Source of the DNA: Metaphire vulgaris
Taxonomy: Eukaryota > Annelida > Clitellata > Crassiclitellata > Megascolecidae
DNA: 64,000 nt
Assembly: GCA_018105865.1 (NCBI GenBank)
Contig: CM030845.1
Span: forward strand, 13,917,390-13,981,389
Direction: 5' to 3'
Shown: positions 1 to 64,000 of the stretch, one piece after another
Layout of the letters: the number at the start of each line of letters is the position of its first letter
How positions within the stretch are numbered: the first letter of the stretch is position 1
Notes under the pieces: model-generated
What the model was told of the DNA's origin: nothing
The model's database searches: none
The model's input: the letters and a program-made list of their open reading frames with translations, nothing else
Translations under genes and position numbers: made by a program

Positions 1-605
1 ACCATTCACCTTTCTCTTAACTTACTGTTTCAAGATTTTCTGGTAAAAATTCAGGTGAGAGTGTAAAAAGTGCAGCTTCAGACTCATATTACACCCTAGT
101 CCTTCAAATTTTTTAAACATGCCAACTATATTTTAAAATCCATGTCTTTCTCATTTCCAAGAAACTTCAAAACTACCTATTTAAATGCAGTTCAAGCATC
201 CTTTTCTTTCGATGTCATCATTGTTTCAAACTTATGGTCCTGCAGAAGTTTTCGTATGTGAGGACCAACAAAGATACCTTTTAATTTTGCTTCTGACAAG
301 TGAGGGAATTTTTTACATAGGTATTGAAAACAAGATATAGTTTTTGGGAGTGTTTTGACAAATTGCTTCATGAGGCCCGATTGTATGTGCAGTGGTTGGA
401 AGAAGTGCTTTTTAAGGTCTTCCAAACTTACGCACACAATGTTTTTGCTTCCTGATTCAAGATTTCTTCGTTTTGGCCATATTTTCTTGGTACAATGTTG
501 ATCCCGTGCCCTACTTTCCCATTCACAAAGAAAGCAAAGAAATTTAGTGAAACCACTTTGCTGTCTTAGTAACATACCTGAAACAGTCAAGTCGCCGCAG
601 AGCAT
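1..605 (-). pseudogene. Fragment of an uncharacterised transposon-associated protein family
   Basis: The minus strand is open from 605 to 192 and has a recognisable cysteine pair in FTKFLCFLCEWES. It then reads LHIQSGLMKQFVKTL, SEAKLKGIFVGPHIRKLL and TSKEKDA. Beyond the stop at about 190 the same family continues with stops and a shift; near 85-50 a frame reads CNMSLKLHFLHSHLNF. From memory, this protein recurs in invertebrate genome annotations as an uncharacterised protein with no agreed function. A second decayed copy lies at 39748-40774 inside an element with an 8-bp TSD, so I infer a transposon origin. The left end runs off the window. No catalytic motif could be assigned. Confidence 0.6.
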
Positions 606-671
606 CCACTCATAAATGGGACATTAAATTTTTTGTAATACAAGTTGCAAATTGTCATAACTTTATTTAAT

Positions 672-1272
672 AAAAGATGCTCGCTTCGCTCGTGCTCACT
701 CCGCTCGCGGTGCAGGATAATACTAAAACCCAATCATTGAATTCATGCTGAACAACGTTTCAATGATGTACATACGCCACCTAGCCAAGCTTTGCGCCAC
801 GTAACAATTAGGCCTATGTACGTTAAAATCATGCAACTGTGACCATTTGTGACGCTGTACACGTATTTTGTGTACGTTAAAATTGCGCAACTTCCTCAAG
901 CTACGCCCACCAACGCATCGTGACGTTGTACACATTATGACGCCGCAATGAACAATTGAACGTACGCTTCGTCAAACGCTTCTTTGAAGTTTCCAATAGC
1001 AACGTCATCTTCGATTCGCCCACCAACGCATCGCGGCGTTGTACACATTATGACGCTGCAACGTACGCTTCGTCAAACGCTTCGCGTGGCCGTTCGCTTT
1101 GCGTGGCCGTTCGCTTCGCTTCGTGTTGCTGTTCGCTTCGCGTCGCCGTTCGCTTAGCGAAGCGAACTCGCCTAAGGTTACAGAACGACCAATCAGAACG
1201 CTCACCCAGCCAACCAATCAGAACGCTTGAAGGTAACAGACATACAGAGCAAGGAGCTTAATATTATAGATA
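672..1272. repeat. Unclassified interspersed repeat with an internal CGCTTCGCG-type minisatellite (copy 1)
   Basis: It starts AAAAGATGCTCGCTTCGCTC and ends AGCTTAATATTATAGAT. The middle is a run of short units such as CGTTCGCTTCGCGTGGC, which makes it unusually CpG-rich here. A second copy at 32863-33588 shares both ends, the GTGCAGGATAATACTAAAAC stretch and the closing AACCAATCAGAACG repeats. There is no convincing terminal inverted repeat and no coding. The right end abuts the TAA-type tail of the LINE at 1273. Open frames on both strands are by-products of the tandem units. Confidence 0.6.
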
Positions 1273-2074
1273 ATAATGTGATTTTAAGTGGTTTAGTAGG
1301 CTAAACAAGCCTGTGTGAAAACCACTGAAGCAACTCCGCATTCAATAACCTAGTTTTCCAAGATAGCCTTTGAATCCGTTTACTGTTTCAACTGTCACTC
1401 CCACCTCGTCCAAACTGTTCCATTTGTCCACAACCCTTGTACTAAAAAAATTGTTCTTTCTTGGACCCACTCTCTGCTTAAACAATCTGCATTTGTGGCC
1501 TCTTGTGCTGCTATAGTGTGCCAATGTAAAGAATCGATCATATGGCAATCTACTTTCCCAGTCATTATTTTGTATGTTTCTATCAAATCCCCTCTCTCCC
1601 TTCTCTTTTCTAATGTTGTCAGTCCACAATATTGAAGTCTTTTTTCATAGCTTAAATTATGGCATCCATTGACCATCTTCGTTGCTCGTCTTTGCACTTT
1701 TTCTAAAAGCTCTATATCTTTTTTCAAGAATGGATTCCATGCCTGAACACAGTATTCTAGATGAGGCCTAACTAATGACTTATATAGTTTTACGATTATA
1801 TCTTTGTCTCAACTCACTATTGTCCTTCTCATCATTTCCAACATTTGGTTTTCCTTTTTTGCTGCCTCCATGCATTGGTGAGATGGAGTCATACTTCTAT
1901 GGATGGTTGCCTCAAAGTCTCTTTCTTTTTCTGTTGTGGTTTGAACCTTTATCAATATTTAAAAGCAACTGCCAGTCCACAGACCACTGAAACAATTTCC
2001 TTAGATCCTCCTGTAAAATTTTAGCATCATCCTCCGAGTCTATATTTCTGCATATCTTTGTATCATCGGCAAAT
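1273..2074 (-). pseudogene. CR1-like LINE, 3' part of reverse transcriptase ORF and 3' end
   Basis: The minus strand encodes the end of a CR1-like ORF2, in pieces: KKDIELLEKVQRRATKMVNG, SYEKRLQYCGLTTLEKRRER and, in another frame, KWNSLDEVGVTVETVNGFK. Going upstream it reaches the catalytic ADD triplet: GCCGATGATACAAAG on the minus strand, about 2070-2056. The 3' end reads CCTACTAAACCACTTAAAAT then ATT units, as in the sibling copies at 30972-32310 and 38600-45350. Homology to those copies stops at the TA repeat and resumes on the same strand at 9274. This is therefore half of one LINE split by about 7.2 kb. Frameshifts make it dead. Confidence 0.85.
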
Positions 2075-2659
2075 ATATATATATATATATATAGGGCTGG
2101 TAACGAATAAATTTTCTTGTTCGATTAATCGGAAATTTTTTTGGTAAAACCGAAGATTACGCAAACAAGAACCGGCAGAGAGGAACAGCACCGAAAGTAG
2201 TCCGATCGGTCCATAGATTTTTGGGTATATAGGTAATACACAAATTTAACTATAAACAAGGGGAAATGTGATTAATGAATCACATATTACAAATAAAACA
2301 ACTAAATATCACAATACAATATCGAGAAGAAAGTGAAAAAACATACGAACCAAGAATTGCACAAGATACGAGATTTTTTGTATGGCTTATGCAGCGGATT
2401 TTAATTTCTGAGTGGCTTGGACTTATACATTGTTGAATTTGGACCCTCTTTACTTGTGTAGCCGCTTCACACTGCACGGATTTATACTTTGTTTACGTTA
2501 CAACAGATCTCGTTCAAGTTCTTGGTTGCCTAATCTTCGGTTTTACCAAATTTTTAATGGATTATTATTATTATTAAAGTTAAGATTATTGTGGTAACTA
2601 ATCCGGAAGGACTACGTGAACACATTACAGTGTCAAAACAGAATCATAACTAGTTCGAA

Positions 2660-3165
2660 ATAGCCAGGTCTTTAAATGCTTCTTAACGTATCTAATGATG
2701 GTGAGAGTTGAATGGTCAGTGGTAGACCATTCCAGACCCGTGGTGCCGCCACGGGAAATGTGCGATCACCCACAGTGGAAAGATGCATTCGCGGGACAAG
2801 TAGCACTGCAGTGGAGGCTGATCCCAGACGTTGTCGACCATCGTGGTCTGAGACACGATGCAGTTCTGTCTTTAGGTATGCCGGGCCCATGCCATGCAGC
2901 ACCGGAACACCAGCAATGCCAGTTTGTATTTGATACGTTCTGGCACTGAAAGCTAGTGTAGGTCTATCAGTAGAGGTGCTATGTGATCACTCCGTCCGGA
3001 TCGGTGAATCAAACGCGCGGCAGCGTTCAGCACTGTCTGAAGACGATTGAGGAGATAACTAGGAGTCCCTGCAAGGGTGGCATTACCATAGTCCAGTTTT
3101 GTCAGCACTAAAGCACTAACCAGCGACTTGAGGACTGACTTAAGGACTGTAGTGGAGACGATTAA
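2660..3165 (-). pseudogene. LINE ORF2 C-terminal fragment
   Basis: Translation of the minus strand gives ALVLTKLDYGNATLAGTPS, NRLQTVLNAAARLIHRSGR, DHIAPLLIDLH and APRVWNGLPLTIQLSPSLDT, with one stop and one frame change. This is the conserved tail downstream of the reverse transcriptase in CR1/L2-type LINEs. It is closest in this window to the copy at 16100-16830. It is 5'-truncated, with no reverse transcriptase motif. Confidence 0.75.
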
Positions 3166-3277
3166 TCTTGATTAAAATAAATACATATAAAACTGAATGC
3201 ATTTGAAATGAAATGTTATAGAAAAATGATGAAACCGGTCCTGATGGACGGTGATGATTGTATTTTATTGTATTGTA

Positions 3278-4190
3278 TACTGGACTATTTATATAGCGCC
3301 GTAAGCATAGCGGGGCCAAAGACAAGGGCGCTTTACAAAGGGTATTATTATTATTATTATTTGACGATTTGTGAAGCGCCGTAACATGGCCATCGGCCAA
3401 AACCAAAAGCGCTGTACAGTCAAACAGTCAACTATACGATATGGTGAACAAATGCGTTTTCAGCTCTTTAGCAAACGTTTCAGGTGAAGTAATCCCGGCC
3501 AGCGCATCAGGGAGCACGTTCCACAGACGTGGGTTACCGCGAGTCATAGAACGCTCGCCAAACTTCGGAGTCCTGGCCGGAGGAGGAACGTACAGCCGGT
3601 GGCGGTTGCTAGACCTCAGCTGGAGACGGCACCCGGTCGTCGTTTGTCGTCGTACTAGGCATGCCAAGTAATCGGGACAGGCTGGGTCCTGAAGAGCACG
3701 AAAAGTTAACCAACACCGCTTGTAAACTATACGCTCCGGGACCCGAAGCCAATGGAGCTTGTCCCTTAGCGCAGGTGTCACATGGTCGTGCCACCTCAAG
3801 CCGAAAATAATCCGAGCCGAGGCATTGATGACTGCTTGAAGTCTACTGAGCTGGTTCCCAGGTAGTCCGAGAAGGAGACTGTTGCTATAGTCCAGTCTTG
3901 AGAGTACCAGAGCACGGACAAGATGAATAGCGGCCGGTATTGTTATATAACGACGAACTTCCCGAATTTGCCGGAGTTGGAAGAAGCAGGAGCGGGTCAC
4001 GGCGCTAAGGTGCCCGACGAGGGTCAGCGAGGAGTCGATGAGCACCCCCCAGGAGGCGAAGCTCATTGGATGGAGCCACTTCTTTGCCGCCTATCTCGAA
4101 CGGTGTTGGGTCGATAAGGTGGCCCCTCCTCGGAGTGCTCAGCCACAGCAGCTCTGTCTTGTCAGGTTTGAGGTATGACTCCCGAAATAG
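3278..4190 (-). pseudogene. 5'-truncated CR1/L2-like LINE with ATT-type tails
   Basis: The minus strand carries a 212-codon frame (4066-3428): LVRALVLSRLDYSNSLLLGL, NASARIIFGLRWHDHVTPAL, LHWLRVPERIVYKRCWLTF and GNPRLWNVLPDALAG. That is the C-terminal region of ORF2. Upstream, 4190-4067 adds the end of the reverse transcriptase (LKPDKTELLWLSTPRRG). The 3' region at 3425-3278 holds two successive 3' ends, each with a GCGCCGTAA-type hairpin and an ATT repeat at 3345-3360, so another LINE tail is joined to it. It is truncated before the catalytic centre. Confidence 0.75.
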
Positions 4191-4400
4191 ATGGGTTTTC
4201 AGCCTGTTTTTAAAAATAGGTCGATTTCCGGCGGAATAGTATTCCATAGAAGTGGTCCGCCTCGTGAGAAGGTGCGAATTCCTAGGGTAGGGATCTTGAG
4301 CGGCCTCTGGACAACAAGGTCTAGAGAGGACAATGGTCGCAGTGTCGATCGTCTGAGAGTGTCACTGGAGGGTATTACAAGTTAAGATAGGTCTACTTTG
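4180..4400 (-). pseudogene. Short LINE C-terminal fragment
   Basis: The minus strand reads APSRGGPLLWNTIPPEIDLF and LKTGLKTHLFRESY, the LWN...LKTHLF motif that ends ORF2 in these LINEs. It is joined head-on to the neighbouring fragment near 4185. The junction looks like a truncation or recombination point between two LINE copies. No tail is visible at the left. Confidence 0.55.
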
Positions 4401-4458
4401 CCGTCTGCAGTTGGCTTTAAAACAAAACAAAAGTGCTAGCTCATCTCTCCCCTTAGAT

Positions 4459-4817
4459 CAGCGATTCTCAACCTTTGGAGTGTCGCGACCCTTTTAATTC
4501 AATTCCCATGATGTGGCGACCCCCAGCGGTAAAATTATTTTTCGGTCATAAGGCAAACTGTTAAAATAATAATGATACGACAATTAAAATGTTTTAAATC
4601 ATTCTGATTCAATTGTCTGCAATGTCTATTCTCAAATGACAATTATAGTAAAAAAAGACTAGCAACTACCAATTGGGAAATTTTGTACAATAACAAGTTT
4701 TGCCCATAAGGAAAGAGACAACCCGTCAACCCCATATGTCCGATGGTCTCAGGTGACCCCTGACAAATTGTCATTCGACCCCCGTCGGGGTCGCGACCCA
4801 CAGGTTGAGAACTGCTG
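4459..4817. mobile_element. SPIN-like hAT MITE with perfect 8-bp TSD
   Basis: This 359-bp element has termini CAGCGATTCTCAACCTTTGG and, on the reverse strand, CAGCAGTTCTCAACCTGTGG. It is flanked by the identical 8-bp duplication CCTTAGAT (4451-4458 and 4818-4825). Internal stretches GTGGCGACCCCCAGCGGT, TCCGATGGTCTCAGGTGACC and GGGGTCGCGACCCACAGG resemble, as I remember it, the SPACE INVADERS (SPIN) nonautonomous hAT family. It has no coding capacity, so it would need an outside transposase. The hAT at 23368-24851 has almost the same terminus. Confidence 0.85.
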
Positions 4818-5022
4818 CCTTAGATGCTTAACTGACAGTATTGCTTTCACTACTTGCCATTGTTATCGGAATGAAATAGAAATATAGTAAGCCAAGTAGG
4901 TTTTCAAGTAAATAAGTTGAAACAACGTTAAAATTTAATCAAAATTTAATCGATTAAAGAAAATTTAATCGATTAAAACTTTTAACGATTAATCGATTAA
5001 TTAATCGTTAAAAACCACAGCC

Positions 5023-5025
<3 letters not shown>

Positions 5026-5078
<53 letters not shown>
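5026..5078. repeat. TA microsatellite
   Basis: A pure TA run separates the hAT-like element from the RLE-LINE fragment. It is one of three TA tracts (2075-2091, 5026-5078, 9221-9273) that bound the pieces inserted into the split CR1-like LINE. Confidence 0.9.
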
Positions 5079-5079
<1 letters not shown>

Positions 5080-6458
5080 CCAAAAACCGGTATGTGATAG
5101 GTCACAGAAGTCCATTGCCGATAACCAACATATCCCTGGACCGGTTTTCGTGGGTCAGTGTTCAAGACGCTACCTTGCTGGGCGCAGCGCTGGAAGTTTC
5201 AACTGTCTTTGAGGAGCTCATGTCCAGCCGAATAGCGGAGTTACAGACGGCCCTCAGCCGCTTGCTCTTAATTCCAAGGCAAGACGCCCTCTTTCTGCTT
5301 CGGAGCTCCCTGAGTCATTCAAATCTCCTCTATTCACTGCGATGCACCTCTTGCGCCGAACATCCGCTTTTAGAGAGTTTCGATGCAGCCATGCGCGAGG
5401 GCTTGAACAACATACTAAACATTCAGCTTTCTGACAGCCAGTGGCGTCAGGCAACGCTACCCATTAGGGATGGAGGTCTGGGGATTCGTCGGATGTCCAT
5501 GCTTGCACCGTCTGCCTTCTTGGCTTCAGCTGCAGGCACCCAACTCCTCCAGTCTTCCATGCTAGAGAAAGTCTGTGTAAGCACTGATGCACATGAATTG
5601 CAAGTCAGGAATCGGTGGTCCTCGAGTCAGCTGCCGAGCCCAACGTCCGGCTCCCTCACCAAGCAGAGCACCTGGGATCATCCTTTTATTCAAAGGGAAG
5701 TAGCATATCTACTCCAGATCCATCAAGGGCAATACCACCAATCCCGTCTGCGAGCTGTCTCAACATGACATGCCAGCGATTGGCTCCATGCACTTCCAAT
5801 CACCAGCTGCGGCCTTCGCATGGACGATGAAACAATCAGAGTCGTCGTCGGCCTACGACTAGGAGCCACAATCTGTGAGAAGCACCTTTGCCCTTGTGGT
5901 GCTATGGTCTCGGAGGACGGCGCACATGGGCTCTCATGTCACTTAGGCCCAGGTCGGGTCCATTGACACTGCATGATGAACGACCTAATTCAGAGGGTCT
6001 TGGGTAGGGCAGGGATCCCTTCTATCAAGGAACCGCCTGGTCTCTGCCGAACCGATGGGAAAAGACCAGACGGCATGACCATGATCCCGTGGTGGACAGG
6101 CCGAAGCCTAATCTGGGATGTAACCGTGGCAGACACTGTTGTCCCCACGTATTTGCCAACCACAGCACTCGCAGAAGGAGCCGCCGCAGAAGCAGCTGCG
6201 GCCAGAAAGAGTTCAAAATATCAGGCCCTCTCTTCCACCCACATCTTCTTGCCCTGGCATTTGAAACATTTGGCCCCATCAATAACGATGCCCTCTACCT
6301 TATCAAAGATTTGGGTCGACTCACTGCCCTTCAATCCGGGGACAAGAGAGAAGGAAACTATCTATTTCAAAGAATATCCGTCACGATTCAGCGTTTCAAC
6401 GCCATCGCATTCCGAGGAACATTTCCAAATATGCAACCGAACGAGAGCTAGCACACTA
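5079..6458 (+). pseudogene. RLE-type (R2/NeSL/R4-like) LINE, C-terminal endonuclease region
   Basis: The frame 5094-5766 carries DALFLLRSSLSHSNLLYSL, IRDGGLGIRRMSMLAPSAF and neighbours. The next frames supply a zinc knuckle (CPCG at about 5890, then HGLSCH near 5935). A restriction-like endonuclease signature follows: GKRPDGMTMIPW then LIWDVTVAD (6053-6127). Family knowledge: site-biased LINEs of the R2/NeSL group put a CCHC knuckle and a RPD...D motif after the reverse transcriptase. A stop near 5965 and a frameshift near 6230 break the gene; the 3' part resumes as FETFGPINNDALYLI and FNAIAFRGTF. The reverse transcriptase is missing. The end is cut by the TA-flanked element at 6459. Confidence 0.75.
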
Positions 6459-7328
6459 CAGTAAAACCTCTTTAGCCCGCCACTATTGGTCAAGGGTGAA
6501 AGTTTGGCGAGGGGCGAGTTTGGCGGCTTAACGAATACAATGCTCACTACTGAAACTACAGTAGGCTTGCCCCCCCCCACGGGGGCGGGGATGAGAATTT
6601 TGGGTGCCCCGCGGATACCAGTAGGGACGGGTCAGCTTATGAACAAATGACAGGTTGCTATATATTCATGTATAGACAGCAGGTCGGCTACGAGAAACTG
6701 TCAACTTGTAAAGGAAAAGGCTCTAAGCTAGTAGGCTGCGTCGGTGTTTCGTATTGTTGATAATGCAGACCAGAGTACCTGCTGCTGATGTAATACAGCA
6801 GCACACAGGCCTACGCCCTACAGGTGAAAAGTTTTGTAAATCCGATCCATTGTCTGCTGCCACGGGGACTGCTGGGTTGGAGACAAAAGCCACGGGAGCG
6901 GGATTGGCCATCGCAGGGTGGGGCGAGAGTGGCGGGAGGGAGGTCAACTGTCGGGGTCAGATTCTTGCTCCCCTCCCCCCCGTGCAGACCTCTACCACAA
7001 TCCCTTCACCAGACATTAGCTGACAGGTTAATAGCTGATTATCAACACCGATGTATTCATCGGGGGGGAGGGGAAGGGTCATTAATTGTGTAAACAGTCG
7101 GTCGGGAGCTTGGCCTATAAACGGTCAAACCGATAAGTAAAGTTGCTATGGCGAGCAAAAGAGGTCATAATACACAGGCATGGAATTTTGAAAGTTGTGG
7201 CGACGGCGAGCGGCGAGTTTGGCGACTAAATGAGTTATTTTACATGAGTGGAAATCCGTTCTTGACCCATCAATGGCGAGAGGGGAGTTTGGCGACCTAA
7301 AGAGGGGCGAGCTAAAGAGGTTTTACTG
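6459..7328. mobile_element. Tc1/mariner-like MITE, TA target site
   Basis: Both ends read CAGTAAAACCTCTTTAG inward, and the element is bounded by TA at 6457-6458 and 7329-7330. Subterminal GGCGAG(T/C)TTGGCG units recur near both ends (about 6510 and 7210-7280). No transposase is visible. Short open frames at 6723-7093 look like by-products of GC-rich internal sequence. It sits exactly at the end of the RLE-LINE remnant. Confidence 0.85.
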
Positions 7329-7330
7329 TA

Positions 7331-9215
7331 TAATATTTCATGTCTCCGGACAATTTCTTATCATAAGTCCCTCGGGAATGTCGCAAACAGCTTTGTTCTA
7401 GCAAACGATCTCACCTCTACGTTCCCCCTCCGTCCAAGACTGCCTCGCCTTCCTGTTTCACAGCTAACGACTACCACCAGTTTTTGGATAACAAAATCAA
7501 TGGCGTAAGAGAAAGAACGTCTAAAGCTGGTCCTGCCTCGTTCACGGGGCATTCAGGGCCTGGTCTTGTGTCGTTCGCTGCTCCTTCAGAAACCGACGTC
7601 ATTTCGATTGTGAGGTCATTACCTTGCAAACAATGTCAAGCGGATCCACTGCCTATGTGGCTCCTCAAAGAGTCTATCGAGACACTCGCTCCGTTTCTCA
7701 CGACTCTTCTGACGACGTCTTTGAAGTGGTGAATTTCCATCGTCTTGGAAACATGCGGTCGTATACCCGCACCTTAAGCGGCCAAGTCTGAATCAAGATG
7801 AAATATGCAACTATCGGCCAGTCTCTAATCTTCCCGTCTTGTCAAAGCTGCTGGAGAGAGTGGTCAATGACCAACTTGTAAACTACTTGACGTCGAATGG
7901 TCTAATGCCTAAAGATCAGTCAGCCTATGGGAAGGGCCACTCTACAGAAACTGCAGTCTTGCGTATTTACAATGATATCGTTGATGCGATCGCTAATGGT
8001 CAGCTAGCCCTTCTTTGTCTCCTGGACCTCTCTGCGGCTTTTGATACAGTAGACCATGACATTCTTGTTCGTTGCCTTGAACTTACCTATGGCTTAAATG
8101 GAGTTGCGCTATCTTGGATTTGAGACTACCTGGCAGCTAGATATCAATCGGTTTGCTGGAATGGTCACACGTCCAACTCGCGCCGTGTTCTCAGTGGGGT
8201 GCCGCAAGGATCAGTACTAGGCCCACTACTGTTCGTCCTATATGTGGCAGATATAGGGCGAATCATCAAATCGTGTGGGCTTACTTCACACGCTTATGCC
8301 GATGACGTTCAGGTCTACTCCTCATGTAATCCATCTGACGTCAAACGATTATGGTCCCGTATCACGGACTGTATTTCCTCGAACGGACAGTGGACAAATG
8401 AAAATCGGTTATCCCTCAATCCAGCAAAGACCGAGTTCCTCTGGTTAAGTACATCTAGAAGGAAACATCTCATACCACACGAAATCCGTTTTGAATTGAA
8501 GATGCAGACATTGTTCCTTGTACCGAATTACATCTTCTAGGCGTTCTTTTGGATGAGTCACTTTCGTTTGTCAGTCACTTAAATTATGTGACTCGCACCT
8601 GTTACTATCAGTTACGTAGAGTCCGGGAGATTCGCTGCTACCTGCCATTACCGGATATGATTAAACTGGTTCGAGGCCCTCATTCTATCACGAGTGGATT
8701 ATTGTAACAGTATCTTACTCGGACTTCCTGTCAACCAGCTAAACCGTCTTCAGATGGTGCTAAATGTTTCAGCACATCTGAGCTTTGGCGCTAGGTGGAA
8801 TGTGACACTGCTATTACGAGACAACCTTCACTGGCTCCGGATTCAGGAGCGTATAGCCTTTAAACGTTGCTGGTTTACATTTAGGACGTTAAATGACCCT
8901 TTCTGCCCTGATTACTTAAGGGCTCTTGTCTGTAAGCCCAAGTCGTCTGACAAGCGCTCGCAGCTCCGATCAAGCAGCCGTTCTCAATTGGTGGTTCCAC
9001 CCCCGTCTATGACAGCGAAATTTGGGGATTGGTCTGTTTCGAGGGGCAACCCTCTGCTTTGGAACTCACTGCCGGCGGACGTTACTAGGGCGACATCTCC
9101 TGAACTGTTCACTAGGGACCTTAAAACATTTATTTAACATTTCATATTAGGGACACTTGTAAAGCGCTCTTGACTTTAGCCTTCGCTATGCGTATTGCGC
9201 TATATGAAATTGTCA

Positions 9216-9273
<58 letters not shown>
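7331..9273 (+). pseudogene. CR1/L2-like LINE, ORF2 linker to 3' end
   Basis: The plus strand reads through the usual order of parts in several frames. The linker is DPLPMWLLKESIETLAPF (7650-7705). Then come the reverse transcriptase blocks LLDLSAAFDTVDHD (8020-8060), GVPQGSVLGPLLFVLYVADI (8196-8255) and AYADDVQVYSS (8293-8325). The C-terminal region follows: MDYCNSILLGLPVNQL, HWLRIQERIAFKRCW and GNPLLWNSLPADVT (8694-9137). It ends at GCGCTATATGAAATTGTC and runs into TA repeats at 9221-9273 in place of the usual TAA tail. Stops near 7732 and 8121 and a frameshift near 8500 inactivate it. The endonuclease is missing. Confidence 0.85.
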
Positions 9274-9280
<7 letters not shown>

Positions 9281-9640
9281 AACAATGGCCCAAGCACCGA
9301 GCCCTGAGGAACTCCACTAATAACTCAGATTAACTTTTATGCCAACCTTCTAATGCCAACCTTCTGTCTTCTTCCCTTCAACAAATTTTGAATCCATCTA
9401 AGAATATTCCCCGTATTCCACAGGACTTCAGTTTGGCAGCCAGCCTTATGTGGGGCACTTTATCAAAAGCTTTGGCAAAATCTAAATATATTATGTCTAC
9501 TGCCTTGCCCTCATCTAGCTGATCAAAAACGTCTTCCAGAAAGTCCAACAGCTTTCTCAGGCATGAACACCCCTTTGTAAATCCATGCTGACTATCTTTA
9601 ACAATTTTATACCTAGTCAAATTATTTGAGATGAGTGGAA
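9274..9640 (-). pseudogene. CR1-like LINE, upstream reverse transcriptase half (partner of 1273-2074)
   Basis: The minus strand reads DSQHGFTKGCSCLRKLLDFL, DEGKAVDIIYLDFAKAFDKV and LAAKLKSCGIRGI, then degenerates. Near 9320-9280 the frame for CCTCAGGGCTCGGTGCTTGG (PQGSVLG) is visible. This is the part of the reverse transcriptase just before the ADD catalytic block found at about 2060. The two halves share strand, family and order, so they are one LINE opened by insertions. Confidence 0.85.
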
Positions 9641-10044
9641 TGTGCCACAGGCAATGAAGAATATGTGTTAGCATTGTAATGTAATATAATGTAGCACTTC
9701 TACAACGCCTCTTATATTTCTACTCAGGCGCTCCTGGCGCTGGAGTCGCATGATAAAGTAGTGGGACTTTAGCTTTTGCATTGAACAGAGCAAGGGAGTA
9801 AGAGGTGAGGCTCGAATGGATGGGTTCAAGGCATTCCAGAGGAAGGGTCCAGGCACTGCAAAAGCCCGATGCTGAGTTAGAGCAGAGCGTGATCTAGGAA
9901 CATAAACATTCTTCCGATCAGTGGAGCGGAGCAGGTGATTTGCAGTGGATGAAGGTGATTTGAAAAGCTCAGTAATGTAAGACAGTGTCTGACCTCAAAG
10001 TGCAGCAGAAACAATAATTACTTGTTTGAATTTAACGCAGTCAG

Positions 10045-10505
10045 CAGTGATGTGACGACTCGAGACACTCTCGCGTCTCGAGACAGTATTTTCAATGTCT
10101 TGGTCTTGCTGGCCAGTGTCTCGGTCTTGGTCTCGTCATTACTGTCTTGGTCTTGAGATTCAAGACCGAGACAGTAGATTTTTCCACTGGTTTTGTCAGA
10201 AACAAGATGAAACATATCCGACAAATCATCTACAACAAAGCATGCTCACAAATTCAATCGAAAAAATTTAATTGTCGGTTGCAGTCTGTCACAGTTTAGT
10301 TGAGCAACCAAATTTTCGTAATTTTATTGCTGATGTTAATAAAACATTTGTGAATTCTGTTTTGTCTGTTTTCTCAATGTTTAAAATTTCTGTCTTGGTC
10401 TTGAGCCCTAGTGTCTTGGTCTTGACACCTGATGTCTTGGTCTTGAGGGTTAGTGTCTTGGTCTTGGTCTCGGTCTTGCCACTTACTGTCTTGGTCACAT
10501 CCCTG
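10045..10505. mobile_element. hAT MITE with AAGACC/GTCTTG hexamer arrays
   Basis: Termini are CAGTGATGTGACGACTCGAG on the left and CAGGGATGTGACCAAGACAG on the reverse strand. Flanks GCAGTCAG and GTGGTCAG match at 6 of 8 positions, an aged TSD. Subterminal DNA is arrays of GTCTTGGTCTTG and CTCGAGAC. It is a smaller relative of the element at 18025-18807. There is no coding. It lies inside the LINE C-terminus between the codons for HWLPISD and the next block. Confidence 0.8.
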
Positions 10506-10530
10506 GTGGTCAGAAATTGGAAGCCAATGT

Positions 10531-10957
10531 GGGGCCGTCCATAAATGACGTCACGTGATTTTGGAAGTTTTTTTTACTTCCCCCTCGTCACAAAAAGTCA
10601 GACCCCCTAAAAAATGACGTAACAACGCGTTAACCCCCCATCCTTTAGTGTAAAAATTAATGTTTCAATTCACTTATTTCTTGAATGAAGCGGGTATTGC
10701 AATGAATTCATTTGAAAACACTCATTATAATTATTATAGTTGAAGCGAAATTCATAAATTTTTACAAAATCGTTTTTAAAAAATGAATCATAAGTGTAAA
10801 ATACGTTCAACTTTGCGGCAACATAGCATTGCGGTATTAATAACAATATCTAGTATTATGTGACGTCACATTTCTGGAAATCCTCTCCCCAGTCGGCACA
10901 CATCATCACAAATGTTTGAACCCCCCTAAGTGCATGATGTCATCTATGGATGGTCCC
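10531..10957. mobile_element. Harbinger-like MITE (copy 1), 3-bp TSD
   Basis: The left end GGGGCCGTCCATAAATGACG pairs with the reverse-strand right end GGGACCATCCATAGATGACA. Subterminal C-runs (ACCCCCTAAAAAATGACG, AACCCCCCTAAG) lie at both ends. The 3-bp flanks are TGT on both sides, and deleting one flank restores the host LINE codons for LNTLHWLP. A 3-bp duplication fits PIF/Harbinger, although the usual TSD is TWA. The interior is AT-rich and noncoding. Related to 52279-52690. Confidence 0.8.
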
Positions 10958-11117
10958 TGTAGGGTGTTAAGCATAAAATCTGAGATGCTAAAGTAGTGAG
11001 GAACTTTAGCCACAAGATGAGCCACAGCATTTAGGATAGATTGCAGAGTGGAGAGCAGGTTTTTGGGAAGACCAAAATAAAGAGAGTTGCAATAGTCTAG
11101 CCTACTAGCAACTAGCG

Positions 11118-11487
11118 TTGTTGGCTCACTTTCCGAGCCCTTTATGACCCACACTGTCCAGAATATCTGAGTGCGCTGGTGCAGCGAACGACGTCAAATG
11201 AGTCGAGAATGAAGCTTCGGTCGAGTCGTCGAGTCCTACTTCTTGTCCCTCCTCCGTCAAAGACCTCCAAGTTTGGAGAAAGGTCATTCTCCAAAGAGAA
11301 TCCTTTACTTTGGAACTCGTTGCCTGACGTTGTGTCGGAAGCTGTCTCTGCGGAATCCTTTCTTAGGAACTTAAAAACACACCTATTTAATATAGGATTT
11401 AACTGATAGAATTATGTCAGAGTGCTTTTGTCGTAGGCCTTAGCCTTGTTTACTGCGCTGGAGAAATTGTCTAGAAATAATAATAAT
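11118..11487 (+). pseudogene. 5'-truncated CR1/L2-like LINE fragment with TAA tail
   Basis: The plus strand reads TTSNESRMKLRSSRRVLLL, PPPSKTSKFGERSFSKENP, LWNSLPDVVSEAVSAESF and LKTHLFNIGF, then the 3' end TTTACTGCGCTGGAGAAATT with TAATAATAATAA. It is nearly identical to 30520-30900, so the two copies are young and of one subfamily. It was inserted in the opposite orientation into the LINE at 9660-11990. Confidence 0.85.
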
Positions 11488-11995
11488 AAAAGTAACAGAG
11501 ATTTGGCTGCAGACAGAGAAAATGAAGAACAAACAACTATGATTTGCCTAAGTTGGTAAAAACAGGATCGAGAGAGTCTAGCAAAATGCTCTTTGAAGGT
11601 CAAGTTACTGTCAAAATACCAAGGTTCTTGATACAATTGGGAAAGAAAGTTTAGGAAAGAGAGAGTTCAGTGAGTCATAGTCAATTTTAGTGTGCAGATG
11701 TTTAGCGCCAAGCCAGATAAGTTGAGTTTTGTCAGGATTTAGTAGAAGTCTATTAGAGAACATCCAATCCCGAAGAGTTGGAATTACATTGTCTACTGAT
11801 TGAGAGAGCTGAGACTGAGAAGAGTGAGGGCCATGTCTGTAAATTTGAATGTCATCACCATAAAGGTGCACAGTGAAACCAAACGAGCTAATTAAAGAGC
11901 AAAGGTCAGCAGTGTAAAGTATGTACAACAGAGGACCAAGCACTGAACCTTGGTGAACACCAAAAGAGACATGAAACCAGTTTGAGCAGGAAATG

Positions 11996-12995
11996 CAATC
12001 AAGTTCCTAGATACCTTGCGCCAGTTTGGTTTAGCACAGCATATACCGGTAACTGAGCCTACGCACATAAAGTTCACATTCTTGACCCTGTTATAAGACT
12101 TGACTGTGATGTTAAAGATATCTGCGTTTATCCACCGACAATTTCTGATCATAGTCTTGTTACCATCAACTTACCGCATCTACTTTCAAAGCCAATATAT
12201 ATGATTCATCAATTACGTGGCCGGAGCTCGATGAACTTGGATCGACTGAGATCCTCACTCGTCACTAGTCCTTTTTGTCAGAATCCCATGACTAATGCCA
12301 ACAAATCAGATACAGAACTCTTTGATCTGTATAGTACCTCACTCTCCAAGATTGTGGATGAACTACTACCGAAAAAGACAGTGAGAGCCAGGCATCGGCC
12401 ACTTATGCCCTGGTTTGACAATGAATGTCGTTGTCTTCAGAGGGAAACTTGTCATTTTGAGAGATGCTACTGGCAAACTTTTCATCCTGATGATTGAAAT
12501 GAATGGATTACATCTGTCAGAAATCTTCATAAAAGCTACAGTTGTACCATCACAAAGAATCGCAGTAGTGGGAAAATCTTGTGCATCAACACACTGGCCA
12601 TCCACGTAAACTCTAGTCAATATTGTCCTCCATACTCGGCAGGCAGCCAAACACAACAGAGATACCAAGCTTAACAGTTGTCAATAATTATCAAGATGCA
12701 GTGTTGGTTAAAATAGACCGAGTGAGTGCTGACACTACTGGAATGCCACAACCAAGCTTCTCATCAACAAACTCGAAGTTTGAAAAATTTAATGAAGTGA
12801 CAGAACTGGAGCTCAGAACAGTCATAAAAACTCTAAACTAAAATGATGTAAACTGGATCCTCTGCCATCATTCATTCTTGTAGAGGTTTTAGATTAATTA
12901 ATTCCATTCCTCTTACTCATGATCAACCGCTCGTTGAAAGAAGGCTGTCTCCCTGACTCCAAAAAAGAGCTAGTCCATGTGAATGTTGACATCTA
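11996..12995 (+). pseudogene. LINE fragment: endonuclease end, linker and start of reverse transcriptase
   Basis: Plus-strand frames give FLDTLRQFGLAQHIPVTEPT and VYPPTISDHSLVTINLPHLL, which is the SDH motif closing an APE-type endonuclease (about 12120-12180). A long linker follows, including PWFDNECRCLQRETCHFERC (12410-12470). Then comes the entry to the reverse transcriptase, DVKLDPLPSFILVEVLD (about 12845-12895) and INRSLKEGCLPDSKKE. The catalytic part is absent. Several frameshifts are present. It abuts the oppositely oriented LINE near 11990. Confidence 0.7.
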
Positions 12996-13061
12996 AAATT
13001 AGAAGCTGACTGTTTCTAGTGGCAATTGATTTTCAAACACTTTGAAATTGTGCAAAATTAG

Positions 13062-15252
13062 TATTAGATAGATAAATAAACTTCTAGGCCCTTTGTGGCA
13101 CCAAAGCGCCGCTGCAGTCAAATAAAACTCTCAAAAATATATGTCTTTAACTGAGATAGAAAGACAGCACGGGATGGAGACACATCACGAAGGTCTGGAG
13201 GAAGAGAGTTCCACACGTTTGGTCCTGCGATCATAAACGACCTGTCTCCCATTTTGGTGAAGTCCTGTGGGAGACAAGCTTCCTTGTGTCATCAGACCGC
13301 AGGTGTGTGCTCCGATTTGTCGAGCGAAGAAGTTGACAATCCTGGATTAGATAATCCGGAGATTCTCGTCGCAAACACTTGTCGACAAGAGAGATCAGTT
13401 TGTAGTTTATCCTCTTTCTAACCGGAAGCCAGTGCAGTTTTTGCAAGATTGGTGTAATGTGTTCATTTCGTCTGGTACCTGTGATCAGTCTTGCCGCCGA
13501 GTTCTGCACCGCCTGGAGACGCTTTATTTGGGCTTCACTGATTTGGAACAGGAGACTATTACAACAGTCCAGCCTCGTACTAATCCAGGCATGGACCAGT
13601 GCTTCAGCGGTATCACTTGACATTGATAAGGCAATCGCTCTTAAGTTTCGCAATTCAAAGAAACATGTCGAGACCAGGTGAGAGACATGATGTGTCATGG
13701 TTAAGTTTTCATTCAACAGGATCCCCAGATTTCAAACTAGCTTCGATCTAAAAATTTGCACCGAGCCCAGATTTATGCTGGTGAAATTTAATTTCTCAAG
13801 ATGAGTTACTACCGAAGCAGATCAATTCGGATTTCTGAGGGTTTAACTTGAGGAAGTTCATGCGAAGCCATTTGTCAATGTCCGATGTACAGGCCGTAAT
13901 TGTATCAGTAGTTACTTCCATTTCATCAGTGCGATGTGAGTGATACAACTGAATTTCATCAGCATAGAAATGAGAGTTCAGGTAATGAGGTCGAATAACA
14001 TCTTCCAGTTCGCTGACGAACAGCACAAACAGTAACGGGCCTAGGATCGAGTCCTGTGGGACACCATATAGCATGTCTCTGGAGTTTGATGAAATGAGTC
14101 ATAGATGACTTTCGATGTCCAATCGGTTGCAATTCCACTAATACCAAATCTCAATTCCAGTCTTGAGATAAGAATCTGATGGTCTATGCAATCAAAAGCC
14201 GCGGACAGATCAAGTAGCAACATCGTTGTCACTTTTCCACTGTATCATAGATGTCCGATAAGATATGAAGAAGCGCAGTTTCGGTCAAGTGAAATTTGCG
14301 ATAGGGAATTCTTCGGGAATAGCCCATGTGATATTAAATGCGAGTGAATCCTGTTTGCAACAATTTTCTCAATGGTCTTTGAGATGAAGGATAAATTTGA
14401 TATAGGTCTGTAATTTGAGAGTTCATAAGGATCCAGGCTTTGTTTCTTCAAGCGAGGAAAAATAATCGATGTTTTCTCGGACGGCGGGAGGTGCGCTTTC
14501 TCTAGCGAGATATTTATCATGTTCGTGATAAAGTTTAGCAACGGATCGAGGAGCTCCTTCAGTAGGAAAGTCGGGATTGGGTCAAGCAGGTTCGATTTAG
14601 TCGGAGAGTCCATTATTAGCTAATGAATCTCCGTTTCGGTTGCCGGTGTAAACACTGATATATCTACTGCCGAAAACGTCTTGGTTATGACTGGAGGAGA
14701 CGAGATTTCAAGATCTTTTCTAATCTTGAGAACTTTGGTATGGAAGAAATCTGCAAAAGATTCCGCATTTAGACTTTCGGTCGATTTTACGAAAGTTTCT
14801 TTTTTCTTTCCAAGATGTTGAGAGGGGGATTTCCATACTTTTGAGGTTGAGTGACCTTCACTTAAAATTCTTTTTTCCAATAATCATCCTTCTTCCTCCA
14901 TAGAAGGTCAAATTTATTTCTCAAAGTTTTGACCCATTCATTTAAATCAGCTTTGGTGCGAGTTCTCTTGTATTTGTGCTCCAAGCGACGACATGTTCTG
15001 CGAGCAGTTTGACATTCATCGTCGAACCATGTCAGAATTGGTCTACAATTTGTTCGGATAATATGTGTAGGAGAAAACTGATCCGCTACGTTCCGTAGCG
15101 TTTCGTTATATAGAGTAAACATCTCTTCGACTCCACAATTGTCAGGGATGTTTGCTAAAGGGCTTTGTTTGATGGCTTCAATTAGCAGTGGCCAATCGAC
15201 CTTACGCCAGCTGCGCACTTCCTTATAGGATGTCGGTGCGATTGTCCGAGGA
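13062..15252 (-). pseudogene. LINE with TAGAT/GATTA-type tail, linker to 3' end
   Basis: The minus strand starts with the linker RPILTWFDDECQTARRTCRR (about 15050-14990) and reaches SNLLDPIPTFLLKELLDPL and ELSNYRPISNLSFISKTIEK. Then come LLLDLSAAFDCIDHQILISR, a GVPQ(D)SILGPLLFVLFVSEL block and FYADEIQLYHS, where YADD has become YADE. The C-terminus is LTMTHHVSHLVSTCFFELRN, HAWISTRLDCCNSLLFQI and LHWLPVRKRINYKLISLVDK. The 3' region GGCGCTTTGGTGCCACAAAG is followed by TAGAT-like units. The same family recurs at 62770-64000. Dead by frameshifts and the altered catalytic box. Confidence 0.85.
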
Positions 15253-15960
15253 AAATCATTATTATTATTATTATTATTAAGACAATTTTTATAGCACTGA
15301 AACAAGGTTAAGTACCAAAATCGAAAGTGCTTTGACAACGCTGACATGTCAATGGTGGACAGAAGATGGCGATGTTGAAGTCCACTCGGATGAAGAAAAA
15401 CAAAACTCGCGACCGAGAAGTCCGGTGCAGTCGTAAGAAGCGGTCTTTCACTGGAGAACTGCAACCACCACAACGTTGTCAGCGCAGAACGGAAGATGTT
15501 GTTGGTCCGCAAGATTGGTAGAAGAATTTCCCGCAAGAAGACCGACGGCGATGGGCAGACCAGAAGATGGACGCCCCAGTCAGTCAGAAGTATTCCCCAG
15601 CGGCGAAATCCAAAAGCAGTCTTCCGAGAGAAATGTTTCGTCACCGATATCAGCGAATCTGACGAAGATTGATTCAACGAAGTCCGGAAAACATCCCTTC
15701 TCGGTCGCGCTGTACCACGCAGCAGCCATTAGCGGCTGACCTTGGCGAGCTTTATACGAACGACGACCGATTCAAACGTTCAGAACGACGTTAAAAAGCG
15801 AAGAACTGCAGAAGACCCTCGAAAAACCACGAGTCGATGCAAAAGTCCGCTCGTAGAACATCGGATAAAGCCAAAACGGCGACGAAATCCGAAGCGCACA
15901 CAAACGTGCGCAGGGCGGCCATGACGGCGCCCACCGGAAATCATGCACCAAGGTAATACA
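15253..15960 (-). mobile_element. Noncoding TAA-tailed retroposon (copy 1)
   Basis: On the minus strand a CpG-rich body (about 15960-15330, with GATTTCCGGTGGGCGCC near its start) leads to GTGCTATAAAAATTGTC and TAATAATAATAA (15280-15254). The 3' end copies that of the CR1/L2-like LINEs, but the body has no LINE protein. A shared block (TCGTCAGATTCGCTGATATC, GGTGACGAAAC) and a similar tail recur at 54340-54756. I infer a nonautonomous element using LINE machinery. A long minus-strand frame runs through the tail into the upstream LINE by chance. Confidence 0.55.
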
Positions 15961-16020
15961 AGAATGATGAGATATAATCAATGGAGGATCTACCTCGATA
16001 GTTACTTTTGGCACTCCTGA

Positions 16021-16099
16021 TTATTATTATTATTGATATAGAGACAACTTTTAGAGCACAGTGAGCCTGGTGAAGGCATGGATGGCAACTGGAAGACAA
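16021..16099 (-). repeat. LINE 3'-end fragment with ATT tail
   Basis: ATTATTATTATTATT followed by AGAGACAACTTTTAGAGCAC is the reverse complement of the LINE 3' end ...TTGTC + TAA tail. Only about 80 bases remain before the plus-strand LINE fragment begins. Confidence 0.6.
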
Positions 16100-16912
16100 C
16101 AGCACCTGCCCCAATCCACCTCGGTCCGGATTAATGGTCACGATATCCATCAAAGCCCCTACGTCAGAAATCTCGGCATCTATAGCGACAATACCGCCCT
16201 TATCCAATAGCTGAGCATTCGACTAAGACGAGGCAACACGTGACAAGCACCATCGCCAGCTGCTTCGCAGCACTGCGGTTGATCAACAGTATACGGAAAT
16301 ATGTCTCTCTTACCGCCCTGAAGACTTTGATCAGCGCCTTAGTACTCACTAAACTTGACTATGATAATGCCACCTTAGCAGGGCTCCCGAAACACCTCCT
16401 CGACAGACTCCAGGACGTACTTCATGCGGCTGCACACCTGATCCATCGATCAAGGAAGCATGATCACATCACGCCACTGATGATCGACCTACACTGGCTC
16501 TCGGTCCCCGAGCGAATAACATATAAGCTGGCAACCCTCGTCTATCGGTGCCTGCATGACATTGGTCTCTCCTATCTCAGGTCCGAACTCCAGAGATCTG
16601 CAGACATAGACAGTAGAAGGCGTCTGCGATCTGGCTCCACTGAAGCATTCCTCTTTCCGCGCACACGCTTTGCCACTGCCAGGGACTGTGCCTTCCCGGT
16701 TACCACAGCAAAAGCCTGGAATCGTCTCCCCATCAGTGTTCAAACATCATCTTCTCTGGAAATATTTAAGAAGCGACTGAAGACTTGGCTGTTAGAGATC
16801 AGCTCCTCTGTTAAATCCTGACCTATATTATTCATGAACTATGTAATGTGTTCAAGCAGTCCTCCTAGGACAATTTACCAAATAAATCTTAACTTTTAAT
16901 AATAATAATAAT
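16100..16912 (+). pseudogene. 5'-truncated LINE C-terminal fragment
   Basis: A 193-codon open frame (16240-16821) reads ALVLTKLDYDNATLAGLPKH, LQDVLHAAAHLIHRSRKHDH, LHWLSVPERITYKLATLVYR and TAKAWNRLPISVQTSSSLEI. This is the ORF2 C-terminal region. The upstream DNA (16100-16240) is the same gene in other frames. A TAA-rich tail lies at 16898-16925. No catalytic domain. Confidence 0.8.
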
Positions 16913-17260
16913 AATAAATAATAAAAGTCAAGGGCACTTAACATATGTCACTTGTATGAAATATTAAACAAGTGAGTCTAAATTCTTCATGAATGTCACA
17001 ACAGATTTAGCTTTTGTAATGTTCTCAAGCAATGAGTTCCATAAAATTCGATTGCTGAGTAGTTGAACGTGACTGCTGGAGTGAATTTGAGAATGGCAAG
17101 ATGTAGACAGGGCAAAAGGGTCATTCAAGGCTCAGTAGGTGAACTGACATCACTTGAAGGTGATGCTTGTATTAGAGACAAGACTGCAATTATCTTCAGA
17201 TGCTCTACTCACAGAACTTCTTTATCGGCAGAGGTGGTCATCTTGTGACAGAAGGGCATA
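16913..17260 (-). pseudogene. LINE C-terminal and 3'-end fragment
   Basis: From the minus strand, codons for FYGTHCLRTLQKLN-like text and a final THLF region are followed by GTGCCCTTGACTTTTATT and TAA units. The DNA resembles 57140-57290 (AACAAGTGAGTCT, TCATGAATG). Heavily decayed; the call rests on the shared 3' end. Confidence 0.5.
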
Positions 17261-18024
17261 TAATCAGTATAAGAATAAAAACCTACTGCAGTAGTACTTT
17301 TGAAAGTACTATGTAAATTCCCGAGACCTTACTCACTTCACTCCTAATGGACACCTGGCTCTTCCACAGTTCTCTCATACCACTAACTACACCATTGATT
17401 GCAGCAAAGCTAGTGAAATAGGGCTATGCAACCTCCCTGCACTCGGCATTCAACTTTACTTTTGCATGTTTGTTGTTCTGTTTTCTTAATCATTTCTATT
17501 TTCTACTATAATTAACAACTATATAATGAATAGCTGTGGATTAATCTACATCGACCGATGCCGATTGTTAAATGGCAGATACCAATTGTCAGTCACTGGA
17601 CTGACTAATTATATTATTGATGTACCGGTACCTCTAGTTTTTCCCTATTGGTAAGCAAGAGTAGAAATCCATTTCAAGAATCATTCTTACTATTCAAGAT
17701 TACTTCAAATGTTTAAATTTAAGCCACTTTGCAAAATTATAAATTGAAACATAAATATGAAATCATGGCATGCAAAATGTAACAGTAGAACATAATAGAA
17801 TATTAAATGGTGCAGGGTAATGAAGTGTCACTAAAATTGAAGGAATAGTAATTGAAAATTATTATAAAATTTGTCACAATGTAATAGTTACGTCATAGTA
17901 GCACCAGGATCTGCAGTCATTTGATTTGTGATAAAGACTGCCACATTATATTCTAAAATACAATAATAATAATAGAAATTAGTAAATTCTATCATAGCCT
18001 CCATTGATTTTAGAGTAAAACTCC
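17261..18024. other. AT-rich unassigned sequence
   Basis: I see no gene, paired terminal repeats or tail here. It is low-GC sequence with stops in all frames. Confidence 0.5.
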
Positions 18025-18807
18025 CAGAGTTGTTAACGAGACTTTTTGAAAAGGTCTCGAGACAAGACCAAGACTTTACCCCTCAGGTCTCGAGACAAGA
18101 CCAAGACTTTGCCCATCTGATTCTATAATTCCAATAGGGGTGCTTGGCTAATGTGCACAGGCCCACTGTAACCTAGTGCGTAAGAAACTGAAGAAAATTT
18201 ATTAACCCTACTAGAAACAAACATTCCACGGTTCCAAAACTTCCACCTACCTTACAAATCCAGATGTAGTTCCTCTGGATTCCATAATGACATTTTTACA
18301 ATGGCAGCATTGCGCCTGCCATTTGTTTTCGTCTTTCGGAATGATGCAGAGCGAGTTAAACGCAAACTAAATGATGCACGGTGTCTTCAACTTCACCCCA
18401 TTTGGGCCATTCCGGTCAGGTATTTCCTTTTCAGACTTTTCCGCCATTAATTCAATTTCATTGCAGTTTAAATTATTGTTGGACACTGACCTGATTATCA
18501 CTAACAATGAAAGCGGTTAATAAAACGGAAACACGGATAACTTCCGGACAAAACATAGACATAAATAATTTGATGAAGTTGCCATTTATCACGGAGAGCC
18601 AGGTCTCGAGTTCTGTGAGAACTCGAAACTTTCCAAAACTCGAGACTTTTGGCTAAAAGTCTCGAGACAAGACCAAGACTTTACCTCTGTGGTCTCGAGA
18701 CAAGACCAAGACTTTGCCCCTGTGGTCTCGAGACAAGACCAAGACTTTCTGTGGGCAAACTCAAGTGCACTCGAGTTCGAGACCGTTGTCTCGAGGTCAC
18801 AACTCTG
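18025..18807 (-). mobile_element. hAT element with AAGACC hexamer arrays and a retained BED exon
   Basis: It has a perfect 8-bp TSD, AAAACTCC (18017-18024 and 18808-18815). Termini are CAGAGTTGTTAACGAGAC and, on the reverse strand, CAGAGTTGTGACCTCGAGAC. Arrays of CTCGAGACAAGACCAAGAC lie at both ends (18045-18110, 18600-18750). The interior carries a BED zinc-finger exon on the minus strand. Transposase domains beyond that exon are missing, so it is an internally deleted derivative. Confidence 0.9.
18251..18383 (-). pseudogene. BED-type zinc-finger exon of a hAT transposase
   Basis: The minus strand reads SLCIIPKDENKWQAQCCHC then KNVIMESRGTTSGFVR. It ends at the splice-donor-like GTAAG|GTAGGTGG, exon end 18251. 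Family knowledge: BED fingers of hAT transposases have Cys-x2-Cys (here C..C in QCCHCK) and a later His pair, usually placed just after TTSNFLRH-like text; the His pair would be in the next, deleted exon. The finger binds subterminal repeats in studied hATs such as Ac. There is a stop upstream and the start was not determined. The exon lies between the two arrays, so it is likely the element's own. Confidence 0.65.
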
Positions 18808-18877
18808 AAAACTCCGTAGGGTATTTGCCTATCAGACATCATATTGATAGTGTGACGTAATTTATGGATGATGCTTT

Positions 18878-19080
18878 TGTTAAATCAAGATCCAGCTGAG
18901 CTTACTGAATACCTTTTAGACTTTTTAAATGCAGAGATACATTTTATTTAAACTGAACTTTATATACATAATTTCTACACAGCAAGAAGAAGAGCATAGA
19001 AGAGATATAAGAATTGCTGAATAGTACTCCACATTAAGTACGTGAGTGAGTGTCTAAAATAATTAATCCAACCAACCAAC
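18878..19080 (-). repeat. Ty1/copia-type LTR (3' LTR of the element to the right)
   Basis: TGTTAAATCAAGATCC starts the plus-strand image, and the stretch ACTGAATACCTTTTAGAC, ACATTTTATTTAAACTGAAC matches 47395-47450. The right boundary is near CCAACCAACCAAC, next to the pyrimidine run CCTCCCTCTGC (a polypurine tract on the minus strand). At about 200 bp it is a short LTR. The right edge is approximate. Confidence 0.7.
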
Positions 19081-20104
19081 CTCCCTCTGCAACAATTCAC
19101 AATGGTGCACAGTTATACATTAATCAAATTGTAAAACTAAATTAACAACAACAAAAATTGTGATAGCTGTTTCAGTTTGAGTCAAATGGCTTAGATAGTA
19201 AGTCCACAGCATTTCTCTGGTTGAACAGTACTTAATTTCATTGTTGCCAGTCTTATATAGTTACCAAATAAAATTATACTTTGTGTCTAGTGCATTGTCT
19301 GCCTGCACAGCTTTTCATCCTGAATTAGTTTAATACAGCTTTGGTTATCTTCAAATTTCACTATCTGATGAACAATGTCCTGGTTTAAATAGCTAAGTAT
19401 TCATTTAATCCAGAGAACTTCCTTGGCTGTTTCAGATAATGCAATGTATTCTGCTTTGGTTAAAGATAATGTTAATAGACTTTTTTTGCTGACCAAATTA
19501 TTTGGGTAGGAAACCGGTATTTGATTTTCTGTCTGAAATGTCACTTGCCGAGTCTGCATCTGTACATCCAATTAGTTGATTGTCATTCTGTTCCAGTAAA
19601 CTTCCAAGTTCTTATCCTTAGTTTTGCTTAAATGTCTGAAAATCCTTCTTACTTCAGTCCAATCAGCTTGTCTTGCATTATCGACACGACAAACTAATAT
19701 TGAGGTACTATGTCCACTTGTCCAGTCTGGAATGTGTGATTAAGTAGAGTAGAGAACTGATTGCTCTTCTATATACTTCTTTATTTTTCATGCTTTCACT
19801 GGATTCTTGTCTCTTTTGATAGCCTGGATCGACAGGAATTTTTGACAGTTTGCTGTCTGTTAAGTTTGATTCCTTTCAATGGAATTTTTCTGGTATAATA
19901 GTTTCATCACTGTCTTGTTCAACCTGAATTCCAAGATAACAACTGATATTTCCTAGATCCATCATGACAAATTCTTTGTTCGTGTCTCTTTCAAAACATA
20001 GCACTGTCTGGACTAGCCACAATAAGATCAACATGAATGGAAATGTACATCCACTCACCTTTATGCTGCTTTGAGTACAAGCAGTTATCATTTTCATTCT
20101 GTTT
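19081..20104 (-). pseudogene. copia pol, end of reverse transcriptase and RNase H
   Basis: Minus-strand text includes NENDNCLYSKQHKGEWMYI then SIHVD-LIVAS near 20095-20010, which is the copia reverse transcriptase just before and at the YVDD box (one D lost). It continues NKEFVMMDLGNISCYLGIQV and EQDSDETIIPEKFH (19950-19880). Near 19440 there is LTKAEYIALSETAKEVLW, the copia RNase H TEAEY block. Stops and shifts are frequent. The upstream half of the gene is at 24852-25058, across two insertions. Confidence 0.8.
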
Positions 20105-20542
20105 GAAATTGTTCTTCATCATCATTTGTCATCTTCATATCTGAAGGTTGACGGTCATGAGTTGTTTCCACTTCGTTCTGTCTTCAGCAATCCTTTTTGG
20201 TCTTCCGTAGTTCTTTTCCTGTATGTGTTCCTTAACGTCGTCCAGCCAGTCTCTTCTAGGTCTTCCTCTGGCCCTGTTTCCCTCATATCTGCCCTCTAAT
20301 ATGACTTTTGCTTGTTCTGTGCTTGAACCCCGCATTATGTGTCCAGCATACTGTGTTTTCCTGTTTATAATTTCTGTCAAGAGTTGTCTCTTTTCTCCAG
20401 TTTTCTTTAGTACCTCTTCATTTGTTATTCTCTCTTGCCAGCTAATTTTCAAGATTCTTCTGAAGCACCACATTTCAAAGGCCTGTATTTTATTTTTCAA
20501 CAGCTTTGTTAGAGTCCAGCATTCACAGGAGAATGTGATAAC

Positions 20543-21793
20543 CTAGTATACATAGCATCTCAGGATTCGTAGTTTTAGTGTTAGGTCTAGGTTTCTTCTT
20601 AGTAATTCTTTTTGCTGCCAAAAGGCTTCTTTGGCCATAGCAATTCTGGCGTTTATGTCTCTTGTACATCGTCCGTTTTCTGTTATGAAACTGCCCAGAT
20701 ATTTGTATTCCTTTACTTGTTCCAACTTAGTGTTATCAATTGAGATGTTGTGTTTCTCATTTTTGTGTTTGCTTACTATCATCGTTTTTGTTTTCTTTCT
20801 GTTAATTTCTATCCCGTATTCTTTGCTTTTTTCGTTTAGCTTGTTAATTATGAGTTGGAGGTCTTCCTCTTTTTCTGCAAAGATTACCGTATCATCTGCA
20901 TATCTGAGTATGTTATAGATTGTTCCATTGATTTTCATTCCAGGAGTTTGTTCTAATGCTTCCTTTATTAATAGCTCTGTATATAGGTTAAATAGTAAAG
21001 AGGATAGTATGCATCCTTGTCTGACTCCTTTTTTTATTTGCATCTTCTCGGATTCCTCCTCTTTTATTCTTATGGTGGCGTATTCATTCCAGTTTAAGTT
21101 ACAGATTAAATTTTGCTCCAGTTTTGGTATTCCTGCCCACTGTAGTGTCTCCAATAACTTTTGATGATTTATTCTGTCGAATGCTTTTTTATAATCGATG
21201 AAGCATATGTGTAATTTCTTTCCCATTTTTTGGGCGTTTTCGCAAAGTATCCTTAATTGAAAGATGGCATCTCTGGTTCCCTTGCCTTTTCTGAAACCCA
21301 GTTGATTTTCTGATAATATTGATTCTGCTAATGGTGTGATTCTGTTCTTTATTACTTGTAGTAAGATTTTAGATGCATGCGATATCAAGCTTATAATTCT
21401 GTAGTCGTCGCAGTCTTGTGCTTTGTTTATCTTTGGAATTGGGACGAATATGCATTTTAAGAAATCCTCCGGTATGTCTCCTGTTTTATATATTATGTTT
21501 ATTAGCTCTGTGATTATTTCATATCCTGCCGGTCCCAAGTTTTGTATAAGTTCTGCGCAAATTCCATCTTCTCCAGTTGCTTTCTTTTTGGGTAATTTCT
21601 TTATAATCTGTCTTATTTCTTCTTCAGTTATAATCGTTTCTTCCTTTGAGTGATTAATTTTTGGAATTTCTCCTCTGTTGTCATTGTACAAGGTTTCGAC
21701 GTATTCATTCCATCTGATCAGTACGTCCTCCTTTTTTACCAGTAATTTTCCATTCTTGTCTCTGATAACGTGGTTTGGGTTGTTTCTCTGCAT
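20543..21793 (-). CDS. RTE LINE reverse transcriptase domain (416-codon open frame)
   Basis: Domains in order: KKLPKKKATGEDGICAELIQ (fingers, about residue 70), ENQLGFRKGKGTRDAIFQLR (165), CFIDYKKAFDRINHQKLLE (catalytic Asp, 197), KKGVRQGCILSSLLFNLY (260) and ILRYADDTVIFAEKEEDLQL (YADD, 294). Then come GIEINRKKTKTMIVSK and KEYKYLGSFITENGR. The key aspartates are present. The frame stops at the end of KLRILRCYVY, after which the C-terminal part (20500-20135: EMWCFRRILKISWQERITNE, NRARGRPRRDWLDDVKEH) is in another frame. Upstream linker MKQPWITTEILNKMEERKKH is at 22024-21815. Confidence 0.85.
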   Translation of the reverse strand: MQRNNPNHVIRDKNGKLLVKKEDVLIRWNEYVETLYNDNRGEIPKINHSKEETIITEEEIRQIIKKLPKKKATGEDGICAELIQNLGPAGYEIITELINIIYKTGDIPEDFLKCIFVPIPKINKAQDCDDYRIISLISHASKILLQVIKNRITPLAESILSENQLGFRKGKGTRDAIFQLRILCENAQKMGKKLHICFIDYKKAFDRINHQKLLETLQWAGIPKLEQNLICNLNWNEYATIRIKEEESEKMQIKKGVRQGCILSSLLFNLYTELLIKEALEQTPGMKINGTIYNILRYADDTVIFAEKEEDLQLIINKLNEKSKEYGIEINRKKTKTMIVSKHKNEKHNISIDNTKLEQVKEYKYLGSFITENGRCTRDINARIAMAKEAFWQQKELLRRNLDLTLKLRILRCYVY

Positions 21794-22244
21794 GTTCAGT
21801 TCCTTGATTTTTTTTTATACTAGAGGGTTGTGTTTTTTGTCTAACTCTTCTATTTCCTTGCACTTCTCATTGATAAACTTGTTTTTTGTGTCTCTGCACA
21901 TTTTCTGTATTTCATGTTTTAGTTGTAAATACGTTTGTTGCAATTTGTCAGAATCCTTATTTTTATGCTTCTTCCTTTCCTCCATTTTATTCAGTATTTC
22001 CGTTGTTATCCATGGCTGCTTCATGTGTTGTTCTTGCTTTCCGCATAAGTTGTCTGCTACCTCTGTTATGCATTCTTTTAGCTGTTTCCAGATTATCTTT
22101 TGGTCCTTTTCTTTCTTTGTGTCTTCCAGTTTTTCGTTTGTAGCCCTTTCGTATTTTTCTTTGATAGATTGATCCTTTAATTTGTCATGTTCCAGCTTTC
22201 TTGTGTTTTTCTTTTAATTTGTTTCAGAGATATTTGTTTCAAAG

Positions 22245-23123
22245 TCATGACAACAGGGTTGTGGTCTGATTCGCAATCAGCTCCTGGTCTAGATTTGCAG
22301 TTTTGACACCATTCCAATATCTTTTGTCGATGAGTATATAATCAATTTGGTTTTTGTGTATTTTGTCTGGAGCTGTCCAAGTGTGCCTTGCTTTTTCTTT
22401 TTGCTCATACCATGTATTTGTTACGAATAAATTTTCTCTCCTGCAGAAATCCACCAGCAGTTGTCCTCCCTTGCTTCTTTTGCCCAAGCCAAAAGGTCCC
22501 ACTATGTCATCTTTTTTTGTTTCCCCAACCTTGGCGTTGAAATCGCCCATTATGATTAGGCAATCTTTGTATTCTTTATGTTCTTTGACGATTGTATCTA
22601 GTTCTTCGTAGAAGGTTTCCTTTATTGATTCTTCTGTATCTTCATTTGGTCCATAGGCTTGTATTACAAGTATATTTCTTGGTTTAGCATGGAGTTTGAC
22701 CAGTATGATTCTCTCCGATATTTTTTGGTGTTATATGATTGTACTTGCAATCTTTTCTCTTAGAATTAGGGCTATGCCCTTTTGATTGTGATTTCCTCCA
22801 GAGTATGTCACTTTATAGTTGTTTTCTTGCCCTGGTATAGACTTTGTGAAATTTCCACATTCTTTCCAAAATGTTTCTGCTATTCCTATTAAATCTAGCT
22901 CCATGGTGTTCATTTCTTGTATTATATTTGCTAATTTACCTGGCTTGTTAAGTCCTCTGACATTCCATGTTCCTACTTTACAGTTTCCTACTTTACAACA
23001 GTTGCTGGATGACAGTGCAGTATTGCCTGTTGTGCCACATCCACTCCACCGGGCTGGATTGGTGATCTTAGTATGATCTGCCCCCCGTTTGCCAAGACTT
23101 GCATTCTTGTTTCGACTATTCAT
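22245..23123 (-). pseudogene. RTE LINE APE-type endonuclease domain
   Basis: The minus strand gives CKVGTWNVRGLNKPGKLANI (N-terminal endonuclease strand with the Asn), DLIGIAETFWKE (the E of the active site) and, after a break near 22735, MGDFNAKVG and TWTAPDKIHKNQIDYILID. The last matches the endonuclease D-x-N and IDYI blocks. The end of the domain (near SDH) passes through a break at 22245. It would nick target DNA for target-primed reverse transcription. Not functional as written. Confidence 0.8.
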
Positions 23124-23367
23124 GACCTTTCTTGGAGGCTCTTAATTGCGACGGGCCCCCAGAATCATCGCAATTGCAATGCCTGAACCATTTTAAACTG
23201 TTGTTCTCATCTGCTTCAGGTTGTTTCTCCAGCTGCCGTTATCCAGAGTGTTTCTGGTGTCCGCCGTCTGAGATAACCCACAACTTGCTGCCATTATTGG
23301 TGGTACCGTTGCCTGCTATTAGCCGTATGTTTTCAGGAAATTGTTCTTACTGAGGGTTTATGTAAAG

Positions 23368-24851
23368 CAGCGGTTCTCAACCTGGGGTACGTGTACCCCA
23401 GGTTGAGAACTGTACGCCAGGAGATTTTCAGGGGTACGCCGTCCCGGGACTGGCGTATGTTAAATTGTTTAGATTGTGAAACTTTGTCATGTACAATTTA
23501 CACGCATGTGTGCGCGTTTACACTGACTGTCATCTCCCCACATTCATACAATCAGTCTGCTCACACACACATAGACCTATGCAGAGTTGCGCTTGGCTGT
23601 TATTCTGGTTTTTGAACTCGAGTGAATGCAGTCAACTCTACTGCTAAGCACCTTCACTGCATGATCCATCGACATACCCTGACCTCCAAGACACTCCCGC
23701 CCGAGTTAAGAGAGGTACTGGACGATGTCGTGAGTATGGTGAACACAATAAAATCTAGTGCTCTCAATGCACAACTTCATCTCCTGTGCCAGAGGTTCGA
23801 TGACTACCTTGAGGGGTTGTTATTCAACATGGAGGTTCAGTGGTTGTCTCTTGGGAACATGCTCTTCAGAGTTGAATCGCTGAAAGAAGAAATGACAAAA
23901 TTCTTCAGCCGAAGTGGCAGCAACACCAAATACTGAGTTCCTGCCGTAAAGCTCACGGATCAAGAATGGCTCCTGAGACTAGCCTACTTGAGTGATATAT
24001 TCACAAGCCTTAATTAGCTGAACAGATCGCTGCAAGGGAGCGTCAAACGGTGATCGATTTTGTTGATAAAGTTCGAGCCTTCACAATGAAGCTTGTACTG
24101 AGGGAAGCCAATGTCAGTGAAGGAAAGTTCACCATGTTCGGCAATGTTGCAACAACACTGAATGAAAAACAATGTTGCAGATATACAACGACAAGTCGAG
24201 TCCACCTCTCCTCCTTGCGGAATGAGTTCCAGAGGTACTTCCCTGATCTGAGCAATCTTGATATGAAGCTGGCGTGCAACTCATTCAGTGTGGATGTCAA
24301 AGCCATTTCTGAATCCATCCAGGAGCATTTCTCCGAGCACTTCATCGACTTCAGCAACGACTCCACTGCGCGAGATGCATTTGACTATCTCTCTCTTTCT
24401 GACAAAGTTCTGATACCGAACGTTTTAGCCTTACCCTGCTGTTGCTGAGGAGCCCATTAATTGTTGCTGATGTTCCCAAGCACCTACCTCTGTGAGGAAG
24501 GGATCTCAGCCGTCATCTCCATGACAATGAAGTTGCGTAGTGCGTACTTGTTGTCAGTGGCGGCGGATCTTCAGTTGGGACTGTCCCAAACCACCACCAG
24601 AATTGAAGCTCTGGTGGCGGCCAGGGAGGCACAACCCTCTCACTGACTCTGATGTGCACATGTGGATTGCAACTGTAGGAATCTATGACTGAAGCTGCGT
24701 GACTTGTCTACGTGTGGATGCAATTTAGCAACTTTTAAATATACATGTACAACTTTATAGTCATCATTTCGAATTGTACTTTGGCGGGGTACGCGTCATA
24801 TTCCAAAACTACCGTGGGGGTACGCTAGGACAAAAAGGTTGAGAACCTCTG
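23368..24851 (+). mobile_element. ZBED5/Charlie-like hAT element
   Basis: Termini CAGCGGTTCTCAACCTGGGG and, on the reverse strand, CAGAGGTTCTCAACCTTTTT. Flanks ATGTAAAG and ATGTACAA agree at the first five positions, an imperfect TSD. It lies in the copia pol gene, only 19 bases from the RTE insertion. It contains a decayed transposase in the plus orientation (see next entry). Length 1.5 kb, so part of the transposase is deleted. Confidence 0.8.
23622..24646 (+). pseudogene. hAT transposase remnant, ZBED5/FAM200-like
   Basis: Three open segments follow one another. Segment one reads HCMIHRHTLTSKTLPPELRE, LDDVVSMVNTIKSSALNAQL and MEVQWLSLGNMLFRVESLKE (23655-23900), the RNase H-fold core with the VRWLSRG-like motif (here VQWLSLG). 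Segment two (24050-24448) reads LREANVSEGKFTMFG and FQRYFPDLSNLDMKLACNSF. Segment three has MLLMFPSTYLCEEGISAVIS then LRSAYLLSVAADLQLGLSQT, the C-terminal dimerisation region. Stops at 23934, 24446 and 24644. The upstream BED finger is missing. No activity is expected. Confidence 0.85.
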
Positions 24852-25058
24852 ATGTACAAAGTAATTTCATGTTCCGTTCATTAGCTCCTTGTTTGAGTCC
24901 ATATAGTATTTTATTCAGTTTGCATACGAGGTTGTCAGCTCCCCGATGATAACCTTCTGGTTGCTTCATGTAAACTTCATGTGACAATTCATCATTCAAA
25001 TAAGCTGCTCCAATGTCATAATGTTTCCCCTTCATTATCTTGTGACCTGCAATTGTTA
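24852..25058 (-). pseudogene. copia pol, front of reverse transcriptase
   Basis: The minus strand reads RLTIAGHKIMKGKHYDIGAA, YLNDELSHEVYMKQPEGYHR and CKLNKILYGLKQGANERNMK. These are the conserved (D)xKxAFLNG, MxQPEGF and YGLKQ blocks of Ty1/copia reverse transcriptases. Typical copia text is FLNG, here YLND. Homology ends upstream at TTAA (25057-25060). It continues downstream across the ZBED5-like hAT and the RTE LINE into 20104-19081. Confidence 0.85.
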
Positions 25059-25060
25059 AC

Positions 25061-25890
25061 CTCTTTACCGTTCAACATGAACCAGACTCGGGTTACATTA
25101 TCGATGCTTAACCATTTACCCCGAGAGGGACTTGTGTAGTATTTTCCATGGCGACAACTAACCGTTTCACATGAGTCTGGCTCGTTATAATATATATGGG
25201 TTTGGTATCCACTTGTTCACCAGATGGCACTTATTTTTGAATATTTATGCTGTTAGCTCTATAAAATTGATACTTTTCTGACCCCTTGGACTTTGCTTTG
25301 AATGGCAGTGACTTGGCGACTAGAGATTCATTGCCCATAAAGTGGGGATAAGTAGCCTGAAAGCAAAGGCAAATCTTAATAGAATAAAAGCTATTTTGAG
25401 GTGTCTGGTCATAGTTGAATGGAATTGTACAGTGTTGAACCAGAATTGCCTTGGTTCTAGTGAGCAGCCTGTCACTTTCGTTTGTAAAACCTTATTCTTT
25501 CAATCTCCAAGTAGAAATTCAATTATTGAGGACGTAAAGTGATAAAGAGACCTTTATATCAATTTTTTTCAGTTTTCTTAGTTTCTACGCTTCAAATCAG
25601 AAGCATTTAAAATATTTTGAAGTAATGCGTTGCTGTACTAAAATAAATGGCTGCCATGGCAACGGATTTAAAAAATTTAATGTATGGTAAAGAGTTTAAT
25701 AACTGGGCCAATCCTGTTCCTCCTCTATATGTCAGATTTACAATGACTTGTAAAAGTGGCATGGTCTGTCAGCCCATATGCATGCGGACAACACTCAGGT
25801 TAACAGGGTCTGCAAGTCAGCAGATACTGACCTTCTCTCTAATTAGATGAGTAGTTGCAATAAGGAGATAGTTGATTGACTAAATCAAAT
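25061..25890. other. AT-rich unassigned sequence, possible truncated DNA element at left edge
   Basis: TTAACCTCTTTACCGTTCAA starts exactly where copia homology stops. Two related blocks (GAACCAGACTCGG near 25080 and CATGAGTCTGGCTCG near 25170) lie close by, which could be the end of a TTAA-targeting element. I found no matching right end. The rest has no gene that I recognise. Confidence 0.3.
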
Positions 25891-26739
25891 CGCCTGCAAC
25901 TTAATGTCAACAAAATGGAGATTTTTGCGGTGCTCCACCACATGTCCCCAATTCCAGATTCCATCCACTATGATCCGCATTGAGTCTGAAAACATTGCTC
26001 CAAGAGCTTGTGTTTGTAACCTCAGTGCATATCTTGACTGCGATGTTTCCATGACAACACTTTCTTGATTTATCAGCAGCGTTTGATTGTGTCGATCATG
26101 ATCTTCTAATAAAAAGGCTTGATCAACAGTTTGGCCTTAGAGACAACGTTCTTCACTGGATTAAATCTGAACTGATGGAACTCACCTCCAGGGTGATCTA
26201 TGGCGGAAAGACCTCTGATCCAGTAAGAGTTCGCTGGGGAGTACCTCAGGGGTCTATCCTAGGCCCTTTGCTGTTTGTGCTGTTTCTCAGTGATCTTGAA
26301 GATGTCCTACTGTTACACCAGCTGAAACATCACATTTATGCCGATGACATACAACTACAGGGTGTAAAAGTGAAAAGTGCCCCCTTTATGATATTTAATA
26401 TCTCGGCCGCGTGTGTAGCAATGTCAATAAAATTTATAGGCCATATACTTGGGAATGTTTCTGATGTAATTGCCAAATTTCATGCTGATATCCCCACTTC
26501 CCCCCCCACAAATCGCGCCCTGCCGGTGGCCGCTACCAAAGTTTGGAATATTCTGCCGTCTTCAGCAACTATGGCAAAGACACTAGAAGCATTTAAACGA
26601 GAACTGAAAACTGCTCTGTTTGTCTGTAGTTTTCCAGAACATTGATTTATGCTGTCAGATATACTAAATTTTCAACTTTTTAGGTGTCCTAGCAGTACTT
26701 CTATGATATGCCACCCTAATCAGTTCCTGATTATTACTG

Positions 26740-26780
<41 letters not shown>
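25890..26780 (+). pseudogene. LINE with reverse transcriptase fused to C-terminus by internal deletion
   Basis: The plus strand reads LSAAFDCVDHDLLIKRLDQQ (about 26065-26125). One open frame (26175-26645) follows: VRWGVPQGSILGPLLFVLFL, HHIYADDIQLQG, then unrelated text KVKSAPFMIFNISAACVAMS, then NRALPVAATKVWNILPSSAT and FKRELKTALF. Normally about 250 residues separate YADD from the WN(x)LP block, so an internal deletion with filler rejoined them in frame. The tail of ATT units is at 26743-26780. 5'-truncated; upstream part (25890-26060) decayed. Confidence 0.75.
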
Positions 26781-27322
26781 ACATTCCGAAAGTTGCTGAT
26801 TTTGCTACAGGAGCAAATACTTTATCATACTGTTCGTCTAATTTTTGTTAGAAACCATCAGGTACTAGACAAGCCTTGCACCTTGTGATATTTCATTTTT
26901 TGCCTGTTTTGGCTTTATAGGCCCATTTACTGCCTATGGTTAATTTTCCATCAGGAAGTTATGTTAATTTAAGTTTCATTTTGCAGAGATGTAGCAAGTA
27001 CACAATGCTTCAAGTACAAGTAAAAGTACAAGTACCTAGCCTCCGAGTACAAGTACAAGTACAAGTACTTGCATTCCAAAAACTCCGAGTACAAGTACAA
27101 GTACCTGGCCTCCGAGTACAAGTACAAGTACAAGTACCTGGCCTCCAAAGTACAAGTACAAGTACTGAAGATTACTGTGGTAACTAATCCATAAGACTGC
27201 GAGTACAAGTATAAGTAGCGAAGCCTCAAGTACAAGTACCGATCCTCATAGCCAAATACAAACAGCAAGTAGGCCTACACTTTATTAACGGGTAGCTGTT
27301 TGTCACGGTTATTCAATAAAAT

Positions 27323-27562
27323 GGTGCTAGAACAAAATGTCCGAGGACAAAATGTCACGAAAAAATGTGACGGACAAAATGTCATGGGGACAAAATGTCA
27401 GCGGAAAAAAGTCAGCGGACAAAATGGTATCCTAACCTAACCCTAACACTAACCCTAAGCCTAAACTGTGACATTTTGTCCGCTGACATTTTGTCCTCAT
27501 GATATTTTGTACATGACATTTTGTCCGTGACATTTTGTCCTCGGACATTTTGTCCGGCCACG
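27323..27562. mobile_element. Foldback element with telomere-like spacer, 8-bp TSD
   Basis: Direct repeats AATAAAAT at 27315-27322 and 27563-27570 bound two inverted arms of about 100 bp. The arms consist of GGACAAAATGTC-type units, and the spacer (27429-27470) reads CCTAACCCTAACACTAACCC. Termini GGTGCTAGAACAAAATGTCC and, on the reverse strand, CGTGGCCGGACAAAATGTCC. Noncoding. The 8-bp duplication suggests hAT-type mobilisation. It lies inside the AAGTAC hAT element. Confidence 0.75.
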
Positions 27563-27570
27563 AATAAAAT

Positions 27571-27930
27571 TGACACTATTAGCATCTAAATATCATCACA
27601 GTGGCACTTAAAAAATTAGAGATGATAGTCTTGCATCAGTCATATTAGCCCTATGCGGTCTCGCGATCAAGCCAGCTTGGCTAAATACGCGTTGAATTGG
27701 TGCACTAGAAGCAGGCACACTAAGGGCTCTAATGGCTGCATTATACAGCCTGTTAACTCCTTTCTATTAACTTCACTGTTCCAAAATACAATGGTATCTG
27801 TGGCTTCATCATACATATTGTTGAGTTCCAGGTACTTGGCTATCTGTGAGGATGTGCTTGTCATCAAAGGAACATCATTACTGGTATCCTTGAAGTACAT
27901 GTAACCAGAGATGTAGCAAGTACACAATGC
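27571..27930 (-). pseudogene. hAT transposase C-terminal dimerisation domain remnant
   Basis: The minus strand opens with STSSQIAKYLELNNMYDEAT, TIVFWNSEVNRKELTG (27850-27740) and, after one frameshift near 27720, reads RALSVPASSAPIQRVFSQAG then LIARPHRANMTDARLSSLIF. This is the hAT C-terminal dimerisation motif (PASSAPxERVFSxAG...RxxM). Residues that differ from the usual motif are few (Q for E). It is most likely the host element's own transposase. The catalytic RNase H core is missing. Confidence 0.8.
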
Positions 27931-28286
27931 TTCAAGTACAAGTACAAGTACAAGTACCTGGCCTCCAGTACAAGTACAAGTACAAGTACTTGCATTCCAA
28001 AAACTCTCACTTAACTACATGGATTTTGAAAATTAGTACAAGTACAAGTGCAGTACATGGCCTCCAAGTACAAGTACAAGTACAAGTACTCAAAATTTGT
28101 ACTGGTTACAACTATAAGTACAAGTACAAAGTACTACATCTCTGTCATTTTGTATAAATAACAACGTTTTTTAAACTGATACAAGCACAGGACTGACTAC
28201 AAAATGAATATATGAACTAATTTAATAACGTTTGAGTATTTGTGCTGCGGGTCAGTAGCACAAAGGCGACTGTTTGTTGACCAGTC

Positions 28287-30254
28287 ATGGTTGCAATCTA
28301 CAGACCAGGGTCTCAACGTGTCTGTGAGCGATTTTATGAGGAATTTACGCTACTTCTTGAGTCTCTTGCGACTTATAATTGTGTGTTTTATGTCGCTGGG
28401 GATCTTAATATACATTTGGAGAAGCCTGCGGACAGTGCCTGTCAAAGATTAAACCAGATCTTGGGAGAATTCAACCTGCGGCAATATGTTGATGAACCTA
28501 CTCACGAACTTGGTGGACTGCTGGATGTTGTGATTGGACCGTGTGACTTGGCGCCGCTCAAGACTGTAGTTGAGGAAACGGGCTTATCTGATCATAAGCT
28601 TGTATGTTGGTCAGCACGTGCTGTACAGCCTCCCCCGGAGTTTAAAGTAGTCAAGCGGAGGAACTGGAAGAATTTCGATCAGAACCTCTTCATATTGCGT
28701 ATTAAAGAATCTGAGCTCTGTTTATGGATCGGACATGAGAAGACGGCATCGCAGCTGGCGGAACTTTATCACTCTGTTATAGTGCAAATACTCGATGAAT
28801 TAGCCCCAGTGACCAAGATGAGGGTTCGTGTTCGCCCTCACTGCCTGTTCTATGATGAGGAGTGCAGACAGGCGCGCAGAACAGTGTGGCGTGCAGAGCG
28901 GGCTTATAGAAGATCCAAAGGTACTGCTATGGAAGATGAACCGCGAAAATCTCTGAACTCCACTCTTAAATCAAGAAGGTGCCTGGTGAAACAAAAAGGC
29001 CGGAGATACTGGAAGGGGTTGCTGCAGTCAGCACATGACGATACGAGGGGAACTTGGAAGGCTCTCAATTCGCTCCTTGGTGAGAGTAGAGAGGGCTCAG
29101 CTCTATGCCCCGAATTCAGTGCTGAGGATTATCACTGCTACATTGATGACAAGATCAGAGGAATACGAGAAAAGACTGCGAGTGCGGGATCGGCATCTTT
29201 CTCTAACTATAACGGTCCGTGTCTCACTGCTTTCTCCAACCCGACGCTGGAAGAAGTAATTGTCTCCGTGCGTTCGTCACCGAATAAGCAGTGTGCCTCT
29301 GACCCGCTGCCTCTGTGGCTCTTGAAGGAGTCCATTGTTGTACTGGCGCCATTCCTGACGATGCTTATGGCTGTCTCTCTGGAATCAGGAGAATTTCCAA
29401 CAACTTGGAAGCATGCGATCATTACTCCGCACCTGAAACGGTCGGGACTTGACCAGTCTGATGTCTCCAATTATAGACCGGTCTCCAACCTCCCTTTTCT
29501 AGCCAAGCTACTAGAGAGGATTGTCAACAAGCGGATGGTCAGTTTTCTGAGTGTGAATGGACTGATGCCGCAACAACAATCAGCCTATCGTCGTGGACAC
29601 TCCACTGAAACAGCCATTCTGAAAATATTCAGTGACCTGGTGGATGCGACTGCAAATGGGCGAGTTGCACTTCTCTGCCTGCTCGATCTTTCGGCTGCTT
29701 TTGACACAGTCAATCATCAGATTCTCATCCGTCGGCTTGAAACATCGTATGGATTGGCAGGCCAGTCACTTCAGTGGATGAGGAGCTACCTCATCGGAAG
29801 AACACAAGCTGTATGGTGTAATGGTCTAATGTCTCAGAAGAGCCAAGTCCACCATGGAGTTCCGCAAGGATCAGTCCTGAGTCCCTTACTTTTCATCTTA
29901 TACGTTGCGAACATTAGCTCAATCGTCAAGGCTTTTGGCTTGTCATCGCACTCCTATGCTGACGATGGGCAAATTTATTCCTCGTGCATGCCGTCGGATA
30001 CAGAGCGACTTCGGATGTCCTTCACGAATTGCATATCTGCAATCATCAGATGGACAGAAGAAAATCGTCTGGCATTGAATCCGGACAAGACGGAATTCCT
30101 CTGGATCAGCACTCCAGGAAGAAGGAAGTTGTTGAGTCGAGTCCCTTTCACTGTGGGTGATGCCACTATTGTTCCTGTGGCGAGTGTGCGTCTCTTAGGT
30201 GTGCTTTTGGACGAAACGCTATCGTTTGATGCACACACCAACAACGTTATCTGA
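28287..30254 (+). CDS. LINE ORF2: endonuclease end, linker and reverse transcriptase
   Basis: Residues in order: GDLNIHLEKP (about 37, endonuclease D-x-N) and GLSDHKLVCW (97, SDH). Then DEECRQARRTVWRAERAYR (linker, about 190) and DPLPLWLLKESIVVLAPFL (340). Then SNYRPVSNLPFLAKLLERI (393), LLDLSAAFDTVNHQILIRRL (464), HHGVPQGSVLSPLLFILYVA (521) and HSYADDGQIYSS (555). All three catalytic aspartates are present; the residue after YADD is G where relatives have V, I or T. The first ATG is internal to the endonuclease and not a true start. The frame ends at a stop at 30252-30254, shortly before the C-terminal region, so a frameshift is likely there. Confidence 0.85.
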   Translation: MVAIYRPGSQRVCERFYEEFTLLLESLATYNCVFYVAGDLNIHLEKPADSACQRLNQILGEFNLRQYVDEPTHELGGLLDVVIGPCDLAPLKTVVEETGLSDHKLVCWSARAVQPPPEFKVVKRRNWKNFDQNLFILRIKESELCLWIGHEKTASQLAELYHSVIVQILDELAPVTKMRVRVRPHCLFYDEECRQARRTVWRAERAYRRSKGTAMEDEPRKSLNSTLKSRRCLVKQKGRRYWKGLLQSAHDDTRGTWKALNSLLGESREGSALCPEFSAEDYHCYIDDKIRGIREKTASAGSASFSNYNGPCLTAFSNPTLEEVIVSVRSSPNKQCASDPLPLWLLKESIVVLAPFLTMLMAVSLESGEFPTTWKHAIITPHLKRSGLDQSDVSNYRPVSNLPFLAKLLERIVNKRMVSFLSVNGLMPQQQSAYRRGHSTETAILKIFSDLVDATANGRVALLCLLDLSAAFDTVNHQILIRRLETSYGLAGQSLQWMRSYLIGRTQAVWCNGLMSQKSQVHHGVPQGSVLSPLLFILYVANISSIVKAFGLSSHSYADDGQIYSSCMPSDTERLRMSFTNCISAIIRWTEENRLALNPDKTEFLWISTPGRRKLLSRVPFTVGDATIVPVASVRLLGVLLDETLSFDAHTNNVI

Positions 30255-30305
30255 TGCTGTCATTACCAGATACAGAGGGTCAAGCTGGTTCGGCGCTATC
30301 TAACG

Positions 30306-30815
30306 GTGAGTGCGGCCGTTCAGCTTGTACAGGCCTTCTTGTCAAGAATGGACTATTGTAACAGTGTCCTGCTAGGCCTACTGGAAAACAAGCTAAATCG
30401 ACTTCAGTCCGTACTGAATCTGGCTGCACGAGTGGTCATCGGTTGTCGCTGGAATGACCACATCACGCCACTGCTGAGAGACCGCCTCCACTGGTTACGC
30501 GTTCAACAGCATATTGTTTTCAAGTGTTGTTGGCTCACTTTCCGAGCCCTTTATGACCCACACTGCCCAGAATATCTGAGTGCGCTGGTGCAGCGAACGA
30601 CGTCAAATGAGTCGAGAATGAAGCTTCGGTCGAGTCATCGAGTCCTGCTGCTTGTCCCTCCTCCGTCAAAGACCTCCAAGTTTGGAGAAAGGTCATTCTC
30701 CAAAGGGAATCCGTTACTTTGGAACTCGTTACCTGACGTTGTGTCGGAAGCTGTCTCTGCGGAATCCTTTCTTAGGAACTTAAAAACACACTTATTTAAT
30801 ATCGGATTTTATTGA
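30306..30815 (+). CDS. LINE ORF2 C-terminal region, separate frame
   Basis: It reads AFLSRMDYCNSVLLGLLENK, LNLAARVVIGCRWNDHITPL, LHWLRVQQHIVFKCCWLTFR, LLLVPPPSKTSKFGERSFSK and GNPLLWNSLPDVVSEAVSAE. This is the conserved ORF2 tail seen in at least eight other copies here. It follows the reverse transcriptase frame after about 50 bases. In an intact copy the two would be one ORF. Confidence 0.85.
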   Translation: MSAAVQLVQAFLSRMDYCNSVLLGLLENKLNRLQSVLNLAARVVIGCRWNDHITPLLRDRLHWLRVQQHIVFKCCWLTFRALYDPHCPEYLSALVQRTTSNESRMKLRSSHRVLLLVPPPSKTSKFGERSFSKGNPLLWNSLPDVVSEAVSAESFLRNLKTHLFNIGFY

Positions 30816-30971
30816 TAGAATTATGTCAAAGCGCTTTTGTCGTAGGCCTTAGCCTTGTTTACTGCGCTGGAGAAATTGTCTAGAAATAATAATAATAATA
30901 ATAATGAAACTTTGTACTTCGCTATCCATTGCACTGATTCTTGAATTTGACAAGCTGGTTTAAATGTTTTT

Positions 30972-32310
30972 GGTGAGCCTAACTTCTGTAATCGGTAAAG
31001 TTATGGAAAGTTATGGAAAAAATACTGAAAGAGAGCATTTTGGAACATTTGACTAGGCATAAAATTGTTAAAGATGGTCAGCACGGATTTACAAAGGGGC
31101 GTTCATGCCTGACCAACCTGTTGGACTTTCTGGAGGAGGTTTTTGATAAGCTAGATGAGGGCAAGGCAGTAGACATAATATATTTAGATTTTGCCAAAGC
31201 TTTCGATAAAGTAAACCCCACATAAGGCTGGCTGCCAAACTGAAGTCCTGTGGAATAAGGGGCAATATTCTCAGATGGATTGAAAATTGGTTGAAGGGAA
31301 GAAGACAGAAGGTTGGCATTAGGGGAGGCCATTCGCAATGGGCAAGAGTTATTAGTGGAGTGCCTCAGGGCTCAGTGCTTGGGCCATTGCTTTTTCTAAT
31401 ATATATATACCGGTAAATGATATCGATGAAGAATTACTGTCCAAAATTTCAAAGTTTGCCGATGATACAAAGATATGCAGAAATATAGACTCGGAGGATG
31501 ATGCAAAAATTTTACAAGAAGATCTAAGGAAATTGTTTCAGTGGTCTGAGGATTGGCAGATACTTTTCAACATTGATAAATGTTCTGTAATGCATGTTGG
31601 GAAATCTAATAATGGTAATGAATATTCTTTAGGGGGGAAGGTTCTAACCACAACAGAAATAGAAAGGGACTTGGGGGTAATCATCCATAGAAGTATGAAT
31701 CCATCTCACCAATGCATGGAGGCAGCAAAAAAGGGAAACCAAATGTTGGGAATGGTGAAAAGGACAATAGTGAGTCGAGACAAAGATATAATCATAAAAC
31801 TTTATAAGACATTAGTAAGGCCTCATCTAGAATACTGTGTTCAGGCTTGGAATCCATTCTTGAAAAAAGATATAGAGCTTTTAGAAAAAGTGCAAAGACG
31901 AGCAAACGAAGATGGTCAATGGGTGCCATAATTTAAGCTACGAAAAAAGACTTCAATATTGTGGACTGACAACATTAGAAAGGAGAAGAGAGAGAGGGGA
32001 TTTGATAGAAACATACAAAATAATGACTGGTAAAGTAGATGTGCCATGCGATTCGATTATAGCAGCACAAGAGGCCACAAGTGCAAATTGTTTAAGCAGA
32101 GGGTGGGTCCAAGAAAGAAAAATTTTTTTAGTGTAAGGGCTGTGGACAAATGGAACAGTTTGGATGAGGCGGGAGTGACAGTTGAAACAGTAAACGGATT
32201 CAAAGGCTATCTCGATAAACTAGGTTATTGAATGCAGATGGTTACATCAGTGGTTTTCACACAGGCTTCTAGCCTCCTAAACCACTTAAAATCACATTAT
32301 TATTATTATT
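30972..32310 (+). pseudogene. 5'-truncated CR1-like LINE
   Basis: The plus strand reads TSVIGKVMEKILKESILEHL, DGQHGFTKGRSCLTNLLDFL and IIYLDFAKAFDKV. Next is GVPQGSVLGPLLFLIYI (31355-31405), interrupted by a short ATATATATA, then FADDTKICRNIDSEDDAKI (31456-31510). Then come NIDKCSVMHVGKSNNG, GVIIHRSMNPSHQCMEAAKK and RPHLEYCVQAWNPFLKKDIE. The 3' end AGCCTCCTAAACCACTTAAA ends in ATT units (32297-32310). Frameshifts near 31225, 31410, 31900 and 32050. Sibling of the split copy 1273-2074/9274-9640. Confidence 0.85.
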
Positions 32311-32760
32311 GTTTCATGATTTCAGTTACTGTATTAATAGTTTCAATGAGTCTTTCTGGTCCTTGTCCATTACTCGATCTTGCTGATATTCTAGCTTCTG
32401 GAAATGCTGGCTCTGGTATAATTGGTTATTGAATCAATTGCTATTCATCAGGGGCAGAGGGATGGTTCCACATTGGGGATGACTTGGGATCAGAGATGTG
32501 CGGATGCAGAAATGTTGGGACCGCGAAGAATCTGCATCCACCAAGTTTGGAACCACGGAAGATCCGCATCCGCAAGCGCTTCTGCTATCAGGTTCCGCAG
32601 AAGATCCGCATCCGCAGATTATAGTAAATAGATCTATTGTTCAACTAACTGTCCCCAACTTTTCTGCAGGTCCTACTGTACTGCCTATGCTTAACCTACT
32701 TCAACTGCAGTAAAATTATTGAATAGTCCATGCATGGACATAATAAAAGAGAGGTTATAT

Positions 32761-32782
32761 TTATAATAATAATAATAATAAT

Positions 32783-32829
<47 letters not shown>
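32761..32829. repeat. TAA and TAG microsatellites
   Basis: Runs of AATAAT and then GTAGTAGTAG (about 45 bases of TAG units). A similar mixed tract lies at 34563-34612. Both tracts are next to a GTGACGTAC or GTACGTCAC motif (about 32829 and 34553), in inverted orientation. Confidence 0.85.
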
Positions 32830-32862
32830 TGACGTACTGGCTATTTATATGTACAACTAGAA

Positions 32863-33588
32863 AGATGCTCGCTTCGCTCGCAGTGCAGGATAATACTAAA
32901 ACCCAATCATTGAATTCATGCTGCTGAACAATGTTTCAATGATGTACATACGCCACGTAGCCAAGCTCTGACACTGCAACGTACGCTTCGTCAAATGCTT
33001 CGCCTGGCTGTTTGCTTCGCGTGGCCGTTCACTTCGCGTCGCCGTTCGCTTCATGAGTTGTACACATTATGACACTGCAACATACGCTTTGTCAAACGCT
33101 TCGCGTGGCCGTTCGTTTCGCGTGGCCATTTGCTTCGCGTGGCCATTCGCTTCGCGTGGCCGTTCGCTTCGCGAGGCCATTCGCTTCGTGTGGCCGTTCA
33201 CTTCGCGAGTTGTACATACTATGATGCTGCAACGCGTGCGCCGTCAACAACGCCCGGCGTGGCCGTTAACCCGCGAGTTGTACATACTATGACGCTGCAA
33301 CGTGCGCCGTCAAACACTTCACGTGGCGTTAAGCTTCACGTGGCCGTTAAGCTTCACGTCGCCGTTAAGCCGCGTCGCCGTTAAGCTTTGCATCGCCGTT
33401 AAGCCGTGAAGCCTAAGGTTCCAGAACAACCAATCAGAACGCTCACCCAGCCAACCAATCAGAACGTTTGAAGGTAATGAATGAGAACGTCACACAGCCA
33501 ACCAATCAGAACGCTCACACAGCCAACCAATAAGAACGCTTGAAGGTAACAGAGAGACATACAGAGCAAGGATCTTAATATTATAGAT
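32863..33588. repeat. Unclassified CpG-rich interspersed repeat (copy 2)
   Basis: Starts GAAAGATGCTCGCTTCGCTC and ends AGGATCTTAATATTATAGAT, as copy 1 at 672-1272. It has a longer internal run of CGTTCGCTTCGCGTGGC-type units and extra AAGCTTCACGTGGCCGTT units. Inserted within the GCGGAT hAT element. Noncoding. Confidence 0.65.
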
Positions 33589-34199
33589 GTCGAGCCTTCT
33601 GCGTCGGCTAAACTTGCTACTTTTTCCCAGGATGACCCAAATATTCTGCAAGTCTAGCACGAATATGTCCGCGAGGTACGCCTGCTCTGTGCAAGAGCAG
33701 GAATTATGGTATGCATGGCGTGAGAAGACATGAATAAACACAATATAAATAATAAGAGAACATATATTATATATGTCGCTCAAAGCAATGGCATATTCAA
33801 TAAAGACAATGTGGATCCGTGCAATACAATATCTGAGCTTCTAGTAATGTCTACTTGAGTGTTCATCATAATGCACACAGTTATAACAGCATCAGGGCAA
33901 AGTAACAATGTTCAAAGCATGGACGCATTTACACTATACAGACTACACAGTAATAAAGCTCCTTTCTGATCTAGATTTGAGCTTCCAACAATAGGCCTAT
34001 CCGACATACCTATCACAGATAAAAGCTACATAATATAAACTCAACATAAGAGCACAAATCATAAACTAATAATCTATAAACACTATGGCACAAGACGAAT
34101 AGAGCTGACAATGCAATTCATATAAGATAATTACCTATCTGCTTCACACAAGAGTTCGAATTGCTCAACATCAGTGATTCTGCACCAAAGTTACCTTAT

Positions 34200-34560
34200 T
34201 TTTCGTGTTCCTTTGGTCCTCCAGGCTCTGCGGCCATTTTCGCCTGTTCCTTGCCCGTGCTTCCGGCCTTCCTTCGGTTTCCTTCCGGTTCTTTTCTTCC
34301 GACGTCTCCATTCTTAGAAGGACAGACGCGTCTAACCGGTCCGAAGTCCCAAGCCAAAAAGAACCTGTCTCCGTCTCCTTTCTCTCTCGCTGCCCGCTTC
34401 CCACCTCAATCCTGGCCCCGCCCAAGCCGAGCTAAGTCCGCGCCTCAACCTTGGGCATGCCCAGCCTATACGGCTGCCACCAGTTTCCACAGCCAGGGTG
34501 AGGGAGATTCAGTGATGGCGAGCAAATAAGTAAGTGTATGCGCGAGCCGCGACGGTACGT
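34200..34560 (-). other. GC-rich segment with a possible transposase 5' exon
   Basis: On the minus strand, ATGGAGACGTCGGAAGAAAA (about 34310) opens a basic frame, METSEEKNRKETEGRPEARA then RNRRKWPQSLEDQRNTKNK. It reaches a donor-like AAATAAG|GTAACT near 34195. Local CpG content is high, like a promoter. It is not similar to a family I recognise; it could be the 5' exon of the host hAT element. Confidence 0.25.
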
Positions 34561-34578
34561 CACAGTAGTAGTAATAAC

Positions 34579-34612
<34 letters not shown>

Positions 34613-35377
34613 GCTGCACGTTCATTCAGTTCTCCAACCTGAATTTTCTTGATCAGTTTGTCACATTCGTCTTTATTAGCCATGTCAGACTATTCGCCTT
34701 AAGTACTGTTCATTTGTCGAGCTTTCATCTATGGAAAACTAATCTAAGTCGAATAAATGTTATTGATTACTGGTGGATAATTTAATCAGACGATTGTCTT
34801 TGAGTTTGAAATGGAAACATCTTTAAATAGATGCATTAAACGAAATAATGGGGCAAACTTTTAATGTGCCAACCTTTGATCTACGGCAATTAATTTAAGC
34901 CGAAAATTTTCATAATTGTCAAAATGTTACCAGTTGTTATGATCCACGGATAATCCGCATCCGCCAGCCATTTTGGAACTCTGATCTGCGGAGGCCCGCG
35001 GATCCATGAAATTCCTGCGGATCTGGATTCGCCGGCGGATCTATCCGTGATCTGCACATCTCTGCTGGGGATGCGTCCTCCCCACCGGGCTTTTTTTTGC
35101 TTGTCAGCATTTCAGGGGGTTTACCAGTACGAGTCGGTATGCCACTACATGTTGGCTGGTTATTATTTGTGTGCAAAACATAGCTAATGACCTTTTTTTG
35201 CTTGTCAGCCGTTTTCGGCAAGTTTACTTTACATTTGCTGGGCAAAACAATGCTCATTAACTTTTTTTGCTTGTCAACCTTTTTAAGGATTTCATTTCAT
35301 CCCCCCATCAACTTCCTAGAAATTCATTGCATCCCCCCACCAAGAATTCTTGGAACCGCCATTGCTACCCTATTCAT

Positions 35378-35508
35378 CATCTGTATTTTCTTGATCATCT
35401 GGTCTTGTTTCTGCAGATTCTTTAGTCTGTTGATGTTCATTGTCTGCTTGGCCTTCTGCAGGTGTAGATCAGGATCTCCAAAGTATGGCCTGCAAGCCGG
35501 ATATGGCC
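35378..35508 (-). other. Acidic open fragment, unassigned
   Basis: The minus strand reads STPAEGQADNEHQQTEESAE and TRPDDQENTDDE up to the putative hAT junction at 35370. The other side of that element (32440-32315) continues PIIPEPAFPEARISARSS. It could be a linker of a retroelement polyprotein. I cannot assign it. Confidence 0.25.
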
Positions 35509-35516
35509 CACGACAG

Positions 35517-36676
35517 CAGAGATGTACGGATCGCGGATTGATCCGTCCGCGGAGCCGGGTCCGCAAGGATTTTAAGGATCCGCGGACCTTGGCGGACCCA
35601 AGTATAAAAAAAGCTGGCGGAGGCGGAGTATCCGCGGATCTTGAAAACTGGCAACACGCACACACAGACACACAAATGCATACACATTGTGCATAGCTAT
35701 TTGCTACCTTTTCAAATTACGCCCTGAATTTTATGACTATTGCATGGTTGTAGATGACCAAAGTGCCAATTATCTGTTTCATCAACAGAAACGCTAAGTT
35801 AGGAGGTTTAGGACTACATAAGAGATCAGAATAACTGACGGGAGACAGCTTCCGACAAGTTCAAACTTCAAAGTCCAGTCAACCCGACTCGGATTCCATC
35901 ATTTTCCAAGTCATCTAATCCCTAGTCACTTAATCATCATCACTTAACCCCCCGGCACGTAGGCCTAATCCCCAAGTGAATGGGTGTAACATTTAAAGAC
36001 CGGTGAGAAGAAAGGATTTCAATTGAGACCAATTCAATAGTGATAGCTAGTTAGCTACACGAGTTCTCTTTTAGTGTCAGTCGATTTCGTCAAAGGCCAT
36101 TGAGTAAACAAAGGGGTGATTATGTCGGGGGTTTCATTTCATCTAGTGTACCAGGAGGGATAATGCCGGGGGTGGAATCATGGAATTGTCCTGGGGAGAA
36201 TGTCCGTTCTCCTTTGAAGAGGTAGGCACCCTATTTTGGAATTTCGAGCGTCTAATTGGTTATTAAGTAACCAATTTTTTGCCTGAATTCGCTGTGTACT
36301 GTTTGAGGTGCCCAGTTGTGCACTCCACACAGTATTCATATATGAACGTTTTTGAATAACTTTTATTTTATATTTTAAAAAAATCTATGTTATGCTTTAC
36401 ATGTAGCGTCTACTTTCTTACGACTATTTGTGCAATGAGTCTTGGACCTATTTACATAATTTTACTGCTTATTGAAATACATTAGGATAGGTCCTAGGCT
36501 TGCTGAACCATGGGAGGGGTGTTAGTAAAAGACCGAATTTATTTACTATCTGCGGATGCGGATCCTCCGCGGCTCCTGATATTGGATATTTGCGCGGATG
36601 CGGATCCTCCGCGGATCTAAACCTGGCGGAGCCGGATTATCCGCGGTCCCAAAATTGTTGGAACCGCACATCTCTG
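35517..36676. mobile_element. hAT element with GCGGAT hexamer arrays, perfect 8-bp TSD
   Basis: Flanked by CACGACAG at 35509-35516 and 36677-36684. Termini CAGAGATGTACGGATCGCGG and, on the reverse strand, CAGAGATGTGCGGTTCC. GCGGATCC-type arrays occupy 35525-35645 and 36545-36660. At 1160 bp it is shorter than the copy 450 bases upstream. The interior holds a GGACATAAT-type repeat (36090-36205). No transposase was recognised. Confidence 0.9.
36090..36205 (+). repeat. GGACATAAT-type repeat, copy 1
   Basis: AGTAAACAAAGGGGTGATTA through CTGGGGAGAATGTCC matches the reverse complement of 62546-62660 along its length. Repeated units of the form (G)GGGGATTATGTC are its core. Boundaries are approximate. 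Noncoding. Confidence 0.65.
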
Positions 36677-36684
36677 CACGACAG

Positions 36685-37237
36685 CCTTTAATCCAGCCCA
36701 TGTTAAAAAAATGAGAACATGCGCAAATCTATTATAGGAATCTCTTTTATGCCGTCTGTGTCATAGACACATAGACTTTAATTATAACTTGCTTCAACTT
36801 TCAGCTGTCTTACTCTTTATCATAGATATACGCTACCTCATGGACTCAGTCATAGCCAATTTCATGAGTTTCCAGACCTAACTTACCATAATTCAGTGAG
36901 ATGGATTAGCTGTGGGAAAGTCCTGACTCGATTTTTGAATCTTCCAAATGAGAGTGAAATATTCTTAAAAGACAGGAACCGTCCATTGGTGTTATTCGCA
37001 GAAAGTGAATGGCTTTGGAAATTTGCATTTTCAGCAGATCTATTCATGCATCTTAATGGCTTTAATATTTGAATTAGGCTTATCGCAGAACTAAAATTAG
37101 AATCGGTCCTAAAGGAGGTCACGCTCACTGCGCATGCGTATGCAAATGTGGCCATTAGATAGTTGAATTCACGCGGTATTGTGTGAATTACTAAATAGAT
37201 TTCTTAAAGTTTAATTTGTTCCGCAATAAAATTAAGT
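36685..37237. other. Unassigned sequence upstream of the THAP-like remnant
   Basis: I see no recognised domain, tail or inverted termini. A 90-codon minus-strand frame at 37155-36883 has no features I know. Confidence 0.4.
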
Positions 37238-37500
37238 ATGCCCATCAAACACTGTTGTTATGGAACATGTGCAAATGACAATAGGAAAACTGACATTTGT
37301 TTGAAAGAAGGGGTTCGTTTTATACAGTTCCCCGGCCCGTCGAGTCGTCGACTGACAGAGCAAAAGCAGAGAGGTGGGCTGTAGCATGTCGACGAGAGAA
37401 CTTTACTATCGGGAACATTACCAGATGGACATTTGCAACAAGCACTTCTTAGATCCAGCTGGGCCAACTCCGATGAATCCGGATCCTCTACAGGCCAACT
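37238..37500 (+). pseudogene. THAP zinc-finger domain remnant
   Basis: Starting at an ATG, the frame reads MPIKHCCYGTCANDNRKTD and VRFIQFPGPSSRR. After a shift it reads KAERWAVACRRENFTIGN. After a second shift it reads MDICNKHFLDPAGPTPMNPD. These are the C-x(4)-C start, the central W and the C...H (ICxKHF) of the C2CH THAP finger, in order and at the usual spacing. THAP fingers occur in host regulators and in P-like and other DNA transposases. Two frameshifts make it a pseudogene. Source element not identified. Confidence 0.7.
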
Positions 37501-37972
37501 CCACACATCATGCAATCCTACCTTCAAATAATATCAAATTGCATATTTTCATGGACGGGGCACAGGGCTGAGGGCATACGTTCAGTAACTGTTAAAGTTT
37601 GATGCCTACTAGCCAAACAGAGTGGCGTCATTTGCCAAAATTGCCTAAAATTTCCCAAAATTTGCAAAAAATGCCTAAGATTTGCAAAAATTTGTCAAAA
37701 TTTGACCATAAAATTATCTCGCCCTCCATAAAAGTGTGAAATGACGCTACTGGTCAAACGTTTAACCATCCTACATGATATCACTGCAGTTTCACTCGTA
37801 CTCGTGGGTCGTCGCCTACTAAAAATCTCTATAACTAGTTAATTTATTCTGGCTAGGGTGAAGAGCCAACAAGAAATTTGTTTAAAAATTATAACTCAAA
37901 ATTGAAATGTTAACATTGAAATTCTCAAGATCGTCGTCTATTCTTTATTAGCATTGCTTAACTTAACATGTG

Positions 37973-37973
<1 letters not shown>

Positions 37974-38060
<87 letters not shown>
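37974..38060. repeat. TA and TG microsatellites
   Basis: About 45 bases of TA followed by about 40 bases of GT units. Confidence 0.95.
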
Positions 38061-38063
<3 letters not shown>

Positions 38064-38139
38064 CAAATTAAGATGATTAAAAAAACGGCATGACCACATT
38101 TTACTTAATGCTGTATTAGACATTGCCTATGCACAAGTT

Positions 38140-38347
38140 CATCCTTTTTCCGGTCTGCACTCTAGCCAACGTTTTAATTCAACAACTGAATTGTTTGTAA
38201 CATCACTACAGCGAAGTTTTGCTCCTGGAACGTCTGATTCTAACAGCTTTATTTCGAAAAACGCGCTGCTTGCAGTGCTTGACGCCTTGTCCACTAGCTC
38301 TTCGCTGTCCACATTTGCATAAACAGCTGAGCGCAGTTTGACCTATT
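38140..38347 (-). other. Open frame with SAP-like text
   Basis: The minus strand is open for 69 codons: KLRSAVYANVDSEELVDKAS, FEIKLLESDVPGAKLRCSD and VTNNSVVELKRWLECRPEKG. The VELKRWLECRG-like stretch resembles the first helix of SAP domains found in some invertebrate transposases. There is a stop upstream and no ATG, so it may be a lone exon. It lies 640 bases from the THAP remnant and could derive from the same element. Confidence 0.35.
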
Positions 38348-38817
38348 TATTTTAATTATATGCATGACGTCACGGAATCGCTTAGGCGATCAGCCTAATA
38401 CAAGGTGAAACAGCACTCGTCTGCAATTTGTACTCTAAGGTTAAAGCATTCTATCAGAAATTGGCACTTTTTCAGAATCGGTTATCAAGAAGCTGTTTTA
38501 GTCATTTGTCATGTTGTCACAGATATTGCCAGTGAGACTTTTTGACAGTGAGACATTTTGCCAGTGATTCCATTTCCATGCTTGTTTGCTCAAGATATTT
38601 ATAATAATATAGTATAATATAACAAGGTTTAAAGTGGTTCAGTAGGGACTGCCCTGTGTGAGAACCACTGTTGTTCCCATCCAATCTAATATCCTAAACT
38701 ACTGAGGTTTATTTTGAACTCGTTTACAGTTGTAGCCGTTACTATCCCCTCATTCAGTCAGTTCATTCCATCTGTCCACCACTCTTGCACAAAAAAATGC
38801 TGTTTATGTCTCCCAAC

Positions 38818-41346
38818 CGTGGTTTCCTCTAAGCTGCGCTAGCGTGCACTGGCGCACAGATTTTCTGCCCAGCGCACGAAAACGAAAAAGAATTTAAGCA
38901 CTCAAATAGAGCCGTTGCGCTAACTTTTAAAACTAGCGCTGCAACAACGCACGACTATTCACGCGGTAGCCTGCAAAAGCTTTCCGCTATTTACTAATCC
39001 GAGTTAATTTTCGTAAACCGGCAGAAGGGTATGAATATTTATGAATCGTGTGCCTGCGCCTCTGTCACACGTGACCTGACTACATTAATGAATATTCATT
39101 TTAATGTCACTTATGCCAAAGCCTTCTATATATGTATTTATATATAGAAGGCTTTTCTTATGCACGATACTTGAGCGCAAAGACTCAGAGGCCAGCAAGA
39201 TGGCCGTCAAAGAGCGCGGTAGATCTTTGTGAACTAAGTTAGAATACTTTGTTCAAATCTACGCAACCCTTTGATAAATTGAGAATAAATCATCGCATTT
39301 GTGCTGTTTTGTCTATAAACACATTTTGCATTATATAATGCCAAAACAGCTTACCGGTACATATCTTGAGCTTATGTTATTGGTCAATTTTAGAATATAG
39401 GTTGATCAAACAGTCTATCAAGAGACTGATACATCAATCTTACAATCTAGAAGACTTATCTATACCTGATGAGTATAATGTTCCAGTTAACTTAAGCATC
39501 GAGCTCTTAACGGTCTGCACTAGCATACAATCTGAGCTTTGAGCAGTGAAAGAAAAGAAATTGTATCAAACAGTCCAACTGGAAAGAAATCACCTTGAGA
39601 ACTTGATGAGAATTAAACTTTACATGTCAACTGAAAACATTAATAACACTGTGCAACAAATTTTAATTTTTTGTCAGTTTTGAAAACAAAGGGTTCCATT
39701 TCTTAATGAATTTCACATTCTGAGTTCAAATATAACAATGAAATTTGTCAATTGGCTATAGTTTTTCTGTAAAAGTAAAGTTCTCTACTATAGGCGTTAT
39801 GACTACATAATGCACAATAATTACATAGATAGATATATCTTGCCACAAATATAAAGCAATTGATATTGAAAATATAACAAAGCCTGCATGGCATAATATA
39901 TTGCATCGATTTACCCATAAAAATTATGGCCATAGGCTTATAAAGTTGAAACATTTTAATACTTAGTTTTCTCACTAGTTTTGTCTTCAGTTTGTGTTGC
40001 TTTTGCTTCTCTTGGCTTTTCTCTTGTATTCGAGGAAAGGGCTGTCTCTGTCCAGCAATAGTCAGCAAGCATTGATGGGCTCCATTTACCTTGATATCTT
40101 CTTTCCATAGCTGCAAGGTCTTGGTGGAAGCTCACATTTTGTGGGAAGAAATCCAGATGAGAATGTAGAAAATGAATTTTTAGGGACATGTTACAACCAA
40201 GATTTCTGTAAGTCTTGAGGAGTTGTTCTACTACTTCCTTGTAGTTTGGTGCCTTATTGTTTCCAAGAAAATTTGATGTCACTGATACAAATGCTGTCCA
40301 AACAGCCTTTTCCTTTCCACGCAACAGAGAAAGAAACTATCACGAATAAGTTCAGTGGCCCAACAAAGACTCCTTCATTTATTTTTGCAGTACTAAGTGC
40401 TGGAAATTTATTTATTCTTGTCCAATGCCTTCACAGAGTTTTTCATTAATCCCAACTTGATGTGCAATGGAGGTAATATGATCTTCTTGCTATCTACAAG
40501 TACTGGATGGTTAACATTTTTGATCCAGGCTGCAATGACTGCCATAATTGCCAGTCTCTTTTGGCATATTGCATTTCTCTCGCATCACAGATGAAGCAGC
40601 AGTACTTAGTATATCCACCTTGAAGACCAAGTACCTTAAGTCACCACAAATCGACCATTGATGCTGATCATAGTCGATGCACCTTAAAAGCTCTTTCAAG
40701 TTTTCATATGTTTCTTTCAATGAAACTGCGTAAGCCACTGGAACTGACGGCAGCTGATTGCCATTATGCAGCAATACAGCTTTAAGACTCGACTTGGAAG
40801 CATCAACAGCCTCCAGTCATTGGGATCATAGCATAAGTTGCATCATAATTTTCATTGGCTTACGTCATTGTATGGCTCCATATATCATGGAAACTAGAGC
40901 CAATCAACATTTATTATTGTCATTTTCGTTTGTATCACCCCAAAATTATGTAACATTAGCTATTTTTAAGCCCAAAACTTTTTACCTGTTGAACAGTGTA
41001 ATTTAATATTGATGTTTATCAATTTTGGAAAACAGAAAAAGGAAGAAGAGAAAAGTAAACTATAATATTTTCTGCATCTAAATGAAACTTGATTTTGTTT
41101 GGGTTATCAATATCATTCCATTCTTAAAACATAGCTGTAATCGACCTATTGTGGTGTGTGTGTGTATTTATGAATATTAATTATAGTTTCTTTATTTAAG
41201 ATTGTAAAAGTTTTACATTTAAATAATGTAATTACCGTGGGTATGTCAACTCTTAATATTTTGCACACAAAAAATTGTTGCTGCAAAAACTTGCACACAA
41301 GTTTTTGATTTTGCACTCAAACCAGGAAACCTTAGAGGGAACATTG
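38818..41346 (-). mobile_element. hAT-like element carrying an uncharacterised gene, perfect 8-bp TSD
   Basis: CTCCCAAC flanks it at 38810-38817 and 41347-41354, inside the C-terminus of a CR1-like LINE. Termini CGTGGTTTCCTCTAAGCTGC and, on the reverse strand, CAATGTTCCCTCTAAGG, compared with a CAGTGTTCCCTCTAAG-like consensus that I infer. Left subterminal DNA (38830-38960) contains repeated GCGCTA/GCGCAC units. The gene remnant at 39748-40774 is of the same family as 1-605. No standard hAT transposase was recognised. Confidence 0.8.
39748..40774 (-). pseudogene. Uncharacterised transposon-associated protein (same family as 1-605)
   Basis: Minus-strand pieces in order: VSLKETYENLKELLRCIDYD and HQWSICGDLRY (40700-40620). 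Then VLVDSKKIILPPLHIKLGLM (40510-40450) in another frame and FVGPLN near 40360. Then KAVWTAFVSVTSNFLGNNKA, YRNLGCNMSLKIHFLHSHLD, FHQDLAAMERRYQGKWSPSM and LADYCWTE (40310-40040). The cysteine-bearing stretch seen at 540 is missing or scrambled here. Stops at 40511 and 40380 and shifts. From memory it recurs as an unnamed protein in arthropod and other invertebrate annotations. Being inside an 8-bp-TSD element suggests it is a transposon protein. Confidence 0.65.
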
Positions 41347-42423
41347 CTCCCAACCCGTTTCTTGAACAGTTTCATGCTGTGTCCTCTGGTTCGATCATAC
41401 TGCTTCATTGTAAAAAATCTTTCACTTGGCATTTCCACTTTGTTAGTATTTTGTATGTCTCAATCAAATTCCCTCTCTCTTTTTTTTTTCCAGGGTTGTC
41501 AATCCACAGTGATTTAGCCTTTTCTCATATGTTAGTTTATGATATCCCTTGATCATCTTTGTTGCTCTGTGTTGCACTCTTTCTATATCCCTTGATCATC
41601 TTTGTTGCTCTGTGTTGCACTCTTTCTAAGGTCTCTATGTCTTTCTTCAGGAATGGACACCATGCTTGAACCCAATACTCTAAATGTGGGCATACCAATG
41701 TCTTGTAAAGTCTTATTATTACATCCTTCTTTCTGCTCACTATCGTTCTTTTGATCATACCTAGAATTTTGTTGGCCTTCTTAGCTGCCTCTGCACATTG
41801 CCTAGATGGCTTTAAGCTGTTATGCATGATGACCCCTAGATCTTTTTCCTCGTTTGTAACTTTTAGTCCCTTCCCACATAACTTAAATTCATGATCTGTT
41901 CCCTTCTTCCCAATGTGCATCACCGAGCATTTATCTGTATTAAAAAGCATTTGCCAATCTGCCGACCACTGAGATAGTCTATTAAAGTCTTGTAAAATTT
42001 TTGCTTATGCTTCACTATCACTCTGTCCACACAGCTTTGGGTCATCAGCGAATTTTGAAATTTTTGACATTATATCATCATCGATGTCATTGATGTATAT
42101 TAAAAACAATAGAGGTCCCAACACTGAACCTTGTGGCACCCCACTTATGACCTCAGCCCAATCTGAATACTTGCCTCTTATACCTACCTTCTGTCTTCTG
42201 CTCTAAAGCCAATTTTTTTTCCATCCAAGAACTTTACCTCTAATTCCACTGGCCTGAAGCTTGACTGCCAGTCTTGAATGAGGTACTTTATCGAATGCTT
42301 TTGCAAAGTCCAGGTATATTACATCAACTGCTTTTCCCTCATCTAGCTTGTCATGAATCTCCTCTAAAAAGTCCAGTATGTTTGTTAAGCAAGATCTTCC
42401 TTTAATAAACCCATGCTGGCTAT
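41347..42423 (-). pseudogene. CR1-like LINE second half of reverse transcriptase and C-terminus
   Basis: From 42423 down: QHGFIKGRSCLTNILDFLEE and DVIYLDFAKAFDKVPHSRLA. The GVPQGSVLG block follows as GCCACAAGGTTCAGTG. Near 42050, AAATTCGCTGATGACCCAAA encodes KFADDPK, so FADDT has become FADDP. Then NTDKCSVMHIGKKGTDHEFK, GVIMHNSLKPSRQCAEAAKK and CPHLEYWVQAWCPFLKKDIE. A 43-bp tandem duplication (41544-41629) breaks the C-terminus. Text resumes as MKQYDRTRGHSMKLFKKRVG up to the second hAT at 41346. Confidence 0.85.
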
Positions 42424-43324
42424 CAGACATGGGTCAATTACAATTATAATTGTAATTCAATTGTAATTAATTACATTTTGCCAATCTAATTGTAATTGAT
42501 CTGTGGAAAGTTCAAATACATGTAATTGTAATTGTAATTGTCATGTGTGTAACTGTAATTGTAATTGAGCTATTGTAATTGATTTACCCAATTACAGGAA
42601 TGTGAGTTTTATAAGTTCTAATAGCGTATTAACATGTATGAGTCGAAGTCTTGTCAGTCTATGAATGTATGGCAGTGAATACATTGGATGGTTAGTGAAT
42701 TGTCAAAGCACAACAGTTATTGGTAAATGGACTCACTGCTCTGGTCAGTTGCCATGCAAACATTTACTTACCGGCATTTACTTTTTACTGCCTTTCAATT
42801 GGAAGAGAACCAGCTTATCATTTGTCTACTTCCTGTGTTCTGCGGCTGCACTTTTTTGTGAATGAAAGTTTAATGCCAGTAAAGATGAGCGTAGATCAAG
42901 CAGGAGTAATATGGAATTATTTAGAAAAGTCTGATGACTTTAATAATGCTGTTTCCAATGCAAATGTTAAAGTGAAGTGCCGGTTTTGTGGTGAATTAGT
43001 GTCATGCTCGAAAAAGGCTACTTCAAAATTGTTGACTCATTTGCAGGTTTGTGAAACTTTGTGTTACGGTTTTTTAAATAGGCCGTAGCATATGAATTTG
43101 TTGAACTAATTTATGTTAATTATTTTAGACACTTAAGTTTTTAAAGAAGCAGAAAGAGGAATGAAAAGTAATTGTAATTGTAATTGTAATTGACACATTT
43201 GTAATTGTAATTGTAATTGGTCCCAATGTAATTGGCTGTAATTGTAATTGTAATTGTAATTGACAAAAATCCATATAATTGTAATGTAATTGTAATTGCT
43301 TAAAACGTAATTGACCCATGTCTG
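42424..43324 (+). mobile_element. hAT element with GTAATT hexamer arrays, perfect 8-bp TSD
   Basis: CTGGCTAT flanks it at 42416-42423 and 43325-43332. Termini CAGACATGGGTCAATTAC and the same inverted (GTAATTGACCCATGTCTG). Arrays of GTAATT units lie at 42432-42590 and 43165-43310. It retains one BED exon on the plus strand. 901 bp, internally deleted. Confidence 0.95.
42876..43048 (+). pseudogene. BED-type zinc-finger exon of a hAT transposase
   Basis: The frame reads MPVKMSVDQAGVIWNYLEKS, DDFNNAVSNANVKVKCRFCG and ELVSCSKKATSKLLTHLQ. C-x2-C (CRFC) and the LLTHL His fit the BED finger, and the IWNYLEK opening (hydrophobic, W, aromatic) is the usual BED lead-in. ACTCATTTGCAG|GTTTGT gives a splice donor just after the first His (about 43047), so the second His lay in a lost exon. 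Two ATGs are possible (42876, 42888). It belongs to the element carrying GTAATT arrays and differs clearly from the BED exon at 18251. Confidence 0.8.
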
Positions 43325-43328
43325 CTGG

Positions 43329-44060
43329 CTATATATCCTTTAAAATCTTGTGTCTCATAAGATGGTCCAATATATTTGCTTTTACTATTTTGTCCAGAAC
43401 TTTACATAGTATACAAGTCAGACTCACTGGCCTATAATTTCCTGGCTCCCCACGGTTACCCTTTTTGAATATAGGAGTGACTACTGCATCCCTCCAGTCC
43501 CTAGGAACTATTCCCGATTTAAGTGACATATTGAATATTGTGGCTATTACCTCACTAACCTCATGTCTTACCTCATACAGAAATTTTGGATGTATATTGT
43601 CTATTCCAGGGCTTTTGTCGGTTTTCATTTGACTCAGAATTTCCAGGACACACTCTTTATTGCAATTTATGTCTGATAATGCTTCCTCCTCTTTTCCACA
43701 AAATAAATTAATGGGCTTTGGTATGTTGGTTATATTTTCCTTTGTGAACACTGATCTGAAGTAATCATTCAGAATTGTTGCTGTTTCCATGTCATCCATC
43801 ACAGTTTCTCCAGAATCAGCTACTAATGGTCCAACTTTTTCTTTTCGCTTCATCTTACTTCTTGCATATCCATACAAATTCTTACTGTTCCGTTTGATGT
43901 CTTTTGCTAACTTGTTCTCATACTCTGCAATAGCCGCTTTATTTGTAGCTGTTGATTTGTTCCTCTTTTGCACGTATCTGGACTGTAACTGTTTTAATCT
44001 CACTTGTTCCAAACCTTCATTGCTTTGCATCTTTAGTCGGTGCTTTCTCAATTCTTCCAT
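43329..44060 (-). pseudogene. CR1-like LINE linker and first half of reverse transcriptase
   Basis: A 243-codon frame reads YENKLAKDIKRNSKNLYGYA, MKTDKSPGIDNIHPKFLYEV, GIVPRDWRDAVVTPIFKKGN and EPGNYRPVSLTCILCKVLDK. It ends at ILDHLMRHKILKDI, exactly where the GTAATT hAT element begins (43324). Deleting the hAT and one copy of the TSD CTGGCTAT joins it to SDSQHGFIKGRSCLTNILDF at 42420. This is the best evidence in the window for the hAT boundary. Confidence 0.9.
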
Positions 44061-44203
44061 GCTTTGTTTTTGGCCCTTCTCTTCTTCTGTTCCTCTCTAG
44101 TAACCCATGGAAGCTTTTTGTTAAGTGTCCGCTGTTTTGGTATTGTCAAATCCATAACCCTTGACATGCAATTTTTAAATATTTTCCAGCTTTCTTCTGC
44201 ATT

Positions 44204-45001
44204 TTAATCCTTTATCATGCTTCCTATGTTCATATCTTCGATCATCTTCCTAGCCAGATCGTAGTTCCCCCGGAAATAGTTTTTGTTTTTTTGGCTGCGT
44301 GTGCTCTCGATGTCTTCTGCTAAAATTACATCAAATGTCACTGTCTGGCGGTCACTTGTGCCTAAGTTTTGTCCAACCATCATATTCTTCACTAACTGAT
44401 CATCTGAAGTAATTATTAAGTCCAGTGTGTTACCTCCTCTCGATGGTTCAGTGACATGTTGCGTGAGGAAATTGTCATCCATGTACTTAAGAAATCTCTT
44501 GTCCTGGTTCCTGTCTGCCTCCATGCTTTCCCAGTTAATATGATAGTTGAAGTCACCCATTATTAGTACATTTTCCTTGGCTACTATATCTAAAATCCTA
44601 AACAATCCAATATCTATTTCCTCCTTTGCATCTGGGACCCAATAGCATACGCTTAATAGTATTTTTTCTTTTTTGCATCTGATTTCACGCCAAATATTTT
44701 CTCTAAAATTGTCATCTTGAATATCTCTTCTTTCCATTGCATTCAGTTCCTCTTTGACATACAGTATTACCCTCCCAGCTCCGTGACCCCTGGCACTTTG
44801 GTTTTCCCTGTCCTTTCAAAACATTACATACCCATTCAAATTTAGCTCTCCATCGTCTATTTCCTGTCTGGCCCAGGTCTCTGTAATACCTATAATATCT
44901 GGTCTGATTGAAATGATGCACATTTCCAACTCAGCTTTTTTACTTACGCTTATAATACTTCTGGCATTTGTATAAAAACACATAAGTTTCCTCTCTATCA
45001 A
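44204..45001 (-). pseudogene. CR1-like LINE endonuclease domain
   Basis: The minus strand reads LMCFYTNARSIISVSKKAEL, IISIRPDIIGITETWARQEI (active-site Glu, about 44890), then after frame changes ERRDIQDDNFRENIWREIRC, LLSVCYWVPDAKEEI, VLIMGDFNYHINWESM (Asp and Asn, about 44560) and PSRGGNTLDLIITSDDQL. The SDH box is written GTSDRQTVTFDV (44360-44325), so its His is lost. Two frame breaks (about 44816 and 44720) and a stop at 44204 are visible. Confidence 0.8.
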
Positions 45002-45549
45002 AGCCCTACTTTTCTTCCTGGTGTCAGTGCTATTTATTGTTATATTTTAAAGACAGTTAGAGACGCCCCTATTTTTCAATCGCCCTTCCCCAGTAGAATG
45101 TTTGCTACTACAGCCACATCTATTACTAACTAACCTACCTAAGCGTTTACTACTACTAAAGTCTCCACTACTTCTACTAGGACTACCACTGCTACTATCT
45201 GTTCTAACTGCCTTTGCCCTCAGTTTAAATGCCTACACAGGCAAGCAGACTTCACTGCGTGAAATATCCTCCTTGCCACCATGTCTGCTCCCATCCAATT
45301 AAGATGAATCCAATTAAGATGAAGCCCATCCCTGGCAAGGTATCCTGATCTCTGTGCGTTGAGTTTGAGAAAACAGTTCAAGAAATGTTTCGCTTATCGG
45401 GATGAATGGTCTGATTGTTCGTCGAAAATAAGACTCTGAAAATTCTGTTGACTCTGTCATTGAAGACTTGTCTTCTGATCTGCAAATGGAAATTATTGAT
45501 TTGCAATCTAGTGATATCCTGAAGGACAAAGTTAAGGAAGGAAATTTGA

Positions 45550-45990
45550 TATCTCGTTTGATAGATATCAAATATCTTGTTCATGTCAAAGATCATTGAA
45601 CATATTGTCTCAAAGAAGATCAAGCCACACCTTAATAGGTTTGATCTTCTGCCTAAATTTCAATCAGCATATTGTCAAAACTACTCAACAGAGACAACAC
45701 TGCTGCACATTCTCTCTGAAGTTCTCGAGGCTGTGGACCAAGGGAATGTTACCACACTGGTGATGCTCGATTTGTCATCTGCTTTCAATTGTGTAGACCA
45801 TGAAATACTTATGCGTAGACTTAACCTGAAGCTGGAGATACGTGATAAAGCACCGTCATGAATTAAATCATATGTTGCTGATCGATCGTCGCGGAATCTC
45901 TACAAAGATGTGCTATCTTGCCCAGTGAAGATGAGCTGTGGCATACCGCAGGACTCGGATCCTTAGACCGTTGCTCTTCGTGTTGTTCCT
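45550..45990 (+). pseudogene. LINE reverse transcriptase fragment
   Basis: FMSKIIEHIVSKKIKPHLNR, LPKFQSAYCQNYSTETTLLH, TTLVMLDLSSAFNCVDHEIL (AFD has become AFN, so the catalytic Asp is lost) and a GIPQ(D)S block near 45940. The fragment then stops and a minus-strand LINE begins. Upstream 45400-45575 is a decayed linker. Confidence 0.7.
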
Positions 45991-46019
45991 CAGAGAGCTT
46001 GAGGTCCGTTTGCTTTAAA

Positions 46020-46790
46020 AGGGCGATCTCCAATTTTGCTATAGGTTCTTGAGGTGACCAGCATATGTGTATCATGATCATCCGATTGAAGCCCAAAAGA
46101 TCTTTGAGTCGATCATACAAGTCTGCAGTCCTGTATCAAATAGTGTGGTGCTTCTCTCAGGCATTTGTCAACTAAAGAGTTTATTTTATATTTAATTTGC
46201 TGTCTAACAAGCAGCCAATGAAGACCTCTAAGAACAGGTGTAATATGCTGCCACCACCTTGTCTTAGTGATGAGGCGAGTAGCCACATATTTTACTGACT
46301 GCAATCATCATCTTTGAGTTTCAGGAAGCAGATCTAGTAGGCTGTTGCAGTAATCAAGTCTAGTGTTAATCAGTGAATGAACTAACATTTCAACAGCCTC
46401 AGTAGATACTGTTCCAAATTGCCGCAACTCGTAGAAACTGCCAGACACAACCTTATTAATGTGCTGAGACATGGTCAGGTTCTCATCCTGCATTACACCA
46501 AGATTTCGGACAACTTCAGACCACTGTATTCCATATTACTGATATTGATCTATTTCAGTGCAGATTTTGCAACTTGACCCTTCTTCCCTAGACAGATCAT
46601 CTCCGTTTTTCCAAAGTTGAGTTTCAGCCTGTTTCTCCGAAGCCAATTCTCAACTTCCTCAATGCAGTTTGTCAGTTCAGTACTTTACCAGACTCAGCTG
46701 CTTCATCTGGATAGTGGCTGTCATATAGCTTTATATCATCAGCATCGAAATGCTGTAAATGTCTGGTAAACTGGCGAGGAATAATGCGAT
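46020..46790 (-). pseudogene. LINE reverse transcriptase end and C-terminal fragment
   Basis: The minus strand reads FDADDIKLYDSHYPDEAAES (about 46750-46690), then QDENLTMSQHINKVVSGSFY, HSLINTRLDYCNSLLDLLPE (46493-46310) and KYVATRLITKTRWWQHITPV, LHWLLVRQQIKYKINSLVDK (46300-46150). Similar to the family at 13062-15252 and 62770-64000. It faces the plus-strand fragment at 45550-45990, head to tail inverted. Confidence 0.75.
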
Positions 46791-47213
46791 TTTCTAATGT
46801 TCTGCTAGTGTTTCACCTAATGATGACAACTGATTACCAGTAAATAGATCATCCATATATGTTAGGTGAGTTTCCATGTTACCTCCTTCATTTAGTCTTG
46901 AGGCACAAAGTTTCTTTTTAAAAACTTACTTTGTTTGAAATTGTAAATATTTCATGTTGCTGCTTCAAGGCACTCCATGTAGCTTTAGCTGTTACCTCTT
47001 TATGCACCTGATGTAGTTGGCTGTCTTCCAGTAAAAGTCCAATTGTTGCTCTTTCCTTCCAGTCCTTTGTCATTCTACATTGATTGAATCTGGTGAGTCT
47101 TGAGAGATTACTTCCCACAGATCTTCATTAATCAGTAGAAATTTGACCTTGAATTTCCATGTCCAATAGTTACTGTTATTCAGTTTTTCGATCCGTAGAG
47201 CTGAGTCTGCCAT
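46790..47213 (-). pseudogene. copia gag fragment
   Basis: The minus strand begins at the ATG at 47213: MADSALRIEKLNNSNYWTWK then FKVKFLLINEDLWEVISQD. It continues (shifts near 47100) WKERATIGLLLEDSQLHQVH, KEVTAKATWSALKQQHEIF and, after another break, GGNMETHLTYMDDLFTGNQL (to about 46800). This is the Ty1/copia gag region (UBN2-like). The 147-base leader leads to the primer-binding site at 47361. The element is truncated near 46790 by LINE sequence. Confidence 0.8.
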
Positions 47214-47360
47214 CTGATAAGCTTTAAACAGTTACAATGAATGTAGACACAATTACCAGTTCTGTACTTTATCATCAATTGACCTTTATATCGCAGTCAT
47301 GCTGTCGTCACTGGAGTCAAATGTTTATCTGGTAATACGAAAAACTGTTTTTCCTGGTTG

Positions 47361-47375
47361 CCTGGGCCCATAACC
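47361..47375 (-). other. Primer-binding site complementary to initiator tRNA-Met anticodon arm
   Basis: Plus-strand CCTGGGCCCATAACC lies directly next to the LTR start TGTTAAATCA. It equals the anticodon stem-loop of metazoan initiator tRNA-Met, so the minus-strand element RNA would pair with it. Family knowledge: Drosophila copia is primed by a tRNA-iMet half-molecule cut in the anticodon loop. Confidence 0.75.
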
Positions 47376-47506
47376 TGTTAAATCATGATCCGATCAAGCG
47401 TACTGAATACCTTTTAGACTGTTTCAATGTAGAGATACATTTTATTTAAACTGAACTTCACATATATAATGTCTACACTTAGTACACAACCAGAAGAACA
47501 TAGAAG
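47376..47506 (-). repeat. copia 5' LTR, truncated
   Basis: TGTTAAATCATGATCC and ACTGAATACCTTTTAGACTG, ATTTTATTTAAACTGAACTT match the LTR at 18878-19080. Homology ends at AACATAGAAGAG, where a hAT-like terminus (CATTGGCGTAGCTAGG) begins. About 130 bases remain. Confidence 0.75.
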
Positions 47507-48245
47507 AGCATTGGCGTAGCTAGGAAAAAATTCCGACCGGTGCAACCGCCGCCATCCCCCTTTTTCCTCCCTCCCCTTCTTTTCTTTCCCTTCTCTCTCC
47601 TCTCCCTCCCCTCCCCTTTTTAATGGGAGGTCCGGGGGTATAACTCCAGGAAAAATTTTAAAAATCACAAATGCTTGCATGTGAATTTTAGCACATTTTA
47701 GACACAAAAGACACTTGGGATGTACCACATTCTTCTCTGTGATTGTGAACGTTAAAAATTTCAGGCTCACTTCTCAAGTAGGCTAGTGAAGTTTTTATAA
47801 TAAAATCATAATGTACAACACGTACTATAGGCCTACACTATAGTACACAGTTCCAGACGTCACTGTCTCATTACGTTTAGCTTTTGACGCGAAATTCACG
47901 ATTACCGCAATACATGTTTCAATAATTATTGTTAATTAATTACTGTATTTATAGTATTGTCGACTTACAGTACCTGATATCTGCATCAGTTTCATGACCT
48001 ACTATACAGCTGGCGTCGTAGCTATCAAATTGTGGAAACTGACACATTTTATTATACAAAGTACATTCAGCAATCGCAGCCATAATCAACTTGATTTCGG
48101 AAGAGTACTCAATACGAATGTCAGAAGAATGAAGATATTTTGCCCTATTTGAATGATCGGCAGTGACACATCGGAAAACCATCCTACCCCAACTGAAACA
48201 CTGAAACCTATGCCAATCCTGAACTAGGAAAATGTAGCTATTGGG
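47507..48245. other. hAT-like left terminus and unassigned sequence
   Basis: CATTGGCGTAGCTAGG at 47507 looks like a hAT-type end, followed by a C-rich tract to 47635. No matching right end was found. Further on, a 109-codon minus-strand frame (48278-47949: SSEIKLIMAAIAECTLYNK, CQFPQFDSYDASCIVGHET) is open but not recognised. It ends near a donor-like ATCAG|GTACTG at about 47980. Confidence 0.35.
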
Positions 48246-48261
48246 TGGTGTGTGTGTGTGT

Positions 48262-48585
48262 CTGTATGTGTGTGTCATGTTCTACTATATGGTAGCAAAT
48301 GCTGGACTCTCTATCGACGTCATATCAGAGCCCTTGAGGCCTTTCACAATCGCTGTTTACGATCCATTCTATCTATAAAGTGGCAAGACAAAGTGCCAAG
48401 CACTGAGGTGTTGAAAAGAGTGAACTGCACAAGTGTGGAAGCGACATTGGCGAGGATATGGTTGAGATGGACTGGACACGTTTCTCGAATGGAGGATGTT
48501 CGTTTGCCAAAAATTATTATGTATGGTGAGCTTGTCCATGGACAAAGGACACAAGGTGGTCAGTATAAGCGATACAAGGACCAGG
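48262..48585 (+). pseudogene. LINE C-terminal region, part 1 (before hAT insertion)
   Basis: The frame reads LLYGSKCWTLYRRHIRALEA, HNRCLRSILSIKWQDKVPST, RIWLRWTGHVSRMEDVRLPK and YGELVHGQRTQGGQYKRYKD. These are the post-reverse-transcriptase blocks of RTE-like LINEs (LYGSE.W, RI.WQD, LRW.GHV.RM). It is interrupted right after YKD by the AAGGAC hAT and resumes at 49446. Confidence 0.85.
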
Positions 48586-48926
48586 CAGTGATATTAACAA
48601 GGACCGACCCCCCAAGGACGAGGATAAGGACGAGGACCGACCCTCCAAGGACGAGGACAAGGACGAGGACTTACCCTGCAAGCACAAGGACCACAAGGAC
48701 TGACCCTCAAGGACAAGGATCAAGGACAAGGACAAGGACCAACCTCTGTCAGACAAAAAAGTCAGAAAGGAAAAAACCAAGCACAATTTCATTTCGAATC
48801 ACAAATTAGAAAAGCAAAAAAAATTTTTTTAATCATAATGTAGTCAACATCAATGCTGCATTTCAAATGCGCCTTTGACTTTAGCCACCTAGCTATGTTA
48901 CTGCACTTAATTAGAAATTGTCAAGT

Positions 48927-48968
<42 letters not shown>

Positions 48969-49445
48969 GAAAAAGTGTTTCCAGCAGCTGATCAGTCATG
49001 CACACACGGTGAGGTCTAATTATGAGACCACTGCGAAAACACTCGTTCAACTGGAGCCGATGTCGCAGGGAAACAAAGAATTCTGCTAAAGAATCAACTG
49101 GTATTATAAAGGAAACAATGACTAAACATTTAGAGTAACTCAAAACAAGTATGTAGCCAAAATATAAATCCACATACTACTCTTACCTTGGAACATAATT
49201 ATCAGTACAATTGAAAATGGCATACAAGTAATTTGGTCCTTACAAGGACTTTTCAAGGACTAAGTTACAAGGACCAGGACAAGGGCCGATCTGCAAGGAC
49301 GAGGATAAGGACGAGGACCGAACCCCCAAGGACGAGGATAAGGACGAGGAGTGACTCCCCAAGGACGAGGACAAGGACAAGGACTTCAAATTGGTCCTTA
49401 AGGAGTCCTTAAGGACAAGGACCAGGACAAGGATTAACATCACTG
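48586..49445 (-). mobile_element. hAT element with AAGGAC hexamer arrays, perfect 8-bp TSD
   Basis: GGACCAGG flanks it at 48578-48585 and 49446-49453. Termini CAGTGATATTAACAAGGACC and, on the reverse strand, CAGTGATGTTAATCCTTGTC. Arrays of AAGGACGAGGAC units lie at 48600-48745 and 49235-49435. A transposase C-terminal remnant is on the minus strand, next to a TAA microsatellite (48928-48966). Confidence 0.95.
48967..49180 (-). pseudogene. hAT transposase C-terminal dimerisation domain remnant
   Basis: The minus strand reads, in one frame, FPATSAPVERVFSQ (about 49080-49035). After a frameshift it reads SGLIIRPHRVCMTDQLLETL (49035-48975). Together they are the hAT dimerisation motif. Everything upstream (core and BED) is missing. 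It gives way directly to TAA repeats and a LINE-like GCGCCTTTGACTTTAGCC 3' end at 48870-48966, so a retroposon tail may have landed in it. Confidence 0.8.
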
Positions 49446-49716
49446 GGACCAGGTAAAGGCAACCATGCAGAAATGCAAAATCAACATTAACAAGTGGGAA
49501 GAAGAGGCCTCCGATCGCACTATTTGGCGCAATGTCATCAATGATGATGCGATGATTTTGGAGGCTAATCGGATAGCTGAACTTGAAAGAAAACGTCAGG
49601 AGCGGAAGGACCGTGCAAACTTAGACTCCACCTCTACAACGGATTATATATGTAACCACTGTGGAAAAGCATGTGCAGCAAAAATTGGACTATATAGCCA
49701 TATGCGCACCCACATA
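49446..49716 (+). pseudogene. LINE C-terminal region, part 2, with C2H2 zinc finger
   Basis: In frame: ATMQKCKININKWEEEASDR, TIWRNVINDDAMILEANRIA, ELERKRQERKDRANLDST, then DYICNHCGKACAAKIGLYSH and MRTHI, a textbook C2H2 finger (C-x2-C...H-x3-H). It continues part 1 at 48585 once the hAT and one GGACCAGG are removed. The stop is at 49717. Confidence 0.85.
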
Positions 49717-50019
49717 TGAATGTAAACAGACTCTAGTCATAGATCATTTGGAGTTTAACCCTTTTACCAAGGACCCCGACACTATACGTCATCAGTTAGC
49801 CATTACGCTACCGGGGACCCTGAAGATATCCACACGCTACTTTCCAGACCACCAGTTAGCCGGCCATTGTTTATTTGAAGGAATTAAACACAGCCTCTGC
49901 ATAGAAACGTAATTGAACTTTAGAAATAGACTTCACTTACCTCATTTAGCTCATTTTTATAACAAACCAGCTTCCTTAGTAACTTTGATATGTCAAAACA
50001 AAAGAAGAGTGTCCTGATA

Positions 50020-50350
50020 AGATACGGTGTATCTTCGCTAAATATAATCCTATTTATGAAATTCTTGATTTATTTTGTCCTAATTACATTTTCCTATACC
50101 TTTGCCACTTACCAGAGATACCTTAACATTCAAAAGTTCTAGATGCCGCTTACAATTTTTTAAAACTTTTTGAGGGGGAGCTGTTTTAGGCCAGAAATTT
50201 TTAATTCTTTGCCTGAATGGTTGGAAAGAGGAATAAAAATGCAAAACGATGTTTACCTCATCCCTTTAGCTTTCCAATACCCTGGGATATAGCTAACACT
50301 GGTTTACATCAAATTTCTTGTCTAAGTTTTCTTAACAGATTAAGGACAAT
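50020..50350. repeat. Unclassified repeat, related to 55790-56060
   Basis: TTGATTTATTTTGTCCTAAT, CATTTTCCTATACCTTTGC and GAATGGTTGGAAAGAG recur in diverged form and in the same order at 55790-56060. No coding and no termini seen. Confidence 0.5.
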
Positions 50351-50489
50351 TTCAATGTCCTAAATCCAAATATAACATTGATTTTGCTCAATCAGGTCAA
50401 CTTTTTGATATATCGCTACTTTATGATTTTTCATGTATACATGTGTTTTCTATTAACGCCATGCAGATTTCATTATAATGAAATGGTCA

Positions 50490-50640
50490 ACACACAGTTT
50501 GTTGCCTGCAAAGTAAGACCTGTTCTTGATTAATTTTGGTGCCCTGATTCCAAAAATGTTAGCCGTTTTGCCCCATCAGCTCTAGTTTTTGAGATACGGG
50601 GCTTAGTCGTCCTTGTATTTTGGTTCTACTAAAGTGCGTT
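50490..50640 (-). repeat. Inverted copy of the 173-bp unit
   Basis: Read on the minus strand, CGTATCTCAAAAACTAGAGC then TTTTGGAATCAGGGCACCAA and AGAACAGGTCTTACTTTGCA match the tandem units at 51031-51520. Confidence 0.6.
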
Positions 50641-51030
50641 AACTGCAGAATCCTTAATCTATTCAAATTCTATAATTGAACAGCAAAAAACTTCAAAGCA
50701 ACAACTATTACATATTTAGATACAACTATATTAATGAGTGAATTAGTTGTCATTCATTTTGTCACACTAGAAATCAGAAAAAATGACACTTCAAGCATTT
50801 AACATGCAATTGTATTTCTAAATGTGTCCTGGAGGTCTGTTGCTGCTCCTGCGTCCACAGTTACCTCAAAACAGTTGTCATGAATCATGCTTATTTAATA
50901 AAATAATATAGTTTATGATACTGCACATATTTCAATTGATTTCTTCTGGAATTATAAAACCTTTAATGTTAATAACAAAGACCTTTAGGTGAGAGCAATC
51001 AAAAGCTACATAGAGCAAATATATGTAATC

Positions 51031-51520
51031 ATCATGCACTTCCAATATAGGATATATGGCCATATCTTATAAAAACTAGAGCTAATAGAGGAAATCTGAT
51101 GCCATATTTGGAATCAGGACCCATAAATATATTAAGAAACAGGTCTTACTTCTAAGGCAACAGGGCAACACAAATTTTTCGTTGCCATGTGATATAGGCA
51201 GTTATCATGCACTTGCAGTCTACGGTTATATGACCGTATCTCAAAAACTAGAGCTGATAGAAACAATCTGATGCCATATTTGGAATCAGGACCCATAAAT
51301 ATGCTAAGAAACAGGTCTTACTTCTAAGGCAACAGGGCAACACAATTTTTTTGTTGCCATATGTGATATAGGCAATTATCATGCATGACCGGTCTAGAAT
51401 ATATGGCTGAATCTCACAAAGTAGAGCTGATAGAAAAAATCTGATGCCATATTTGGAATCAGCACCCTAAATATACCCAAAAAGAAGTCTAACTTCTGAG
51501 AGAACTGACAAAAAAATTTG
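51031..51520 (+). repeat. Tandem repeat, about 173-bp unit, nearly three copies
   Basis: ATCATGCA starts at 51031, 51204 and 51378, a period of 173-174. Each unit contains AACTAGAGCTGATAGA, TGATGCCATATTTGGAATCA and AACAGGTCTTACTTCTAAGG. The third unit is more diverged. Noncoding. An inverted single unit lies about 400 bases upstream. Confidence 0.85.
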
Positions 51521-51862
51521 CTGGCTGCCCTCTAATGTTACAAAATGCAGTCGATTTAGTTATAAGACTAGATTTTTTTAAAACACTTTAGCAAAAAAAC
51601 CTGACCTGATTCAAAGAAACCAGTGTCATTTTCAGTTTTAGCAGTACCTAATTGTCATAAATCAGTTTTAAAAACTTAGACAATTTTCAAAAACATTTTT
51701 TTTGTAAACCTGTGTATAATTTTTAAAAAGTCCAAGTACCGGTACTGTATTGTTGGAAAAACAAATTATCCGACAGGGCAGGGGTGTGATGCCAATTGAT
51801 TAACAACCGGTTCGCTGACGTTGACAAAGAAGTTATATATGGCTTGTCCATTATGCGTATAT

Positions 51863-52136
51863 GTTACAGTCAAAGTGTGAAATCAGGCAATGTCAACATT
51901 GCCTGAAATTTTTAGGCAATGTCGACATAAGCCGTTTCACTCGGTCAATGTCGACATTGACTGAAATTGTTAGGCATTGTTTAACAATGCCTGAAATTTG
52001 CTCAGATTTTCTACACACTTTGCCTGAAATCTTTATCTGTGATGGAATAGCAGCAGGTAAATGTCGGCATATGTCGACATTGCCTAAAAATTTCAGGCAA
52101 TGTCAACATTGCCTGATTTCACACTTTGACTGTAAC
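51863..52136. mobile_element. Foldback element with AGGCAATGTCGACATTGCCT units (copy A)
   Basis: The left end GTTACAGTCAAAGTGTGAAA is mirrored at the right end, with inverted arms of about 65 bp. Arms contain the self-complementary GGCAATGTCGACATTGCC motif several times. Surrounding TATATG/CATATA sequence is TA-rich, so the duplication is unclear. Superfamily unassigned. Confidence 0.6.
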
Positions 52137-52278
52137 ATATATATGTGTGTTTGTGTTATTAATGCTGTAGAACTGTTTTCTATTACTGCTTGTTCCTTTA
52201 TTTCATTTGAACTTAATAAAGTTTTTGGCAGTTAATAATGTTTCGGAACTGTTTTATATTACTGCTTGCAACGTTTAA

Positions 52279-52690
52279 GGGGCCATCCATATAGTACGTA
52301 CGCAAAAAGTCATATTTTAAACCCCCCCTGTTGCACACTGTACATTTTGGTTAACCCACCCCTATGCGTACGTACAAATTAGCAAATCCCCCTCGCACGG
52401 TGAAAATTAATTTTTAGCCATGGCCAAAAAGCATTTGTTTACTATTAAATTAAAGGTTTTTAATATTTAAATAACCATGGGAACAATAGTCGGGACTCTT
52501 TGTTTGACCGTAAGTAATTTTGTTCGAATCAGTTGTTTGTGTGATTATACTAGTCTTCTATCTATTTATAAATTTGAATGTGCGTACGTACAAATTCAGT
52601 CGCGACCCCCTCCATCCCGTACGCTTCCGTTCGCAAAATCACCTAAATCTCAAGTCCCCCTCGGTGCATACGTACTATATGGACGGCCCC
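52279..52690. mobile_element. Harbinger-like MITE (copy 2), TAA TSD
   Basis: Termini GGGGCCATCCATATAGTACG and, on the reverse strand, GGGGCCGTCCATATAGTACG. TAA flanks both ends (52276-52278 and 52691-52693), the typical TWA target of PIF/Harbinger. GCGTACGTACAAATT recurs near both ends. Noncoding. Related by terminus to 10531-10957. Confidence 0.85.
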
Positions 52691-52747
52691 TAATTTGCAA
52701 CTCATTTAAATTTTGTTATGTTACACATTGGTGCATGCATAGCTCCA

Positions 52748-52946
52748 TATACAGTGCTATTCTATCACGGATAAAGATTTCAGGCAAAGTGTGTAGAAAA
52801 TCTGAGTAAATTTCAGGCATTGTTAAACAATGCCTAAAATTTTTAGTCAATGTCGACATTGCCCGAGTGAAACGGCTTATGTCAGCATTGCCTAAAAATT
52901 TCAGGCAATGTCAACATAGCCTGATTTCACACTTTGACTGTAACAT
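52748..52946 (-). repeat. Second copy of the foldback family (copy B, inverted)
   Basis: It is the reverse complement of about the first 185 bases of copy A, ending GATTTCACACTTTGACTGTA. Copies A and B flank the Harbinger-like MITE in opposite orientation, so together they resemble one large inverted-repeat structure. Confidence 0.6.
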
Positions 52947-52966
52947 ATAGATACCAATTTTATATA

Positions 52967-53074
<108 letters not shown>

Positions 53075-53712
53075 TACAGTCCAATCCCGTTATATCGAAC
53101 TTGCTTATATCGAAATCACGCTTATATCAAATCTAAGCGCCCGTCCCACCCAACACATTGTTAATAAATACAAAAGAGACTCGTATATATCGAACTCGCT
53201 TATTTCGAAATCTTGGTTATATCGAAGCTGTTTCTCAATCCCTGTTGATCAGAAGCCAGTCAGTTATATTGAAGTTACGTATTATCGTGGTCCCTTGAGC
53301 TTCAAGGTAATGGGAATCTATTGTAAATATTTCACTTTGGTTGACGGCCCCAGGAAATCTTTGTATAATCTTTGTCTCCTCCGACCTAAACTTTGCCACC
53401 GGGACCACCGAGAACTGCTTCATTAGTCCCTTGAGGGGTATTCTCCTGACTACTGAACACATAGGCGTAAACATCTATCAGGCCTCTAGGGCTGAGCTAC
53501 CTCTCCGCTTTGAGAGGGTAGACTAGGAAAGGGGGAAGACATAGAGGTTTGGTCCTCCACATTTTCACTCGAGTTTACTTTAATTACTGTAGCCTACTTT
53601 GTCCACAAGGTCAATCAGTTTGCTTGGTCGGCCAACCTGACCTTGTTAATTGCCACCGACCGATAAAGAAAAACACTGGGCTTTTAGAGAGAGATTTTCA
53701 TAATTTAAAGTA

Positions 53713-54882
53713 CAGGGGATCCCTGTTAGAGCACCCCCGTTTGAGCGTGGATTTGGTTATAGCGCGGACACAGGCTTGGATCCCAACTTAGAAGCTGAAT
53801 TTTATTAAATTTTTTATCACACGAATGATCCAAAGATTACCGACTTTATATTTTTAAGTCTCTTTACCTGGTACTCATTGCATTGGTCCTGCACTCTCCT
53901 GATGACTTAAAGTTGGTCGGCACTGCATTGGTAAACGGGTGAAGCCGGCTATCGTGGCAGTGACTTCACAAGACATTCACATATTTTTAAAAATTTTGAT
54001 TGACAGATAAACAGTGATTCATAAAATTTCAAAGCCACTGCCAGCTGGCTTTGGCGTTTCTGCAAGCGTCATGGGATTGGTCGGCTGTCCATATCTGGTG
54101 AGGTACGGTCTGCCAATCACACATTGGCATCATTTGAATCATGACAGCCAATCAGAAGAGTTATTCAAAACAGCAGTATTAGCTGCCACGTAGTCATGAG
54201 ATACAGTAGTTCCATATTAAATTGTTGCATTTCAAATTCCACTATTGTAAGGGTTTTCGATAATTAATTGTGGTTGTTTAATTATGATCATGATGGATAA
54301 TCAAATTTATATAATGCTGCATATTCCGGGAAATTCCGGTTTGGCGCCTTCAAGGCTGCCAGCATGTGTTTGTATGTGCCACGGTTTTGTCACCAATCTC
54401 AGCATTTATTGATGTTCTACACTTGGATCTTGCGCCAATTGCGAGGACTGCGTTCCACTTGTCAGAAAACCAATGAGTCTCTTGCCATCCTCCACTTTTC
54501 CACGTCGTTCTGGAATGTTTTAAGCCGGTCGCCGCCGCCACTAAGTGGCCTGCCAATGACTGCCATTAAAATGGCCGCTGCATGCAATTCAATGGGACCG
54601 CAGCTGACGGTCATTCCAGACTTCGCTGGAACCTCCATCTTCGTCAGATTTACCGATTTCGGTGACAAACTATTCTCTCATTGAAGACCGCTACTTTTAA
54701 ATTTAGTTTTTAACCTTGTTATAGCGCTATATAAATCTTCTGGTAATAATAATAATAATAATAAATGTAATAAATGATAATAATAATATTATAGTCTATT
54801 TCAGTAAACCGCGGACCTCAGTACAACGCGGCTCTAGTTATGGACCCCAAAGTCCACATTATAACGGGGGGGGGTGTTCCTG
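53713..54882. mobile_element. Nested Tc1-like element, TA target site
   Basis: CAGGGGATCCCTGTTAGAGC on the left and CAGGAACACCCCCCCCCGTT on the reverse strand at the right, bordered by TA (53711-53712, 54883-54884). TATAGCGCGGAC near 53760 and its counterpart near 54820 support pairing. Termini are diverged. Confidence 0.5.
54340..54756 (+). mobile_element. Noncoding TAA-tailed retroposon (copy 2)
   Basis: It shares TTCGTCAGATTTACCGATTT and CGGTGACAAAC with 15253-15960 and ends TATAGCGCTATATAAATCTT then TAATAATAATAA. The body encodes no LINE protein. It is inserted in the nested Tc1-like element. Confidence 0.55.
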
Positions 54883-55136
54883 TATTGGTTTATACTTTTA
54901 CATTTGAATAGTTTGCTTAGTCATAGACCTTATTAATTATCTTAAACATTTGATGATGTAGATCTTAATATTGGACATAAAATCGATATTTTAGACGGTA
55001 TAATAGCCAGACATACACATTTGCCCAAAACAAAATTTTGGCTTTATATGACTCGGAATCGGATATATCAAAACTCGGATATATTGAGGTCTTTATCACG
55101 GTCCCTTGAGGTTTGATATAAAGGGGTTCTACTGTA

Positions 55137-55789
55137 TATGTAAAATTGTAAAATTACTAGTCAGTCATGCTTGTGTAAGTGAATCCTCCAAGGTGTAGAT
55201 TTACTAATTATTATACTGCGTCCAAAGAAATCCTTCCACCGTCTTAGTTTTCACATTACTATAAATCTATCATCATTTAACATAGGCATCTGCTGTAGTC
55301 TAAACTCTCAAGCAACTTTACAATTTGAACTTAGACTTTGTCTTTATCAGGTTCTAGTTTTGGATGCCGGCCTTGATCTGGTATGTCCACTGGATCAGGG
55401 TGTGGTGAAACTGGAAGTTAGGTGGGAGATGACATGGACCATATGGTGGGTGCTTTTAAGTTTTAACCTATAAACCACATCCACTGTAATTATAACCATG
55501 GTAAGTAACATTTGAATGCTGTTGGGTTACAAGGCCGGCCGGCAACCACTTAAAAATCAAGTGCTCGATTCAAGGGCTGAACAGTTTTCCACACGTCTTC
55601 AGGAGAACGAAAACCAGCCCAGTAAGCATGCAGACGGTTCGTTGACATAGTCGTCATTTTAACAAATGGTTTGGCCGAACCGGTTGGAATTTTAACAAAT
55701 GGTTCGGCCGAACCGGACTGGCTGCATTACAGCCCTGTGACAGGGTGCTCGGGTAGGGAGACTATATCTGAACCAAATATGGTCCGATT
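55137..55789. other. Unassigned sequence
   Basis: No gene was recognised. A short direct repeat (ACAAATGGTTTGGCCGAACC and ACAAATGGTTCGGCCGAACC, 55660-55712) is the only structure noted. Confidence 0.5.
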
Positions 55790-56060
55790 TTCAAAATCTT
55801 TGATTTATTTTGTTCCAATTACATTCACCTACAATTTTGCATTTTACAAAAGATAGGTTACCACTCAAAACGTCATGCTACACAGCCTGGAACCCCCAAA
55901 TTTTTTTTGAAGAGAGGATTTGTTTTATACCAGAAAGTGGACCCCCTTGCAAATGTTTCAAAATTTTGTATGAATGGTTAGAAAGAGCACTAAGAAAGCT
56001 AAACAATTTTTAGCTTTCATATAGCCTGAGATATAGCAAATTTTAATAATAACAGAATTC
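55790..56060. repeat. Unclassified repeat, related to 50020-50350
   Basis: TTGATTTATTTTGTTCCAAT, GAATGGTTAGAAAGAGCACT and ATAGCCTGAGATATAGCAAA follow the same order as in 50020-50350. Noncoding. Confidence 0.5.
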
Positions 56061-56496
56061 ATTTTGAACATTTTTCCAAAAATAAATCCCCGGCACGGTG
56101 ATGTCGTCTAAAAATTTTAATGCACAGTAAAGGGGTTAAGAATTCTTATATTACTCAAAATGTGCTGCCCCAGACCCAACTGCGAAGCTCACAACATTCT
56201 CACTCTTCTAGTCAGACTGAACAGAGTCTAGCTGTATAGATAATGGTGTCCTTCCCTATACTAGAAGTATGGTTGTTAAATACAACACTTTATAAAATTC
56301 AAAATGTTAAAGTTATGATTTCAAATTATTTTAAAACAATAAATATATCTCGTTAATAATACACCTTCAGTATTCATGTATTGCATGACTCTACAGCTTC
56401 AAAACACTTCTGACTCACAACTGCTTTATTAGCTATGTAGGCACAATCAATAGCAGTGTTATATGACCCTTTTTAAGTAGCCCTCTGTGATTTTAC

Positions 56497-56611
56497 CTTC
56501 TGATATTTTCTGCAGTCTTGATAACATTTGAGCTAGTTTCTGTTGTCTGTCAGCCAGTTCACCTCTTCCGCTGAAATCGACTCTGAAGAGTGCCATGATG
56601 GAATCAACAAT
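56497..56611 (-). CDS. DMC1: DMC1 meiotic recombinase, internal exon
   Basis: Minus-strand exon of 115 bases: [20 protein letters not shown] then [18 protein letters not shown]. It starts after acceptor TATCTTAG and ends at donor GAAG|GTAAAA. IVDS, joined to LL of the previous exon, is the Walker B strand of the RecA-fold ATPase; SGRGEL follows it. The MALFRVDF text, where RAD51 has TALYRTDY, identifies DMC1. DMC1 forms filaments on single-stranded DNA and drives interhomologue strand exchange in meiosis. No stops or shifts. The next exon (beginning near NVAVFVTNQ in known proteins) was not found to the left. Confidence 0.93.
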
Positions 56612-56736
56612 CTAAGATAGAAAATCTGCATTTTTATTATATTTAGTATCATCATTGAATTTGTTTTTATTTACTGATCATCCGATTTATTTACAGACTT
56701 TCAGAACATAAAACAATTCCAGTTCAAATTACCTAC

Positions 56737-56810
56737 CAAAAGTTTAAACAGTCCGGGCTCTTCGTGGAATTTTGCAGCCACAAAATCAAGTATTTCATAC
56801 TGATGTTCAC
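56737..56810 (-). CDS. DMC1: DMC1 meiotic recombinase, internal exon
   Basis: A 74-base minus-strand exon encodes (S)EHQYEILDFVAAKFHEEPG then LFKLL, between acceptor ATCTACAG and donor CTTTTG|GTAGGT. It enters in phase, completing the Ser codon split from the upstream exon (A|GT), and leaves after a whole codon, so the three exons join without loss. It is part of the ATPase core leading to Walker B. The intron to the next exon is 125 bases, short for this region. Confidence 0.93.
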
Positions 56811-57129
56811 CTGTAGATGAATAAGGTCATACATAATATGCAGAATAAAATTCAAATTTAGTTTCGTCAGATAAAAGATAAAGAATGCAATGATAGAAGT
56901 ATAGTTAGGCCTTCTCTGGCCCATTCTCCATGCCATTAGATCCATTGATATTTGGAGCCAAAATATTAGCTTTAATTTGTATTAGAATTATTTAATTATT
57001 TTAATTTATTATTTTATTCTATATTGTTACTATTGTTAACTGTGATCTATGCCTCGATGTTTTTCAATTGCGATTGCTGTATAGGTGGTCTGAATAAAGG
57101 ATTGTTGTATTCATTCTGTTACATTATTA

Positions 57130-57290
57130 TTATTATTATTATTAAGATGACTTCTATAGCGCCGTGTGCATGATGGAGGCCAAAGTCTAGGGCACTTTAA
57201 CAAATGTCATTTGTACAAGTTGTGGAACAAGTGAGTCTTTAGATTCTTCAGGAATGATACGATAGAATTGGTTCATGATGTCCAGTGCAA
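57130..57290 (-). repeat. LINE 3'-end fragment with ATT tail, in a DMC1 intron
   Basis: TTATTATTATTATTATTAAG then CTATAGCGCCGTGTGCATGA and TCTAGGGCACTTTAAC are the reverse complement of the LINE 3' end. AACAAGTGAGTCTTTAGATT matches 16960-16990. It lies in the intron between two DMC1 exons. Confidence 0.65.
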
Positions 57291-57368
57291 TCACTCAATC
57301 AAATTTATTTACAGTAAATTTTATAACCAATAAAAGCATGCACCACATACCGTAATTATACGTGGTTA

Positions 57369-58380
57369 CCGTATTTTCTTGCAGACTGCCCACGGGCTAT
57401 GCGATTTTTTACAAACAAAAATGCCAGGTGCGGGCTATACGGAGGTGCAGGTAATCTGATTCAAATTTTACAGAAATTGTGTCAACAGACTGCAGAACAC
57501 AGATTTGGGCCATTGTTCTCAGAGAACGTTACAAATGTATCAGCTTATCTGATGTAAGCTGTATCAAGTTATGTTGGCTGCCCCAGCTGTTAGGAATGTC
57601 TGCAGCTGTTCACAGCCTTGTACCAGCATGACCCAGCGGCGCAGAGTGGGTTGGCGCCACCAGGGGCGGAAGAGCCATGTAAGGAGCAAAACAAAAGGTA
57701 ATCATCACTAGCATTTCTCCTGCATACCTTTGCTTTGTAAATGCTATTGGAGGAAGCTATTTCTCTTTCTTCCACTTATAATTTTTCGCCCCTACAAATT
57801 TTTACCCCTCAAAATGCTGCCCTTAGGAACGTGTCGCCTGGAGCGGACGACCTTCCTTGCCCCTTCCTGCGCCTCTGGCATGACCCTGCTCAGAATCTGC
57901 CGGTAATGGGGTAACATCTCCAGCACCATAGACATGCAGAAGCATAACTACTGGGCAGAGTCAACACGGAGCCCGAGCAGATGACCAACCCCAGGCAGCT
58001 GACACCTGTCTACAGGTACTCTGACGCCATTACGGCATAGAAAGAAAGTACCGGGTACAGAAATGACGAGACACTTAAGGCTACCATGGCTGGTAGTAGA
58101 GGTCTGCAAGGAAAGAAGGGAGGAAGGCTCCTCCCCGCCACCACCCCACCCTGGTCAACCCCTCTTTCGCCCACTGACGGCCGTTCCCGTCCCAGCCCCA
58201 ATGCTTCTGCCTCCAATCCCCACACGTCACCGTGAATGGGAGTGTGCGGGCAATGGGAGGGTGCGGGCAATGTGAAGGTGTGGACTCTGATTCAAATTTT
58301 ACAGGATATATATTTTTTGCAGGCTATCCTCAGGTGCGGGCTATCCACAGGATGCGCGGGCAGTCTGCGCAAAAATATGG
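57369..58380. mobile_element. Tc1/mariner-like MITE in a DMC1 intron, TA target site
   Basis: Termini CCGTATTTTCTTGCAGACTG and, on the reverse strand, CCATATTTTTGCGCAGACTG, bordered by TA (57367-57368, 58381-58382). GTGCGGGCTAT and TGATTCAAATTTTACAG recur near both ends. No transposase was recognised; GC-rich interior frames have no known domain. It is 1012 bp and fills most of the intron. Confidence 0.85.
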
Positions 58381-58617
58381 TATAGGTTTTGGTTATATTG
58401 ACTACCTGATCACTCACCTTTCCCATAGCTATTTTAAAAAAGGCTAAGCACCTAAAATAAGCAGCTACAGTTGTACTAAATACTTACTTTCCAAAGTGTT
58501 ATATAAATTCACAAGATTTTACTTACTTACTTACTTAGACTTTGTCACAATTTATCCAGGTAAGCCTCTCAAGGCTGTCATAATATATTAAATATATCTA
58601 CAGTAAAATAATCTCAC

Positions 58618-58709
58618 TTGTATAAGCTCTGGCATAGAGAACATTGTCAAGCACTGCATCCTGGTCAAGATTGAAGCGATCAGCTATGTCTCGCAAGCGG
58701 TCGGGGCGA
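58618..58709 (-). CDS. DMC1: DMC1 meiotic recombinase, internal exon
   Basis: A 92-base minus-strand exon encodes [20 protein letters not shown] then [10 protein letters not shown](S). It lies between acceptor AAATTCTCCAG and donor TACAA|GTGAGA. In known DMC1 proteins this follows the Walker A and IDTENTF segments, which would be in an upstream exon to the right that I did not find. The intron to the next exon is about 1.8 kb and contains a TA-flanked element and a LINE 3' end. Intact as far as visible. Confidence 0.93.
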
Positions 58710-59165
58710 CTGGAGAATTTGTTAGGGATCAATATGAAGCATTATACAGACCAAAAATTCTCAAATTCTCTAAACCTGTACGTCATTGTTTCTAAACAAT
58801 TAGCTGATACAGTGCAGTGTCTCGACTAAAGCCATCTCATTGACAGCCATTCGCTGACAGCCATCTTTCTGACACTCCAATTCACTGACATGCCCAACTC
58901 TAGTGCTGATGAAATGGAATTGACACTTGAATTCATCAACCAAATAAGGCTAATGAAAGTGGATAGAATTTCAAACTCACTTGGTAAATAATGGTTGATA
59001 ATAATTGGCTTAAGTTACAGGCACAATAACACTTGAAGGAAACTGTTAAAGTATTTTCAAATGGAAATCTATTGACTTTCAAAATCCCAGAGCAAACAGT
59101 TGTTTCACTCTTTTGAGGTGAAATTATTTCAAAGCTATGACATTGACTTATGTCATCATCTACCT
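58710..59165. other. Intron or intergenic sequence beside DMC1
   Basis: No upstream DMC1 exon was recognised. Short related phrases (CATTGACAGCCATTCGCTGA, CAGCCATCTTTCTGACA) at 58840-58880 form a small degenerate repeat. Confidence 0.5.
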
Positions 59166-59663
59166 CAAAAGAGTTAATAGAGGGTTTGCAGAGGGTGATA
59201 AACGCGTCGGTCAGGCTGATATACAGACTCAGAACGAGAGAACATGTCACTCCGCTCCTGAAAAACGAACTACACTGGCTGAAAGTTTCTGAGAGGATTA
59301 CATACAAGCAGTGCATGCTGTCATTCCGCGTGCTTCATGATTCAACATGTCCTGAATACCTTTCCTCACTTATTCACAGACAATCGCTGACTGAAAGACG
59401 TCATCAATTATGTTCGAGCAGCCGCGTTCTTCTTGCGGTTCCACCTCCTGCGAAGACGTCAAAGTTTGGGGCGCGTTCGGTTGTAAAGGGAAATCCGCAA
59501 CTGTGGAATGCTCTACCGGACAGCATAACCTCGTCGAACTCCTACGACCAATTCGCGAAGAACTTGAAGACACATTTATTTGCGACTTCTTATGAAAGTT
59601 AATATGTACAGCGCCTTTGACTTTGGCAGACGCCATGCGTATGGCGCTATATAAATTGTCTAG

Positions 59664-59719
<56 letters not shown>
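59166..59719 (+). pseudogene. 5'-truncated CR1/L2-like LINE with TAA tail
   Basis: One open frame reads LQRVINASVRLIYRLRTREH, LHWLKVSERITYKQCMLSFR, SSSRVLLAVPPPAKTSKFGA and GNPQLWNALPDSITSSNSYD then KNLKTHLFATSYES. The 3' end GGCGCTATATAAATTGTCTA is followed by about 50 bases of TAA. It closely resembles the 3' part of 60599-62475, which is on the other strand; the two copies lie about 880 bases apart, tail to tail. Confidence 0.85.
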
Positions 59720-60544
59720 TGGCTTGGGTCATTGAGTTTGAAAGCCTAAATCTTCTCATTTCCAAATATCCACCGAGTAGTTTGGTTGTATTGGATTTAA
59801 AGCCTAAACACAGCTAATTATTGAATCATAAGTTTATTTGCTTGCAGTGAGCAATGTAATAGTTTTTATATAGTGCCTCTTCAGTCTTAATTAATAGTCA
59901 ATCAGAAATGCTCCAGCTGCAGTTAGCACTGTTGAAATGGCAAAGCCTATGTCAGAAGCACTGTTGACAGTGTTTACCCCTCTACAAATCGGAAGATGAT
60001 CATTAAAATTCACTCAGATGGTAAGAGGAGTTCATCACCATGATGAAATCCTGCAGTGAATTCATAAGAGTGGCTTTCAGCAGGATGTTTCCCAACAGAG
60101 ATGCCAGTGAAAGACGAAGAAAGAAGAAGAAGTCTGCACAATGGTAGACGGAATTCGTGACGTGGAAAAGTCTGGTGTTGAAATTCCACAAGGCGGTCTT
60201 CCGTGAGAATAATCCACTGCCGAGTAGGTTCCTGTTGTCGAACTCAACAGTAGGTAAGTAAAACGAAATTTCTACAGTGCTGCCTGGAAGCTAGGAGCAG
60301 TGCGCCAGCTTAATCGTGAGCGCCCAATCTAGGTAAAATCCATAGTCCATGGTGGTCAAGGTTGTAGATCCAGGTAGGCAGTTGCAGAAAGTATTTTTAT
60401 GGAGGATGATAGCAAGATTTGCAGTGGATAGAACAGTGCTTCCCAAACTTTTTCCAGCCATGGCACACTATCCAAGAAACATAGTCAACGGCACACTGCA
60501 GCGGAAATGCACACATTTCATTTTTAAATGATGCAATTGTATAG
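59720..60544. other. Unassigned sequence with a possible hAT left end
   Basis: CAGTGCTTCCCAAACTTTTT near 60437 looks like a hAT-type end, but no partner was found. Otherwise there is no recognised gene. Confidence 0.35.
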
Positions 60545-62475
60545 GCCTACTAGTTATTATTATTATTACTAGCTATTATTATTATTATTATTATTTAGAC
60601 AATTTATATAGCGTTGTATGCATGGCGTCTGCCAAAGTCAAGGGCACTGTACATATTTAACAAAGTTGCAAATAAATGTGCCTTCAAGTTCTTCACGAAT
60701 TGATCGTAGGAGTTCAATGAGGTTAAGCTGTCTGGTAAAGCATTCCACAGCCGCGGATTTCCCCTTACAACCGAACGCGCCCCAAACTTTGATGTCTTCG
60801 CAGGAGGTGGAACCGCAAGAAGAACATGGCTGCTCGAATGTAATTGACAATGTCTTTCAGTCATCGATTGTCTGTGAAGAAGTGAGGAAAGGTATTCAGG
60901 ACACATTGGATCATGAAGCGCGCGGAACAACAGCATGCACCGCTTGTATGTAATCCTCACAGGAACTTTCAGCCAGTGTAGTTCGTTTTTCAGTAGCAGA
61001 GTGACATGTTCTGAGTCTGTATATCAGCCTGACCGACGCGTTTATCACTCTCACGCCCGAGCTGTGTTTCAGGTAGACCAAGGAGGACACTGTTGCAATA
61101 GTTGATTCACTGCAACACCATTGTCCGAACAAGCATTGTCGTCATGCTTGTTAAGAGATATCTCTGTATCTCCTTAATTCGTCGCAGTTGATAGTAACAC
61201 GACGCAGTCAGCTGGCCAATATGTCCGGCAAACGAGTGTCTCATCAAGCTGAACCCTGAGGAGGCAAAGCTCGACCGCCGGGTGAACCGCAGTACCGGCC
61301 ACTCGGATCGTATCCCGCGTGATGTGATGCCTCCTCCTTGGGGTCGACACCCACAGAAACTCAGTCTTGCTCAGATTCAACATCAACCGATTTGCTTCCA
61401 TCCACTTGTCGACCTTAAGAATACCAACCATCTTGGCTCGAAGACGATCCGTCTCGGCAGACAATCGGCATAGATCTGAATGTCATTGGCATAGGTATGA
61501 GGCATCAACCCAGCCGCTTGAATGACATCCACCACATCGGCCACAAACAGTACAAACAACAAAGGCCCAAGCACTGAGCCTTGCGGCATCCCACCGTGTA
61601 CAGGGCGGGAGATGGTATGTTTTCCTTTCCAGGATTGTGCCCTTCCGTTCAGATAGTCAGCTAACCATGTCAGAGCAGAACCGTCTAATCCGTAAGAACA
61701 CTGGAGTTGTCATATCAGGATTTCATGGTTGACCGTATCAAAAGTGGACGACGGGTCCAGAAGGCCTAGCAGCGCCAGCCGTCTGACGGCTGTCATCTCG
61801 ACCAGGTTGTTGAAGATGCGAAGCACCGCCGTCTCGGTCGAGTGACCTCTTCGGTAGGCCGATTGATGCCTCGGCATTAAGTCGTTCGTCAGAAGGTGCG
61901 CAACCAGTTGCTTATTGACCACCCGCTCAAGTAGTTTCGAAATGAACGGTAAATTCGAAACCAGCCAATAGTTCGCCATTTCACTTTGATCCAGACCTGG
62001 CTTCTTCAGATGTGGGTGAACCACCGCATGCTTCCATCTTGGAGGAACCGACCCTTCCTGCAGCGATAAAGCTATTATGGATGTAATGAAGGGCGCGAGT
62101 ATATCAATCGATTCCACCAACAGACATGTAGGAAGAGGGTCGTTCCGACATTGCTCCATAGGTGAAGATCTGACAATTGCCTTCACTTCCTCTACAGTAG
62201 AGGGTGAAAACGAAGTCATGGCAGGGCCTGAATAGTGCCGTATTCCGGTGACTACTATCCAGCTGTCTTAGATCGAATTTCCTGGATCTTCTTGTCGATA
62301 TGTGAGTGGAACTCATCTGCCGTAAAGCCCTCAACCAGATTAATCCTGGTCGATCTTCGACCCATTAATCAGACTTGTGGAGAGCCGTGGGTAGATAAGT
62401 CCAAGGTTCGCTGCCAATACTGCCGCCCTTTCTGTCTGACCAACTTCCTGCTGGACTTGAGCGCAACACGCCAGG
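60545..62475 (-). pseudogene. CR1/L2-like LINE, linker to 3' end
   Basis: On the minus strand from the right: VEGFTADEFHSHIDKKIQEI (linker, about 62300) and MEQCRNDPLPTCLLVESIDI. Then MANYWLVSNLPFISKLLERV (RP changed to WL) and HQSAYRRGHSTETAVLRIFN, with LLGLLDPSSTFDTVNHEILI after it. Then MPQGSVLGPLLFVLFVADVV, HTYANDIQIYADC (YADD changed to YAND) and NLSKTEFLWVSTPRRRHHIT. The C-terminus is HSATEKRTTLAESS and PPPAKTSKFGARSVVRGNPR. The tail is ATT units at 60545-60598. Broken by several shifts and the lost catalytic Asp. Confidence 0.85.
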
Positions 62476-62545
62476 TACTATATATTATGCTCTAATCTAG
62501 TATACAGTATAACATTGACTACCGTTGTTTATAAGGAGTGTAGGA

Positions 62546-62660
62546 CATTCTCCCCTGGACATAATCCCCCCGGACATTATCCCCCGGTACACCCTTTGAA
62601 ATGACACTGCCGGACATAATCCCCCCTTTGTTTACTCTATGGGCTTTGACGAAAAGCAGT
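62546..62660 (-). repeat. GGACATAAT-type repeat, copy 2
   Basis: GGACATTCTCCCCTGGACAT through AGTAAACAAAGG (reverse strand) is the mirror of 36090-36205. Units CCGGACATAATCCCCC repeat three times. Nearby AACACTAACCCTAAACGATA recalls the spacer of the 27323 foldback. Confidence 0.65.
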
Positions 62661-62769
62661 GTATTGCACCTGCACGGGGTCATATAATCATTACCCACAC
62701 CAAAAACCAGACACGAAACACTAACCCTAAACGATACTGACGGCAAAATTAAGATCTATGATATTGATT

Positions 62770-64000
62770 TACACTAGATTAGATTAGATTAGATAGTTCA
62801 TTAATAGGCGCACTTTAGCACAAATGCGCCGCTGCTGATTGGTCAAAGAATAATGTTTTAAGTCTTGAAAGGAAAACGTCTCGAGAGGTGGTATTGTCCC
62901 ATAGCTCCGCTGGGAGAGCATTCCAGTAGTAAGGTCCTAGCGTCCTAAATGAACGATCGCCAATCTTTGTGCTGGTTCGAGTAGTGACCAAAGTTTTTGT
63001 GTTATCTGATCTGAGCCCGAACGGTCTGTGCATCGACCTCAACTGCTTACATTCACAGGAAAGGTATTCCGGTGCCTCTACTCGGAGACACTTATCAACC
63101 AGGGAAATGTTCTTAAAAATCAGTCTCTGCTTGACCGGAGTCCAATGCAATTCGCGTAGAACCAGTGTGATATGCTGGTTCCTGTGTCTGTTAAAAGACG
63201 GGCTGCAGCATTCTGCACCACCTGAAGGCGCTGAATTTGTGTTTTGCTGATTTGTACTAACAAGCTATTACAGTAGTCCAGTCTTGTACTTACAAGTGCA
63301 TGAACTAACACCTTTGCCACTTCTTGTGTCAGAGCAGATATTATTGATCTCAATTTCCGTAGTTCGCCGAAACGGCTTGCAACAACCTTGTTGTGCTGAA
63401 CCATTGTCAGATTTTCGTCCAACATAACACCTAGATTTCATACAACTTTAGAACAGAAGATTTCAATCGATCCAATACTGATTTTATCCAGTATTACTTT
63501 ATCTATCTGTTTCCTATGCCCTAGGCAGATTAGTTCAGTTTTTTGTGGATTGAGTTTGAGCCTATTCCTGCTTAACCACCCTTCTACGTCTCTTATGCAG
63601 GCTTGCAGTGCTTCCGCTACATCCTTTACTTCAGTGGGGTGGTGGCTGAGATACAGTTGGATGTCATCTGCATAGTAGTGCATATTGAGCTTGTGTATCA
63701 TTACTATGTCATCGAGCTCACTAACGAAGATAGCGAACAACAGAGGTCCAAGGATCGATCCTTGCGGAACTCCATAGGCAACTTTCCTGAGACCAGATAC
63801 TGATCCACCATAGTGCACACGCATAGTCCTATCTGTTAAGTAGGATTTTAACCATTCAAGTGCAACTCCCCGCACCCCGACCCTTTGTTCTAATCTTTGC
63901 AGAAGTATTCCATGGTCCACTGTATTGAAAGCGGCCGAAAAGACAAATCGAGTAATACCAGTGTAGTCACTTTCCCTTTGTCTGCCGCATCGAATACATC
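62770..64000 (-). pseudogene. LINE with GATTA-type tail, reverse transcriptase end to 3' end
   Basis: The window's right edge cuts it. The minus strand reads MDHGILLQRLEQRVGVRGVA, YGVPQGSILGPLLFAIFVSE and HYYADDIQLYLSHHPTEVKD (YADD intact, about 63680), then RLKLNPQKTELICLGHRKQI. After a break near 63435: LDENLTMVQHNKVVASRFGE, HALVSTRLDYCNSLLVQISK and MHWTPVKQRLIFKNISLVDK, then GPYYWNALPAELWDNTTSRD. The 3' end GGCGCATTTGTGCTAAAGTG is followed by TAATC units (62774-62798). Same family as 13062-15252. Confidence 0.85.

Follow-up and report, generated by a model that had tools for sequence, protein, structure and literature searches.

Three of the five subterminal motifs reported for the hAT elements of this window (the whole 64,000-nucleotide stretch of Metaphire vulgaris DNA analysed), together with three more (AAGGCC, CAGGAC and AAGCAC), belong to a common transposase lineage. 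The best explanation is probably that the catalytic core of the transposase takes the terminus of the element and the BED finger reads the array behind it, and that finger and array change together. The terminus (CAGNGATGT in most elements) would then be a putative cleavage site held by the core, and the array a bank of putative binding sites for the N-terminal BED finger. The layout of the bank, a row of hexamers and a 9-bp spacer with usually 33 bp per unit, would have been kept throughout the lineage, which we call Tol2-like on the basis of its features, and the dinucleotide after CAAG differs between subfamilies. As base-reading residues of the finger changed, the arrays, with some 10-40 sites in each element, would have been rewritten to match as units were exchanged and turned over. 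A non-autonomous copy may have followed whatever transposase bound it, and arrays with mixed dinucleotides (GC with AC, CA with GC) resemble what may be half-way states.

Elements of the window and their termini

All seven hAT elements claimed in an earlier, sequence-only reading are present where it placed them, although the coordinates, given there for the arrays, span whole elements (Table 1). The target-site duplications (TSDs) are likewise as described, perfect (8/8) in the elements at 26984, 35517, 18025, 48586 and 42424, 7/8 at 32491 and 6/8 at 10045. Scanning the window for CAG...CTG ends with a terminal inverted repeat (TIR) of 9/11 or better and a TSD of 7/8 or better brought back six of the seven, the element at 10045 missing the TSD limit, along with three further hits; the same scan found nothing in 19 of 20 Markov-1 resamples of the window and 2 hits in the remaining one. 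hAT TIRs begin 5'-YAG. The window elements have short TIRs of this kind and the 8-bp TSDs characteristic of hATs, and seven of eight AAGTAC copies have perfect ones. They are probably non-autonomous hAT transposons.

Table 1. Coordinates of the hAT elements in the window and of features within them
Feature	Position	Strand	Details
Probable non-autonomous hAT, CAAGTA(C) motif	26984..28144	+	TIR CAGAGATGTAG both ends; TSD TCATTTTG
Left CAAGTA array	26996..27239	+	Top period 33 bp
Right CAAGTA array	27933..28134	+	Oriented as left array; top lag 38, not 33
hAT transposase C-terminus remnant (PASSAPIQRVFSQAGLIARPHRA...)	27611..27727	-	Present in 8/8 AAGTAC copies
Probable non-autonomous hAT, CAAGGA(C) motif	48586..49445	+	TIR CAGTGATATTA / CAGTGATGTTA; TSD GGACCAGG
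Left CAAGGA array	48599..48739	+	33-bp units
Right CAAGGA array	49243..49433	+	33-bp units; oriented as left array
hAT transposase C-terminus remnant (FFSRILCFPATSAPVERVFSQ)	49031..49093	-	Broken frame
Short hAT, CAAGAC/CGAGAC motif (reverse complement)	10045..10505	-	TIR CAGTGATGTGAC / CAGGGATGTGAC; TSD 6/8
hAT, CGAGAC/CAAGAC motif	18025..18807	+	33-bp units; TIR CAGAGTTGT; TSD AAAACTCC
Probable non-autonomous hAT, CAATTA (= TAATTG) motif	42424..43324	+	TIR CAGACATGGGTCAATTAC both ends; TSD CTGGCTAT
BED finger remnant in GTAATT element	42882..43046	+	Finger of sister copy L039 over PF02892 cut-off
Probable non-autonomous hAT, scattered GCGGAT motifs	32491..35064	.	TIR CAGAGATGTGC; TSD 7/8
Second GCGGAT element	35517..36676	.	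TIR CAGAGATGTAC / CAGAGATGTGC; TSD CACGACAG

The terminus, proposed as constant and as having stayed fixed, is exact CAGNGATGT at both ends in four of the seven elements but inexact in three (one mismatch at one end of 48586, one at both ends of 18025, which read CAGAGTTGT, and two at both ends of 42424, which read CAGACATGG), and it did not stay fixed, since ends vary within the lineage and among the families of the genome. Among ten right ends of the lineage that carry an array, five have exact CAGNGATGT, two have one mismatch and three lack a recognisable end; the three CAGGAC ends are all inexact (at best 1, 2 and 3 mismatches), and so is the C9 right end, which reads CAGTGTTGT. Other families here end in CAGACTTGG, CAGTGATGGG, TAGAGCTGTAC, TAGGGCTGTTG and more, and one combines a CAGACTTGG end with the CAAGGC motif. 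In all, we count 15 motifs across 16 element families, whose termini are of several kinds; this count leaves out L032, L023 (TAACTA) and L029 (GGTGCA), whose arrays are not tied to a TIR. Genome-wide there are 268 exact sites of CAGAGATGTGCGGAT, the sequence searched for the GCGGAT element at 32491, and 1,232 exact CAGNGATGTTAACAAGNNC sites (0 in each reversed control).

Layout and inheritance of the arrays

At the two ends of their elements the motifs far exceed expectation from the flanks (AAGTAC, 37 vs 0.4; AAGGAC, 26 vs 0.6; CAATTA, the reverse complement of TAATTG, 28 vs 0.3). The long array described for GCGGAT is instead 4-6 dispersed copies per end, with no tandem order (lag-6 autocorrelation 0.23-0.29 vs a base of 0.25-0.26). 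The hexamer phases first given were arbitrary, and re-phasing turns AAGTAC, AAGGAC and AAGACC into C[AG]AG followed by TA, GA or AC. Three of the five hexamers proposed as different come down to a single motif whose dinucleotide changes. Across the lineage, re-phasing gives mostly CAAG followed by one of several dinucleotides (TA, GA, AC, GC, CA). Counted in segments hand-chosen as arrays, the dinucleotide is TA in 215/225, GA in 65/83 and AC in 61/70, and the mixed arrays hold 62 GC and 27 AC of 93, and 17 CA and 11 GC of 34.

The arrays have a common unit length, usually 33 bp, made of four hexamers and a 9-bp spacer. Eight arrays, which represent AAGTAC, AAGACC (18025), AAGGAC, AAGGCC, CAGGAC, AAGCAC and L074, have their top lag at this length, and in each it was reached by 0 of 300 resamples. 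The exceptions are the 10045/L086 subfamily (peak at 21 or 54 bp), the right AAGTAC array (38) and L087 (56). The two AAGACC elements are unlike in terminus and unit length; the right end of 10045..10505 has 21-bp units and, by reading, is like the right end of L086, where a transposase C-terminus is present.

The earlier concern that the arrays might be absent from sibling copies did not materialise for AAGTAC: the eight copies fetched, which were the best-scoring ones and have separate TSDs, all carry arrays at both ends. Since 8/8 copies carry them, these arrays are an inherited family trait rather than late microsatellites, and a microsatellite origin for them was rejected. It is highly improbable that the arrays at large are microsatellite expansions or host-factor sites that the transposase does not read. 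Their sequence is simple and tandem, as that reading would have it, but in addition to their presence in the eight AAGTAC copies they share a unit with a spacer, their motif runs in the same direction at both ends in five of the seven window elements, though the TIRs are inverted, and the motif classes track transposase subfamilies in the ends read.

Transposase lineage and BED fingers

The proposal of one hAT lineage holds for AAGTAC, AAGGAC and AAGACC (10045 type), which are joined to it by transposase C-terminal remnants or linked copies, but GTAATT branches off deeper and has a different terminus. Remnants of the same C-terminal domain occur in the AAGTAC and AAGGAC elements of the window. 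A genome search with the transposase C-terminus gave at least 150 matches (150/150 scored, of 2,737 candidates), and 10 of 11 right ends fetched afterwards carry a CAAG- or CAGG-type array; at L088 none was found in the 950 bp fetched. The hAT C-terminal dimerisation domain exceeds its Pfam cut-off (26-74 bits vs 21.4) in AAGGCC, AAGGAC, AAGTAC, AAGCAC, AAGACC and GTAATT peptides, including that of the AAGTAC sister copy L002 (PF05699). hAT transposases cleave with an RNase H fold, and the RNase H-like Pfam matches of L039 and L040 fall below their cut-off. A longer relative of the 42424..43324 element lies at C39:4450005-4453544. The AAGGAC array at L017 lies in an element of its own next to another hAT gene.

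In a tree of 56 columns with hand-picked rows, one or two per subfamily, the motif classes of the lineage plus GTAATT and TCTAAT split from nine other hATs of the genome with support 98/97, and a CAAG-only group has support 74/56; relative to the identity comparison, the tree drops L019 and a broken L039 copy and adds AAGGAC L087. By sequence comparison, GTAATT is placed in a wider clade around the CAAG lineage. An unlikely alternative reading of these data is that the common terminus is a generic hAT terminus and that the families have no closer relationship. Other hATs here begin CAG or TAG, often followed by NG, the C-termini of GTAATT and TCTAAT share 37-51% identity with those of the CAAG rows, and the CAAG-only group is weak. 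Moreover, no 18025-type transposase was found, nor one for GCGGAT. (Of the 268 CAGAGATGTGCGGAT sites 100 were listed, and the single pair of ends among these that spans more than 2.3 kb, C2:8112489-8116603, was set aside, as it has a reverse-transcriptase-like frame and no transposase in 1,088 of 4,115 bp read, and a link of L049 to GCGGAT was dropped for too few CGGATC words.) Against this alternative, the CAAG families agree in their C-termini, in unit length and, where intact, in extended ends (GTTAACATC or GTCACATC before NCTG).

C-terminal identity between motifs is only 42-64%, and the splits between motifs are therefore old. With a likelihood somewhat short of even, the families may have diverged in other hosts and arrived separately by horizontal transfer, in which case binding-site reading stands and the history of switching in this genome falls. 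The old splits fit such arrivals, as does greater closeness inside families (39 other AAGTAC copies scored at 80-93% DNA identity; CAGGAC L089 and L090 at 85%). The common 33-bp unit and the mixed-dinucleotide arrays point to descent with change, yet could predate arrival.

The joint-change explanation leans on the BED fingers, whose read-out residues differ with the motif in the seven families read. Positions H-7 to H-1 are TTSGFTR (CAAGGC), TSSGFKK (another CAAGGC family), VTSAFTK (CAAGGA), ATSNLLT (CAATTA), NTSNLVQ (AATCGG), NTSNLRR (AACCGA) and TTSNLKS (GCCGAA), the last pairing being unsure because L081 has two overlapping candidate elements. Positions were assigned by zinc-ligand register and the Hermes paper, since comparing the finger sequences with the PDB gave hits too weak to rely on. 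BED exceeds its Pfam cut-off in C66 (AAGGCC) and L039 (GTAATT), at about 31 bits vs 20.6, and one CAAGGA element of 4,632 bp, read except for its middle 2.9 kb, carries a BED exon and a C-terminus, an array and a TIR at each end, and a perfect TSD. Inside the CAAG lineage, the finger-motif map consists of two fingers, C66 (CAAGGC) and C9 (CAAGGA), the latter with a broken frame and its zinc His in an exon beyond the part read; the third CAAGGC-like case, L074, is without a C-terminus. The BEDs of L049, L053, L073 and L075 were left out, no motif being assignable. A genome search with the L039 BED matched in 150/150 scored of 494 candidates (77-100% identical), read as GTAATT-type rather than as further CAAG-family BEDs, and 40 matches to the C66 BED (67-100% identical) were read as the AAGGCC family itself rather than as further CAAG families.

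We infer that BED fingers bind the array hexamers and that finger and array change jointly. Array specificity would then isolate the transposases from each other, and the different six-base tags probably let each enzyme move its own copies. Possible, though we lean against it, is a two-layer address system in one genome, in which the catalytic core reads a common terminus and the BED finger an exchangeable array barcode (CAAG plus two bases) on a fixed layout of hexamer blocks and 9-bp spacers, barcodes are rewritten across 10-40 sites via mixed arrays, sister transposases are orthogonal in one nucleus, and terminus and barcode can recombine (as in the CAGACTTGG end with a CAAGGC array).

Comparison with known systems

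That hAT binding motifs differ between elements is already published for other species; what is new in detail is that one genome holds several motif versions sharing a conserved layout. The lineage offers a natural series of BED finger/DNA-site pairs with a common array layout, on which two questions can be tested: what determines the base preference of a BED finger, and by what route a transposon alters dozens of sites along with its enzyme. Should the fingers prove orthogonal, such pairs might be used as non-cross-reacting gene-delivery transposons. When arrays like these are masked as simple repeats, a part of the hAT element that is probably functional is lost from view.

In the house fly element Hermes, BED reads AAG(T/C) subterminal repeats via S66, N67, R70 and neighbours, and mutation of inner sites causes no dramatic drop in transposition, which counts against array reading (PMC10368747). 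A 599-aa frame of L040 matches Hermes chains in the PDB (E 1.1e-18 to 2.9e-19). As described there, Hermes has an asymmetric arrangement of repeats at its two ends, with no phased units (PMC10368747), whereas the arrays here are long and phased, with a changing dinucleotide. Herves of Anopheles, Ac and Tag1 each have their own subterminal motif, and the sequences of the bound regions are stated to vary from one hAT to another, which ensures specificity (PMC3143072); that comparison spans species, whereas ours concerns one lineage in one genome. The hAT-derived BED proteins of the CGGBP/hAT-19 group (Yellan 2021) bind diverse motifs, four hAT-encoded BED proteins match their own subterminal regions, and at least eight such proteins of the coelacanth bind distinct motifs (PMC8097297). 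The group is marked by a CGGBP1-type BED plus a Hermes DNA-binding domain. These proteins are mostly domesticated, and the passages on them describe no conserved array unit or terminus comparison (PMC8097297).

Tol2 has three ~30-bp subterminal repeats adjoining its right TIR and a four-exon transposase (PMC8151067), and Tgf2 has 17-18 subterminal repeats per end, its forms without the N-terminal zinc finger binding poorly (PMC4890040). The likeness to Tol2 lies in AAGTAC-type sites set in 33-bp units here and in units of about 30 bp there (PMC8151067). Unlike in Tol2 and Tgf2, a single lineage here has six motif classes, of the CAAG or CAGG type, within one genome.

Subterminal arrays of the window elements

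All seven hAT elements proposed by the sequence-only reading, named here by their starts, are present where it had placed them, and its target site duplications (TSDs) are upheld as well, perfect in five of the seven, with 7 of 8 bp at 32491 and 6 of 8 at 10045. A scan of the window for CAG...CTG ends plus a TSD recovered six of these elements along with three further matches; resampled control windows gave none in 19 of 20 cases and two in the other. Of the seven elements, four match the proposed common terminus, CAGNGATGT, exactly on both sides, but the start is CAGACATGG at 42424 (GTAATT) and CAGAGTTGT at 18025 (AAGACC). AAGTAC, AAGGAC and CAATTA (the GTAATT class in reverse complement) are tens of times more frequent at element ends than in flanks. 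Motif copies per element range from 10 (GCGGAT) to 37 (AAGTAC), with the same direction at both ends in five of seven elements, although the terminal inverted repeats (TIRs) are inverted. GCGGAT, claimed to form arrays, is scattered instead, at 4-6 copies per end with no 6-bp periodicity.

The genome searched was the 728-Mb assembly containing the window. From 40 AAGTAC candidates scored of 3,233, the eight best-scoring copies fetched, the window copy among them, all carry the motif 14-23 times at each end, with a TSD that is distinct in each and perfect in seven. CAGAGATGTGCGGAT occurs exactly at 268 sites (reversed control, 0), and the 100 places listed include 32 convergent pairs no more than 6 kb apart and two close pairs in other order; CAGNGATGTTAACAAGNNC occurs at 1,232 sites (control, 0). 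The sequence-only reading had considered that the arrays might be later microsatellites, absent from sibling copies. Arrays in all eight copies, with separate TSDs, and the genome-wide site counts therefore rule out such a late origin. Within the window AAGTAC element, the left end recurs internally at 27906, adjoining the right array, as CAGNGATGT followed by identical bases, and two inverted blocks of a 14-15-bp repeat (ACAAAATGTC...) lie mid-element at 27332-27556; other copies show the same inverted self-match.

A changing dinucleotide and a transposase lineage

The claim of five different hexamers needs amending, since three of them, when re-phased, each consist of C[AG]AG followed by a dinucleotide. 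In segments hand-picked as arrays, this dinucleotide is TA at 215/225 sites in the AAGTAC class, GA at 65/83 in AAGGAC and AC at 61/70 in AAGACC. Three classes were added from outside the window, namely AAGGCC (GC 62 and AC 27 of 93 sites), AAGCAC (CA 17 and GC 11 of 34) and CAGGAC (GA 9, GC 5 and AC 3 of 20 C[AG]AG sites, alongside 11 sites of the form CAGGAC), and the classes with mixed dinucleotides look like intermediates.

Among periods of 15-60 bp, 33 bp is the top period in eight arrays (AAGTAC, AAGACC of 18025, AAGGAC in two elements, AAGGCC, CAGGAC, AAGCAC and locus L074), and 0 of 300 resamples attain the peak in each. The unit reads as four hexamers followed by a 9-bp spacer. Exceptions are the arrays of 10045 (21 bp) and L086 (54 and 27 bp), whose periods are two or three hexamers plus 9 bp, the right-hand array of the window AAGTAC element (38 and 32 bp) and the decayed L087 array (56 and 35 bp). 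GTAATT periods are not clearly distinct, their peaks being attained by 93 and 10 of 300 resamples.

A genome search with the transposase C-terminus (the hAT dimerisation domain) within the AAGGCC element at L053 gave 150 matches among 150 scored of 2,737 candidates, at 54-100% identity. Eleven right ends were fetched across this identity range, and ten have a CAAG- or CAGG-type array (see table); at L088 none was found in 950 bp. Since no right end of the three CAGGAC loci matches CAGNGATGT exactly, that class has no intact end in the sample. Remnants of the same domain lie inside the window AAGTAC and AAGGAC elements, and the C-termini of five classes exceed the Pfam hAT cut-off (CAGGAC was outside this test). 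Identity between motif classes is 42-64% in a matrix without AAGGAC. A tree of 21 hand-picked sequences over 56 columns separates all CAAG/CAGG classes, GTAATT and TCTAAT from nine other hATs (split support 98/97); the CAAG group by itself has support of 74/56. With such divergence between classes, it is conceivable, and we advance it tentatively, that the families had already diverged and then reached the genome separately. The proposed single lineage stands, through C-termini or linked copies, for AAGTAC, AAGGAC and AAGACC of the 10045 type, but not for the GCGGAT and 18025 types, whose transposases were not found.

Elements and array-bearing right ends (L numbers, fetched loci outside the window; C numbers, contigs)
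Feature	Motif	Location	Ends, TSD and remarks
Right-end array	AAGGCC	L083, L084, L085	CAGNGATGT exact
Right-end array	AAGACC	L086	10045 type by reading; CAGNGATGT exact
Right-end array	AAGGAC	L087	CAGNGATGT with one mismatch
Right-end array	CAGGAC	L089, L090, L091	CAGNGATGT with one mismatch at L091; no terminus recognisable at L089, L090
Right-end array	AAGCAC	L092, L093	CAGNGATGT exact at L092; no terminus recognisable at L093
Other terminus	TCTAAT	L040	CAGTGATGGGT
Other terminus	AATCGG	L043-L072	TAGAGCTGTAC; ends and TSD in 22/26 loci
Other terminus	AACCGA	L051, L052	TAGTGCTGTTA
Other terminus	CGGGCC	L021	TAGACCCCTGC
Other terminus	CGATTA	L024, L025, L027	TAGGGCTGTTG
Other terminus	CGGGTA	L037	TAGGGGTCTGT
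Other terminus	CAAGGC	L074, L077	CAGACTTGGAG; weaker ends in L077
Other terminus	GCCGAA	L081	TAGAG...; TIR 9/11
BED exon adjoining array	CAAGGA	C9:10823211-10827842	4,632 bp; TSD ACAACAGG both sides; TIRs CAGGGATGT and CAGTGTTGT; end parts read
BED exon adjoining array	AAGGCC	C66, left end 43632	left part
Third BED finger	GTAATT relative	C39:4450005-4453544	3,540 bp; TSD CTTCGCTC
Short element		window 4459-4817	CAG ends CAGCGATTCTC / CAGCAGTTCTC; perfect 8-bp TSD
Short element		window 57634-57877	CAG ends CAGCGGCGCAG / CAGAGGCGCAG; perfect 8-bp TSD

Termini and BED fingers across families

The idea of a terminus fixed in the lineage or genome fails, as elements with a TIR, TSD and motif at both ends have several other termini. 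The loci read hold 16 element families and 15 motifs, counting the window's five and three single-end classes and leaving aside TAACTA and GGTGCA arrays, which are not tied to a TIR; the motifs number 15 because CAAGGC is common to AAGGCC and L074. In L074 and L077, the terminus CAGACTTGG, also the left end of a GTAATT relative in L039, is joined to another family's CAAGGC motif, and from these two loci terminus and array appear to combine independently. A contrasting hAT element (L041:1404-5119; TIR CAGGGCCGGAG 11/11, TSD CATATGAT, 917-aa frame) had no hexamer array flagged in a scan of its ends.

To the three N-terminal BED zinc fingers of the table, four from other families were added; the fingers of L049, L053, L073 and L075, which have no assigned motif, were set aside, and within the CAAG lineage the comparison covers two fingers, those of C66 and C9. 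With the zinc His taken as zero, the stretch from -7 to -1 reads TTSGFTR (CAAGGC, C66), TSSGFKK (CAAGGC, L074), VTSAFTK (CAAGGA, C9; frame broken, His position assumed), ATSNLLT (CAATTA), NTSNLVQ (AATCGG), NTSNLRR (AACCGA) and TTSNLKS (GCCGAA, L081; assignment unsure, two candidate elements overlapping). The two CAAGGC families have like fingers despite differing termini, CAGTGATGT versus CAGACTTGG. According to the available text of PMC10368747, Hermes reads AAG(T/C) with Q64, S66, N67 and R70 at corresponding positions.

The finger's reading frame is open in 26/26 loci read (L043-L072) of the non-autonomous TAGAGCTGTAC/AATCGG family, and 146/150 GTAATT-type BED matches listed lack stops. Across 47 codons in 25 copies, the BED frame has 31 synonymous against 33 non-synonymous changes; this ratio is biased, since the copies were selected by BED score. 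A BED-only protein from non-autonomous copies could compete with the transposase. Two long frames of 302 and 391 aa (G000:C25:9212014-9212745 and G000:C1:30519778-30520164), with two BED matches each, are possibly domesticated genes.

A model for array change and its relation to known hATs

The explanation that we consider probable is that the transposase core reads the terminus, the BED finger reads the array, and finger and array dinucleotide change together; the lack of an intact CAGNGATGT end in the CAGGAC class makes us grade it slightly lower. In the most likely arrangement, the terminus would be gripped by the catalytic core, and the array by several BED fingers belonging to a multimer of the transposase. 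An altered finger would favour copies whose units fit it, exchange among 33-bp units would spread the new dinucleotide along the array, and non-autonomous copies would follow. We infer BED-hexamer binding, finger-array co-change and the isolation of transposases from one another.

That motifs differ among hAT transposases is already known; for Herves and others, the accessible text of PMC3143072 describes subterminal motifs own to each transposase, differing so as to secure specificity. In the coelacanth, hAT-derived BED proteins bind diverse motifs within one genome (PMC8097297, as far as its available text goes). In full-text literature searches, which cover few subscription journals, no report surfaced of a genome in which a single conserved array unit carries multiple motif classes. 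For Tol2, AAGTACTT adjoins the left TIR (PMC10368747) and the repeats are ~30 bp (PMC8151067). The model put forward here follows Hermes, whose left end, as shown by structures, has the core on the terminus and the BED fingers on the repeats.
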